A stretch of DNA of 64,000 bases from Tomocerus qinae (lineage: Eukaryota > Arthropoda > Collembola > Entomobryomorpha > Tomoceridae): NCBI GenBank assembly GCA_020055645.1, contig CM034546.1:60326001-60390000 (forward strand), in the 5' to 3' direction. Every line of letters starts with the position of its first letter. The first letter of the stretch is position 1. Under the pieces are notes generated by a model that was not told the DNA's origin, did not search any database, and worked only from the letters and a program-made list of their open reading frames with translations. The position numbers and the translations under genes were made by a program. Of this stretch, positions 1 through 64,000 are shown one piece after another.

Positions 1-300
1 GGTTATTGCGTTAAGGGTGGCTTCTCAAATTTACCTACTCTACTAACAAAGGCCTTCGATGGCAGCCTTTTGTCTATCAAGTACATTCAATCCGTACTTT
101 GCTTTCAGTAGGACGAAATTTTGCTGTGTGACGAAACCCGGAGTACAGTTCGCCCCATTACAATAGCTGGCGCCTGATTTTACCACCAATCCCACTGCTA
201 TGCTGTCCTCCAACTGAGAAACTAAATTTTCAAGCTCTGAAGGATTGAGTGTACCTTTTACAAGAAGAAAATTTTTAATCCCCTTAACTGGGTTTACTAG
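1..300 (+). mobile_element. Helitron 3' terminal region (5' part outside window)
   Basis: The stretch ending at 300 finishes with CCCCTTAACTGGGTTTACTAG followed by T, closely matching the 3' ends of the other Helitron copies here (20,382; minus-strand ends at 52,715 and 60,518), which read CTGGGTTCACTAG then T. A terminal CTAG inserted before T is the Helitron hallmark. The 5' TC end is not in the window, so length is unknown. Confidence 0.5.
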
Positions 301-339
301 TGTCTCCAAAATATTCGAAAAAGATCTAAGGGTCTCCAA
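43..339 (-). CDS. Unrecognised 98-residue reading frame
   Basis: An open frame of 98 codons on the minus strand that I do not recognise. It has mixed, non-repetitive composition, with a hydrophobic and acidic middle (residues 33-50) and two cysteines close together (SYCNGANC). It overlaps the presumed Helitron 3' end at 300, so its first 13 codons lie in a different sequence unit from the rest; that argues against an intact gene. It could be an exon fragment captured by the Helitron. No promoter or splice support is visible. Confidence 0.15.
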   Translation of the reverse strand: METLRSFSNILETLVNPVKGIKNFLLVKGTLNPSELENLVSQLEDSIAVGLVVKSGASYCNGANCTPGFVTQQNFVLLKAKYGLNVLDRQKAAIEGLC

Positions 340-596
340 AACGTTCGAAAAAGGTCGAAGGATATTGGAGAAACCTCGTTAACGCATTTTGGTATCTACA
401 TCGGGGAGACACGACGTGTAAATTCGGGATAGTCTCGTCTTGCCCCTTTGTTGAGTTTGGGATCTCTACAGGGAGACAAGACGTGTTAGTTTGAAACATT
501 CTTGTCTGTTCCTTGTGCTTGAGCTTCTCCCTCGTCCCTACACTTTTACATGTAGTAGATAGGGACAGTGGGAATCTCGTTAATCCATTCATGCGT

Positions 597-628
<32 letters not shown>

Positions 629-1990
629 TTTAAGAGAGTCATAGTTACTCCCGAAGGAGTAAAGCCTACTCTCTTTCCCACAGTCAGCCTCCTATATCTA
701 TCTTAATGTTAAGCAGTATAGTTTCTAGCCGTACGCATGTAATGCATTGATAACTACTTATCTATGTATAGTGTCTAGATTAGCATAGTATGTAGCATAG
801 TATGTATTTGTATCTAGCACCTACCTATCCAGTGTGTAGCCCTATCTACCTACCTATTAGATGTAGCATAAAAGTAAGATTTTGGCGTAGCATTATTCAG
901 TAGCACCCGGAACCCCATTGAAGAAGCACGTTCGTTTGTGTCGGTTCTTCAAGAATAATTAATTTACCCAATTAATTATAAAATATATCTACCTAAATTA
1001 CTTACCGGTAATTTACCTATTAATTGTTTATTGTGTATTTGTTGTGTATGTGTGCCTATTATTTTACATAATCAAATCGTGTTTTTTACACAAAAAAAGT
1101 TCGCGAAAAGCACACACTGCATTAAAGCATCCTGATTTGGCATCTTTGGTTTTGGACTCTACCTGCAAGCGATATCGAAGTCAGCCCTCTACAGATATTG
1201 AATAGATTCAAACAGGGTAAAAGAATGTAGAAAAGATTCGAAAATAACATTTTAGTCTTAAACCCTTTCTTAACATTTTGATAAACTAGAATGCATTGAC
1301 TCCTCTTCTTTCATAGTAGATCTAATGATTTGGTGTTCATTTAGGGGTGTTAATTTATTGGGTGGGGATACCCGTCCCCTCCCAAAAAAGCTATAAACCC
1401 CGCCAGCGCTACTATTACCCGCAGGTGATGACGATTATATCCGTAAATTATTATTTCACTGTTCTACAATTTAAAAAATTGTCAATAGCAGAAATCGCAA
1501 ATAGACCGTAGCAACTCTTGCGATATCGCCACTTTGCCAGTAGAGAGAAAATACCATCCCTGATTCTCAGTGGTAGACAAAAAAAAGAATACTTATTGTT
1601 ATTGTACCACGCTTAAAGTGGTTACATCCTTTTTCCGCCAATGCATTCTTTCAAAATTTTGAAAACACTTTAGATGAAGATATTAGAAAAGCATGCTTAA
1701 TTAACCCTAGAATGCCCGCAGTGGTCCATCCTTGGATTTTGGGTCTTTTTTCTATCCTAGCTTCGTGCAGATATGCCTTAACCCTTAGGAATTTTTGTAT
1801 TTGTCAACAATGCGTTTCTTTCGTTATGTAGAAAAAAGCGAAGCGAAGAAAAGGTTATTGCAGTGGCCAGTGGAAAAATTGGTTACATTAGGATGACATA
1901 AACGAAAATGTGGCATAAACTACATCATGATGTACGTGCCAATTAAGAAATTGATGGAAAGTAAATAAAATTTGATTCAATAACAATAAG
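340..1990. other. No gene recognised; degenerate AT-rich intergenic DNA
   Basis: From 380 to 520 two imperfect copies of a block (GGGAGACA-GACGTGT with surrounding sequence) lie in tandem. From 770 to 870 there are short GTAGCATAGTATGTA-type repeats. The rest has frequent stops in all frames and no domain I can identify. Confidence 0.5.
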
Positions 1991-1994
1991 TTCA

Positions 1995-2430
1995 GTATAA
2001 TTTGGGCCTACAGCAAATGGGTCAGCAAAATATGGGTCTACACCAAATAAGTCAGCAAAATTTATTTCTAAAACATTTGGATCGAAATTACTTGGGTTTA
2101 AAACAGTTGGGTCTAAAGCAATTGGGTCGAAATTATTTGTGTTTAAAACAATTGGTTTTAAATTATTTGGGTCTAAAACAATTGGGTTGAATTATTTGGG
2201 TCCAAAACAATAGGGTTGAAATTATTGGGTCTAAAACAATTCGGCCGAAATTATTTGGGACTAAAACAGTTGGGTCGAAAATATTTCAATAATAATTAGG
2301 CTAACATTATTTGGGTGAAAAATAGTAGGGTCAATATTATTTGGGTCCATAACAGTTGGGTTGACATTATTTGAGTCAACAACAATTGGGTCACTATTAT
2401 TTGGGCCAACAAAATGTGGGTATGAAACAT
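1995..2430. repeat. Minisatellite, GGGTCTAAAACAATT-type units
   Basis: Degenerate tandem units of about 15-30 bp alternate 'ATTTGGGTC' with 'AAAACAATTGGGTC'. They create spurious open frames rich in Leu, Gln and Gly. The array runs directly into the upstream end of the F54H12.2-like pseudogene. Confidence 0.75.
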
Positions 2431-2689
2431 TTGAGGATTTGCAGGAGCAACGGCAAAACCCATATCCTTCATTTATGCCATTAAGATTTTATGCCATTTA
2501 TGGCACCATGTCATTTGTGCCATTAGGACAAGTAGTAGGGGGAGGCAGTATTAGCCCTCACCCCATCGCTATCTTGGATTCTGAGGTTCGCACACTTATC
2601 CTAATAGCCTACGGCACTCATGGAAGTACAGGCACTCAACTTTACTCTTATGCTTGGATAGTAGCCCTCACCATATATCATCGATCTTC

Positions 2690-3258
2690 AGACGAACTTT
2701 GTATTCAAATGTACGGCTCGGAAATGTCTAAATATAAACCTCAATTAGTCATTTTGGAATCAAAGTTAACAGTAGTAAAGCATGATCTACTACCATCACT
2801 GTCACTTCAGCATATTAAAATTTGGAATGATAGACACAATGTTGTATACCCTCAACGAGAAAATTAAATGAAGACTTATGGAATTCCTAAAATTACAACA
2901 TACAAATGAAACTCTGTTGTCAGGGCTACTACCTGATGGAATCGTTTTGGGGTTAGTTCAAAGTTCGAGTATCAATGGGACATATGGAACAAACCATTTA
3001 TGCTTTGAAGATTTTGACATGTCCAATATCACAGTTAAAATGAATGGAGAGGTACACCTATCCAAATCAATGGATGTTGATTTTGCCAACAATCGTTTTG
3101 TCCAAGGACTGGCAATCGACTTTTATGCAGCCAACTTTCGAAATTTGAAGAGGATGAAAATGACTGTATTGGAAAACAAAATATGCTTGCAAGATGTAAA
3201 TTCTACAGTATGCGGTTTATATGTAAAACGTTATTTGTATAAACGTCATTGTAAATGA
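2690..3258 (+). pseudogene. Broken F54H12.2-like protein gene
   Basis: Two consecutive + frames (one ending with a stop at 2,865-2,867, the next open from 2,878 to 3,258) together resemble the family annotated in many invertebrates as 'uncharacterized protein F54H12.2-like'. Family-like features are a beta-rich segment with PQLVILESKL, a YPxR motif near 2,850, a 'LLPDGIVLGLVQ' strand and the 'NGTYGTN...F.DFDMSN' block near 2,965-3,035. The frame breaks between about 2,860 and 2,895 (one stop plus a frame change). The 3' end is lost where the 24-bp satellite starts at 3,247. From recall, such genes often sit in large virus-derived or Polinton-like insertions; no other gene of such an element is visible here. 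The upstream open frame from 2,361 starts inside a minisatellite and is probably not coding. Family assignment is from remembered pattern, not a search. Confidence 0.5.
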
Positions 3259-3790
3259 TTATAAATACATCATTGTAAATGATTATAAATACATCATTGT
3301 AAATGATTATAAATACATCATTGTAAATGATTATAAATACATCATTGTAAATGATTATAAATACATCATTGTAAATGATTATAAATACATCATTGTAAAT
3401 GATTATAAATACATCATTGTAAATGATTATAAATACATCATTGTAAATGATTATAAATACATCATTGTAAATGATTATAAATACATCATTGTAAATGATT
3501 ATAAATACATCATTGTAAATGATTATAAATACATCATTGTAAATGATTATAAATACATCATTGTAAATGATTATAAATACATCATTGTAAATGATTATAA
3601 ATACATCATTGTAAATGATTATAAATACATCATTGTAAATGATTATAAATAAATCATTGTAATGATTATAAATAAATCATTGTAATGATTATAAATACAT
3701 CATTGTAATGATTATAAATACATCATTGTAATGATTATAAATACATCATTGTAAATGATTATAAATAAATCATTGTAATGATTACAAATG
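3247..3790. repeat. 24-bp minisatellite, about 22 copies
   Basis: Near-perfect tandem array of CATCATTGTAAATGATTATAAATA. Each unit contains a small palindrome, ATCATT-GTA-AATGAT, so each repeat could fold. Copies become 23 bp (one A lost) and less regular after about 3,655. The high identity implies recent expansion. Confidence 0.97.
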
Positions 3791-3819
3791 GATTGAATAG
3801 ATTGACTTGACTTGACATA

Positions 3820-4310
3820 GAATTGGTTAGTTAATGTAACGGGGTAAGAAAATAGATAGAAATAACGAGGACGATTAAAATAGTGGTAGCTAATTGAAAT
3901 AACAGAGCTACATAAAATGAGAAGGTGAAAATGACGGAATATTTAAGATAACGGGAATGTTTAATATAAAGAGATTATTTAAAATGACAGGAATGTTTAA
4001 AATGTCGAGGTTATTTAAAATGACGAGATTTAAAAAATGATATTTATAGATTTAAAACAACGAGGTTAATCAAAATGAAGGGGTGATTGCAATTGTAATT
4101 GATTCTAAACGACGAAATTATTTAAAATGACGGGGTCATTTACAATGACGTCTATTTAAAATGTGGGGTCATTAACAATGATGTCTATTTAAAATTACGG
4201 GGTCATTAACAATGATGTCTATTTAAAATGACGGGGTCATTAACAATGACGTCTATTTAAAATGACGTCTATGTACAATGATGGTGTAATATAAAATGAC
4301 GGGGTGATTT
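3820..4310. repeat. 34-bp minisatellite with degenerate flanks
   Basis: Units around ATTTAAAATGACGGGGTCAT followed by TAACAATGATGTCT recur about four times from 4,128 to 4,268 with a 34-bp period. Looser 'TTTAAAATGACGGG' units extend upstream to about 3,820. Confidence 0.8.
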
Positions 4311-4377
4311 AAAATTATATACTGTGTCCATATAATATTAATGATAATTTGATAATATAATGAAAATCAGGCCCTAA

Positions 4378-4626
4378 CAGAGTTCAACTAGCCGGTGGGT
4401 AGTGGCTAGGTGGCTAGGGGGCAAAAGTGGCTAGTGGGCGGGTAAATTGATAGGTGGCTAGTGGGCAAAAGTGGGCAAAAGTCAAAATGGGCTAATAAAT
4501 ACACTAAAGGATGTAAAAATTGGCGCAAAATTTTGAATATTAGGTACTTTTGCCCACTACCCACTTTGCCCCTTTTACCCGGGTGGGTGGGCAAATGTAG
4601 TTTTAGCCGGCTAAAACTGAACTCTG
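4378..4626. mobile_element. hAT-type MITE with perfect 8-bp target duplication
   Basis: A 249-bp element begins CAGAGTTCAACTAGCCGG and ends CCGGCTAAAACTGAACTCTG, an imperfect terminal inverted repeat. It is flanked by a perfect 8-bp direct repeat GGCCCTAA (4,370-4,377 and 4,627-4,634), the target-site duplication size of hAT transposons. The interior is repeats of 'GGTGGCTAGTGGGCAAAAGT' and has no coding potential. Confidence 0.85.
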
Positions 4627-5007
4627 GGCCCTAATGAAAGGACTTCAAACATTTACTTTGTTTAGTTAAATGATGTTGAATTTGGTTCACTATTATTATG
4701 TTGATTCGATAAGTAACTCTCTAGTCCTTAGGATGTTGTGTAGCAATGCAGCAGGCAATTTTTTAAACATTTTAATCTGTTAATTTTCATATTTTTCAAT
4801 GCATAATGCATACTTATGATCTACCGTCCCCATTAAGGGGTCACCCATTTCCCGTTCGGAGAACGGGCCTATTACTAGTTTAATTATGATTCACAATCAT
4901 TTATGATATGTTAATAGTGAGGTATGATGTTTTATAATCATTTAAAAATAGGTGCTGTAACGAGAATGTTCTAGTCTCAGCAGGTGCTGTAATTACCTAT
5001 GTCTCGT

Positions 5008-5105
5008 TTCAACAGGGTGCTGAAAGGAGATTTGGTCTATTTTCAGCAGGTGCTGGAACTAAACAAAATCTAGTTTCAGCATCTGCACCTGCTGAAACGA
5101 GATCC
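5008..5105. mobile_element. Short TIR element, CTCGTTTCAGCAGG family (copy 1)
   Basis: About 98 bp running from CTCGTTTCAACAGG to CCTGCTGAAACGAGATC, with inverted ends. Internal copies of TTTCAGCAGGTGCTG sit between them. A second copy lies at 6,768-6,876. Extra 'CAGCAGGTGCTGTAA' units precede it from 4,950. Confidence 0.6.
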
Positions 5106-5109
5106 CGGT

Positions 5110-5874
5110 GAGTAAAAACAGTATTTCCCTTAAGTAACCGTTTTTTGATGCGATAAATAAATAGTAGCTATGATTATTCAGATTTCTGTGATACAAGAGC
5201 CAATGATGATGAGATGACAACATAAGTAAACTTTGTACTACGTATTATTCCGTATCGATATTAAACATTGCATAATCACCTCTTTAATCCTAAATCATAA
5301 TGATCATTTAAGTTAAAACCTGGTGTTTTTTCTTCGCTTAATTTTGATTTACTATTTATAACAGTTATTTAATGTTATACTGTGTCGTGTCGGCAAATAT
5401 CTTATGTTTTTGGCAGCAGTAATAAAATTATATTATGTAGCAACTATAAGTAGACTTCGTTCTACTTCATGCGAAGAAATAATGATAATAATGAATATAC
5501 ATAATTATTAGTGATATAGGAAATAATAATAATACCGAGGACCGATGATAAACATAATATAGGGAGGGTGTGTAGAGACATAATATATTATTGACATTGG
5601 TTCGAGTCTACTGGTGGATTAGGTCACAGACGTCACAGATGGATTTGAATGATATTTAGAGTAGTGTAAAGATATCTCATGCTTGATGTCATTTGATGAA
5701 ATGTGTAAACACTTTTGTCTAATTTAACCAAGTCGTAACTCAAAAGACGGAGGGATAAGTGATATTTATGACAAATGACAATAATTAATAGAGAGAGGGA
5801 AGCAATGTGTCTGCAGGTCAAATGAAAAATTAGATCTTGTCAAATGGAGAAATAATACTGAAAGTTACTCAAAA
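5110..5874. other. No gene recognised
   Basis: AT-rich, stop-dense sequence with short ATAATAATAAT runs (5,480-5,540). I see no domain, long inverted repeat or tandem array. Confidence 0.5.
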
Positions 5875-5882
5875 ACGATTTA

Positions 5883-6660
5883 TGGGACCTACAGGAGACC
5901 CGAAAGCCGAATACGGTAGACCCGAAAACTGAATACGCCTCCTCAATTCTATAATTCAACTATAATTCAATAAAATCCTCAACTCCACCACCCAAGAGGT
6001 CAAAGCCTCTAATATGACCATCCAAGTGGTTAAAATGGTCAAATCTTCTAACATGATATGACAACCCAGGTGGTCAAAATGGTCAAATCCTTCAATTTCA
6101 CCACCCAGAAGTCAAAATGGTCAAAACCTTTAATATGACCACCCAAAAGATCAAAATGGTCAAAAACTTCAACATGACCACCCAAGTGGCCAAAATAGTC
6201 AAAACCTCAAACATGATCACCCTAGTGGTCAAAGTGGTCAAATCCTTTTATTTGACCTTCTGGGTGGTCATATTGGATGTTTTGACCATATGGACCACTT
6301 GGGTGGTGAAATTGGAGGTTTTGACCATTTTGACTACTTGGGTGGTCATACTGAATGTTTTGACCACTTGGGTGGTCATATTGGAGGTTTTGACCACGTT
6401 GACCACTTGTGTGGCTAAATAAAAGGATTTGACCATTTTGAACACTTGGGTGGTTATATTAGAGGTTTTGACCTCTTGGGTGGTGGAATTGGGGGTTTTC
6501 GGGTGTAGGGGTTTCGGATGGCGAGATTTTCGGGTCTGGAGCATTCGGCTTTCGGGTCTGGAGTATTCGGTTTTCGGGGCTGGCGTATTCGGTTTTCGGG
6601 TCTGGCGTATTCGGTTTTCGGGTCTACCGCATTCGGCTTTCGGGTCTCCTGTAGGTCCCA
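5883..6660. mobile_element. Foldback element built of inverted minisatellites, 8-bp target duplication
   Basis: The 778-bp element starts TGGGACCTACAGGAGACCCG and ends with its reverse complement (CGGGTCTCCTGTAGGTCCCA). It is flanked by ACGATTTA (5,875-5,882) and ACGATTCA (6,661-6,668), an 8-bp duplication with one mismatch. Each arm carries an outer block of ACCCGAAA-x-CGAATAC units and an inner array of about 30-bp 'GGTCAAAATGGTCAAA-cc-ACCACCCAAGT' units. The other arm carries the same in inverted order, so most of the element could form one hairpin centred near 6,250. The open frames on both strands here are repeat artefacts. Confidence 0.8.
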
Positions 6661-6767
6661 ACGATTCACCGTTACCAATGTTGTACTATATACTCTACCT
6701 ATACATTATATAGATGGTGTGTATGAAAATAATTTATGTAATAAATGATCATAATTAATTATCTCTG

Positions 6768-6876
6768 TCTCGTTTCAGCAGGGTACTGAAAGGAGATTTG
6801 GTCTATTTTCAGCAGGTGCTGGAACTGAACAAAATCTCGTTTCAGCAGGTGCAGATTCTGAAACAAGATCCCGGTT
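6768..6876. mobile_element. Short TIR element, CTCGTTTCAGCAGG family (copy 2)
   Basis: Strongly similar to 5,008-5,105 in direct orientation; both share GAAAGGAGATTTGGTCTATT in the interior. The two copies bracket the 5,883-6,660 foldback, at a distance. Confidence 0.6.
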
Positions 6877-7019
6877 TTCTACTCTGACGTCACTTAACAT
6901 TTCCAAATTCCATGCGCCCGAGCCCGACAATGCATTTTGAATATAAACAATAGTCCCTCGGGCCGGGAAGTCCAGCCAAACCGGATATAGTGCTTTGTTA
7001 ATGACATATTATTAAAGTA

Positions 7020-7990
7020 ATACTACTCTCAAATACGGATAACTTGTATAAAATGTTTCGTATATGAGGGTAGTGACGTCTTGTATATGCAAATGGATAG
7101 CCCGTATATGGATAGTAACGTCTTGTATATGCAAAGGGATAGCCCGTATATTGATAGTGATATATTGTATACGCAAATGGATATCTCGTATCTCATTTTT
7201 GTGGTATCTGTAAATCTGAATAAGTAAGGCGGTTAAAGGTAGTGTGAATGTCAATCGTGTATGTGGACTGAGATTTAGTTCTCTTTGTACATTTGACTTG
7301 GCGATAGCTCGTGTCAATGATGGCTGAAATCACTGGTGTCCGTTTCTTAAAATCTCAAAGAGAAAAAGAAAAACTAGCTTTCGCCGGATACGTATATAGT
7401 CATAGTAAAGATCTAAAAGGGGTGAATCGTATTGGATTTGTGAGAAGCGTCCTAGGTGCAAAGGAAGTACCAATAGTGCACTTACTGAAGACTCTCGGGA
7501 AATAGAAATTCAAAAAGTCTAATCCTAAAAACAATGAAAATTTCGCTCCTGAACCATTTCCTAAAAATTTTGTATCTCATCACCAAGCACAAGTAATACC
7601 TCTGAACCAAAGTCCTTGAAAATATAGACATCTCACTCAATGGTACTCCATTAACACGTTATGACTTATTGATTTATATTTTTGGCAAAGTGAATTAGTC
7701 AGTTTCAGTTAGCCTAATTATTTTTTCTTTGACATAACCCATAATAATACAATCATTGACCGTTTTTCCGTGATAAATTAAATTTCATTAAATATCATTG
7801 TAAAATTCCTGTGTTTGCATTTGTACTCCATGACAATAATCCATACTAAGAGCATAAAATACAGGATATCCTTTTGCATATACAAGTTATCACTATCGAG
7901 ATACGAGATATCCCTTTGCATATACAAGTTGTCACTACCCCCATATACGAAACAATTTATACAAGTTATCCGGATACCCTCAAATACACC
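7020..7990. mobile_element. TIR element with subterminal repeats (possible MULE)
   Basis: The left end (7,024-7,200) and right end (7,850-7,985) are inverted copies. Both contain CGGATAACTTGTATAAA, GTTTCGTATATG, GGGTAGTGAC and repeated CTTGTATATGCAAAGGGATA units. The interior carries a FLYWCH-like remnant, which suggests a Mutator-like (Phantom-type) origin, since those encode FLYWCH fingers. A partial right end of the same family is at 30,600-30,690. I could not define an exact target duplication. Confidence 0.55.
7317..7505 (+). pseudogene. FLYWCH-type zinc-finger remnant
   Basis: A 63-codon frame reads 'FLKSQREKEKLAFAGYVYSH' with a basic stretch after it, then '..NRIGFVRSVLGAKE'. This follows the FLYWCH pattern (Ser-x-x-Gly/Glu-Lys-x-x-Leu, Gly-Tyr-x-Tyr) but the W-x-C and C-x-A-x residues that bind zinc are not preserved. 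FLYWCH domains bind DNA and occur in Mutator-like transposons and some regulators. It lies inside the 7,020-7,990 TIR element, consistent with a decayed transposon gene. The assignment is by eye. Confidence 0.4.
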
Positions 7991-8214
7991 ATGCAAAGTA
8001 CAAAAACTGTTTACTTTAAGTATATCATGTTTAAATTAAAATAAACAATTATCTTGTCATTGCTGGTGATAACGATTTTTGCTGTATGGTGATTGATGAG
8101 TAAGTCAAGTGAAGTCACCTGGCTTTTTGGTATTCATCTTATCAAGGTTGAGCATATTCGGTCCAAGTAAAGATTAACAACATCTATCGGGTACAAGGTT
8201 TTGATCGGCACTGT

Positions 8215-8251
8215 AAATCCCCATTGCAGTAAATAATTGCAATGGGGATTT
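8215..8251. repeat. Perfect 14-bp-stem hairpin
   Basis: AAATCCCCATTGCA pairs with TGCAATGGGGATTT across a 9-nt loop. It sits in otherwise unremarkable AT-rich DNA (8,000-8,650), where I see no gene. Confidence 0.8.
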
Positions 8252-8654
8252 ATAAAAATGCAATTTTTGTATATATTTTGTAGGCACAAATACTTGTACC
8301 AAGCTGAGCATGCTTTCTTCAAGTGAATATTCATTACATGTGATATATAGTAATTACGTATCGCCATTCCATAGAAAACTATATTTGCTGTTATTCCTAT
8401 TTCACATTGTGACATTATATATAAAGCAAACACTTATGCCGTTGCAATTTATGACTTGAGCCACTTTAAAATAAAACACATTATGTCAACTTGGGAATAA
8501 TAATTATTCTAAACGTAGTCAACCAGAGTCAACTGAGCTGGATAAGAGAGCCTATTGGTAATTACAGATGATCTAAATGAATGAGCTCGTAAAAAACTAC
8601 CTTAATTTGCAAATTCGGCGTTTCAAATTTAATGAAAGTGTCTTAAGCCTTTAG

Positions 8655-9990
8655 TACATAACATAGATGTGTCGCGATCTAGAATAGTGAATGAACTCTA
8701 CTAGATCTAGTAAGCGAGATATAAGCCTCTAAAGTCATCGCATACCATTTAACCTATCAAAATTAAACCACAGCAAACAGTCATACAATTGCCCAAAGGC
8801 CAAGAATATGACAGCAACTGATGTCCATTCCACACATATAGCAAAATTTGAAAACATTTGAAATATATAAATTTCATTGACCCTATGGGGTATAAAAATA
8901 TACTGAATTCAAATATGGCCACCGATATATCTTTAGAGTGACCCCATCCATAGGTGGTATGCACCCACATCGTCAAATATAAAACATTCGAAATAAATAA
9001 ATTCCGTTGACCCTACGGGATAATCAACTACGCTGAATTCAACTATAGCCACCGATATATCTTCAGACTGACCCCATCCGATATAGGAGGTATGCCCCCA
9101 TATCAAAAAATATAAAATATTTGAAATAAATAAGTTCTGTTGACCCTACCGGGTAATTAACTACGCTGAATTCAACTATAGCCACCGATATATCTTCCGA
9201 CTGACCCTATCCGATATAGGGGGTACGCCCCCAAATCGTCAAATATAAAACATTCGAAATAAATAGTCTGAAGATATATCGGTGATCATATTTGAAATCA
9301 GCATAGTTAATTACCCCGTAGAGTCAACAGAATATATTTATTTCAAATGTTTTATATTTGCCGATATAGGGGCGTACCCCCTATATCGGATGGGGTCACT
9401 CTGAATATACACCGGTGTCCATGTATGACATCAGTGTTTTTAATTACCCCGTAGGGTCAACAGAACCTAATCATTTCAAATGCTTTATATTTGCCGATAT
9501 GGGGGCCTACCCCCTATATCAGATGGGGTCATTCTGAAGATACATCGGCGACCATATTTGAAATCAGCGTATTTAATTACCCCTTGGGTCAACAGAATTT
9601 ATTTATTTCAAATGTTTAATATTTGCCGATATGGTGGCATACCCCCTACATTTGGTGGGTCCCTCTGTCTTTATAACGGCTGTCATATTTGAATTGTAAT
9701 TTTGTCTCCGCCTTTTGTTTTTGAAATCATTTATTTGTTTGGTATGGAATTTCCTAATTTTTGGATAAGAAATGACAGGCTTTCGGACCCTTACTCACGT
9801 AGTGAATTATCTTTAAAGATATAATATAGATTAAAATAATTGCCAAAAATCGCAGGAATTTATTAAAAATACCATGTCACCGCCATATTGTAGATTTTAA
9901 AGTGCTCTTTTTAATAGAATTATAAACTGAAATTTCGTTTTTTTGGAGTTCATTCAGTATTCAAAGTCGCGACACATATGTATTTTTTTT
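8655..9990. mobile_element. Foldback element with inverted tandem repeats
   Basis: Three direct units of about 125-135 bp (roughly 8,840-9,255) contain GCCACCGATATATCTTC, GACCCCATCCGATATAGG and TTGACCCTA. They are followed by three units in opposite orientation (roughly 9,262-9,690), giving a large palindrome centred near 9,260. Outside these, the sequence at 8,658-8,700 (ATGTGTCGCGA...GAATGAACTC) recurs inverted at 9,935-9,985, so the element may extend that far. Tandemly repeated arms are typical of Foldback-type transposons. No coding capacity is seen. Confidence 0.7.
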
Positions 9991-9994
9991 GTTA

Positions 9995-10800
9995 CTGAAA
10001 ATACGCAACATGCTTAGCCTAGCTTATGAATAGATCTATGTCGTAGGCGGAGAGGGAAAGGAGACTGGGAGGGATATAATGTCCCTCTCCGACTAGACTG
10101 GGAGAGATAGCTCTGTACCGCTAGCGGTACCGAGCCATGAGGTTTCCGACTGGGAGGGAAACGTGGTAAATGATCGATCCTGTGTGTATAAGTGCCACAA
10201 ATATCGCAGAGTTTAGGTTACTCTTAAATTTTTTATTCATTGTAATCATTATCACTACAATTAGATAAACGGCAGAACTAAACCGTGTGTTGATTTGATT
10301 AAATTCGTTAACTGTGTTAATTAATAACTGTCATACTAAGTTAACTTAACATAACACTGTCAATTTAACGTGTGTTGATTTGCCGTAATTCTAAAACGCA
10401 GCCAAGCACATAATAACGCACATAATAAGGCAAATTCCAAAGTACGTCCAAAGTAGAACAATTGGTGGCAGTACGCAATTATGCACTGCGCGGTCTATAG
10501 TCTCCTACGACTTACAAGACACAAAAAACCATAACAGGAACAATGCATGCATTCTGTATAAAAAATTTTCCAGCTTTCAGTGCGCTCAAAGTTTCTATTA
10601 CTTCATGTGCGGGAAAATTCAATTTGGCCATTTACATTGATGTTTTGAATTGGTTTAAGATTCCCAAAAACGTGAGTCAGTTTTCGATTCTTTAAAGCAA
10701 GTTTTGCACCGTTTAAGACGGTGGTGCAGATTTCAAAAGACACAAATAGGGACGCTGCTAGGTAACCAGCAAAAATTATCATAGAGGTTGAATGGGAATC
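9995..10800. other. No gene recognised
   Basis: Around 10,050-10,160 there are imperfect repeats of 'GACTGGGAGGGA' and a palindrome TACCGCTAGCGGTA. The remainder is AT-rich with stops in every frame. Confidence 0.5.
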
Positions 10801-10807
10801 GCGATAA

Positions 10808-11150
10808 TTTTTTGGAAAAGTCCTAAAGGATCTGAGGTTACTGATCCCACACCCATGTAGTAAGTGTAAAAAAGATTCTTCAAAACTTATTCTAGAGGTT
10901 ATACTTTGAAAACTTCACATTTTTGTCTCTGGCTTGAAGATATCATCGTTAGAAACTTGAAATTTATTTATATTATATTTCTGTATTTGCATTTTCTGAT
11001 CCGTGGATCTTCCAATCAAAGACAAATTGTGAAATTTTTAAAATATAACCTCTAGAATAAATTCCGATTAATCTTTATTGAATTTACTTTATGGGTGTTG
11101 GATCAGTAATCTTGAATCCATAGCACTTTCCCAAAAAAAAGTTAAAGAGG
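10808..11150. mobile_element. Small foldback / MITE
   Basis: The left arm (10,808-10,915: GGTTACTGATCCCACACCCAT ... TAGAGGTTATA) and the right arm (11,035-11,150: TATAACCTCTAGAATA ... ATGGGTGTTGGATCAGTAA) are about 80% identical inverted copies separated by about 120 bp. No coding content. Ends and target duplication are not clear. Confidence 0.65.
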
Positions 11151-11617
11151 AATATAATAGTGAAGAGATCATTTACGTTTGTATGCACCAGGACTTTAAG
11201 ATCCCGGTACCTTAGATTTGGAAATCTCTGATGATCATCAAAATGCATGTAGAAATTGATTTACAACTCTTGGAATTCTGTCTAAAGTTCTTAATCGATT
11301 TTCTTGTGTGGTACATTTTTAGAATCCTGAATATAATGTCGACCATCACAATGTATAAAATATACGATGTACATTAATGGTATAATAGTATGCTCATGCA
11401 GTTAATCCAATACTCAAAAAATATTCCAAAATTTCATCTTACTACTACCTAGGGTCAATAGACATCGAAAAAAACGTAATTTCCAGTGTAACAGGCTCCG
11501 CGTACTGACTAATTTCCACAGTTTAGCTCCGGCAATTAGCCACGCCCCGAATGGATCGGGACATTCTATCATCTATTATGAGGAGTCTGGGTCACCAGAG
11601 AGCTGATTAGACTGAAT

Positions 11618-12134
11618 TGTAGGACAAATACCCCTTTCTCTACCCATGATTCGTACTCAGTTCACTTTTAATGCCAGGATTTATGATCGGAATGTGAGGA
11701 AAGGACTACACGAGAGAACAATAGGATTTGGACACAGGCAAATGTATAAGTTTATTGTAACTGAAAGATGACTCGATCCAATTTACTCTAAGTTCCCAGA
11801 CACAGAATATTCCCGACCAGGACTAACCGAAGTCGCACCGTGATCCATACAGCAACACGACCAAAACCCTCCAAAAGCTCGACAAAGACTGGTCAACACC
11901 CAGACTGAGACTAACTGTAGTATCACAGATTCCTAGTGTGACACTCTGTGGGAGTTGGGAGGTGAATTAGAATATTAGTGATATGATGATGACGTGGGTG
12001 GTGATGGGCCGATGAGGATGGCACTCCTCATATACTCCCCCCGACAAAGTCCCCACTAACGACTGTGGTGGACATAGGAAAACAATGATAAGGTTAAAAT
12101 AGATCAAAATAAGTTTCCCAGTCCCCGTCTTACA
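11618..12134 (-). mobile_element. Solo LTR of an LTR retrotransposon
   Basis: Read on the minus strand, 517 bp starts TGTAAGAC and ends GTCCTACA, the TG...CA boundaries of an LTR with short inverted ends. It contains a TATA-like GTATATGAGG segment near its first third and an AATAAA (AATAAACTTATAC) in its last third, in the order expected for U3-R-U5. Flanks are TGAAT (11,613-11,617) and TAAAT (12,135-12,139), a 5-bp duplication with one mismatch. No adjacent gag/pol, so it is probably a recombination product. Confidence 0.55.
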
Positions 12135-12236
12135 TAAATTCTTACATAAATCAAAATCTATCACAATTTTCGTTATACATATTTAACAATACCTCACGAA
12201 TGTTAGTGTAGTATATAATTGTGTTATACGTGCATG

Positions 12237-12856
12237 CAAGGACGTATTTAGGGGGGGTGCTAGGGTGCTTAAGCACCCCCTAAATATTTGGAAAACACAC
12301 TAGATATTATCGTGTTTTCCCCATTCATTTAATATTTAATTATTTAATTCCAAATTGGAAGGAACATATTTTTTTCTCATATGACACAATTGCATTATTT
12401 TATTTTCGAGCATTTTCGAATTTGTTTGAGCATTTTTAATCTGTATATAATCTATTTGAGAATTGTCAAATCCTTTCTTTCCTATATTGAACCTTAGTAT
12501 CTGAAATTATCAGATATTATATGGTTACAAAATGGAAATGCAACTAGCAATTGGCCACTTTTAAAACGAGGTTTTCTGTTTAAATCACCTGAAGTTAAAT
12601 GCGCCAAACTAAGTGGGTGATGACAGATAAATCATGTATTTAGAAGGGGTATTTAATTGTACTGAACCCCACCGCAATAAATCTCGATATAAAGAGGATT
12701 TGAAAAAGTACAATAAAAATCGCAAATTTTTTCGCGCTTCGCGCGAAAATGTCTTATTTTTACCAATATACTGTGATGTTCTAATTTCTTTGATTTATGC
12801 AGTACTCATTTTTAGAAATTAGCACCCCCTAGATCCAATTTCTAGATACGCCCTTG
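12237..12856. mobile_element. hAT-like non-autonomous element with perfect 8-bp target duplication
   Basis: The 620-bp element starts CAAGGACGTATTTAGGGGG and ends CTAGATACGCCCTTG (inverted: CAAGGGCGTATCTAG). It is flanked by perfect 8-bp repeats CGTGCATG (12,229-12,236 and 12,857-12,864). Both ends carry a GGGGGTGC motif next to the terminal repeat, and a GGGTGCTTAAGCACCC palindrome follows the left end. The interior is AT-rich without a transposase. A relative with the same TIR style is at 29,249-29,407. Confidence 0.85.
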
Positions 12857-13189
12857 CGTGCATGATGTGTAATTGTTCAAAATGGTATATACATGCATTA
12901 CATAATACATAAATTAATTGTAATATCGTAAATTTTTGCCTTTATCATTGAATGTGTCCTTATATCATTCTATACAAATGTTCATAATTATTTTAACAAA
13001 TAGTCCTAATTAGTTTTAGTGTGTTAGTGTTCCTGTAAATTAATATATTGTAATTGAAAATGAAATGAATTGTATATACATATCGTCAAAAATTTTGTGT
13101 AAGCTGAGCAATTTGCCCAAGTTATAGTTTTTAGACTCGCAGGTAAGAAAGGATTTTTTAAGATGTTGTCGTCTTGACGTAGTCCGTTG

Positions 13190-13340
13190 TCTCCTGATGA
13201 TCTGGTTCGATTGACATAGGTGTTGGTGTCCTCCTAGATTAACTCGTTCGAATGACATCAGTGCAGTTGTCCTCCAAGACTAGCTCGTTCGAATGACATC
13301 AGTGTAGTTGTCCAAGATTAACTCGTTCGAATGGAATCTC
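13190..13340. repeat. About 43-bp repeat, 3-4 copies
   Basis: CTCGTTCGAATGACATCAGTG followed by AGTTGTCC recurs near 13,240, 13,285 and 13,322, with a weaker copy at 13,195. The sequence on either side (12,865-13,190 and 13,340-13,920) holds no gene I can recognise. Confidence 0.75.
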
Positions 13341-13929
13341 TGTAGACGTTTCCTTCCATTTAGTAGTTTTATTGTTGTCGAAGATGCAGTAATTAAAGAG
13401 TTTCGCAACCAAGAGCTCGTAAGTTTTCAGTTTGCCAAAATCAAAGATGTTCCTGCCTGAATTTTCCAATAGTATATTTTCCATCAAATAATTGCTAATA
13501 TTTCTGTATAGTGTTGATACATTAAACTCGTTGCTTTAGCTTGTTAGTGTAGAGATTGTGATCACACAATTTTGTGCTATCTCGCGTATTTGTTGGTCTA
13601 ATTGAACTGGTTGTTTGATGTTTTCCTCCAAAGGTGGCTGATACTGTTTTCAGTTAGTGGAATGAAGTAGTTGTAAGATTAGATTAGACTTGCGACTTCC
13701 CGCAAAATTTGTAGAAACGTTAGCTGTCTTCCATAGCTCTTAATTATTCTTCTTCGTACCGGCACCTTATAGTTATTGTTTGCTGAAATGGATGGTAAGT
13801 TAATGTCCTTCCGTTTAATGGAAATGTAGAACTTCGTATACTTAGGTAAACACGCCTATGCCATCTTCCGATGCATCCGTAATCTCACGTATATTCAGCA
13901 GTTGTCCTTTGTAGACACTGTAAACGCTA

Positions 13930-14870
13930 GTATTTAAGCATAGTGAACATGTTAAACCTTTTAAAATGGTGTCAGTATAATAGGATAGTTAAACTGTACT
14001 AGAATAGGTCTAATGTACCCTTACGGCAGGTCTTATACAGTACATAGTAAAGTATTGTAACCAGGCATAATACATAGTAAAGAACGGTAGCCACAATTTT
14101 GAACATCACAGTCAAGAAGTGTAACTGCAAATTTTTTACATGGTAACGTAGCGTCAACTCTCTATTAAAGACATTGAAATAGCGTCAACCCACTCCATAC
14201 ATATAGTAAAGTAGCGTCAACTCACTCTATACACATAGTAAAGTATGGTAACCTCACTAATATACACACAATAAAATAGCGTCAACTCAATGTTATACAT
14301 AGTCGAGTACGGTAACCTCACTAAATACACATGTAGTAAAGTGGCGTCAACTCACTGTTATACATAGTAAAGTGTGGTAACCTCACTAATACACATATAG
14401 TAAAGTAGCGTCAACTCACTGTATATATATAGTAAAGTATGGTCAACTCATTATTACACATAGTAAAGTATGGTCAACTCACTCTATACACATAGTAAAG
14501 TAGCGTCAACACACTGATTACATATAGTAAAGTAGGATCAACTCATTATTACACACAGTAAGTATGGTCAACTCACTAATACTCATACAAAAACCTACGG
14601 CAAGCCGTAACAGAAGCTCGCCTGATCAAAGGGGACCGTGTACATATTTTTTGGTGAAACAATTATAGAAATGCTGTTATACATAGTAAAGTGTGGTAAC
14701 CTTACTAATACACATATAGTAAAGTAGCGTCAACTCATTATTATACATAGTAAAGTGTGGTAACCTCACTAATACACATATAGTAAAGTAGTGTCAACTC
14801 ACTGATTACATATAGCGTAACGTCATTGGGTTAACATATTTTCTAGTCACCACACTGTGTTGACTGGTAT
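13930..14870. repeat. Minisatellite, AGTAAAGTAGCGTCAACTCA units
   Basis: Alternating units of about 30-35 bp read 'TACACATAGTAAAGTAGCGTCAACTCACT' or 'TATGGTAACCTCACTAA'. The array is interrupted at about 14,585-14,675 by a block (CCTACGGCAAGCCGTAACAG...) also present at 39,145-39,190, then resumes. The unit variants are interspersed, suggesting higher-order duplication. Confidence 0.85.
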
Positions 14871-14879
14871 TAAAGTGTA

Positions 14880-15490
14880 ACCACATTGTGTTGACTGTGT
14901 TTACAATAGTTGTAACTTATTGGAAGGTAATACATGATATTTATATTTGTGTACTTAACATCACTCATGACTGCTTTGAGTCCATCTGACTCCACTAACG
15001 GTATTATTTGTTTACTAACAATTATTTAGCAATCTTTAACACTTTCGCTGATAATACTGTATTCACTTGCGAATCAATTATGAAGAAAATTAGTTTGACA
15101 ATAGAAAAATTGAATTTGTCCATAACCATAAAAGTTTATACAATTACAATACTCCAAACCAAAAATGAAAGTTACAATATAGTGTTTACGCAATAAGTAT
15201 GAAAAATGTTGTCCTGATTGACTTTTAGTGTCTGTACTGTTACAATGAATATAATTTAATTCAGTATACGTTTATCGTCAAGGAAAATAGCTTCTATTAC
15301 CCAGGTATACTGTAATGACTTTCTTCTGTAACTTAACTTTACCTTTAACTGACTATGTATTCTGAGCTTATGCACCTTGGAAATTCTAAATATACATTAA
15401 AACTTAAACTTTCTTAGCTTCAAGTAATACAACAATTCTGCTGATGTAACCCTCTGAGAACGCTTCTCCCGAAATACGCTCGGCCACATC
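14880..15490. other. No gene recognised
   Basis: AT-rich sequence with a 62-codon open frame (15,008-15,196, +) of low-complexity Ile/Thr/Asn composition, which I do not consider coding. Confidence 0.5.
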
Positions 15491-15799
15491 ATGTCAGCAG
15501 CAACTCCAAGACCTCATTGAGCGCCGCAACCTTTGCGCTGCCCAATGTGACATAGTTAACCAAGTCCGAGAACGACAATTTCGTTTCATTCTTCTACTCT
15601 CTTCCTGATGTCCTATGATTCGCATTCGGTAAACTTCTCCTATGAAAATCTTCAAGTGTTCGCTCTTCTTTGATACTAGCTTGCTAGCCGTCCCGCTTGC
15701 ATCTTTCTTCTTTGTGATACTCACCAGTTGTTTACTCGTTTCGTTTAGAACAGTTCCAGTAACCACATAGCTGAAACATCTCTTCATAACTTCCAGTAT

Positions 15800-16366
15800 C
15801 TATATTTCTTGCTCCTTAAAAATTTTCCCAGCAAAATTAATCGTTAACTCGTTGCTAATATCCATTGCAGACATGCTAAATTCGCTGTCTGCGTTAAGCT
15901 TCTGTGGAATCGTCCCACATTGCTCGTTTCCTGTTATCCAACTCCTAATAGCCCCTAAATGATTCCATTTCGTTTTAACCGTTTCCCAAATATCTGTAGT
16001 AGGAATTTCACCCGCAAACTTGATTTCTGATACTTCAATCGTATACGATTCTGATTCCCTGAAATTAGAGTGGATGCCCATTTCTGTGATACACACATCG
16101 TTGTTTGTCCGAGAACTCTCGGCAAACTGTAAATCTTCATTCTTTTCAATTTCTTTATTCTCTGACATTAATGATTCAATTGATGATGGGCTGCAGTCCC
16201 AAGCATCCGTGATTTCCAAATTTTCATTTGTTCCATAATTTTCTCTTTTCTTTAGAATCCCCAAATTTACCATTTCCGAATTGCAAACTTCGTAATCGTC
16301 CTTATTCCCTAACTCCTTTACTTCACTTAATGTTGAGTCGCGATCCCAAACATCACTGTTTCCCAA
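15800..16366 (-). CDS. Unrecognised acidic protein or exon, 188 residues
   Basis: A 188-codon frame on the minus strand, long for this AT-rich context and not built from tandem DNA repeats. The product is acidic and Ser/Asn/Glu-rich, probably disordered. It has three spaced copies of an Asp-x-Trp-(Asp/Glu) motif (SDVWDRDS, TDAWDCSP, TDIWETVK), which suggests internal duplication of a short linear motif. The frame stops at 15,800. Downstream (15,494-15,787) other frames carry plausible but unassigned peptide, so this may be one exon of a larger gene or an ageing reading frame. I recognise no domain. The upstream edge has no clear promoter. Neighbour on the opposite strand is the Helitron helicase relic at 16,440. 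Confidence 0.35.
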   Translation of the reverse strand: MGNSDVWDRDSTLSEVKELGNKDDYEVCNSEMVNLGILKKRENYGTNENLEITDAWDCSPSSIESLMSENKEIEKNEDLQFAESSRTNNDVCITEMGIHSNFRESESYTIEVSEIKFAGEIPTTDIWETVKTKWNHLGAIRSWITGNEQCGTIPQKLNADSEFSMSAMDISNELTINFAGKIFKEQEI

Positions 16367-16439
16367 ATTATTTGCCGGTTGTTAAAAATAGATATTGACA
16401 AAAGACTAAAGAAGCATGTGTTAAATATAGTTCTTCTAT

Positions 16440-17115
16440 ATTTTTTCAAGTTGCAGCTCAAATCTAACATGAGAGCAAGTGGAGATTTGAATTTTGGTAA
16501 ATGGTTGCTTTGGGTGAAGACAATCCGAATTTATTTCAAAAGATCTTATTGACGATATATATGGATTAAATATTTCTTCTCTTTCTACAGATGATATACC
16601 TGATCGAGCAATTTTATATCCTAAAAATGAGAATAGTTTACTATTAAACGAAGATATTTTAAACAGACTTGAGGGGATACAGACACCATTTACAGTATTG
16701 ACAAAATTATTTCAGATGATCCTGTAGAGGCAGTTCAAAATCATGTAGAATTAACGCCATCTGGTATGCCTCCACATAAAGTTGTTGTGTAATGCTATTA
16801 AGGAATCGCCATCCTAAACAAGGGTTGTGTAACGGTACCAGACTCATAAGTAAAAGAATTACACCAAATGTTTTAGATTGCAAGATTTTAAAAGGCGAGT
16901 CAAAAGAAAGTAGAGTATTTACTCCAAAAACAAGCCTTGACCCCTCAGATACTGATATGCCTTTTAAGTTTAGTAGAAAGCAATTTCCAAAATGTCTGGC
17001 ATATAAAATGACCATTACCAAGTCTTAAAGACTGACATTAAATTTTGTAGGAATTTTCCTACCAAAGTCAGATTTTACTCATGAACAATTGTATACGCCT
17101 TCTCTAGATGCAAAT
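16440..17115 (+). pseudogene. Decayed Helitron helicase (RepHel, PIF1-like C-terminal part)
   Basis: Translating across frames gives the ordered motifs of the C-terminal part of Helitron/PIF1 helicases. These are 'NMRASGDLNFGKWLL' (about 16,465-16,510), 'RAILYPKNE' (16,605-16,630), a SDDPVEAVQ segment (about 16,710), PPHK (about 16,770), 'MLLRNRHPKQGLCNGTRL' (16,790-16,845), 'PSDTDMPFKFSRKQFP' (16,938-16,990), 'TITKS' (helicase motif V/VI area, 17,012) and 'VGIFLP...THEQLY' (about 17,045-17,095). Several frameshifts and stops break it, so it is inactive. The enzyme unwinds DNA during rolling-circle Helitron transposition. It is the only trace here of an autonomous partner for the short Helitron copies in this window. 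Confidence 0.75.
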
Positions 17116-17375
17116 TCAAAAATAACATAAACAAGTTTTAATAACAAGTTTTAATCGGCAACACAGCGTTAAACGTGTACCGGTTAAATGTCAATGAATT
17201 TCACCTTACTAATAATGTTGTGTATCAAGATTTACTTGAATGAATAAATTTATGTTATAGTTTGGTTGTTATTTTCATCTTAATCTTAATTTCTTTTATA
17301 TAGATTACCAGGGAAAGATTTTTTTGTTCTCATTATGAATACTTAAATAAAATATCCTTTATATAGAATATTTAA

Positions 17376-18720
17376 ATGCTACAGTTTAAAGTTGTACTCC
17401 CCACTGTCTATAAAGTCTTGCTATTGTACTCCACACTCACTCCATATTGTACTACGCACTCATTCTACATTCTACTACAAATTTATTCCATATTCTACTC
17501 CACACTTATTCCATATTCTATTCCACACTTATTTCATATTCTACTACAAATTTATTGCATATTCTACTCCACACTTATTCCATATTATACCCCACAGTTA
17601 TTCCATATTCTATTCCACACTTATTCCATATTCTACTCCACACTTATTCCATATTCTACTCCACACTTATTCCATATTCTACTCCACACTTATTCCACAT
17701 TCTACTCCACACTTATTCCATATTCTATTTCACACTTATTCCATATTCAACTCCACACTTATTCCATATTCTATTTCACACTTATTCCATATTCAACTCC
17801 ACACTTATTCCATATTCTATTTCACACTTATTCCATATTCAACTCCACACTCTCTCCATATTCTACTACAAATTTATTGCATATTCTACTCCACATTTAT
17901 TGCATATTCTACTCCACATTTATTGCATATTCTACTCCACATTTATTGCATATTCTACTCCACATTTATTTCATATTCTACTACAAATTTTTTTGTATAT
18001 TCTACTCCAGACTTATTCCATATTCAACTCCACACTCTCTCCATATTCTACTACAAATTTATTGCATATTCTAATCTACACTCATTTCATATTCTACTAC
18101 AAATTTATTGCATATTCTACTCCACACTTATTCCATATTATACCCCACAGTTATTCCATATTCTACTCCACACTTATTCCATATTCTACTCCACACTTAT
18201 TCCATATTCTACTCCACACTTATTCCATATTCTACTCCACACTTATTCCATATTATACTCCACAATTACTCCATATTCTACTCAGCACTTCCTTCATATT
18301 TTACTCCGCACTTCATATTCTACTCCACACTTCATAATCTACTCCACACTTACTCCATATTCTACTCCACACTAACTCCATATTCTACTCCATACTTATT
18401 CAATATTCTACTCCATACTTATTCAATATTCTACTCCATACTTATTCAATATTCTACTCCATACTTATTCAATATTCTACTCCATACTTATTCAATATTC
18501 TACTCCATACTTATTCAATATTCTACTCCATACTTATTCAATATTCTACTCCATACTTATTCAATATTCTACTCCATACTTATTCAATATTCTACTCCAT
18601 ATTTATTCAATATGCTACTCCTTACTAATTCCATATTCTGTATTCTACTCCACACGTACTACATATTTTATTCCGTACTTACTCCATATTCTACTCTACA
18701 CATCATTCCCCATTGATCAG
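17376..18720. repeat. 23-bp satellite, over 50 copies
   Basis: Tandem units of TTATTCCATATTCTACTCCACAC and close variants (ACTACAAATTTATTGCATATT; TTATTCAATATTCTACTCCATAC from 18,390 to 18,600). Because 23 is not divisible by three and the consensus lacks stops on the + strand, all three + frames stay open for hundreds of codons (Tyr/Ser/Thr/His/Phe-rich). I do not regard any of them as a gene. Variant blocks form homogeneous sub-arrays, a sign of local expansion. Confidence 0.97.
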
Positions 18721-19375
18721 AATAACGTTTACAAATTTTACACTTCAAAATATAGACATTTTTTAAGCAATGCAATCGTTCTGGTAATACCCCGTCCGTA
18801 GGACGGATAACTTTACTAGTTATGAATGGATGGAGTTTGCGGGAATTTTTGATTTCGAGTGACATCCTTTGATGTCATAATTAGGGTTTTATATGGGATT
18901 TACGTACTGTTCTCCTCGGTGATGACATTGGGTGGGCCTCCAATTTCCTTTTTGGGCGCCCGGGTGGCGCCTCTCAAAAATATGACGATTTTAGCGAATC
19001 TAATGCCTGTCGTACGGCTTCGGAGCCCAAAACATCTGACTTAGGGCGGGAAGTTCGGTAAAGGCACCCACGGTCACCAACACGGAGGACCGACCCCGAA
19101 GAAATTGCAGACCCGACATCGGATGAGGTCACATCTCCATTGGCGATAAAAATAACAGCTAGTGTTCGACCGAACCTTCTCTATATACTATCTTTGACTT
19201 CAACAGTAGGAAACCTAATTTTCACCATCCTGAACATTTCACAAATTTAAAAAATACCTCGACACAGTAATTTCGCGAAGTTATTCTATATTCTAGTTTT
19301 TTGGTGTTGTTTCACATAGCCCTGATATACTGAAAACTGATATTTTTGACTAGTGCTAGTTAGTGCGCTAGTTAA
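18720..19375. other. No gene recognised
   Basis: A somewhat more GC-rich stretch (18,910-19,110). It has open frames of about 60 codons but no recognisable domain or repeats. Confidence 0.5.
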
Positions 19376-20382
19376 TCTCTATATTATAATCGTAGACTTG
19401 ATAAAGCAATAAATTTACCTATCTATATATCTATGTATGTATGTTTGTATGTATGTCTGGTAGGGTGTTCGTAAAAGCAAAATGTCATGAAATTTGGAAA
19501 CGAGTGTTGAAAGTATAATAAGCTGCTGCCCTAGCAGCATACCAAAATTCAAATAGAATTGTTTCATAATATGTACATTTGTACCATGCAACTGTAAGAA
19601 GTGTCAACTGCGTGAAAAGTGTTTTTTTACTGTACTATTTACATTTTGCACTTTCAATTCATTTTTTGCTGATTTTTGACGAAAACACGAGTTACCAAAT
19701 TCTCTTCTGTCTGCTATCAAAAGGAATACTCATCTTTCTGATCTGAAAATTAGCAACTGTGAATCTATACCTCTACATTGTCCTCAAAACTAAAACTGCT
19801 GCTGATTTAAATGAATATAAGGCTCATATAAGGCTCATTATAAGGCTCATTGTAACTGTAAGTGATTAAACGTATTATGGTAAAATTTTAATTTAATACA
19901 CTTCTAATAAGATTTGGAAAATGAGGTTTCATGTTGCTTATTTGAAACCAATTGTTAATTTTAGCTTATAATAATCTCCTTTGTATTTGAATAATATTTT
20001 CTGCATTTAAAAGTCGAAGTGTATTTTCTGTTCAATCAAAAAGATTCAATGTGTTTACCATTGGCTAATGACTTTCCAACAAATGGTCCAATAATTATAA
20101 ATATTATATAATAATTACATATAATAATTATAATTTTATATATATTGTCCAACTCCAACATGGTTGGACAATAAATAATGTTACCATATTTATTGTAAAA
20201 TATTGGGTAATAGCAAAAGGAAAAGTCACAATATTACTGATTACCGAGTAAAAAGCGAAGATCTTATACACATAAATATATTATTATATATGGAGATACA
20301 CCAATAATTTGTGATTACGGTTACATGTAGGATTTTGAATTTAATAGTTGTGCTAGATTCATTTCTTTGCTGGGTTCACTAG
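19376..20382 (+). mobile_element. Non-autonomous Helitron
   Basis: The 1,007-bp element starts TCTCTATATTATAATCG after an A and ends GCTGGGTTCACTAG before a T, satisfying the Helitron 5'-TC, CTRR-3' and A/T insertion rules. The 5' region has the typical ATCTATGTATGTATG run. It shares GATAAAGCAATAAATTTA with the 5' end of the copy at 41,073 and its 3' end with the copies at 52,715 and 60,518. The interior is AT-rich and non-coding. Confidence 0.8.
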
Positions 20383-20589
20383 TAATAATAAAGTGCACAG
20401 AAAAATAGAACTAAAAATGTCCACGGATGATCTATTTTTTTTCATTTTCCTATATCAAATAATGTCTGTTATCCGAACTCAGTAAACCTTTTATGTCACG
20501 ATTGTGATCGAAAATGTCGTGTTAAGTTAAAACCCAAACCCAAACCTAGAATCTTGCCAAAGATGGGGAAACCAAAGTTCAACATGAGA

Positions 20590-21900
20590 GGGGTTGTCAG
20601 AAATTATTCCTAACGTTGTACCAAGTGGTAAAGGACGCTTCAATAACAAATTCCATAACGGTGCAGCGTGCGTGTGTGATACTTCCAACACATAGTTCAA
20701 AAAAATGCAACTTGAGACGGAATTTCAAGACTTGTATTCCAAACGGTGCATAGACTAAGTATTCATAGCAGAAAAAAGCTTTTTCTGCTATAAGACACAC
20801 AAAGTCCATTTACCAATCTGAAGGCAAATTTGAATGCCTATACTGCCAAACTATTGCGCCACGAATTGGCGCCTGTTCTCAAACTCCAATCCACCAGAGG
20901 TGGTCATAATTTAGTCATTGTCATTGGCTGTCAACTAGCCAATAGTAATGATTAAATTATGAGAGATGGCATCAAATATAACAAAGACTCTGGGCATATT
21001 AAGCTGTTTCAGGCTTAATCTTAGTATATGCAAACGGTGAAACTAAACATAAACAAAGCTTCCATCACAAATTCCAAAATGGTGCAACATAAGTGGGAGA
21101 ATTAAAACACATACTCCAAAATGGTGCAGCATAACTGGGAGAATTAAAACGCATACTCTAAAATGGTGCAGCATAACTGGGAGAATTAAAACACATACTC
21201 TAAAATGGTGCAGCATAACTGGGAGAATTAAAACACAAACTCTAAAATGGTGCAGCATAAGTGGGATATTTGCAATACATATTCCAAAATGTTGCACCAT
21301 GAGGAGGGATTTAAGAACTAATTCCAAACAGTGTACCAAGGGTGGAGGAAACTTCCAACACAAATTCAAAAATGGTGAACCAAAAGTGGGAGACTTCCAA
21401 TACATATTCCAAAATGGTGAAGCAAAAGTGGGAGACATCCAACACATATTTCAAAATGGTGAAGCAAAAGTGGGAGACTTCCAACACATTCCAAAATGGT
21501 GAAGCAAAAGCGGGACACTTTCAACATATTCCAAAATGGTGAATCAAAAGTGGGACACTTTCAACACATTCCAAAATGATACAGCATAGGTAGGAGACTT
21601 CCCACACATATTCCAAAATGCTGCAGCATGAGGGTGGATTTCATAACCTATTTTAAAAGGTGTACCAAGGGCACAGAATGCTTCCAACAATAATTCCAAA
21701 ATGGTGCAGCATAAGTAGGAGACTTTCAACACATATTCCAAAATGCTGCAACATGAAGAAGAATTTAAAAACTAATTCCAAACAATGAACGAATAACATA
21801 GAAGGCTTCCATCACAAATTTTAAAATTTTGGAGCATAAATGTGAGACTTGAAACATTAAATCCAATATAGTGCAGAACGAGAGGCAGACTTACAACATA
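20590..21900. repeat. About 42-bp minisatellite, diverged
   Basis: Units 'CCAAAATGGTGCAGCATAA' plus 'GGGAGAATTAAAACACATACT' or 'GTGGGAGACTTCCAACACAT' recur from 21,060 to 21,760, with older copies at 20,600-20,740 and 21,780-21,900. Roughly 20,770-21,010 is non-repeated spacer. Open frames on both strands are by-products. Confidence 0.85.
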
Positions 21901-21904
21901 ATCA

Positions 21905-23100
21905 GGAACCAACATTTCAATGGACCCTTAAACTTTGCCATTCAATCCAATTACGAATTGGCAAAGACTTATTAAAGTCAACTTCAAGCAGTTTTATAGA
22001 TCAAAATTTATATTATAATCCTTAGTTTTAGCAACCACAGAATGTCGTGTTCTAGGAACCAAAACTTTAATAGACGTCCAGAGAAAGTAGATTTAACGCT
22101 CAGTTTAAAATGCTTTAATGCATCCAAATTGGATTTATATCAACTTTGAACTCTTAAAATGCTTCTTTATTGCAATAATTTTAAAATTTCGCTTTTTGGA
22201 ATAGTAATGTTTTTTACCTCGTTGTAGTGACTGGCGAGTCGCGAACATACATGTTGAAAAATGAAATATCATGACTAAAGTATAAACATAAACTGGTGCA
22301 CGCGCATTGAATAATTGATGTTTTTAATAATGTACCCCAAATTTGGAAATGTTAATTTAAACATTTATGCTATTTAAAATTTAATGTGATAAAACTTTTG
22401 CTTAATATAAATTTATTTATATCTAAATACATACTATTAAGTAACATATTATTGAAGATAATTAAAATTTATGTCAGTATATTGTCACATTTCATTGCTG
22501 TTATCTTTTATCTCACACTCACAGAACATGTAATAAACAATAAGTATTCAATAGTATTTTTTCAGAAATGATGTGTATAACTAATTATTTGTTTTCTGTT
22601 AAGTGGTGTTGAAATGAAATGAAAAGGTAGACCACTCGAATATACTAAAACCACTCTCATTCATTGTACCCCCTTTGTTGAATATATGTATCCCATGTTT
22701 TTGATTGTACTGAAAATGTGCAAATGTAACTGGGCCATACATTTTCATTTTGTTATAAAAATACATATGCATTTAATTGTTTTGCTTTGACCATAAGCCT
22801 ACCATATCCCAGTCCCAATACCATCCCATAGGAAATTATCTTGGATATACTGATTTCAAAACTTAATAAAAATCGACTCTCACCAATGGAAAGCCCCGAA
22901 GGTCGTATATCCTTATTTATTACTACCAGTCCCTGTGAGCATGGACTCACTCAAGTTCATAATATGGTGACGTTGATGAAAAACTAACTAAAACAATAAA
23001 TACCTACAATGCTATAGATATTACTGTTCATCCAAGATAATTAGGTAGTCCAAAATCTCGCCCGTCTTTGAAAGAAAGCATCGTACCGCAGTTACATGAG
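21905..23100. other. No gene; contains one dispersed repeat
   Basis: 22,082-22,196 (AAAATGCTTCTTTATTGCAATAATTTT and flanks) is about 85% identical to 30,893-31,003 in direct orientation, so it is part of an unidentified dispersed element. The rest is AT-rich with no recognisable coding potential. Confidence 0.5.
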
Positions 23101-23103
23101 TTA

Positions 23104-25240
23104 CCGTATTAATCGATTTAGTTCCCCAGGGGAACTCCCATTTGGAGACCATTTTTTGGTCAAAAATATTCTTATAGTTCCCCACATGGGGAATTATTAT
23201 GATATGGGGAACTATATTTCGAACGGAAAATTAAAAAATTTCAATGTCAAATTTTTGTATTATTTCATAGCAAAATTAAATTTTAAATATAGTGAATGAG
23301 CATATTAGTAGGAATTTAGATTTCAACGTCGTCGTCAGAGGATAGAACGTCCATAGGTTTGGTTAGATCAAAATCCATTTCTTTGTCATCATCGTCATTC
23401 TACTTTACAAACTTTACCACTTTTTAGCCTTTTTTACAATCACAGTGATAAAAATGCATTTAATGGTAAAAATGCTAAATTATTGAGAATACTTAGCAGA
23501 GATACTCAATCGACACGTTATTTGCTTGGTATGCAGCCAACTTTCATTTAATTAGAAAAAGTACTCATTTAATTTTAAAATTAATTATTCAATACGTTAG
23601 TAAAGATGATTTGGTCCCAATTAGTTAACCCTTTCTTGGATTAATTAACACACATTAAGTTGGGCAGTCAATTTAGGAAAACAATCGTCAGCTGCAGCGG
23701 CATTTTATTTAGTGTCAAATTTTATTCAAAACTCTGTACGTAATTTAAATAACACTCTTACCATATTACCAATTACACATTCTTACCAATTGTATCATTT
23801 ACCACAATGTTTAGGTGGTGGTAATAACATTAAATACCATTAAAAACCACTTACCAATCATAAGTGGTAAATAGTATTTTGTAAACTGGTTGGCACATAT
23901 GCACTGACTGGGTAAAGATGCACTGGCTAAGTCCAGGTTCACTGATTTGATTTGTATAATAATATGGTTGTGTATGAATTTAAGAGATGTGTATGAAAAA
24001 AAATTTGAAATTCGATATTGGATCTCAACTAATGATAACCTATGCAGATAGGGGAATGTAAAAAACAGTTTCTTTCCGATTTTTGATACACCGCCCCCTT
24101 TCCTCAGGACACACCCCCCGAAGGTCGAAAAGCATATACAAAAAATCTCGGAAACTACTTGACCGATTTGGATGCAATTTTTTTTAAATTGAATAAGACA
24201 ATATTTGCACCAGGGGTTCTGCGATCCGTTTAAAAATTCGAACTCCATCATTCAAAATAAATTTCAAAATTTTGAAAAAAGTCGTTTTTTTGAAATTTAC
24301 CGTTTATAAAGCAAATTTTACTGTAATAGCTATAGAAACAACCAGTTTTCATATTACATCAATTTGACCTTTGAAAATGTCAAAGGTCAACTTTTTGAAA
24401 CCTTCCTATATATCTTGTGTGACATATCAATCAACATCTAAATAACTTGAACAGAACGTTTATGATGTAAACTGACACAAAAAATGTACCAGTAATAGGT
24501 CAAGGATCAATTTCTATAAAAATAGCAAAAATAACATTGTCACAAACTGATCTTTGGCCTATTTCTGGTTAAAAACTTTTGTCAGTTTACACCATAATCG
24601 TTCTGCTCGAGTTATTTAGATGTTGATTGATATGTCACACAAGGTATATAGGAGGGTTTCAAAAAGTTGACCTTTGACATTTTCAAAGGTCAAATTGATG
24701 TAATATGAAAACTGGTTGTTTCTATAGCTATTACAGTAAAATTTGCTTTATAAACGGTAAATTTCAAAAAAACGACTTTTTTCAAAATTTTGAAATTTAT
24801 TTTGAATGATGGAGTTCGAATTTTTAAACGGATCGCAGATCCCCTGGGGCAAATATTGTCTTATTCAATTTAAAAAAAATTTCATCCAAATCGGTCAAGT
24901 AGTTTCCGAGATTTTTTGTATATGCTTTTCGACCTTCGGGGGGTGTGTCCTGAGGAAAGGGGGCGGTGTATCAAAAATCGGAAAGAAACTGTTTTTTACA
25001 TTCCCCTATCTGCATAGGTTATCATTAGTTGAGATCCAATATCGAATTTCAATTTTTTTTTCATACACATCTCTTAAATTCATACACGGTTCTTATGCCT
25101 TCAATTTAGGATTTTAGTGTGGGGAACTATTTCTATATGGGGAACTAAACATTTGGAAAGCCATATTTTCCCAAATTTATTCACTTAGTTCCCCTACTGG
25201 GGAATTATTGCGATATGGGGAACTAAATCGATTAATACGG
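23104..25240. mobile_element. 2.1 kb TA-flanked foldback element, CCGTATTAATCGA family
   Basis: The ends are exact inverted copies of CCGTATTAATCGATTTAG, followed by GTTCCCC, and are flanked by TA on both sides (23,102-23,103; 25,241-25,242), as for Tc1/mariner-type insertions. Subterminal regions carry repeated GGGGAACTA / TAGTTCCCC motifs in both orientations. Inside is a second palindrome: 23,965-24,515 and 24,541-25,090 are nearly identical inverted arms of about 550 bp around a short spacer. The mirrored open frames at 23,811-24,251 (-) and 24,806-25,117 (+) are the same sequence read twice and are not genes I recognise. A 244-bp relative is at 33,253-33,496. Confidence 0.85.
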
Positions 25241-25242
25241 TA

Positions 25243-26260
25243 TATGTGACGTCTGTAATTTAGTTGGCTACACAACACGTGTATGCCGTTGAGGTATCAT
25301 TTGCACCCTTCCACTATGTTCCATTAGCCGTGATGTTTTGTTTGTTTGTTTGGTTTTTGTCGAGAAAAAACAAAATTAATTTTAAACATTTTGAAATTAG
25401 CTTTCACCTTGCGCATGCGTTTACATTCGTATATTTTAATTATTTATCAAGCATTACATTTTTACCCAATACTTTAATTTTAGTTATTCAAGGCAAATAC
25501 AAAACACTTGATCCCACGTGCCATGTTCAATTTCCATCAATTTTAATTAGGTTAGGGTTTAAAACATGTAAATTGTGGCTTGGTGCCATTTTAAAATGTA
25601 TAAAAATTGAGAATGGCACGTGGGACCAATTTCCATTGCAACAACCTTTCCAGTTTTTTTAAGATTAAGCGACATGTTGTTATTAGCTCCGTTGCCATAC
25701 TTACAAGTTAAATTCAACACAAAAAGCAAAATATAGATGCGTCAAAACGTCTCCTTCTCTGAAAATATTGATATCGAAACATTCTTTTTTCCACTTTGAT
25801 CAATCATAACTTTCTTATTTGGGGGATTGCCCCAAAATAAATACCATATTCGACGAGATCTTTCGAATGTGCGCCTCCTACTGGATCATGAAAATCCCAC
25901 ACCAGACCACTATGTGTTGCAATTAAGGAATCATCAGAGGACGAACAGTTAGACATTTTGGTGAGCCGATATAATACAGAATGTACGATTTATAAGACGA
26001 CCGATAACGTAGCCCTAATTCTCCAATCAGTAATCGATCCACATTGAAGCCGTCAACCAAGGTCCTAATTTGTCTTTGTTTTTAGCCGCAATCGGACCCT
26101 CAACTTAAATTAACTTTTCTCCGAACTTGCGAAAATGGAACCCATCCCTACTTCGCCTAGAACCGCGAACCCATTTGACGCAAATAATTATTTTCGTCTT
26201 TTTGTCACATCTTCACCTAATGTGGCGCCCCGACGCAGAAAGTTATTTACTTATTATTTT
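25243..26260. other. No certain gene; possible LTR/leader remnant
   Basis: An open frame at 25,264-25,662 (+) contains an imperfect palindrome around CCACGTGCCAT / ATGGCACGTGG and is hydrophobic low-complexity. Around 25,950 'GACATTTTGGTGAGCCG' looks like an LTR end plus leader, and an ATG at about 26,133 starts a short Pro/Arg-rich frame, but there is no matching second LTR. I do not call a retrotransposon here. Confidence 0.3.
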
Positions 26261-26269
26261 TGGAATTTA

Positions 26270-26830
26270 TTAATTTTGTCTGATATTGCAGTCTTTCGTA
26301 CATAACAGTTTCATGAATATGGGAAAAAGGACTAGTAATTGATATAGGTCTGAGATGATTAAGTGATTGTAATCTAATGGTAACGCTGGGATTGTTGCCT
26401 TTTTCCATATTTCAGAAAAAATGTGTTCATCACATGTGAAATAATATAACATAATTCTATTGCAAACTCCTTAATTAGTATTATTGGTATTAGTATTAAT
26501 TAGCATACACGTCATATTCTGATAATTCACTATAGGTACATATGTTTCGATTTCAAGTGACGGTAAAAAGTCTACTGATAGTCCCTTGTATGTTGTGGCA
26601 TTTTATGCGAATTGATTGTTCACGATATTTAGTGTATGTTGAAGTGACGGAGGGTTATTCGTGTCTACAATTTGTGATATGTTACTGAATATTGAGCTAG
26701 GGTCACTCTCTGTATTGCACACATTTCTGATTAGATTATGCCATGATTTGCAATATTTGTTAATTAGGTTAACATTTTTCTTACGTACTAAAGACTTGGC
26801 TATTCGTATTTCGCGATTAATCACAACGTA
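26270..26830 (-). pseudogene. Degenerate LINE reverse-transcriptase fragment (L2/CR1-like)
   Basis: Reading down the minus strand, 26,824-26,603 gives the basic linker region before a reverse transcriptase (RIAKSLVRKKN, then KSWHNLIRN). 26,400-26,280 gives 'FSEIWKKATIPALPL', 'ISDLYQLLVLFPIF' and 'MKLL'. These correspond to the RT blocks 'P-x-x-WK-x-A-x-V-x-P-I' and 'SDYRPIS-x-LP-x-x-SK-x-x-E'. The catalytic YADD region is missing and frames are broken. It is a dead retrotransposon fragment, unlike the RNase H-bearing LINE at 44.3 kb. Confidence 0.55.
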
Positions 26831-26899
26831 TAAATTTTCATTTTAAGTTATTTTCTTTATACAATCTATTTTTCCACGCCAACAGCTGTTTTATCCTGA

Positions 26900-27725
26900 G
26901 AGTTATCCAGATTTTATTTTTTACGTCAATAGTTTTAGTTTTTAATAAGCATAAACATTGTCTATAAAAGCATTTATGATATTATTGAGATGTATATGAT
27001 GGTTTTATAAGAGATATGTCAACTTACTCAAAATATCCAGTATTTGACTATTATTGGTGAGCACAGCCATCGGCTCTTGCCTTACTACTATTACCTTTTA
27101 TCATAGCAAGCAGAAAATAATCCCATTACATTTTTTAAAATTGTTTACAACATTAGTTTTGTTTTATTTTCGATTGTCTTATTGTCTAACGAATGACCGA
27201 ATTATTAAAGAGAATTAAGAATGTATTAATTAAAGAGAATGTTTTTCAAATCGTATATCTTGTTGATATTCTTGGTTGTCAATGTCAAATTGCTAATTAC
27301 CCCAATTTAACGGCAAAAGTGGCAACCTTTCTGCTAATTTTGCAGAGCAAAATAGCAAAAAGTAGCGTTTTTGCCTTTTTCACGCACTGATAATGTACTA
27401 AAATAGTCCGTTCAATAATCCCCCAAAATACCCCTGATACTAAAGGAAATGAAAGTCAGACTTCTTCTCCCGACCAAATTTAGAAACAAAGCGGAAAGGA
27501 CGGCAAAGCAGCAAGAAAGGAGTCAGTCAAGTTAATCGGAGTATGCGCTGTGACCAGGAAGTAACTTGAAGTAGAGGTTTGGCCCTTGAAGGAACTGGAA
27601 GTCGTGGTTAGATCCTAGAAAAGACTAGGAAAGAGTTGGAGCAAGGCTGAGGTCGTCGTAATTCTGTCCCGAGTATCGTCGTCAGTTGTTTTCTAAACTC
27701 AGATATGTAATATATGTATACATTA
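26900..27725. other. No gene recognised
   Basis: AT-rich to 27,400, then a more purine-rich, moderately GC stretch (27,430-27,700). No domain, inverted repeat or array is visible. Confidence 0.5.
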
Positions 27726-27727
27726 TC

Positions 27728-28170
27728 ATTTCATTTATAATAATTTGGTCCTAAAATAATGTCATTTCATTCATAATAATTTGGTCCTGAAATAATATCA
27801 TTTCATTCATAATAGGTAATTTGGTCCTAAAATAATATCATTTCATTCATAATAATTGGGTCCTAAAGTAATGATTTTATTCATAAAAAATTTGGTCCTA
27901 ATATAATGTCATTTCATTCCTAATAATTTGGCCCTGAAATAATATCATTTCATTTACAATAATTTGGTCCTAAAATAATGTCATTTCATTAAATAATTTG
28001 GTCATAAAATAATATCATTTCATTCATAATATTTTGGCCCTAAAATAATATCATTTCATTCATAATAATTTGGCCCTAAAATAATGTCATTTCATTTACA
28101 ATAATTTGGTCCTAAAATAATATCATTTCATTTATAATAATTTTGTGCTAAAATAATATCATTTGATCTA
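27728..28170. repeat. About 36-bp minisatellite, 12 copies
   Basis: Units of AATTTGGTCCTAAAATAATA followed by TCATTTCATTCATAAT recur with small length changes. Variants use GGCCCT or GGTCCTG in the core. Confidence 0.9.
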
Positions 28171-28179
28171 ATGGAAATA

Positions 28180-29245
28180 ATCTAATGTGAACACCTATTG
28201 TGTCTAATTATTCTGACTTGGCAATATTATCATTCCCCATACAAGTAGCACTACTAATAATATTCCCCTGACATATGGGTATTCATCTTTCTTATACTTA
28301 CAATAAGGACAGGTTTATTTATTGCCAAATTGTCGCTGTCATGATAAAATGATTTGTTACTTTGTAGCAGCCGCAGTGTACACTTCCTTTGTTTAAATTG
28401 TGACAAAAGTCCCATAAGTGGTTCTGTGATTAGATGACTTGTTTTCTTTTAAAAGACAAAGAAATGTCTAAAACCCCGGGTTTTTAAGTGTTATAAATGC
28501 GATTTCAGATACCACAAGTTGCATAAAAATACCAGTGAATGTAGCCTTAAAAACGGTTTATATGTGATTTTCCGTAAGAAATTAAAAAGAACTTTTTATC
28601 TTTGTTCTCCAACGTTCGGGAGACTGATTTTTACTTCGCAAGTACATGAGAACCTTAAGATTCTTTCGCTGAAAACAATTTTGACCGAAATTTATCGGTG
28701 GCTGAGATTCGTGACCCTAAAAGTGGTTTTCTCCGAATTTTTACCTCGTCAAACTCAGCGGTACACTTTAATCAAAATTTTATTTTTTGAAAAAATTCTT
28801 AAGGCTAAATGCCGTAAGTCATTCGAACATTGTATCTGTCGGCATCAGGGAACCATGTTTAAAAATTAAATGAATTTTTTAGCGTAAAACCTCATTCAGT
28901 CTCAAATTACCCTTTTGTCGTAAACTGATTATGAAAGTGGGAAGCCATGATGATTTGGTATGTCACTTGTGATGTTAACCCATTCGTTACGGAATAATTT
29001 TTTTGAGCCTCGGTTTGATATTTCAGTATCACACTACTTTGGGGTAGTGAAACATTTTTTACATTGATCATATTATTAAAATCTGCAACGCTCTCGAGAT
29101 AATACCCGTTACCATATTATGGCAACACTAGGAACATGTAGAGTCCAAAATAAATGTTACATAAAATGTGGAATAAATTTAATTCATAGCAAATGTATTC
29201 AGAAACCGACTGAAATATGACATTGTGTCAACATTTATGAAAAGC
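28180..29245. other. No assigned gene; one 116-codon frame
   Basis: 28,519-28,869 (+) is open for 116 codons and includes 'LKTILTEIYRWLR', faintly like the DDE region of ISXO2/Merlin transposases. The cysteines and catalytic residues expected on either side are not found, so I leave it unassigned. The rest is AT-rich. Confidence 0.3.
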
Positions 29246-29248
29246 AGC

Positions 29249-29407
29249 AAGCACGCATCCAGTTGGGGGGAGGGGGTGGGGTGCTGCGCCCCCTAAACCT
29301 GAGAAAAATAGGAGAAATTTTTTTCGGGCTTTGCGCGAATATGTCTCATTTTTGTCATAATATTTGTTTGCGCCTTCCCTTCACCAAATTTCTGGATACG
29401 CACCTGG
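29249..29407. mobile_element. hAT-type MITE with perfect 8-bp target duplication
   Basis: The 159-bp element has inverted ends AAGCACGCATCCAG and CTGGATACGCACCTGG. It is flanked by identical 8-bp repeats AAAGCAGC (29,241-29,248 and 29,408-29,415). A G-rich tract and a GTGCTGCGCCCCCT segment sit inside the left end, echoing the 12,237-12,856 element. The G-rich open frame over it is not a gene. Confidence 0.75.
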
Positions 29408-29714
29408 AAAGCAGCAAAGTAGTTTACGCACGAACTTCTAACACCTATTTTGGTTCACATCGTTATCTTTCATTGTCTACCGTCTGTAGAACGCAATACT
29501 CTATCTGATCATTTGTAAGCTTAGTAAAACTAGCGACGTCAACTGATGGCCAACAAAACATTCAGCCGATCTCAACACAAAGAAGATAATGTATACATTG
29601 TACCCGAAGCCACCCACCAGTTATTAGATCACCAATAATACCCGCTTGAGCGTGTAATAAACCTTTAGGAAAATCCGAATTTTCACAATTTAATTCGAAA
29701 ATTCTGATTTTATC

Positions 29715-30002
29715 ATGGGGACTTGATTTAGACAGCGAATCTCATTGCCCCCTAATGCGCCTTCTAATCTATTGAATTCGTTGCCCCCGTAAATTTTATG
29801 CGTTGGCCTTAATACAGGGCATACATACTACTTTTTACTATGCTTGGAACAACGGGGCAACGAATTCAATAGATTAAATAGGCACATTAGAAAGCACTTG
29901 TGCACAGCACAACAGGGGAAAATTTTAAAGTATTAAGTTAAGTTGCCAAACTTGGAGCACCGGGGGAGGGGCCAATTAGGGCAATGTGATGGCTGCCTAA
30001 AT
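29715..30002. mobile_element. Foldback / MITE
   Basis: Inner arms TCTATTGAATTCGTTGCCCC (29,768-29,788) and GGGGCAACGAATTCAATAGA (29,855-29,875) are exact inverted copies. Outer, more diverged arms (TTTAGACAGCGAATCTCATTG vs its inverted counterpart near 29,975-29,995) continue outward. Target duplication is unclear. Confidence 0.6.
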
Positions 30003-30092
30003 TCAGCCTAAAGGGGGTTCGGGATAAGGTTGGGTGGGGATTTGTTCAATGGGTCGATATCTGTCCGAATCCATTGGAATCTCATTTTACCT

Positions 30093-30130
30093 CAACCTCC
30101 CCACCCACCATCTAGGGGGTGGGGAGGTTG
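30093..30130. repeat. GC-rich hairpin
   Basis: CAACCTCCCCACCC pairs exactly with GGGTGGGGAGGTTG across a 10-nt loop. A related GGTTGGGTGGGGATT segment lies upstream at 30,028. The element context is unknown. Confidence 0.75.
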
Positions 30131-30599
30131 GGGCAGGTCCGTTCGATAAAGATGCGATGAAACATTGGGGGTCATGACTGAGTATACTGAGACATAGATG
30201 TGGTTTGGGACTAACTGTCACACACTGCTTGCTGCACTCCAACTGACATCATATCTTCCTAGAGTATCCAAATGGTATCACTGACGCTGGCAGCGACACT
30301 TTGTAAAATGTGGAAGGAAATGCATTAGGGATGATTCATAAGTGGCGGCAAGAATATTATTTCATCTTGTCTACAAAATAAAATTATTTGAATTAGATGT
30401 CCTTGACTTTACCATATATGGTAACCGTAGTAAGGAACGGGTTAGGAGACGATATCATGATCTCTATATATTCAATATAATCGTCTTCAAGTTCGTCTAT
30501 ATAACGACCATATCTGTATCCATATCTGTCCGCCTTAGTAACTAGTCAGGTTTTTCCCAGGAAAAACCCTGTCTTTTTCATGCCCTGGCAAATAGTCTA

Positions 30600-30690
30600 T
30601 AATCATATACGGGATATCTATTTGCGTATACAAGTTGTCGCTACCCTCAGATACGAAATAACGTATACGACTTATTCGGATACCTTAGTC
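30600..30690. repeat. Partial end of the 7,020-7,990 TIR family
   Basis: GGGATATCTATTTGCGTATA, AAGTTGTCGCTACCCTCAGA and ATACGACTTATTCGGATACC match the right end at 7,865-7,980. No opposite end was found nearby, so this is a fragment. Sequence on either side (30,140-30,600 and 30,700-30,890) has no gene I recognise. Confidence 0.6.
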
Positions 30691-31538
30691 TTTTAAACAT
30701 AAAGCCTAGGCTAGGGCTTAATTGGCTTAATGTCTGGTCTCATTGCCTGCTTTGGATGAAAATGGGAAAATCAGAACTGCACAAAAATATACCTAGTAAC
30801 TAGTAATTAGAAAGGTTAACAATTAATGAAAATTACATAGCTATTTGGCTGATATGGTTAAAATGGCTACATACTACTAATAATACTCGCCCCGAAAAAG
30901 TAGATTTACCGATCAGTTTTAAATGCTTTTATGTATCCAAAGTGGATTAACTTTTGAACTCTTAAAATGCTTCTTTATTGCAATAATAAATTTTAAAATT
31001 TTGCTAGGGGCTAGTCAAACACTAGCCATACATTAACATTGTAAAAATGCATATTATTATGTTACCCTGCAATGGGTTTCTAAGCCATACTGGTTTTGGT
31101 ATTATATAAAATGAAAAGGCTGATACGCTGCTAAAGAATATTCAAAAATTTTAGGTTTGGTTATCACCCAATATTGGTTTTATTCTCCAGGTTTTTCAAG
31201 AAATTAAATTTACGTTAGACATGACATTTGAAATATTTCTGGAAAAAAATATGCGACATTTTTTGAAATCAGCCCCCCTTTCCTTGAAAAATTAAATATA
31301 TGAAATAAGAAGGGTACATGGCATTTAATTCAAAAATTAAAGTTAACTTCAATTGCGACATGCTTATGACAATGTCCAGTGGCAAAATTGGTTTGTGGAA
31401 ATCTCCAGCATATAATTAGTTAGTATCAGCATGTAATCTAGTATGTAAAATAGTGTGCTTTGAATTTACAGAATCGTATGATGTGTCCTATCTATTTTTC
31501 TGAACTTTGTCCTACTTTTTTTCTAAATGTATGAGTTT

Positions 31539-31587
31539 GGTTGCTTCCAAGACCTCATAATTGCATAATTGGTCTCTGGAAGCAACC
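31539..31587. repeat. Hairpin, 16-bp stem with short loop
   Basis: GGTTGCTTCCAAGACC and GGTCTCTGGAAGCAACC form a near-perfect stem across an AT-rich 16-nt loop. The size and single bulge are compatible with a small-RNA precursor or a tiny MITE core. There is no expression evidence. Confidence 0.55.
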
Positions 31588-31599
31588 TTGGTTAAACTT

Positions 31600-33250
31600 G
31601 AACCTAAATGAATGAAGGTAACCGTGTCATTCCCTACTCTATAAATACATGTATCTTACCTGTCATTCGTGTGCACTTACCTTTTGCCTGTAGTTGTCTA
31701 CACAACTCTCTTTTGCAAATAAATACTCTGCAGACTTATAAGTTCTTGTCGTACCAGTCTCATTTTCCCCACATCTTGCCTAGACTCATCTTACACTTTT
31801 GCAGTAATTTTATTTTAGAAACTAGCTCATGTTGTCAAACAGCCACATTAATTTTGTTTAAGGAGGAGCTAGGACAATCGTAAACGATATTTATTTAATA
31901 CCCCAAGTTCTTCAAGGGTAAAGTCAGGTGCCTGAACAGAAAGAGCGTGGTACCGACTAATACTATGTCTGAGAAACAGTTTTCTTCGATGCTAAGATTC
32001 TATATCATGACTAGTCAAAACATAGTTAACTTTGCAGTAACATGTACCGAGCAGTTAACATTACGACAGTATTGCGGCCTGCCTCCTAATCGGCTTACCT
32101 TATCCATAGTATGTCGTCTACTTCTTATAGCAAAACATTTGTGCGGAGTTGGTAGTTTGACCTTTTACCTAGTTGCGTGATCGATGAATTTTTCTCCAAT
32201 ATTACTAGCCGGTACATCAGTCCATAGGTTGTAAGGCTATGCTGAATAACTAGGAGTATGCCTGAATGCGGGTATGTCAGTGGTTAATGTGTTTTCCTAT
32301 AATTCCTAAAAAATATACAGCTTTTAACTAACAATTATATTGACCTAGTTTCGAATCAGTCAGAAATAATTGCAGCACTTGGACCAAAATGCCCAATCAC
32401 ACAGTTGATTTATTACTATTTTAGAGATTAAGTGACACTTTCAAACCTTCTTATTTCACACACACACAAATTCAATGTTTCTCAGACTGAGGACAAAAAC
32501 GACCTTCTCAGGCTGAATACAAATGCATAGTGATTCCTTCTTTCTCTTGCACACACGCTTCTTTCATTCGTTCTTACAACAACGCTATTCTCACCCAAAA
32601 CGTTTTACAATATCATTTGCGCAAGTGCTGCACTATATCTATTTCATTCATATTAATATACACTAAAATATCATCTCCACATAAGTATACTTCGACCTAA
32701 AGCATTGTATAAATTCTACAGTTTATAATTCTACAAACTCCAAACAACATTACATTGCATTTTTTTCATCTATTTTATTGGTTTCAAAATTATCAATTAT
32801 TTCATTAATTTCACTTTTATTCATTTTATTATTCATTTTAATTAAGAAAAATAAATTATAAGTAAATAAGGAATCAATGTCATTTCTGTCTGCACAGTTG
32901 AATAAAAAAGCGACTTTAAAGCAATGAAATAATTTTTGGCTTCACACCCATAAATAAAAAGAAATATTTCACAGGTTTGAGTAGAAAAACGCTCATTTAA
33001 TTACTAGTTTCTCCTCCTTGGCCGAGCAGTAGAATAGATTGGAAATCAGTTCACTGCGTTCACTACGTGCGCACAAAGTGAGCGAGTGATATGAGATTCA
33101 AAAGTTTAGCTTCTAAATGAGTTAACAAGAAGCCGAAAGGCAAAGAGAGGCAAGTTTTTAATCATCCGTTTTGTCCATTAACAAAATTAATTTTGTCGAA
33201 CAAATAAGTAACACGAATGAGTTGAGTGATATACCTGTAAATAAAAATGG
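31600..33250. other. No gene; one short LINE scrap
   Basis: 32,988-33,026 (GCTCATTTAATTACTAGTTT plus CTCCTCCTTGG) matches the RNase H-LINE (same sequence inverted near 36,075-36,110) and is a 38-bp fragment of it in + orientation. The rest (two frames of 77-91 codons included) has no recognisable coding signal. Confidence 0.45.
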
Positions 33251-33252
33251 TA

Positions 33253-33496
33253 CCGTATTAATCGAATCTATTCTCTGGGTTGTTATTGGTGCGTTGGTAT
33301 TTTTCTAACTCCTGAAAACCATATAAATTAATAGTTCACTAAGGTGATGAATTATTTTGTAAACTAAATTTAAATTTTTATTAAAGTCAACAATTATATT
33401 TGAAAGGCTATTATTTTGCTCTGGAACACGATAAAAATAGGAATAATTTCCCGGGGAGCACTTTTTCAATACGAAGAATTAATTCGATTAATACGG
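33253..33496. mobile_element. TA-flanked MITE, CCGTATTAATCGA family
   Basis: The 244-bp element has perfect inverted ends CCGTATTAATCGAAT, flanked by TA (33,251-33,252 and 33,497-33,498). It shares its first 13 bp with the 2.1 kb foldback at 23,104-25,240. It lies about 530 bp upstream of exon 1 of the CARD-kinase gene. Confidence 0.85.
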
Positions 33497-34029
33497 TATA
33501 CGCTATATAACATTCAGCCATTAAGACTACGTTGGTTACTCAATAAATCATTGAATTAACAAAAAATTGTTTATTTGCTCACAATTACTACTTCTACAAT
33601 CAACTATCAAACTCACCAAACTGTCAAATACTTATCAAAAGTACTTATTTTCTCAACACATATTACGACAAGGTAAATCTATTCAGTCGAGGTATTTATT
33701 TAGTCGTTAATCTGTATTCATGATTACATACAATGCAAGATAAGATATTTGAAACTAGTATCGTTAATAACAAATTGATTACAAATATTTGAATGGCATG
33801 TTACCCATGATTCCACTTACCATTCAATGATTCCCTTGAAAAAAATATGGTTAGGAAAAAGGCTAGGCCATTAAAACAATATTACTGTCATTAACATTAT
33901 CAATTTGGTTTCAAAAAATCTTGATGTGTTGCTTAATGCTTAACCCTTAATGTGGCACTGATATGTCTATTTAGCGTCTCCCCTTTTAAACTTATCTATC
34001 ATTGTGTCGAATTTGTCGGTTTAATAACG

Positions 34030-34152
34030 ATGTCTCAGGACATTCAGAGGAATCTGGTTTATCTTACAAACAATTTGTCTAATTTGCAACAAATATTACT
34101 GCATTTGCGGGAACTTGACATTATATCTGAAAATGACAGAGAGGAAATTAAC
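34030..34152 (+). CDS. Exon 1 of predicted CARD-kinase-LRR gene: first half of CARD
   Basis: The coding exon starts at ATG 34,030 (A at -3, a good eukaryotic start context; no in-frame upstream ATG) and runs 41 codons to AAC followed by GTAAGT, a consensus 5' splice site. The peptide has the helix 1-helix 2-start of helix 3 pattern of a CARD: 'QRNLVYLTNNLSNLQQILLH', then 'LRELDIISENDREEIN', ending where CARDs have a Glu-Ile turn. The missing second half of a CARD is found at the start of exon 2, 20.1 kb downstream, in the same phase (0). CARDs assemble signalling complexes through homotypic contact. A TA-flanked MITE sits just upstream. Alternative: a separate gene with another downstream exon. 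Confidence 0.7.
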
Positions 34153-34599
34153 GTAAGTTTTAACAAACTATAACTTTTTATTGTAAGTAGCGAGTGATAA
34201 GTCTGATAGCAATTGTTGAAATAAATTTCATCGGTACCGTGATTACAAATGCCAAACCAACTGTACTCTTAGTACTTTGAACATGGAATATTTTATACCA
34301 CCAAAATAATGAAATTTTGCGTTAGTAATTGTTATATTATTCACTGTTTTCAAAAAAATCTGAATTGACGTGTAATTGGATGCCTAATGCAATAAATAGA
34401 CATTTTTAAGTGCATGATTAAATGCGTATTAATGCCAAATAAAGTATAAGTAGTATAGCATAATTTTTGAGTCATTTGTTATATTGACAGTCAATTTGAG
34501 CTAACATCTCTTTTTAATTAGTCTACTAGACACTATATTCACTTAATCACTCACTGTGCTGAGATTGAGGTCTTTACCTGTCCCGTTGAAGAATTTATC

Positions 34600-35640
34600 A
34601 ACATTATTTTTGAATTAATTAATTGTGGTAGAGTTTTTAACTCCTGACGGAAGATAGTTCCAATCATTAATGATTCTTTGCATCAATATCTAATCCTGAT
34701 CCTAATATACCTTTAAGGTTTCCTATGACCCTATGACCATTTCTGTATTCCTTCTCTACTTTTAAGAATTTTGAGTAGTCAATGTCGTAGTAATTATTGA
34801 AAATTTTGAACGCCTCAATACGATCACCTCGTTTTCTTCTTTCTTCGAGTGACACCGACTTAAGTATTTTGAGCCTTTCGTGGTATGACAAATGCTTAAT
34901 TTAGGGTAGCATACGTATAGCCATTCTCTGCACATTCTCCAGAATGGCAGATTCCTTTTTGCGAAGTGAGTTCCAGATTGAATAGCAATACTCTAGGCGA
35001 GGCCTAATAAATGTAATTATCAGTCTGCGGAGAGATGTGACATTGAGGTATTTAAAAGCTCTTCTTATAGCGATGCATGCTATTCTGCCTTTGCTTTCTG
35101 AGCAGCATGCATCTCATACTGCCTTGTAGCGGAGAGATTGTAGCTGAATAAGCTACATAAGTCACGTTCCATTTCACTGTTGTCGGGTTCTTCACCTTCA
35201 GACTTTTTTGACAGCGGCTTGTGTAGCCGTGTTAATACGTGCGTTTTTTTCTTATTAATCTCCATAAGTTGTCTTTATTCCATTTGGAAAGTTGGATTAA
35301 GTCTTTTTGTGTGGTTAGTGAGCCAGGGTTATTTTCTCTTACTGTAAATAATTTTGACTCGTCGCCATAAAGTTCCATTTCACTTTCTATTTGTTAATTG
35401 TTAGAGGACGTCATTGACGAATAGCTCGTAAAAAATGGCTGATATTACCCTCCTTGTAGGACTTCCGAAGTTACAGACCTGTGCGGTGGTTGACATTTCC
35501 CTGTTAGCTTTCACTTTTAAGGTGCGATTCTAAAGAAAACTTTCTACCCATTTAGTACACCGGCTTGACACTAGGTTGTTGCCACTGAATTTTTTCACAA
35601 GTAAATTTATCGACGCTTTGTCAAAAATGTGTTACAAACT
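34600..35640 (-). pseudogene. Degenerate LINE reverse transcriptase, C-terminal part (L2/CR1-like)
   Basis: Reading from 35,640 downward through several frame changes gives RT landmarks. They include 'KWVESFL' (degenerate), 'VKANREMS', 'ELFVNDV', 'LYGDESKLF' (decayed YADD block) and 'LIQLSKWNKDNL'. Then come 'EMERDLCSLFSYNLS', 'FIRPRLEYCYSIWNS', 'ESAILENVQRMAIRML' and 'LSYHERLKILKSVSLEERRK' (34,891-34,820). The final block is the typical end of CR1/L2-type polymerases. Stops and frameshifts make it inactive. It differs from the RNase H LINE nearby, so at least two LINE lineages have landed in this intron. Confidence 0.7.
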
Positions 35641-35748
35641 CTAAAAACTGTTTAAACGATGGTCTTTTACAGAGGAATTTGCAGCGGATAAATGTTAGGC
35701 GTATCTGTTGGTAGGGTCACAGTTTGAACCACTTTAAACATCGGACAT

Positions 35749-37690
35749 GTGTGTGTGTGTGTTAGTGGGAGAGTATGATCAATACTATTGAAGAGTAAAG
35801 ACACACTACCGCTCAAGGCGCGAGGTCTTACTTGCAGTTGCTCCCTGAACTTACTGTTCGGAGAAGCCACTCATTCGTCCTGCAGACATACAAAATGAAA
35901 GCAGAGACGACAAGGGCAACCCCGGTAACTCATCCACGTGAATGAGAAACTTACTCAGGTGATTGAATCTCAACTCGCTCAAAGTTGGGCATTCAGCCAC
36001 ATGGTGGACCGACGTCTCAAGGCTTAGTGCGCACAATGGGCAGAGCGGAGACGAATGATTCCCGAATAGATTATGATGCTTGGCCAAGGAGGAGAAACCA
36101 GTAATTAAATGAGTGAAGACCCTGAGCGTTCTTTTACTCAAACTTGTGAAATATTTGCTTTTGGTATATGAAGGTGAAGGGAAAAATAATTTTGTAGTTT
36201 TGCAATCTGAATATCTTTTCCAATTTTGAATTTTTAATTTGTTAAAAGCTTTGGAGATAACAGTTTTTGCGCATTGCGAAGAAAATGCCAGTATTGGTTC
36301 AGGACCAAAAACTGCCATTTTTGTGGATTCTTTGGCTAATAAATCAGCCTCCTCGTTTCCTATAATACCAGTATGCCTGGGAACCTATTGTAGGGTAAAG
36401 GATGCACTTTCTGAAAGTTTGTGCAAGGCTATGAAACATTCAAGTATCAATGCCCAGTCCGTGTAATTAGCCGCAAGGGCTTTTAAAGAACTGAGAGAGT
36501 CGCTGTAGATGACTACTTCATCTTTCCAGTCCAGATCTGTGATTTTAGATATGACCATAAGTATAGCTACCAATCCCGCTTGAAACACAGTAGCATATTG
36601 TCCTAAACATTGCTGTATGAAGATATGACTATCAGTGCTAGTAATTAATGCAGCACATCCTGCTAAATTGTCCATTTTCGACCCGTCTGTATAACAGACC
36701 AGTCTCTGGTTTGAAGGTTTTTCTGTGTCAAGTACAGTAAAATTTACCCATGAGGGCAGTTAAGGGAGTTGAGTCCATATGAAATTCCAACTCAGGCAAT
36801 TGTTTCAAAAGATTTGCAATTAGATCAACATGCGTTAATCTTTTAAGGCTCCCTCTCCCATACCAGGGCAGCCATTTTCCAGTACAACGCAATCGATGTG
36901 CTGTTGAAATAGCGGTTTTAGTAAGGAATATATCTATAGGCTCAATACCTACTATACATTTTAACGTTGCAGAGGGTGTACTATACATTGCGCTAGTAGT
37001 CATTAAACAGGCTAGTCGTTGAACACTAGCCAAAGTTGATATTTTAGATTTGTTGTGAACAGCCGTTAACCAAGAAAAAGCTGCGGAAGATAAAGTTGGT
37101 CTGACTACATCTGTATATGGCCACAAGGTGGTTTTTGGTGAAAGACCCCACGTTTGGCCAACAGCTCTTTTACATTGCATAAGAGCTGCTTTAACCTTAC
37201 CAGTTTTAACATTACAGTGGGTACTCCAAGTCAGTCCACTATCCAAATGAACACCTGGGTACCGCACATTGTTGACAAATGCAATATTTTTACCTCTTAA
37301 TCTGAGAGGTTTCATTTTGGGTTTTTTATACCGTGCATGAAATATAATAATTTCGATTTTGTCTGGGTGAATGGAAAGATCCCGCTGACTGCACCAATCT
37401 TCGATGATATTAAGGACTCTTTGCCTTAAAGCTCTCATCGTATCTTCGTCTATGCCAACCTGAAAAAGCCCAAGTTTATCTGCAAATGCTTGTCTATAGA
37501 TAGAGCTGACGTTGGACAGTTTCGCTAAGAGCTCATGGATGACTAGATTCTATAATAATGGCGATAGTACCCCCTCTTGAGGGCACCCTCTTTCAATTTT
37601 AATGCTTTGAATAGCGGATCCAACCTGCAATCCTCTGGAAGCTCTGATGTTTCCAAAGATGCATTAAATTTATTATAGTAAGCGCAAGTG
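35749..37690 (-). pseudogene. 5'-truncated RNase H-bearing LINE copy, catalytically dead
   Basis: A minus-strand copy related to the element at 44,292-48,730. Its 3' tail is the (AC)n run at 35,749-35,763. Going upstream there follow the C-terminal region with CPLCALSLETSVHHVAEC (zinc-knuckle-like), the RNase H segment (36,675-36,385), the thumb/linker (37,438-36,728) and the RT palm to about 37,620. In the palm the catalytic YADD has become FADK (about 37,470-37,480), the GCPQGG block reads GCPQEG and a stop follows shortly. The copy ends around 37,640-37,690, possibly after a small internal deletion. Frames are broken at about 36,330-36,390 and 36,680-36,730. Confidence 0.85.
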
Positions 37691-37719
37691 TTGCCGTCCC
37701 AGCTGCGATTATAAGCCTC

Positions 37720-38200
37720 CTATTACCATAAGCCGTCGCTCACTTATTCCGTCTTCCACTGTAGTGGAAACTAACAGCCGTTTTGACTAAGAGTGTTCAA
37801 TTTTATACCTCGACCCGACTCCCACAAACACGACAACCTTAAAGGAGTCAACACCCATCAACACAAAACCGGACACACCTCCACCAAAACAACAGTCGAC
37901 CACATGGAACCCACCACCACGAAAGCCGACTGCATGGGACCCAACACGACAGCTGACCACACCAAACCCAACACATAATAACACTACAACCGACTAAATG
38001 GGACTTCACGCCACCAACACTAGAGCCGACTACATGGGACCCGACACCTACAAACACGACAGCCCATCACACGGAAGCCAAAACCCACCAACACGACAGC
38101 AGACTACATGGGACCCAACAGAAAACCTGACCACCACTAACACAAGACCCGACTCCCACCAACACGACAGCCGACTCCCGACCACATGATTTATATTTAA
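37720..38200. repeat. Minisatellite with GACTACATGGGACCC / CACCAACACGACAGC units
   Basis: Imperfect units of about 35-40 bp combine 'GACTACATGGGACCCAACA' and 'CACCAACACGACAGCCGAC'. The leading part (37,735-37,845: TAAGCCGTCGCTCA...CGACCCGACTCCCACAAACA) is repeated in direct orientation at 41,826-41,912, so both derive from one dispersed unit. Confidence 0.75.
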
Positions 38201-38346
38201 CTTGACGGCGCTGTACGGATATCAGTTTTAGCTCGCCTGAATAAGGCAGCTTATAGAACCGCACAGTCTGTCCGTACGTCCGTCTGTCCGCCAACACTGC
38301 AACTTTTGAAAACATTCACAGAAATTGACCAAACTTGCCAAAAACC

Positions 38347-38528
38347 AGGGTTGCGGTTTGTCCGGATGAAATTGGTTTTGTCCAGTGGACAAAACCATTT
38401 CGTCCACTAAACATAACCATTTTATCCGGATAAAATTAATTTCATCCGGATAAAATCATTTTTTCCAGTGGATAAAAACCATTTTATCCAATTCGTCCAC
38501 ACCTTCCTATCCGGATGCCGCAACCCTG
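38347..38528. mobile_element. hAT MITE nested in the foldback's left arm
   Basis: The 182-bp element has ends CAGGGTTGCGG and CCGCAACCCTG and a perfect 8-bp target duplication CCAAAAAC (38,339-38,346 and 38,529-38,536). The interior is made of TTTTATCCGGATAAAAT-type palindromic units. Removing it and one duplication copy restores alignment of the left arm with the right arm, which proves insertion after the foldback formed. Confidence 0.95.
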
Positions 38529-38699
38529 CCAAAAACATTGCTAATGGCCCTGTGACGAACCCTATTGGTTTAGGTCAAAATCATTTAATAGGTTACCGAG
38601 ACACCGCGCACTCACTTTGTCTTCATTTTGATAGTCAAAGTGAAAAATGAGCTTTGAGTGGAGTTTGAGTTATGGGTACCTCATTCTTGGTTTCAAAGT

Positions 38700-38895
38700 T
38701 ATTTTGGTTCCGCTGCCACAGTCCTCTCTTTGTATTCGAAAGACAGTGGACCATATGTTGCATTACAATGGACCTCCCACGTTGATTTGCTCGACTCGAA
38801 GTTTGAGCTGAAGTTCAGGCTTTGTATTGCAACATATGATCCATTGTCTTTTGAATACAAAGAGAGGACTGGTAGCGGAACGATAGTATCAAGTT
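38700..38895. repeat. Palindrome inside the foldback
   Basis: GGTTCCGCTGCCACAGTCCT...TTGTATTC (from 38,706) pairs with GAATACAA...AGGACTGGTAGCGGAAC (to about 38,882). Arms are about 65 bp with a spacer of about 55 bp. Confidence 0.8.
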
Positions 38896-39234
38896 CAGTT
38901 CTTTTAAGTCAGAAACTAATAAACGTAGGGAAGTGACTTTATAACCACCAGAAATCTAAGTTGTTTATCAAGAACTGTATGTATTTATTTATTTTCCGAA
39001 ATCTGTAGGTAAAAATGTTCAAAAAGCTACAAAATATGTACAGAAATATGTACAAAAATACCAAAATATGTAGAAAAGGTACCCAAAAAAGGAAAACATG
39101 TAGAAAAAAAGCGGAAAACATATACGAAATTATGTACAAAAACCTACAGCAAGCCGTAACAGAAGCTCGCCTGAGTAAAGGGGACGTGTGCACATTTTTG
39201 GTTTATCAATAGAGGAAATAAATTGATTTTGATT

Positions 39235-39790
39235 ATTAAAGTGAACACTAATCCAAATTAGATTAATATTTATTCATAATTCACAATAAAAATAAATAAT
39301 TGATTCATATTGAGTATTAAAATCAAAAGAAAATCAAAATCGATTTAGATTTATATTGATTATCAAAATCAACAGAAAATCAAAATCGATTTATATTTAT
39401 TATCAAAATCAACAGAAAATCAAAATTAATAATTATTGAACATTACAATTAACAGAAAATCAAATTGATTAATATTGGCTATCAAATTCAACAGAAAATC
39501 AAAAATAGATCAATATTGAGTACCAAATAAATAAACAAAAATCCCAAATTGATTAACATTGAGTATCAAAATAAACAGAAATCCCACATTGATTAATATT
39601 AAGTATCAAAATAAACAGAATCACCAAACTGATTAATATTGAGTATCAAAATCATCAGAAATGTCAGAAAATCAAAAGTGATTAACAATGAGTATCAAAA
39701 TCAACAGAAAATAAAAATTGATTAATATTGAGTATAATAGTATAAAAATCAAAAGAAAATCAAAATTGGTTGATATTAACTATCATAATG
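39235..39790. repeat. 40-bp minisatellite
   Basis: Units of ATTGATTAATATTGAGTATC followed by AAAATCAACAGAAAATCAAA recur about 13 times, with substitutions and small deletions, inside the 38,225-40,229 foldback. Confidence 0.9.
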
Positions 39791-40239
39791 AAAAGTAACT
39801 CGAAAAATATAAATTTGACTATTAATTGCATATGAATGCGAAATAGATTTATTTCCGCCCTACAATAGTTATTTTCCTGTTATATTTACTTTATTATAAA
39901 ATATTAAATTTGGTCGAAGCGGAGTTAAATATTATATACTATCCGCTAACAATTCTTAGGAAACACAATTAAACTTTTAATGTCCATTTAATGCCAATTT
40001 TTCATTTTGACTATCAAAATGAAGACAGAGTGAGCGCGCGGCATCTCAGCAACCTATAGACCGATTTGAGCCAAAACGAATAGGGTTCGTCACTGGTCTG
40101 TAGGCATTGTTTTTGCTAAGTTTGGTTAACTTCCGTCGTTACGTTCAAAAGTTACAGTGTTGGCGAACGGACGGACGAACGGACGGACTGTGCGGTTCTA
40201 TAAGCTCGCTTCCTCAGGCGAGCTAAAACGTCACATGAT

Positions 40240-41070
40240 AAATATTTTAAATGGTTTTAGACAAATGGATAAAAAAGTTTATAAAGGCAAATTTAAATAT
40301 TGAAAATATCAAATTATTTTCTAAGTTGCGTTAAATTTCTCTAAAAGTTTCTACTTTGTGTGAAAATAAAGGTTTAATTTGCAAAAACCCAAAAATATGG
40401 ATAATAATGTTCTAATTGCCAAAATATGTATGAATAATATTTTTTAGGTTCCAAACCCTACAAAATATGTAAAATATAGTGGGTGTCAAAATGCTTGAAA
40501 CGTGTTGTTGTTGCTTGTGAAACGGTGACATCCGAAGTCTCAGGACTGAATTCTCAAGCATGAAAACATGTTTTTACCTAAATATAACGGCATGAATTTA
40601 TTACATTCAGATTCAGATTAGTTTTATTTAAGTGCCAATTAATTTTCAGTACAAACATATATTATTATACATGAAGTCTGTTTCTCAAATAAAAGCACCG
40701 AAGGCAAGCTAGTTACCTTACTCCCATAATCAATGCCGCGTCGTACCCAGTTACAATCGAAAGTCAGTATATACATTATGGTTTTAAGAGAACATCTCTA
40801 TACATAATAGGTATTGTATAGCACCACTAATGATGACATTAAATGACGAGGTCAAAACTTTCAATTTACCCTTTTTCGAAGATTTTTCGAACATCTTCGA
40901 AAATTTTCGATTATTTTAAAATGTTGTGTGGTGTGTTGACTGTTGGGCAGAGCCTAGTAAATTTATGTTAAATGATGTATATTCATAGGCATGCTCTAAA
41001 CGGTGGTAAAGCTAGACTGAACTAAAGAGAGCGCAAAGGTCGCTTGAAACGTCTATAATGGAACGGCTGC
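40240..41070. other. No gene recognised
   Basis: AT-rich sequence with short CGAA-TTTTCGA tracts (40,875-40,915). No domain, array or long inverted repeat is visible. Confidence 0.5.
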
Positions 41071-41072
41071 TA

Positions 41073-41748
41073 TCTAATATATAACAACAGTCTGGGATAA
41101 AGCAATAAATTTATTAACCTATCTATGTATGAATCTATCAATGTCCCCGTTTGCATCTGGTATGAGAGCCTAGTTAACATGAACATACTACGTAACGGAA
41201 AACCGCCTTCCACAGGAGTAACGCAGATGCTGACACTGACTGTAACACTTTTTGGTGCCTCCTCCTTCCATCAATACGTAATATATGCACGTTCCTTAAC
41301 GGCAAAAAAACAAAATGCGCATGCTCAATTCCTCTAAAGCACCGAAAAAAGTTTTGTTTCATAATTTTATCCCCATCCCAGCAATAATAGTTTACATTAC
41401 ATAAGTTGATCAACGGTGATTAAATGAAAATTATTAGCTAAAGGGACATTTTGAAATGATCACATGTACGCATTAATTGGCATTTCAAAACATCTAATAC
41501 AAATTGGTTCTGCTATGTCGACAAACTTATAAAGCATTTTTAGTAGTGCTGGTTTACTTTTTACTGCCTGTTAATTTTTTTGTGCCACTTTGCACACCTT
41601 TTTTGTATAGAATTATATATAACAGTATCGGTTAACATAATTAACCTTAGTGAATTACCAATGAATTTTTTGGAATTGTTTTTGTTACTGTAATGGGTAG
41701 CCTGCTTCTCTTGAGTGCTAGGTTCCTCCTTTAGCTGGATTTGTTTCG
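41073..41748 (+). mobile_element. Diverged non-autonomous Helitron
   Basis: It starts TCTAATATATAAC after an A. It shares GATAAAGCAATAAATTTA with the 19,376 copy near the 5' end. In its second half it shares CATTTCAAAACATCTAATAC, GGTTCTGCTATGTCGACAAA and TTCTCTTGAGTG with the minus-strand copies at 52,715 and 60,518. The 3' end aligns to about TTTAGCTGGATTTG (41,731-41,745) but the final CTAG has decayed. Confidence 0.65.
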
Positions 41749-41825
41749 GGATATCGTCTTAGATATAGGACAGTCATGGTGTCTGTGCCTGTTAATGCTT
41801 CAAACATAATCTTTCGTTTACTATA

Positions 41826-41912
41826 AGCCGTCGCTCAATTCTTCCGTCTTCCGTGTTGTGACAGACATTGTGCAATGTTCAAGCTCGACCCGACTCCCAC
41901 AAACTCGACAGT
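41826..41912. repeat. Dispersed repeat shared with 37,735-37,845
   Basis: TAAGCCGTCGCTCAATTCTT and CTCGACCCGACTCCCACAAA match the start of the 37.7 kb minisatellite region in the same order and orientation. 41,920-42,280 holds nothing else recognisable. Confidence 0.7.
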
Positions 41913-42289
41913 CTTTAATTCATGTTTTGATTCCCTCCAACAACATGCAAAGTCTGAATCTCTAACGAACATTCGACTTAATATAAGTAGCCATGTGGAT
42001 TTCTTGGCAACTTTGTAAACAGTAGTCTTCAACTTCTCTAATCAAATGTACTGGTCTAATTACTTTTGCATCATAAATAGATATAGGAAAAGTAACTGAA
42101 GAACCTATTAAAAAATAAATGGACATTCACCCACCTGTTGCAATTGATTCGATTTAAATATGTTATCTACGTCGTCCTCACTGTCGCTAATACCATGTTG
42201 GATACCTAGTTTAGGTTCTAAGTTGTTTACTGCAATAATAAACAAAGGTGTCATTCAATAATAAAATCATTGTATCCAATGAGAGATCT

Positions 42290-42955
42290 TGTTCTTAAAA
42301 ATTTTGTCATTCTTATGTGTAATGTATTAATGTATATGTTATCCCAATTTTTTAATACATGGCTAATGGCTATATTGTGGGATTCGGCAAACAAAAAAGA
42401 GTTAAAAATAGTTAGTAACGTGTTTAGGAGGGCTGGCCGTATGATCTACAAAAGGTTGTGGTATGAGAATATTAAAGAGTTGCTAAAAAGAGTACTATCC
42501 ATAAATATGATACTAGAGATAGAGATGAAATATTTTGTAAAGGTGTCCATAAAAATAAGTATAGTGAAAGGGTCTTAGAGAGTATTGTTTCTCGAACTTG
42601 GAACTGCCTTGTCTCCCATCTTCTTTTTCAGAGAATGATAATAGTATTTCATTCAGTAATGAAATAAAAATGTACCTACTGCAACAACAAATTTGCTAGA
42701 CACAACACTTAATTGATAACCCAAATTCTAAACCGAAGTGTACCTAGTATTGTTATTGATGTACCTAAGTATAGCAGATAAGATTAATGTCTTTAAATAA
42801 GTTGAGATATTCCATGTTTCCATGCCTTAAATGTAAAATCAGTTGTATGTCTACTTATGTAATTCTGTGACTTTTCAACTCAAGGGCTCATGTACACAGT
42901 GTACAGTACACTGTAATGAAAAGTTGATCCCAATAAATACATACATACATATAGC
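42290..42955 (+). pseudogene. LINE 3' fragment
   Basis: The frame at 42,340-42,580 carries 'WDSANKKELKIVSNVFRRAG' followed by 'RMIYKRLWYENIKELLKRV', resembling the last conserved block of L2/RTE-like polymerases (W-x-x-A-x-x-x-x-LKK, then QN-x-x-R). It is followed by a non-coding 3' region ending in AATAAATACATACATACATA (42,930-42,954), a plausible repeat tail. The upstream polymerase is missing, as expected for a 5'-truncated insertion. Confidence 0.5.
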
Positions 42956-42959
42956 ACTC

Positions 42960-43960
42960 TCCGGCCTTACGAGGGTTACGAGGTATACTTAAATGGCAAG
43001 TATAATAATACTTAAATTGGGCCCTATACTTGAAATACTTGCAAGTATTTTAAAATACTTAAATTATACTTAAATGAGTTTAAATCAGTAACAATGAAAT
43101 AACTTCATCCAGAACTCATTTTCAAATAAGTTTAAATATTGAATTTAAATCTTCACTGTCTTCAATCCAGTTAATTGCCAAAAATATTTTACAATTTTTA
43201 TAGAAACCTATTGATCACTAATCAGTGAAGGATATTAAATAGCAAACCTATTCTATTCGCAATTGTGTCACCAAACCGTTAAAACTAATTTTGAAGTTGA
43301 ATTTCAAATTCGCTTCGCGCGAACAGGTACCTTCTTTTGATTTCCTCCCTGATCTATATAGTAGTATGCATGAATATTAATATTTAAAAGACGAAATTTA
43401 CGTTATTATTGCTAATTTTCATCAAAAATCGTAAATTTTTCAGCTGCACACATATGATAGCGCGAAAAACGGTTGTATGACATTTGTAAACATTTACCAG
43501 CATGACGAGATAAGAATAGAGGTGGCATTGGCCAACGTGACCCAATCACTCCTTGAGGGTGTCTATTGTCCTGGTTTCCTCCCAGGTTCGTTGGCATTTA
43601 TTCACCCATGTTTCTATCATGGCGGATTGACATAATCAGGTAGGTCTCGTACAGATATTTACTCCACTTCGGTGCCTTGAGATGCCATTATGTCTCGTGC
43701 AGATTTCCACTCCAGTTCGATGCCTTAAGGCTTTTCCATGCATGGACTTGTTGACTTCTTATCCAGGTCGCATTTAAAAATCAAAAGCTTGAGGTTTGAG
43801 ATTTGAGCTTTGAGCTTCCTCAAGAAGTTCGTTAATTTCTCACATAGGTGCATGGGGTCAAATGAGTCCATCGTCTTGTTACACATTACACGCATTTTAG
43901 TTGATGTTGTTACTCTTCATGTAATATTATTATACTCGTTTTCGGTGGCTGCGAATTAAC
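42960..43960. other. No gene; short AT repeats
   Basis: 43,000-43,090 has repeats of AATACTTAAATTATACTTAA. The remainder has no array or domain; two 60-codon minus-strand frames look incidental. Confidence 0.5.
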
Positions 43961-43961
43961 G

Positions 43962-44206
43962 TGTATGGCACACACAGGAATCTTTGTATGGCAAGAAATT
44001 TCATCGAATAGTCGTACATTTGTATGGTACGTGGGTATCTAGACTCAGCAGTGTAACATGTTTGAAAGAACAATTTTGGCTTAGTACCATACATAGGTCC
44101 TTTACTTACCATACAATACCCCTCGGTTTTCTATAACGTACCATACAAATGTACGACTATTCGATGAAATTTCTTGCCATACAAAGATTCCTGTGTGTGC
44201 CATACA
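43962..44206. repeat. Perfect 70-bp inverted repeat
   Basis: 43,962-44,031 (TGTATGGCACACACAGGAAT...) and 44,137-44,206 are exact reverse complements over 70 bp, separated by 105 bp. The arms contain CCATACAAA-type words which also appear in the spacer (CTTACCATACA). Perfect identity implies recent origin or gene conversion. Confidence 0.95.
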
Positions 44207-44392
44207 AATTCATATTTTCCCGTTTTCGGTGACCAGCCGGAAAATGGCTGGCTAAAATGGCCAGTCGGTTGAAATTCTTTGTTAACCAGTGTGTGTGTGT
44301 TAGTAGGAGAGTATGATCATTACTATTGAGTAGCAAAGACACACTACCGCTCAAACCGCGAGGACTTACTTGCAGTTACTCCCTGAACAGCT

Positions 44393-47020
44393 TTACTGTT
44401 CGTAGAAGCCACTCATTCGTCCTGCAGACATACAAAATGAAAGCAGAGACGACAAGGGCAACCCCGGTAACTCATCTACATGGACGAGAAATTTGCTCAG
44501 GTGTTTGAATCTCAACTCGCTCAAAGCTGGGCATTCAGCCACATGGTGGACCGACGTCTCGACGCTTATTGCACACAATGGGCAGAGCGGAGACGAATGA
44601 TTCCCCAATAGATTCTGATGCTTGGCCAAGGAGGAGAAACCAGTAATTAAATGAGTGAAGACCCTGAGCGTTCTTCTACTCAAACTTGTAAAATGTTTGC
44701 TTTTGATATGTGAAGGTGAAGGCAAGAATAATTTTGTATTTTTACAATCCGTGCGTTTTTTCCAATTTTGAATATTCAATTTGTTGAAATATTTGGAGAT
44801 GACAGTTTTTGCACATTGTGCAGAAAAAGGCAGTATTGGTTCAGGACCAAAAACTGCAATTTTTGTGGATTCTTTCGCTAGTGAATCCGCCTCTTCGTTT
44901 CCTATGATCCCAGTATGACTGGGAACCCATTGAAGGGTAACGGATGCGTTTTTGGATAGTATATGCAAGGCTTTAAAACATTCAAGAATTAAGGCCGACT
45001 CTGTGTAATTAGCCTCTAGAGCTTTTAGAGAACTGAGAGAATCACTGTAGATGACTACTTCATCTCTCCAGTTCAGATCAGTGATTCTTAGGATAACCAT
45101 CAGAATAGCTACCAGTTCCGCTTGAAACACAGTAGAATATTTTCCTAAGCATTGTTGTATGATGATGTGACTGTCAGTGCTACCAACGATTGCAGCACAT
45201 CCAGCTAAGTTGTCAATTTTTGATCCGTCAGTGTAACAGACTAGTCTTCGGTTTGAAGGTGGAAGAATGACAGGTTTTTGTGCGTCTAAAACAGTAAAAT
45301 TCTTACCCATGAGGGCAGTTGAGGGAATTGAATCCATGGGGAATTCCAATTCAGGCAATTGTTTCAAAATATTTGTAATTAGATCAACGTGTGTTAATCT
45401 TTTAAGGCTCCCTCTCCCATGCCATGGAAGCCATTTTCCAGTGCAACGCAGTCGATGTGCTGTTGTAACAGCTGTTTTAGTGAGAAATAGTTCTATAGGC
45501 TCAATACCTACAATACACTCTAATGCTGCAGAGGGTGAACTATGCATAGCACTAGTGGTCATAAGACAGGCTAATCGTTGAACACTAGCCAAAGCTGTCA
45601 TTCTGGATTTGTTGTGAACAGCTGTAAGCCACGAACAAGCTGCATATGCTAAAGCCGGTCTAACTACTGCTGTGTAAAGCCACAGTGTGATTTTTGGGGA
45701 AAGGCCCCATGTTTGGCCAACAGCTCTTTTGCATTGCATAAGAGCTGCTTTTGCCTTAGCGCTTTTAACATAACAGTGGGTACTCCAAGTCAGTCCATTA
45801 TCCAAATAAACACCCAGGTACCGGACTTTATTGACAAATGCAATGTCTTTACCCCTTAATCTAAGAGGTTTCATGTTGGGTTTTTTATGCCGTGTATGGA
45901 ATATAATGATTTCTATTTTGTCAGGGTGGATAGAAAGATCCCGCTGACTGCACCAATTTTCGATGATACTGAGAGCTCTTTGCCCTAAAGCTCTTATTGT
46001 AGCTTCATCTATGCCAACCTGAAGAAGGCCAAGATCGTCAGCATATGCTTGTTTGTAGATGGAACTGACGTTGGAGAGCTTCTCCAATAGTTCATGAATC
46101 ACTAAATTCCATATTAATGGCGAAAGTACCCCCCCTTGAGGGCACCCTCGTTCAACTTTTATATTTTGTATGGCAGTTCCAACTGTTACATTAACAGTAC
46201 GATCTCTTAACATTCGTTCTATCCAACGAATAATGGCTACATTTATTCCCTCTCTTACTAAAGCGGAATGAATTGTTTTGAAGGTGGCATGACTGAAGGC
46301 CCCTTCGATATCTAGGAAAATGCCAAGAGCCATTTGATTACTCTTGAGAGCACATTCAGTGCGAGCTACATATTGATGAAGGGCAGCGTCGGTTGAAATA
46401 CCACGTAAATATGCAAACTGTCCTGCATTTTTCATTTTATTTTCAAGCTCTGGAGTTTTAATACTCCAGTCAATAAGACGTTCAAGTAGTTTCATAAAAG
46501 TAGAGATAAGTGATATTGGTCGCCACGAGTTAGCTTTTTGATAGCTACTCTTGCCTGGCTTTGGTATGAAGATTACTTTAGTTTCTCGCCAGGCTTTGGG
46601 TATATACCCAAAACAGAAGCTGGCTTTAAGAATATTGAAAAGATGTGGAGCTAATTCTTTTCTAGCCATTTGAAGCATGACTGGCATTATGCCATCGCAG
46701 GTTCCAGCTTTATACGGTCCAAAAGAGCTTACTGCCCTTTGGACTTTTTCTAAAGTGATTAACTCTGCAATAGAGCTATCAGCACAGATGCTATAGTCCG
46801 GTGTATTATTCTCTATTTGATGATCATTTGGAAAATGGATTTTCAGAAGGTGCGTTAATGATTCATCCATATTTGAAGTATAGCTGCCATCAGCAGTTTC
46901 TAATGGACCTAGTGTCCTGGTTCGGTCTTTCACGAGAATTTTAGCAAGCTTTGATGGTTGTTGAGTATCTTCAATTTCGTTGCAACAGGTTCTCCATGAA
47001 TCCCTTTTTGCTTTTCGCAA
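44393..47020 (-). CDS. LINE polyprotein: reverse transcriptase, RNase H, CCHC
   Basis: This 875-codon frame is the longest in the window. RT blocks: 'WRETKVIFIPKPGK' (about residue 144), 'SWRPISLISTFMKLLERLID' (165-184), 'FLDIEGAF' (235-242), 'RGCPQGGVLSPLIWN' (291-305) and the catalytic YADD (Y326-D329). RNase H follows, with an intact D598-E635-D660-D712 quartet (YTDGS, FQAEL, YSDS, GNEEADSLAK). A C-terminal zinc-knuckle-like motif C813-x2-C816-x8-H825-x4-C830 comes next. The enzyme copies the element's RNA at the nicked target. The first in-frame Met is internal: homologous linker sequence continues upstream to about 47,280 in another frame, so the true N-terminus is the endonuclease beyond the frameshift. 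Confidence 0.93.
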   Translation of the reverse strand: MRKAKRDSWRTCCNEIEDTQQPSKLAKILVKDRTRTLGPLETADGSYTSNMDESLTHLLKIHFPNDHQIENNTPDYSICADSSIAELITLEKVQRAVSSFGPYKAGTCDGIMPVMLQMARKELAPHLFNILKASFCFGYIPKAWRETKVIFIPKPGKSSYQKANSWRPISLISTFMKLLERLIDWSIKTPELENKMKNAGQFAYLRGISTDAALHQYVARTECALKSNQMALGIFLDIEGAFSHATFKTIHSALVREGINVAIIRWIERMLRDRTVNVTVGTAIQNIKVERGCPQGGVLSPLIWNLVIHELLEKLSNVSSIYKQAYADDLGLLQVGIDEATIRALGQRALSIIENWCSQRDLSIHPDKIEIIIFHTRHKKPNMKPLRLRGKDIAFVNKVRYLGVYLDNGLTWSTHCYVKSAKAKAALMQCKRAVGQTWGLSPKITLWLYTAVVRPALAYAACSWLTAVHNKSRMTALASVQRLACLMTTSAMHSSPSAALECIVGIEPIELFLTKTAVTTAHRLRCTGKWLPWHGRGSLKRLTHVDLITNILKQLPELEFPMDSIPSTALMGKNFTVLDAQKPVILPPSNRRLVCYTDGSKIDNLAGCAAIVGSTDSHIIIQQCLGKYSTVFQAELVAILMVILRITDLNWRDEVVIYSDSLSSLKALEANYTESALILECFKALHILSKNASVTLQWVPSHTGIIGNEEADSLAKESTKIAVFGPEPILPFSAQCAKTVISKYFNKLNIQNWKKRTDCKNTKLFLPSPSHIKSKHFTSLSRRTLRVFTHLITGFSSLAKHQNLLGNHSSPLCPLCAISVETSVHHVAECPALSELRFKHLSKFLVHVDELPGLPLSSLLSFCMSAGRMSGFYEQ

Positions 47021-47178
47021 AGCGCTGTTAAAAAGGACGCGAGTGTTTCTTAACTCTGCTTTTGATTCTAAGGTTCTTTTAGATTTGTACTTCCTAAGAG
47101 CTACTTTTAATTTTTTCCTAAGGCTAGTTAATTCCTGATTCCACCAGGGAGAAAGTTTGCCACCACTCCTGATGGTCT

Positions 47179-47814
47179 TTAGTGGGCAAGCGTTGTGGAA
47201 GGCGTCAATGATAATTTTATTGACCCTATTGACGTGTTCATCAAGTTGATCAACTGTTGTAATTGGAATGCAAGATATTTTGTTACGTTTTTCTTGACTG
47301 TCCTGCTATATAAGGACCAGTCGGCTTTTTTTGGATTTCTAAATTGAATTGGCTTAGGGGTATTTATTTCTAATTCATAGGAAATATGCATATGATCTGA
47401 GAGTGTGATATCATTTTCAACTGTCCAGTTGTGGATAAACTGTAAAAGGTTTTCAGAACAAACCGTGATGTCTAGAACCTCCTCTCTGCCTAAACCATCA
47501 CGAAAAGTTGGTTTATGTCCTTGATTAAGTATTTCGAGGTTAGAGCCTACAAAGAAATCAAGTAGGGCCTCGCCTCGTGCATTAGTATTTGTGCTACCCC
47601 ATACTGTATTGTGAGCATTGACATCCCCAGCAAATAGTATGGGTAAAGAATTTTGGTTGCAAAAGTTGACCAACCTATCTACTTCTTTTGAAATGGGATT
47701 TTTTTCCTTATCTGGTAAGTATGCTGATATCAGAACGATGTCCCTATCATCAATTTTGATTTTTACGGCAACCAAATCTCTACTCCAAAAGGAGCAAAGA
47801 GGCCAGACTTCCAA
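47179..47814 (-). CDS. LINE endonuclease, C-terminal part (frameshifted)
   Basis: This carries apurinic-type endonuclease blocks: 'VLISAYLPDKEKN', 'LFAGDVNAHNTVWGS' (metal-binding Asp/Asn), 'EVLDITVCS' and 'SDHMHISYEL' (catalytic Ser-Asp-His). It nicks target DNA to prime reverse transcription. The frame leaves the homologous path at about 47,270-47,300. From there the continuing linker (IDAFHNACPLKTIRSGGKLS, then PWWNQEL) lies in the frame that leads into the RT. So a 1-nt indel separates endonuclease from RT. The N-terminal third is in a third frame upstream. Confidence 0.9.
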   Translation of the reverse strand: MEVWPLCSFWSRDLVAVKIKIDDRDIVLISAYLPDKEKNPISKEVDRLVNFCNQNSLPILFAGDVNAHNTVWGSTNTNARGEALLDFFVGSNLEILNQGHKPTFRDGLGREEVLDITVCSENLLQFIHNWTVENDITLSDHMHISYELEINTPKPIQFRNPKKADWSLYSRTVKKNVTKYLAFQLQQLINLMNTSIGSIKLSLTPSTTLAH

Positions 47815-48122
47815 GTTATTAGATGTGACAATGCATGCCCTTTATCAGGACCCTCATATGCATGTACTTTTCCTTTTCGTGATAGGCCACAGACCTTTCC
47901 CTTGTAGGCATATGGTTCTTGAATGAAAATGACAAAATTATTCCCTAAAGGACGATTACTAATCAGAGCAGTAGCAGCTTTACAATGCTGCAGATTGGCC
48001 TGCAAAAAGCGGAGTTTACAAGAAGAGTGATCTACTGAGTCGATAATATTGGTGGTTGCCGCCGCACTATTTCCAATAGTCGGCGTATGTACCTGTGTTA
48101 TAGTGCCAGGCATTTGAAACAA
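47763..48122 (-). CDS. LINE endonuclease, N-terminal part (frameshifted)
   Basis: The frame starts at an ATG (48,122) and reaches the first endonuclease blocks: 'LRFLQANLQHCKAA' (Asn of motif I, about residues 37-50) and 'FVIFIQEPYAYKG' (catalytic Glu, about 68-80). It overlaps the next frame near 47,763-47,814, where a second indel shifts the reading frame. Together with 47,179-47,814 it makes one endonuclease domain of the expected length. The ATG is the likely pol start. Confidence 0.85.
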   Translation of the reverse strand: MFQMPGTITQVHTPTIGNSAAATTNIIDSVDHSSCKLRFLQANLQHCKAATALISNRPLGNNFVIFIQEPYAYKGKVCGLSRKGKVHAYEGPDKGHALSHLITWKSGLFAPFGVEIWLP

Positions 48123-48738
48123 ATTCGCCGCCGCCTCACCAAAACTGCATTTCGGCCGCCGCCAATAATGACATTAAGTGACGATTGCCACTTACACATA
48201 TTATGTCGAATAAAGATAAAAGCAACTGTCATTATCCAACAGTGCTTAAGTGGAAAGGCTATTTGATTACTATAGAAAATTGACTTGACAGGCCAGATTA
48301 GAAATGTAATTATTGAATATAAAAAACAGTTTAGTGTAAATAATGAATGCCTATAATTAATGACGAATGAACCAGATGAAATCACGTAGAATAGAAAATA
48401 GAAAAATAGCAAAAGTTGAAATGAGACGTACATAGTGTACAGTATGTAGTATAGTGCAGACACAGTATAAATTGTATGCAAATACATCGCCTGCACAGCT
48501 GCAATATTAGGCTTATGACTATGCCTAAAATTGAAAATTATAAAATTTGGTGAAATAATAAAGTAGGACAAAAACTTCAACTTACCGTGTGAAGATGTCC
48601 ATTTTACCATACCTTCCACTGTTTTCCGGTAAGTTTCTACCCCTGGGGGTTGGTGTAAATAATTATTTATAATAAAATTCAGCCCGTGAATTCAACCAAA
48701 ACTCCATCCCGCTGCAAAGAGCGCGGGAGGAACCAGTG

Positions 48739-48857
48739 GCTAAATTGTCTTAAATGGCTGGCTTAAACGGCCGGTCGGATGAAATTCTTTGTTAACCAGT
48801 GGCTAAATTGTCTTAAATGGCCGGCCTTTAAATTGGTAAACTTAAATGGAGATTGAC
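48739..48857. repeat. Target-site repeat GTTAACCAGTGGCTAAATTG
   Basis: The unit (GGCTAAATTGTCTTAAATGG plus flanks) occurs twice between 48,737 and 48,830. Its broken half lies on the far side of the LINE at 44,225-44,291 (GGCTGGCTAAAATGGCCAGT ...). The LINE therefore inserted into a small pre-existing tandem array. Confidence 0.75.
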
Positions 48858-49073
48858 CAGTGTTCGGTGACCAGCCATTTTAAGCAGCCAGCCGGCCGGC
48901 TAAAATGGCTAGGCGGCTGGCTAAAAACCTTGTTAGCTGGCTAAAACCGAACTACAGGGTTCGGAGACCGGCCATTTTAGCTGGCCGGCTGGCTAATATG
49001 ACTAGCCGGCTGGTCAAAAAGCTTTTTAGCCGGCTGGTCAAAAAGCTTTTTAGCCGGTTAAAAGGGAACACTG
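48858..49073. mobile_element. hAT-type MITE, CAGTGTTC termini
   Basis: The 216-bp element begins CAGTGTTCGGTGACCAGCC and ends GGTTAAAAGGGAACACTG. It is flanked by AGATTGAC (48,850-48,857) and AGATTAAC (49,074-49,081), an 8-bp duplication with one mismatch. The interior is repeated GCCGGCTGGCTAAAA units. Termini and interior resemble the 4,378-4,626 element, so they are probably one family. Confidence 0.8.
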
Positions 49074-49084
49074 AGATTAACGAA

Positions 49085-50460
49085 TTTGATCTGATTTTCA
49101 TACCCCTATGGAAACAGCCTAGAGATGATATCCAAAATGACTTTCTCACAGGGCAGGACGTTGTAACAGCCTCAAATACGTTGTTTTCACTTTAATAGCA
49201 TAGGCTTACGGGGCACCGCTCTGACTTCGACAAAAGTGTCGCGCCCTGTACTTAGATCTTTTACTGGGACAGCAATACATTGGCTTAAATTTCATCGATA
49301 GACAGTAGACTATTTAGTAGATCAATTTCTGATGCCTAAGCAAAGTGTATTGAAATGTAAAACAAAATCAGAACTGGTAGTCTAGTTACTACAAAATGAT
49401 ACATACAAAACAAACATTTATACAGGAATACCGACAGAATCCCTTGCGCAGCTAGCAATAGCATGCATTGTTGCATGAGCTTGAGCTAAAGTTTGTGCCA
49501 ATGCCAATAAGCTCATGGTGCTAATGCCAATCATGTTTGCTGGTATTTTCTTGTCGCAAAATAGGGTGCATCATTGAGTATTTAGTTCACAGTAGTTTGA
49601 TCCCCCATGGCTACTCCTCCACATACAGTAATGCAGTACCCAAAGTAACAAAAATTGCTTTGTGAATAACTTTGGTCTTGTAGTCATGACAAGTGGGATT
49701 TGACCTGCGCAAATATTTGCACATGCCTTTTAGCTTGGCAGTCGCGCAAAATCTTGGCAGATTCGCAACACCAATCACAGTCCGTTATTGACTGCCAAAC
49801 TCCACATTCAGCTTGGCACTTTGGAAAAGTTTGTCAAATCGCTCAACTGCCCAAGTGCCAAATTTTCACTAAAAGCAAATTATATCTACCAAACTACCAA
49901 TGTAAATAGACTTGGGGTCAGTTGTACCATCAACTTTTGCTTTTTACTTTGCCCTTTTGTAGGCCCTAACCTGTGACGTATAGCTAAGCTGCTGTCAAAA
50001 AATTGACCCAAAATCCCGCTTTTCATTTTAGTTAACATTGTCCACTGGTTCGTTGCATATCAATTACAAATATCAAACTGCTTATTATGATTAGATATTT
50101 TTGGCAAAAAACCCACCCGCTTCACTTAAAAAATCCCTGGGTTTATTAAAAACATACAACAATGTGCACTTAAATCTCCATCTAGATGAGCAAAGACATA
50201 CTAATTTTCTCATATTTCTATTCAAACATGTAAACAAATATACAATCAGGCGGAAACACACTGTAGCTTCTACCCATTTACGTACAATAAATGTATCGTA
50301 TCCAGACGACTTAGTTAGTGTGATATATTAGTTTTATACAAATCGTTGTGAAAATTCTATTGCTGTATACATAATTATTTTTAATTACATTTTCAATTCA
50401 TTGCTGTACTGTTCACAATTGAAGCTCCAAATTTGAAGGAATTTCATTAAGTCAATTTAA
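49085..50460. other. No gene recognised
   Basis: A moderately GC-balanced stretch to about 49,950, then AT-rich. Open frames up to 76 codons (for example 50,101-50,331, +) show no domain. Direct word repeats TTGGCA/TGCCAA occur at 49,730-49,870. Confidence 0.5.
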
Positions 50461-50466
50461 TCAGTA

Positions 50467-51183
50467 GGGGAGAGTGCTGTCGGTTGTCCGAGTTAAGATT
50501 AATAGCTAAAAAACAATAAAACCTAATTCAAATTTTTATAAAAGTCATGGTTTTATGTTCAGAGAAGTATGTCTAAAACTTCTTGGATTTTACAATTTTT
50601 TTGCGGTTAGAAAAAGATGAAAACGAATGCATCTACCATTTCCTAGAAGAAAACAATGTTTTCAGTGATGCAAGACACTAATGTTAGCAAATTAAACTGT
50701 AAAAACGTAGAGTGGACATATTATCTTAAACAAAACCATAAAGTATTTGGTTTTATTTTTTTAACCATTAGTTCTAATATGGACAACCGACAGCATACAC
50801 CAGTCGGACAACCGACAGCACAAGCCTATTTTAGTAATGACTTATTTTCCCCGGAAGGGGCATGAACAATAACCGATAATTTATATCAAATGTCAATTAT
50901 GAATATCAGTACTTTTAGTCAAAAAATTATTAACTTTTAAAATTAGTCACAGCGGCTTTAAATCAAAAGTTTGCTGACCATAAAAAAGTTACTTTAAAGG
51001 TTCAAAATCCGTATTTTAATTTTTTAGCCGTATTTTCCAGCGGATTTTTAAAATATTTTGTGACAGTCTCCATTAAAGAAACTTATATGTATGCTAAAAA
51101 TCACAGTTCATACTAACAAGTATTACTCCTAATAATGGTAGTCGGACAACCGACAGTACGGGACAACCGACAGCACTCTCCCC
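50467..51183. mobile_element. TA-flanked MITE with repeated GGACAACCGACAG motif
   Basis: The 717-bp element has inverted ends GGGGAGAGTGCTGTCGGTTG plus TCC, identical on both sides, flanked by TA (50,465-50,466; 51,184-51,185). The terminal word GGACAACCGACAG recurs at 50,781, 50,805, 51,144 and 51,161, and inverted at about 50,477. This gives several internal and subterminal copies like multiple transposase-binding sites. The TA duplication suggests a Tc1/mariner-type source. A 69-codon frame (50,656-50,865) crosses the internal motifs and is unlikely to be a gene. Confidence 0.88.
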
Positions 51184-51189
51184 TAAAAT

Positions 51190-51985
51190 ATTATAATGAA
51201 CAGTTATTCAGTAGTTGTTATCAAAATAATAGTATAGATACTCAAATAAAATTGCATGTTTGCTGTGTTAAAATATGTTAACAAAAAACTTTTGTGTTTT
51301 AATTATTGTTTTATATGCGTAAGTAATAGTAATTGCAAGATTCCACTGATGTTATTATCAGCTGTAGTTTTTCTGTATAGTATAGGCTTGCGTTTATGCC
51401 TATAGTTATATAAAAAACCCTTAAACCCAAAAAACCCGGGGTCGTGGGTTTTTTTCTAAAAAAATCCGGGTTTTTCGATACCTTATTTAGGATGGATGCG
51501 TGACGTTTGATGTCACAATGAGGATGGCTGATTGGAGGATTGGAGGGTTGGTAAACTTTGCTAGCTAGTTAGAGTGTGTGTACTTTATTTAATTTTGTTT
51601 ACTAAACAAAGGCACTGAAAACTGTAGTTATTTACTTCTATTACCAATAGGTTCCGTGAGACCTACATTCATATTATCATCCGAGGTGGGCAACAAGACG
51701 GCATCCTCTTTAATCAATGACTGTTCCATTTGTGACTTATGGTTGCACTGTTTTAACCTTTCTAATCCTTTGCCAACTTTAGTTTTTGCGTAATTTTATG
51801 CCAGTAATCATTTGGTTCATTAATAACATTAGATATTCCACAAGACATGAAGGAATGTACTATATTATCCATTGAAATGCTATCCCAGGATTCTCCGGTC
51901 TAACTGTAGTCTTCAGGAAATAGCAATTTCCTTCTTTCGTTAGTTAGTTTAATATCCTCTGGTGTTGTAACTCCTTCATTCATTA
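51190..51985. other. No gene recognised
   Basis: Includes a CCCAAAAAACCCGGGGTCGTGGG-like homopolymer-rich stretch with imperfect inverted symmetry (51,412-51,480). Otherwise AT-rich without coding signal. Confidence 0.5.
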
Positions 51986-52014
51986 TATTGGTATTCGAAA
52001 ACATTTAAAAATAT

Positions 52015-52275
52015 GCGGAAAAGTTTGAAGTAATTTGATAATATTATTCATTATTCATAAAAATTCAAAATTATTCTAAAATATTCGAAAAAGTTCGAAA
52101 TTATTCTCAACTATTCGAAAAAGTTCGAAATTATTCAAAACTATTCGAAAAAGTTTGAAATTTTACAAAACTATTCGAAAAAGTTCGAAATTGTTCTCAG
52201 CTATTCGAAAAAGTTCGAAATTATTCAAAATAGTTCGAAAATATTCGTAAATATTTAAAAATATTCGAAAAAGTT
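52015..52275. repeat. About 30-bp minisatellite, ATTCGAAAAAGTTCGAAATT
   Basis: Units of ATTATTCAAAACTATTCGAA followed by AAAGTTCGAA recur about eight times with drift. Similar words at 305-360 suggest a shared simple-sequence bias rather than a specific relationship. Confidence 0.85.
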
Positions 52276-52714
52276 CACATTCACAGTGGTCTGATTGTCA
52301 CAATGCTCACAATGATAGGAAATTAAATTCGATTAATATTAGATGTCACATAGAACAGTCAGGGATGACAAGTATAATATTTCGGCTGACATAAATAGTG
52401 AAATACATCACTTTATTTTGCGAAATATTTCACACCCAATTTTGATGAAAAGGAAAATAAATTGAAATAATTAGCCGGTTTGTCATTTTATTTTATTTTT
52501 TACCATTTTTTTCTGTTCAAAATCAAAAAATACAGTTAATTAAACAGACCCACTACTATCAGAAAGGGAAAGAGTCTAACACTCACTTTTCCTCGTGGAA
52601 TGTAACACAATAACTTACTTTTAATTTATTTTTTCATTATTTTCACTTTTAAGAAAAAATAGTTGAGAAGTGATAAAAATGTCAACCCTGAAAACAGTAG
52701 ATTAATATTGACTA

Positions 52715-53633
52715 CTAGTGAACCCAGCTAAGGGGCAAATCTACCACTCAAGAGAAATTCAACAGTAATAAAAACAATTTCGAAATTCGAAAACATCCCA
52801 TTAGGTTATTATGTTAACTTTGTAACTACAAAGTATATTTAAATTAGTATACTTTTATTTTTTACAGTGGTAAACAAAATTAGCCAAAATTAGCTGCAGC
52901 CCCAAATTCCTGATAAAAAGGAATTTCCTACACCAAATAATAATAACTGTAGATTGTAACATCAAATACAGAGAACAATGAAAGACTCTATTTTCGAAAA
53001 AGCTCCCACAAAGTTACCAAAAAGCTCCCTTTGAAAATCAAAAACATTCGATTCCCCGTGGGATTTTGGAAAAACATACAAAATCCATGAGTACAACTTA
53101 CGAATAAAATATTTTTAAAGAATAAATAGTGGTACCCAGTGCTGTTATTTAATTCTACAAAAAGATGTCGCAACTGGCACAAAGGAATCAAGATGGTAGT
53201 AAAAAGTAAACCCAGCTAAATAATTTTGTATAAGTTTGTCGATGTAGCAGAACCAATTTGGATTAGAAGTTTTGAAATGCTATTTAATACGCAAATTACT
53301 ATCATTACGAAATGTTCCCTTTCGCTAATCATTCCCATTCGATCACCCCTCACCATATCACAAAATAATCATCTTATGTAAATTTCTATTTTTGTTTTGA
53401 TGTTATCATACTATAGGCACCCAGTACCATTGCTGAATTTCAAAATGATTATGCATATTATCATTGTCTAATTTCGAAATAAGCAAATGTTAACCCATAT
53501 TGGACTTCCTTGTTTTATGAAACATGTGTTGTATACGCGCATGTGCAATGCAACAAAATGCCGCATTGTCCATGGCATAGATAGATACATAGATACCTGC
53601 GACATAGGAATAAATAATTTTATTATATAGAGA
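52715..53633 (-). mobile_element. Non-autonomous Helitron (copy A)
   Basis: Read on the minus strand, 919 bp starts TCTCTATATAATAAAATT after an A and ends CCTTAGCTGGGTTCACTAG before a T, with a CCC-TTAGCT-GGG mini-stem before the end. It is over 95% identical to 60,518-61,405. The main difference is about 30 extra bp (53,506-53,534). No coding capacity; the 67-codon frame shared by both copies is incidental. Near-identity of the two copies suggests recent mobilisation. Confidence 0.9.
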
Positions 53634-53639
53634 TGAAAA

Positions 53640-54267
53640 TAAAAAGCTATACCATGAATAATATAACATGTTTGAACATATCTTTCACGTGGAAAATAAT
53701 TATGTCAAAAATACAATGGAGCCACTCGACTACGTGTACCCTTTATTTTAATGTACACTTTCCTTTATTGACAACTGCTAAAATCTTTTATAAAAAAACC
53801 GCCAGTTTTTTACGCGAAAACAGCCACTTTTCTTTCTTATAATACTAATTCTTCAATTCTTATACTTCTTTCTCATAATACTACATTCTTTTATGCTTTG
53901 CTCTGCCAAAGCCTTTGTACGAACTACCAAATTCTTTTGTTTTACATCCGCTTTCAATATTACCCATTGAAAACAGATTGATTTGGAACCTATAACGAGA
54001 TTTTATCGGTTTTAGTAGCATAAAATTCATGAAATTCCTTTAGGTGATGTAATAGTACTCGCTGGGGTGGGTGGGGTACCCCACTTTAGGATCGGTTCTT
54101 TCAGCCTTGCAGAGAGTCGTCTTAAGTTAGAGCATTTAGGATCAGTTTAACGTTTTGAGAAATAACAAATATGCGTAAAAAAGTTAATTTAAAATGTTTA
54201 TTTTAAATTATTTACCGCATTGTTGTTCGATATTTTATTATATTTTATATATTTCGATGATCTACAG
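53640..54267. other. Distal end of intron 1; no separate gene
   Basis: AT-rich sequence with short TTCTTATACTTC-type repeats (53,830-53,890) and a GC-rich GGGGTGGGTGGGGTACCCCAC patch (54,064-54,085). It leads into a pyrimidine-poor but acceptable acceptor ending CTACAG at 54,267. Confidence 0.5.
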
Positions 54268-55512
54268 AAATTATCAACAAACATGGAAAAAAATGATAAA
54301 TTGTTGACGATGCTTTCAAAACGAGATTGGTTGGAAATCAAAAGCAAATTTTTGAAAATATTAAAAATTACCCATAATGAACATTGTGCCAAAAAAATCG
54401 AAACAAGCATCGGGGGACAGCATTTTGACACAAAATCTACTGTCCCAAAACTGGAAAATGAAATTAAAACCAAGAAAGCAGAGTCAACAAATCTGCCGAA
54501 TGAATCAACAGCGATAGCTGTTGAACCAAATAACAATATAGTAGAAACTTGGAACTACACAACTGAAGAAATATTAGGCGGCGGATCATGCACTGTGGTC
54601 ATTGGGGCACAATGTAAAACCGATTCCAAAAAATACGCCATTAAAATAATTCCTAATCAAAACGACTCTTCAGATAACGAGAAAAGCTTAAGAGAGTCGC
54701 GAAACCAGGCGAGTTTGAGTCACAGAAATGTTGTTAAATACATATCCTCCGATATGTTTTCGTTATCCACGCAAAAAATGAAAGAAATTTTAAAATGGGA
54801 GCTTGTTGGTAGTACACAAACATTGAAATCTGCTCATAAAGAATTTGCAGCTAGTTTTGACACAGCAAAGTCACTTGGAAGTCACCTTAAAGGTCTGTTT
54901 ATAAAAACTGAAATTTGTGGTGAAACATTGAGAGAATGGCTTCTAGATCAAATAAAAAATGAAAAAAGTGCCAAAGATACAGAATGCAAGCTCATCGGAC
55001 AGGGAATAGTTGATGGTATAAATTACATCCACTCTAAATCAATACTTCACCGTGACCTGCGACCAGAAAATATCTTCTTTGCCAAGTCACAATTTACTCC
55101 TCCTGTTAAAATTGGAGATTTTGGTTTGTCCAACCAAATTGAAAATCAAGACGAAACTCAAACATTGACCATGGAAATCGGGAATTATCAGTATCGAGCA
55201 CCTGAGGTTAACGAGAAAACCAAAGATGGTAAAGCTAAATATAGTAAAGCAGCTGATGCATATTCGATTGGATTGATCTTGTCGGAAATTTATGATCCTC
55301 AACCTGTTTCACAATTGAATGTAAAATTCAGCACGATAACATTAACAAGAAACACCGGGGAGAAGATTAAAGAGACAGTACCTTGGTTAAGCCTTGTTAT
55401 ACTGAAACTAACGGAGAAAACACCAGCTGACCGGTTTGATAAAGATTCATTTGGATCACCACTGCCGATATCTTTTACACCAAGAGACGATGCAATGCTT
55501 CCTTCTAAAACC
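54268..55512 (+). CDS. Exon 2: second half of CARD plus eIF2alpha-kinase-like protein kinase
   Basis: 415 codons, phase 0 at both ends, between an acceptor (CTACAG) and a GTAATT donor. The first about 47 residues (KNDKLLTMLSKRD, then WLEIKSKFLKILKITHNEHC) fit helices 4-6 of a CARD, completing exon 1. After an Asn/Ser-rich linker comes a kinase domain (about residues 137-445 of the predicted protein). It has a glycine loop LGGGSCTVV (third Gly replaced by Thr), YAIK (K167), an alphaC Glu in RESRNQ, and a roughly 50-residue insert after beta4. Then follow LFIKTEICGETLREWL and YIHSKSILHRDLRPEN (D304; usual Lys is Arg306), KIGDFGLS (325-327) and APE (352-354). The LFIKxEIC-xTLxxWL and GINYIHSK pattern is that of PKR/PERK/GCN2-type eIF2alpha kinases. 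If this exon is considered alone, the first ATG is 54,283. IRE1 was considered as an alternative family. Confidence 0.85.
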
Positions 55513-56586
55513 GTAATTAATTATATTTTTTTATATAAACTCTACACTCTACAAACATTTTTTATTTATGCATGACAATGCATTTAGTGCTATCTAGTGA
55601 ACTTTTTCCTGTGCTAAGCGATGACATTTTATTCTGCGACGAATCGAATCGATGTTTACTAACTTTTAGGGCTTAGCCGTATCTTCTATCTGTCCCAAAA
55701 ACAGATAAGCTAAACGAAAACAGACTACGAAAACAGGCTATTTCGTACACAAAACGAAAAAAGTGGTTATAAGTAGGCGGTAGCGGTAGGCATAATGCAC
55801 CGTATATAGCCTAATGCTTAATAGCCGAGCTTGGAGCCGTGTATTTGACCACCTTTATAGGACGGCCGTTGATGTTCTAGTCAAACGTAACTCATGGATT
55901 CGATCATAACTGACACCAAAAGCAAAAAACGGGATGTGGGAGAGGTCTTAAACTGTTTGGTACCGAATGGCGACACTCAATGGCCACCAAAAATTTATGT
56001 CATGCCCGAAAAAAACATTTTAATTCATTTTAACAACAGTGCATTTCTAACAAAAACTTTCGTATATTCTTATATATTTTGAAATAATTTCATATATTTT
56101 TAATTAATTTTAATTAATTTTAATTATTTTGTAATATTTTCAAATATTTTGGATTATTTTCAAATATTTTGGATTATTTTCAAATATTTTGGATTATTTT
56201 CAAATATTTTGGAATATTTTCAAATATTTTGGAATATTTTTAAAAATAGTTTGCAATATTTTCCAATATTTTTAAAAATAGTTTGCATTATTTGATTCAC
56301 ATCTAATTTAATCCAAAGTTTAGTTGCAAGTCAAATTTCTAAGAACGCCGAATCCAGAAAACTTCAGAAAACTGATAGGGTGTCAAATTTTCTAAACATT
56401 AATAAGGCTGTAGTTATATTGATTAGAAATTAGGAATAGATTTCGCCAGATACCACAATTTCTCACCATTGAGGAAAAGTCATTTCACCGATCGATGTTT
56501 TCACTGACATCAGAAGAGTTTCTCCGTTAAAAAAATGTTTATCCAGTCAAATAGAAGTAATAAATTCTATTATGATTATTTTACAG
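55513..56586 (+). other. Predicted intron 2 (1,074 bp)
   Basis: GTAATTAATT donor after 55,512 and TATGATTATTTTACAG acceptor before 56,587. Both flanking exons are open and in phase 0. Without splicing, the exon 2 frame reads into AT-rich sequence and stops after 21 codons. A 62-codon frame at 55,894-56,082 inside it is not needed and lacks obvious splice sites. Confidence 0.7.
56090..56285. repeat. 20-bp AT minisatellite in intron 2
   Basis: Units of TTTTCAAATATTTTGGATTA recur about eight times with small changes. They are preceded by TTTTAATTAA repeats. Confidence 0.9.
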
Positions 56587-57963
56587 AAAACTGGAAGCTT
56601 GACCTCAGGTTCTGTGGAACTACAGCCAGATCAGCTTTCAGCACCAGTGGGTGAAATTGCCGTTGTACAAAAAGATGTTAATGAAGCAATTAGAAGCATG
56701 TTCGCCATGTCCACCGCTAATAGCATTGATAGGTACGCACTAATAGCAAACAAAGACAAAGCAGATTTAAATTATAACGGTGAGTCAAAAAAAATCCAAC
56801 TAAGTCACTGCCATATTCATTTTGAAAATCGATTACCAAAAGATTTGCACGAATTATGCTTAAAGTACATAAAGTTTATTCAAAAAAATAAACCCGAGCC
56901 TGATTTGGAATTGGTCTCATGGATCCCCAAAACAGTAAAATTTCTCACAGTTGATTGTTATAATAGCACGCTGATAACTTTACATGCTAGTAGACTGGCA
57001 TCTGTCGAGCACTATATCAATCTTAGTTGCTGCAATATAGATGTTAGTTCCATGACTCACAAGATCGGTCCAACTGATCTCAAATTATATCGGGTTTCAT
57101 TCATTCGAAACAAAAAAAACCTTAATAGGGTCCTGGTAAATGACTTTTTGGATATACTAAAAATCGATAAATTGACACTGAATTATAAAGACGAAGAAAA
57201 TATTAACATCAGCATTGATTTGAGTGAAAAATCTGCTTCCATTCTGTATCTGGAACTAAACAATGTAAAAGTTGAGAATTGGAAAAAAGCCGAGTGTCAT
57301 GTCCACAAACTCAACTTATGGAAAATACCTTTTGAAGAAAAAACAAAAATGATAATAAAAGAATTAGAAACCAGCATGTCTACTTTGGATGTAGCATGTC
57401 TGCCCCCAAGTATAGAAAAGCTCGATTTAAGAAAAACCAAAATTGTTTGCACTCGTAGGACAGAACTTCCAAACTTGAAACACATCAAACTAACCGCAAC
57501 TGAAAGCCATTTTCATTTGTTTGACAATTCGCCGTTATTGACCCACATTGATTTCTATAAAATGGAAACCGTGGATGTAGATTTATTGCCAAAAAATGTA
57601 ACACAAGTCAGAATAACCAATTTTTCAGAATTAAGTAATACTATTATTTCTGGAAAAATAAAGTCTTTACATAAACTTGTTTTGGTAGATTTACCGTTTG
57701 AAACATTAATAGAGGCCTTGAAACATTTTCAACCTATGGAACTCGTGGTTTATAGGCCCACAGTAGAAACAAAAGATTTGATGGCATTAATAAACAACGA
57801 AGTGCCCAAAATTTTCATTGGGGAATTTAATTGGGAAAATGAAAATTTTGAGTGTACAATATCTAAGCACGTTGAAAAAAAATCCAAATTTTATTTGTTC
57901 GCTGAACGACGCGGAAGATCAATTGAGAAATCCCAATTCCATAAATTAAGGGAAATATTTTAA
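56587..57963 (+). CDS. Exon 3: C-terminal LRR-like domain of the CARD-kinase gene
   Basis: 458 codons plus a TAA stop at 57,961-57,963, opening right at a consensus acceptor in the frame needed to continue exon 2. After about 75 residues of linker, the protein shows about 12-13 irregular repeats of 20-25 residues with an L-x-x-L-x-L/V/I strand pattern. Examples are 'LPKDLHELCLKYIKF', 'IPKTVKFLTVDCYN', 'SASILYLELNNVKV', 'PPSIEKLDLRKTKIV', 'LPNLKHIKLTATES', 'SPLLTHIDFYKME', 'LPKNVTQVRITNFS' and 'SLHKLVLVDLPFE'. This resembles a divergent LRR solenoid, a common ligand-sensing module. No transmembrane helix or signal peptide is visible, so a cytosolic protein is likely. A separate gene starting at a downstream ATG is possible but the matched phases favour one 914-residue protein. 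Confidence 0.75.
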   Translation, partial: KTGSLTSGSVELQPDQLSAPVGEIAVVQKDVNEAIRSMFAMSTANSIDRYALIANKDKADLNYNGESKKIQLSHCHIHFENRLPKDLHELCLKYIKFIQKNKPEPDLELVSWIPKTVKFLTVDCYNSTLITLHASRLASVEHYINLSCCNIDVSSMTHKIGPTDLKLYRVSFIRNKKNLNRVLVNDFLDILKIDKLTLNYKDEENINISIDLSEKSASILYLELNNVKVENWKKAECHVHKLNLWKIPFEEKTKMIIKELETSMSTLDVACLPPSIEKLDLRKTKIVCTRRTELPNLKHIKLTATESHFHLFDNSPLLTHIDFYKMETVDVDLLPKNVTQVRITNFSELSNTIISGKIKSLHKLVLVDLPFETLIEALKHFQPMELVVYRPTVETKDLMALINNEVPKIFIGEFNWENENFECTISKHVEKKSKFYLFAERRGRSIEKSQFHKLREIF

Positions 57964-58094
57964 CTGTATTAAGCATAATTCTGGCACTCCAATAACATGA
58001 CATTCCAATAATACATATAATATTAGTTTGTAAGTCAATTTGAATTAACCTAAATCTATATTTAATTTTTATCCGTAATCTGCCGTCAAAATTT

Positions 58095-59165
58095 CAGGAG
58101 AGATTTTATTTGATATAGGTAAATGGTGTTCCCGATGGCATCCAAAATGCCATTTCCTTCTCCGTACAGGTGGGGAATAGGAATAGGAACAAAAACTTGC
58201 AGGAAGAAAATCATTTTTGACCCTGTCAGTAGTTATATGAAAAAGACCTCTTAAAAGGAATAAAGGAAAGCCAAAATAACTTTTGAATCCCTGAACAGAT
58301 GATGACGAAAGTTGGTATGGATACCAACCATAAATATATCTCCAGAGGTATTTTGAAAGAGCTGTAACGTCTCAGTATTTCGATTTCAAAAGACCCGGCA
58401 AAGTTTCAAAATGTGGGTTTTTTTGAGTTTTTACTAGAAATAGTTTTTTTAAAATCTGTTCGATTCAAAATAAAATTGTTATAAAACCAGACTTTGGAGG
58501 CACATCAAGTATTTCACTGTCTGAAATATCAATCAAAAGCTGACAAAGACCCCGACGTTACTAAAGGCATTAATTTTGCTAATAATGACCTCTCAAAGAG
58601 TTTAAGGGTCATATAATGCAATAATACATCAACATTGATACATATCAACATTCACTAAATCCCGGTCCTTGTTAGCTTTCGGTTGATACATCAGACGTTG
58701 AAAATCTTCTTAATGCCGAGTTTTGAACTTTGACAACTAGCAGTGGTCGCCGAAAGTGAAATACTTGATATGCCCCCAAAGTCTAGTTTTATAATGTCTT
58801 TAATTTGAACCGAACAGATTTTCAAAATAACTTTTGAAATTTTGCCTGGTCTTTTGAAATCGAAAAACTGAGACGTTACAGTTCTTACAAAATACATCTG
58901 GAGAGATATCTACGCCGTAGACCGAACGTAAGTCTTAAGTTCGGTCTCCATACCAACTTTCATGAAATTCCGTCCAGATTCAAAAGTTATTTTGCTTTTC
59001 ATTTTAAGATGTCTTTTTCATATAACTACTGACAGGGTCAAAAATGATTTTTTGATGTTGATAAGTTGTTTGTTCCTATTTTCATTCCCCACATGTAGGG
59101 AGATGGAAATGGCATTTTGGAAGCCATCAGGCTGACCATTTACCGATATCAAATAAAGTCTTTCC
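58095..59165. mobile_element. 1.07 kb foldback element
   Basis: The left arm (58,097-58,570) and right arm (58,735-59,163) are inverted copies of about 80-85% identity. For example, TTTATTTGATATAGGTAAATGG pairs with CCATTTACCGATATCAAATAAA, and GACTTTGGAGGCACATCAAGTATTTCACT with its inverted counterpart near 58,760-58,790. The centre is about 58,650. Non-coding. It begins 130 bp after the stop codon of the CARD-kinase gene and may lie in or next to its 3' UTR. Confidence 0.85.
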
Positions 59166-59507
59166 CAAATGTATGTAATAATATTTTTTTTATTACAACC
59201 ATTGTAACCAGTATTTTGTTGCTATATTATTTACCTGGTGCGCACTATGACCTTGTATTACTAATTCAGTCATATTTCATAATTTTGTGAAATGAAAATA
59301 AATTCGTATTTAAAAACAAACACTGTTTATTTGGTTTGGTTATTTGGTACGGCTCCACTACTATTTATTTACCACAACCTCAGTAAACGCTATAACTTCA
59401 AACCATTTGCCTATGGATTGGCAGTTTTTGGCAGGGCATTAAAAAAATAGCAGAAACCTTTTTGCCCTTTCGGTTATTTTAAATTAGATGAAACAAATTG
59501 CAATTTC

Positions 59508-60015
59508 TGTTACACGGTATAAAAATCATAGAAAATGGCAATACTATTTTGTAATGTTAAAAGAAATTTAGAAGCAATCTCAAATATATTTATAATTCGG
59601 CTTTATATGTAGTGAGTAGTGAATGTGTTAGAAGAAAGACAAAAAAGTTTAATGCACTGGTTTTTTGGCCTGACAAGTTTCAATTATAACCATCCATGCT
59701 CACTTCTCACGTACACGTGCTGCGGTAGGTAGAAACGGAGGATAAATACAGGGCAGGTGCCAATTTTTGCAAGCTACGAAACTTACCCCCACCTAATGAC
59801 CTTCGATTCGACAGTCACCTTCGATTCATCTAAACCACAATTTCAACTTTGTGGTCTCATGTTTCCATTTCAGTAAAGAAATACCAAAGTAATCCATCCA
59901 TCAGTCTTTCTATATATTCTTCATGTCACGGGCAACAACGCAAATAAAATGAATTGAGATTCCTCACTCCTTAATCTTTTGCTCTTGTTTGTCGTTACTG
60001 CTCCAGCGTGTTACA
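59508..60015 (+). mobile_element. LTR with adjacent primer-binding site (truncated LTR retrotransposon)
   Basis: 508 bp bounded by TGTTACACGG and CAGCGTGTTACA (TG...CA with short inverted ends). It has a TATAAAAATC segment at its start and an AATAAA at about 59,951. Immediately downstream GAATTTGGCGCGCTGGGGA provides a TGG-starting primer-binding-site-like sequence (60,021). No gag or pol follows and no second LTR is found, so only the 5' end remains. Confidence 0.55.
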
Positions 60016-60383
60016 GAATTTGGCGCGCTGGGGATCCCGCCACAGCAAAATTTTACTGTTATCTGTAACTTACTGCTAAATAATTAAAAATATTAATTTG
60101 TTATTTTTGAAAATTGAAATTTAGCTATTTGAAATCTAGAGACTTCATTCTATTAGAAGTTGATTGAAAAAATATGAATAGTGAAATAAATAATATAAAA
60201 ATATTGGTTCAAAAGTGCAACTAATCTTCTCTCCTTGTTCTACATCAACATTACTGTGTGAAGGAGCTTGTGCAGTTTTTTTGTCAACATTTGAATGGGA
60301 TATTATGGTCATCTGGGCGATCTAAAAGTATCTGTCAACTGGACTGGACTACTCTTTGGAGGATGACAATGCATTTTTTGCGA

Positions 60384-60435
60384 AGTGGGGGTGACGATAC
60401 TCAATCTAGCCCCCTGCGTGTATGTATTATTAATT
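60384..60435. repeat. Short repeat GAAGTGGGGGTGACGAT (copy 1)
   Basis: GAAGTGGGGGTGACGATACT then CAATCTAGCCCCCTGCGTGT. It is repeated in direct orientation at 61,564-61,610, the two copies bracketing Helitron copy B. It contains a GGGG...CCCC stem. Confidence 0.85.
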
Positions 60436-60517
60436 ATTAGTAATTATTGTATATATGGAGTCGCTTAATGGAGTTGCTTAATGAGATGCAGGAATTCATC
60501 TGTGTATATAAAATAAA

Positions 60518-61405
60518 CTAGTGAACCCAGCTAAGGGGCAAATCTACCACTCAAGAGAAATTCAACAGTAATAAAAACAATTTCGAAATTCGAAAACATC
60601 CCATTAGGTTATTATGTTAACTTTGTAACTACAAAGTATATTTAAATTAATATACTTTTATTTTTTACAGTGGTAAACAAAATTAGCTAAAATTAGCTAC
60701 AGCCCCAAATTCCTGATAAAAAGGAATTTCCTACACCAAATAATAATAACTGTAGATTGTAACATCAAATACAGAGAACAATGAAAGACTCTATTTTCGA
60801 AAAAGCTCCCACAAAGTTACCAAAAAGCTCCCTTTGAAAATCAAAAACATTCGATTCCCCGTGGGATTTTGGAAAAACATACAAAATCCATGAGTACAAC
60901 TTACGAATAAAATATTTTTAAAGAATAAATAGTGGTACCCAGTGCTGTTATTTAATTCTACAAAAAGATGTCGCAACTGGCACAAAGGAACCAAGATGGT
61001 AGTAAAAAGTAAACCCAGCTAAATAATTTTGTATAAGTTTGTCGATGTAGCAGAACCAATTTGGATTAGAAGTTTTGAAATGCTATTTAATACGCAAATT
61101 ACTATCATTACGAAATGTTCCCTTTCGCTAATCATTCCCATTCGATCACCCCTCACCATATCACAAAATAATCATCTTATGTAAATTTCTATTTTTGTTT
61201 TGATGTTATCATACTATAGGCACCCAGTACCATTGCTGAATTTCAAAATGATTATGCATATTATCATTGTCTAATTTCGAAATAAGCAAATGTTAACCCA
61301 TATTGGATACGCGCATGTGCATTGCAACAAAATGCCGCATTGTCCATGGCATAGATATACATAGATACCTGCGACATAGGAATAAATAATTTTATTATAT
61401 AGAGA
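60518..61405 (-). mobile_element. Non-autonomous Helitron (copy B)
   Basis: 888 bp with the same ends as copy A (TCTCTATATAATAAAATT ... GGGTTCACTAG on the minus strand), inserted between A and T. It differs from copy A by a few substitutions and a roughly 30-bp deletion near 61,307. Confidence 0.9.
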
Positions 61406-61563
61406 TTAACAAAAGGACATTTTAATTTGTTTGAATCTAAACGTCGATGCGAGTAACCTGAATTTGATGAGTCGAGTGAGGATGTCGTATCGGGAATCGA
61501 GTCGTTTGTGTGAAGGAGGACTTTCAACTTATTCAATTCAACTCATTATGCATTAATATGTGA

Positions 61564-61610
61564 AGTGGGGGTGACGATGCTCAATCTAGCCCCCTTGTGT
61601 GTACGTATGG
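61564..61610. repeat. Short repeat GAAGTGGGGGTGACGAT (copy 2)
   Basis: Direct copy of 60,384-60,435 (GAAGTGGGGGTGACGATGCT then CAATCTAGCCCCCTTGTGTG). Between it and Helitron copy B, 61,406-61,560 has no assigned function. Confidence 0.85.
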
Positions 61611-61694
61611 CTACACTAAATTGCATTTTATTGTAAATTTACTTTACAAGTACATGAATATTATGAATGATCAATTAATGAAGATTCTGTTTTT

Positions 61695-62747
61695 ATGATG
61701 GATATATGCGTAAAATGTGGAGAAGAAAAGGGAAGAAGACACACAGCTGTTTGTAAAGATTGTAAACAATGGATTCATCGGATTTGTTTCGGCTTCAAGA
61801 TCGAAAATACGAAATTTAGAAAATTTTGCGAAGATTGTATATGTGAAAAATGTGAAAATAGGTCTAGTGTTAGCGCTTACAATCAGCAAAAAGATGTTTG
61901 TAATGATTTTGAATTCAATCAACTACATTTCAACTTTGATACTCAATATTTTAATGATAGTGCTGAAGTAACACAGGACATTTTATTGAATGATAAGAAT
62001 AATTCCGTTCATAATAATGTTACATATGATAATCTGGATGATGATAGGTTAAAGCTGAGTAATTGCCAAGGGTTAAAATTTTTACATTGTAATGTTAATG
62101 GGATAAAAACTAGATTTAGTGAATTAGCCTATCTACCAATTAATGAAAAGAATATACTTTTCTGTGGGGTTACAGAGTCGAAGTTAGATAGCAATGATTT
62201 ATCATCGACATTTAACATATCAGGGTATAATATGCTGCGCTTTGACAGACAAAATAGAGGAGGTGGAGGGTCTCTGGCGTATATTCATCATTCCTGCAAA
62301 TATAAAATTCTAGAATATCAGTCGCCAGAAGCCTTAAAATTAGAAATAGAGATCAACAGTGTAATAATCTCTAGAAAAGGTCTGAAATCAATACTGATCA
62401 CAACAATATACAATCCACCAAAAAGAGATCATACTAAATTTATAGATATATTGCTAAAGTTCTTACATTACACAAAGTCATTAGAACTTGAGCAGATCTT
62501 TCTTGGGGATCTCAATATAGATTTACTTATGTATAACGATAATACTTTTAAGTTAAAAAATACAATTACTGAATTCAGTTACTGGCAGCAGGTTCTGGTT
62601 GGCTCTGGCTTCTGCACTATGACGCCTTCTATTGCTGGAGTTATGTTTGTGGAATTAAGGGCAGATTTGGTGGCTGCGTCCAACATTGGAACATCAAATC
62701 CGATTTCCATAATGCCTACAGAGCAAAGGGTGTTAATGGTAGAATGA
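61695..62747 (+). pseudogene. LINE fragment: PHD finger plus endonuclease, RT missing
   Basis: This 350-codon frame from ATG 61,695 starts with a complete C4HC3 PHD-type finger (C5, C8, C20, C23, H28, C31, C45, C48). After a linker comes an AP-type endonuclease: 'FLHCNVNGIKTR' (Asn), 'LFCGVTESKLD' (Glu), 'GGGGSLAYIH', 'TTIYNPP' and 'IFLGDLNID' (Asp/Asn). PHD plus endonuclease is the N-terminal layout of CR1/L2-like LINE pol proteins. Homology stops around residue 300 (about 62,595). The next about 50 residues (FCTMTPSIAG, VFVELRADLV-like) are unfamiliar and end in a stop; no reverse transcriptase follows. Losing the 3' half is unusual, since LINEs normally lose the 5' part. Confidence 0.75.
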
Positions 62748-62749
62748 TA

Positions 62750-64000
62750 ACGGGCAATTTTTAAAGCAAGCTTGAAATATGGTGACGGTTTCTTTATATA
62801 TGCTATATGAATTGATTAAAATTGGTTTGATCATTGCGACTAATTCAGTATTTTAGACAGAACTGATCCTGTGTGATATATAATAAACTTAGCCGATATT
62901 TACATTCTACTATACTAAATAAAGAGCCGGAAACAACCGTTATTTAGCTATTCAATAAAGTAAGTTTGTTAAAAGTAATCTCATCTCATTTTTAGCGTAA
63001 ATAATATATGGTTATGGTATCGAATCAATTAATTATTGGTTGGTTTCTTTATATATATCTGCTTGGATTTCCTTACTATTTAATTGGGTTGAATTATTAC
63101 TGTTACCATTATGTTCTGACATCAATGAAGCTTAAAATTTGTAAGGAAAACAGTACCTTACAAATGGTTTTTGGGGAAGTGAATCAAACGAAAGAGTTCA
63201 TTAGAGAGTCCACATTCTCCTCATTATCGTCCATTGCCTGGATATTTTCTGGTGCCGTTACTGAAGGCGTGGTAGAGGATTATGATATAGGCGAGCTGTA
63301 CAAAGAGGAAGAAGTAATTGGGCTACTAGTGCCCGTGGTAGTGGTAAAATGACCTCCATGATTTAGATAAGGCAATTCATAAATTTGACTGCTTTCGGAA
63401 TTGTTAGTGGAAGGAGATCTGCTACCTAGACTGGGGTCTAGGAGGTGGTTGAGGAGTAGGGACCGAAGATTGGGGTTTGCTACACTCTAAATAAATTTCA
63501 GTCATTTTTGTTGAGTAAAATTTTTTTACTCAAGTTTGAGGAGAAATTGGAGAAATGTTGGCTAATTTTTATCTAATCAGGTTGAACATTCAAGGTTGTA
63601 TCAAATGCAGTCAACTGTTTAACAATTTTTAGTCAACTTGGTTGAACATTTAAGAGGTTGTACTAACCGTACTCAACAGTTGCTTAAATTTTGATTAATA
63701 TTGAGTAATATACCAATGTTTCAAATTTTGAGTAAAAAATGTCACCATATTGAGTAATTATTGCTTAATAGTTGAGCATACACTGTTTATTTATTTAACG
63801 GCATGGCTTCGAATGTTTACTTTTTAGAATTTAATTTTTAAAATGTGAAGTTTATTTTACGACATTGGATTCATTACCAAGGTAGGTAAAATTTTAGATT
63901 GTCATAGTGATGGGACATAAAGCAATTTCAGCCTCGAAAAACCGATTTTTTTGCAAATACAATTGAGGTCATGGTTCCATTCTCTTGTACCCTGCGGTTT
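62750..64000. other. No assigned gene; TTGAGTA-rich tail region
   Basis: A 114-codon frame at 63,008-63,352 (+) has a hydrophobic start and acidic end but no recognisable domain. 63,500-63,780 contains scattered TTGAGTAAT / GTTGAACATT / TCAACTTGGTTGAAC words with partial dyad symmetry, possibly an old MITE. Confidence 0.35.

Follow-up and report, generated by a model that had tools for sequence, protein, structure and literature searches.

A predicted gene of the springtail Tomocerus qinae that places a PKR-like kinase between the CARD and leucine-rich repeats of an NLR-like frame

Exon structure and domains of the locus

The window analysed here is a stretch of 64,000 nucleotides of the springtail Tomocerus qinae (contig CM034546.1, positions 60,326,001 to 60,390,000), on whose plus strand an earlier note had placed a gene of three phase-0 exons. 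The frames of all three (123, 1,245 and 1,377 nt) proved to be open and consistent with phase 0, and they hold 914 intact codons with predicted splice sites in phase. Exon 1 (34030..34152) carries the start codon and the first half of a CARD, 41 amino acids in all, and ends at a GTAAGT donor. It is followed by the 20.1 kb intron 1 (34153..54267), which contains inserted retrotransposon sequence on the minus strand, with reverse transcriptase, RNase H and endonuclease open reading frames between 36728-37549 and 44393-47841, and another open reading frame at 35851-36384. Exon 2 opens with the second CARD half (54268..54417) and continues into the kinase. Exon 3 (56587..57963) encodes a linker and a predicted leucine-rich repeat (LRR) solenoid and ends with the stop codon.

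The CARD emerges when the first two exons are joined. By itself exon 1 scores 18.9 bits (E 0.0015) against the Pfam CARD profile and the first 50 residues of exon 2 have no CARD match in Pfam, while the joined exons reach 37.0 bits (E 3.6e-9) and cover profile positions 4-84 of 85. Exon 1 was also joined to 17 control acceptors, each with 50 open codons after it, and all 17 combinations scored 16.4-19.7 bits, no gain over exon 1. The joined domain is matched by the CARD of CARD8 (E 4.8e-4) over residues 6-69, which span the junction after residue 41. A CARD split over exons 1 and 2, as the earlier note had read it and proposed to check in Pfam, is therefore borne out.

The PKR-like protein kinase domain (54556..55434, approximately residues 97-389 of exon 2) is complete and matches the Pfam Pkinase profile with E 4.2e-38. 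Among solved structures PKR and PERK come nearest to it, in keeping with the full eIF2alpha-kinase-like domain that had been predicted in this exon. The alignment shows that HRD, DFG, the ATP lysine and the glutamate of alphaC have all been retained.

Exon 3 itself has no Pfam match, so that the LRR-like array read there earlier stands on its relatives and on predicted structure. FNIP-type LRRs were scored in four exon 3 relatives, at 22.2 bits in one (cut-off 21), 20.6 and 19.9 in two others and 15.1 in the fourth. Seven LRR units are predicted (57418..57822), with strands starting at exon 3 residues 278, 299, 320, 340, 363, 385 and 408. The solenoid that structure prediction was expected to return is suggested by this spacing of 20-23 residues and by structural matches to LRR proteins, although confidence in the models is low (mean pLDDT 45.5 and 52.1).

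Two parent families in the same genome

Exon 3 has 92 further matches within the T. qinae genome. In ten sampled loci with such relatives the LRR forms the C-terminal part of a longer frame, 497-2,029 codons in length, and these frames are mostly NLR-like, with the order CARD-NB-ARC-TPR-LRR; NB-ARC lies above the Pfam cut-off in five of seven scanned open reading frames of the family. In the NLR-like genes a phase-0 intron interrupts the CARD, at most one codon away from the place where the CARD of the window is divided. Three relatives have an exon 1 of 120 nt in phase 0, with the same GTAAGT donor and 52-55% identity to the window exon, and an intron of 1.3-2.4 kb in the corresponding place. 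The second CARD half opens their next exon, their CARDs align with that of the window without gaps, and in two of them the joined CARD scores 30.1 and 38.8 bits. The second CARD half of the window is 46.7-52.4% identical to its counterparts in 9/10 sampled NLR-like loci, and exon 3 is 34-44% identical to the LRR of the family. As judged from these comparisons, the CARD halves and the LRR of the window gene derive from one NLR-like family.

The kinase comes from another expanded family, many of whose members begin with a HEPN-like region, and its paralogs are 47-56% identical to it among the 20 best rows. It sits where the NLR-like family has NB-ARC and TPR, both absent from the window gene; no Pfam match to NB-ARC or NACHT was found in any window exon, with exons 2 and 3 searched at E up to 10. 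An NLR is defined by an N-terminal death-fold domain, a central STAND NTPase (NB-ARC or NACHT) and a C-terminal LRR; the window gene has the first in its CARD and the last in exon 3, and lacks the NTPase. The predicted domain order, with the PKR-like kinase between CARD and LRR, is supported, most strongly by NLR-like genes of the same genome that share the split CARD and the LRR. Among 101 scored kinase matches, the window locus alone has a CARD and a kinase in one exon, so the fusion may be recent or failing.

The earlier note did not see this NLR-family scaffold with its NTPase missing.

A candidate receptor kinase and its alternatives

On balance the sequence favours a single gene built on the frame of the NLR-like family and encoding a cytosolic CARD - PKR-like kinase - LRR protein of 914 residues, and we infer that all three exons lie in one mRNA. 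Such a gene would have taken its frame from the CARD-NB-ARC-TPR-LRR family, which is very large in this genome, and would have gained, between CARD and LRR, a kinase from the family in which it often accompanies a HEPN-like domain. The LRR would sense a ligand, or be restrained by one, the CARD would gather copies of the protein into a cluster or filament, and the kinase domains would thereby be brought together, as dimerisation does in PKR. The kinase could then stand in for the NTPase as the switch, phosphorylating itself or nearby CARD partners. We tentatively put forward a one-polypeptide cytosolic receptor kinase of this kind, an animal NLR scaffold in which a PKR-like kinase has replaced the NTPase switch and is activated directly by LRR sensing and CARD assembly. 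Its use is most likely in innate immunity.

The kinase might instead be an integrated decoy, a bait copied from pathogen-attacked HEPN-like/PKR-like kinases, with the CARD relaying any tampering and catalysis mattering little. Kinase decoys exist in plant NLRs, the scaffold here is NLR-like, and the kinase stems from a separate expanded family. Moreover, the two changes (2/67) among the family-invariant kinase columns are adjacent and fall in the ATP-binding glycine-rich loop (54577..54600), where Phe108Cys and Gly109Thr remove the Phe and the third Gly; to judge by the residues they may lower kinase activity. However, the other 65/67 invariant sites are kept along with HRD, DFG and the ATP lysine, and with NB-ARC the switch by which an NLR usually reads a decoy is gone. 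We regard the decoy as unlikely, but a working receptor kinase and a bait are both live readings.

The join of exons 2 and 3 is the weakest link of the gene model, because the donor is weak and none is present at this point in the four kinase relatives nearest to the window. Intron 2 (55513..56586, 1,074 nt) runs from the donor ACC/GTAATT to the acceptor TTTTACAG. The donor at 55,512 scores 2.2 against a generic consensus matrix, a value that 22% of the GTs on the plus strand of the window reach. The frame of exon 2 extends 20 codons beyond it to a stop, just as the frame runs on in those four relatives (L020, L021, L038, L045), and the open frame of exon 3 has an ATG upstream of its acceptor. 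The locus could thus hold two genes, a CARD-kinase (exons 1-2) and a separate LRR gene downstream (exon 3). Against this, the codon signal ends at 55512 and drops below the noncoding range just after, no polyadenylation signal (AATAAA/ATTAAA) occurs between 55513 and 56558, and in 17/24 readable kinase paralog rows the kinase is closely followed by a phase-0 donor, 6-7 codons before the point where exon 2 of the window ends. The LRR closes a longer frame in the ten sampled loci, and the common parent family of the CARD and LRR that flank the kinase argues for one gene. Two genes are, in our estimate, rather improbable.

The earlier note suggested that LRR sensing and CARD oligomerisation may feed an eIF2alpha-type output, in which case the protein would be a true eIF2alpha kinase, shutting off translation upon LRR or CARD stimulation. 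The domain does fall nearest to the eIF2alpha kinases (PKR, PERK, HRI, GCN2), and a tree clusters it with a PKR and a PERK-like kinase with support of 98/96. Thr487 of PKR, in helix alphaG, is listed among the few highly constrained PKR sites in PMC11556786. At this position the window has a valine codon (55306..55308, Val347 of exon 2, from alignments), 13/14 paralogs and the springtail-type kinase P0004 have Glu, one paralog has Asp and the Folsomia candida protein P0005 has Ile, so that Thr occurs in 0/17 springtail-type kinases aligned (the window and 16 others), whereas in the same alignment it is kept in a mite PERK-like kinase and fish PKR. The Thr451 position of PKR is Asn in the window. 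From these residues eIF2alpha is unlikely to be a substrate by the known docking route, and we consider a true eIF2alpha kinase very improbable; the domain order of the earlier interpretation is supported, and its eIF2alpha-type output is not.

Least probable of all is that the locus is a pseudogene, or that remnants of NLR and kinase genes came together here by chance and were expanded by transposons, as the retrotransposon-bearing 20 kb intron, the stop-containing copies in both the NLR-like and kinase families and the lost glycine-loop residues might suggest, since the three frames are intact and in phase over all 914 codons and nearly all family-invariant kinase sites survive.

Comparison with known systems

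The proposed receptor kinase shares its N-terminal CARD and C-terminal LRR with NOD1/NOD2 and the CARD-NB-ARC NLRs, and differs from them in having a protein kinase in the place of NB-ARC/NACHT. RIPK2, with its kinase-CARD layout, likewise combines these two domains within one protein, but the window gene has them in the opposite order, carries an LRR as well and has a kinase that is closest to PKR/PERK. Assignment to the RIPK2 type (a RIP-type kinase followed by a C-terminal CARD) was rejected on the N-terminal position of the CARD and on best solved relatives that are eIF2alpha kinases. Plant NLRs with integrated domains also carry a kinase within an NLR-type scaffold, yet they keep the NTPase beside it, and in the window it is missing.

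With PKR and the other eIF2alpha kinases the window shares the kinase family, an insert before the hinge and the stretch LFIKTEICGETLREW. It differs from PKR in HRDLRP for HRDLKP, in its altered glycine loop and in the residue at the Thr487 position, and Pfam found no dsRNA-binding domain, a feature of PKR, in the three window exons. The same kinase family includes P0005, annotated in F. candida as 'interferon-induced dsRNA-activated protein kinase, partial', and P0004 (43% and 42% identity). Unlike the window gene, they have a HEPN-like N-terminus (below the Pfam cut-off), and their records, which are partial or short, showed no CARD or LRR.

Amphioxus hybrid receptors include an LRR-caspase (PMC2575513), in which, as in the window, domain shuffling shortcuts the path from receptor to effector enzyme; the enzyme there is a caspase and not a kinase, and the available part of that paper makes no mention of a CARD-kinase-LRR order. 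Word-based protein searches found no relative with this order outside the T. qinae genome, and no paper describing it was found in the open-licence literature searched, which is weak evidence of absence.

If the receptor-kinase reading is true, the NTPase of an NLR would be replaceable by another self-associating, switchable domain, the gene would be a natural test of the role of NB-ARC, and a receptor and a RIPK2-like kinase would have collapsed into one protein. The genome further presents a springtail with two expanded families, one of NLR-like receptors and one of HEPN-like/PKR-like kinases; to our knowledge, NLR-like receptors are not expected in the springtail branch of the hexapods.

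The split CARD and the relatives of exon 3

The three exon frames lie on the forward strand at 34030..34152, 54268..55512 and 56587..57963; the earlier note had placed and sized them correctly (123, 1,245 and 1,377 nt), and all are open from end to end. It had also divided a CARD between the first two, and this stands: against the Pfam CARD cut-off of 23.9, exon 1 alone scores 18.9 bits and the first 50 residues of exon 2 alone give no hit, versus 37.0 bits (E 3.6e-9, profile positions 4-84 of 85) for exons 1 and 2 joined. Eighteen forward-strand acceptors past 34,200 combine a pyrimidine before the AG with an upstream stretch that is at least half pyrimidine and a frame open for 50 codons; fused to the 17 other than 54,268, exon 1 scores 16.4-19.7 CARD bits in every case, which is no real gain. 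In a sequence search of solved structures, the CARD of CARD8 is matched across the exon 1-2 junction.

Exon 3, described earlier as an LRR-like array, has no Pfam domain match itself and no relative in the protein-database search, and predicted structure models are of low confidence; its relatives in the same genome do belong to an LRR family. That genome (334 Mb, 115 contigs; the window is C1:60,326,001-60,390,000) gave at least 93 matches, at least 92 besides the window, at 34-44% identity, a lower bound since 92 of 560 candidates were scored, with a few places counted as two rows. Most span about residues 140-458, and the open frames holding them run from 223 to 2,029 codons; the match is without an internal stop in most and with one in some. 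The interval C1:27.9-38.6 Mb holds 65 of the 91 LRR rows listed for C1, window included (two rows, one on C14 and one weak second piece, are omitted from that list), and is a very large cluster of a CARD-NB-ARC-TPR-LRR gene family, probably a springtail one.

Ten of the at least 92 relatives were fetched. In nine of them the LRR is preceded by a second CARD half with homology to exon 2, and in three of the ten the first half is also within the fetched stretch; elsewhere exon 1 may be outside the stretch or too diverged. Each of the three first-half exons runs for 120 nt from an ATG to a phase-0 GTAAGT donor. Their whole CARDs align with that of the window without internal gaps, the window's CARD intron sitting one codon further on, and two of the joined CARDs score 30.1 and 38.8 bits with Pfam. 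Among seven ORFs scanned from the ten loci, NB-ARC is above cut-off in five, one has AAA_22 (27.3 against 27), and that of locus L016 has mainly TPRs, TPR-type matches in the others falling under cut-off. From the split CARD, NB-ARC, TPR and LRR of these loci, the relatives of exon 3 are an NLR-like family, CARD-NB-ARC-TPR-LRR with variants. The open frame at L016:1661-7747 (reverse strand; 2,029 codons) carries two LRR blocks and TPRs within one NLR-like gene.

The kinase of exon 2 and its proposed output

Exon 2 has a Pfam Pkinase match (E 4.2e-38) and PKR and PERK as nearest solved chains, in agreement with the PKR-like kinase proposed for it. The protein search (106 proteins at E <=1e-3 among 7,995 scored) gave as its best relatives P0004, an unnamed protein on a 2 kb contig (E 2.9e-68, 42%), and P0005, a Folsomia candida "interferon-induced, double-stranded RNA-activated protein kinase, partial" (E 2.4e-65, 43%). 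These relatives point to a springtail as the probable source. A tree of 14 kinases (a 15th sequence, the database protein P0087, was excluded as its cut-out was too long) places the window kinase in one group (98/96) with P0004, P0005, a further Folsomia protein, a fish PKR and a mite PERK-like kinase, separate from 8 other kinases.

In its own genome exon 2 has at least 101 matches, from 344 candidates of which 101 were scored. Identity is 47-56% in the top 20 rows after the window itself, and among the 101 only the window's match covers both CARD and kinase within a single exon. By tblastn, the HEPN-like N-terminus of P0004 and P0005 is found at 13 of 30 kinase loci, window included, with all Pfam HEPN matches under cut-off. 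L020, L021, L024-L028, L031, L036, L039-L041 and L048 encode HEPN-like plus PKR-like kinase proteins, a family also present in Folsomia (P0005). P0004 and P0005, themselves under the HEPN cut-off, have an RNxxKH stretch that resembles the motif of HEPN ribonucleases.

The eIF2alpha-type output proposed earlier is not upheld. In human PKR, Thr487 and the activation-loop residues Gly450 and Thr451 belong to a small set of highly constrained sites (PMC11556786). The window kinase keeps Gly450, but has Val at the Thr487 position and Asn at that of Thr451. At the Thr487 position P0004 and 13 of 14 paralogs carry Glu, L024 carries Asp and P0005 Ile; fish PKR and the mite PERK-like kinase have Thr. 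Sixteen other springtail-type kinases (P0004, P0005 and 14 of this genome) share 67 invariant alignment columns; the window kinase deviates at two of these, the adjoining Phe108Cys and Gly109Thr of the glycine-rich loop. These loop changes and the two positions differing from PKR suggest a kinase that probably acts on another substrate or on itself, or serves as bait.

The proposed exon 2-3 join and readings of the gene

The best reading is an LRR-regulated, CARD-assembled kinase: the LRR would regulate the kinase, the CARD would assemble it, and the kinase would replace the NTPase of an NLR scaffold. The domains and their parentage are established here; sensing, assembly and activation, like the splicing, are suggested by family structure and by NLR and PKR biology. 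The protein-database searches found no orthologue outside this genome. One main rival is a decoy, with the kinase as the bait. The other is two separate genes, parted at the exon 2-3 join, the weakest link of the model.

The donor at 55,513 scores 2.2 on a consensus matrix, equalled by 22% of the window's forward-strand GTs, and lies 26 codons past a conserved Arg. The end of the kinase is readable in 24 of 29 other kinase loci. In 17 of these a phase-0 donor scoring 6.1-13.0 follows 19-20 codons after the Arg; in two overlapping loci the donor comes at 15 codons, and L041 has none. L020, L021, L038 and L045 also have none, and their frame continues; their tails are likest the window's, and L020 is its nearest kinase by identity. 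The family thus appears mostly to splice onward at the kinase end, whereas the nearest members of the window kinase appear not to.

Codon log-odds favour the join. With a training set made of the proposed exons except the initial 114 nt of exon 3, the sequence just past 55,512 scores -0.29 per codon (5th percentile of stop-free noncoding sequence, -0.24), that ahead of 54,268 and 56,587 is near zero (-0.03 and 0.06), and the 38 codons that open exon 3, all outside the training set, score 0.21 (95th percentile, 0.16). Neither AATAAA nor ATTAAA occurs from 55,513 to 56,558. The join is supported above all because the CARD and LRR flanking the kinase come from one family, in which they form one gene.

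Other combinations and repeats

A same-strand LRR lies within 40 kb downstream of four of the 27 close kinase places (the window, one of the 27, is not among the four), at 4.5, 5.6, 7.0 and 29.5 kb. Two were fetched. L050 (C1:34,519,500-34,529,400) has a kinase exon upstream of an LRR frame that also holds a spectrin repeat, with no NB-ARC found in the fetched stretch; in L049 the kinase exon is upstream of NB-ARC and LRR. Both are possible larger kinase-LRR proteins. At L036:1006-2709 a first-half CARD exon comes after a HEPN-kinase exon, which may make a kinase-CARD protein with the domain order of RIPK2. These predicted models suggest repeated joining of the same modules in this genome.

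The predicted 20 kb intron (34153..54267) holds two non-LTR retrotransposon-like copies on the reverse strand, at 35851-37549 (broken RT) and 44393-47841 (RT, RNase H, endonuclease). A forward ORF at 61671-62747 matches a PHD finger weakly (17.9 bits, cut-off 24); its tail by eye resembles a retrotransposon endonuclease. Tandem arrays lie at 3246-3789, 17422-18639 and 8843-9648; the long ones are 24 bp x 23 and 23 bp x 53, and two adjoining 133 bp arrays are seemingly inverted versions of one another.
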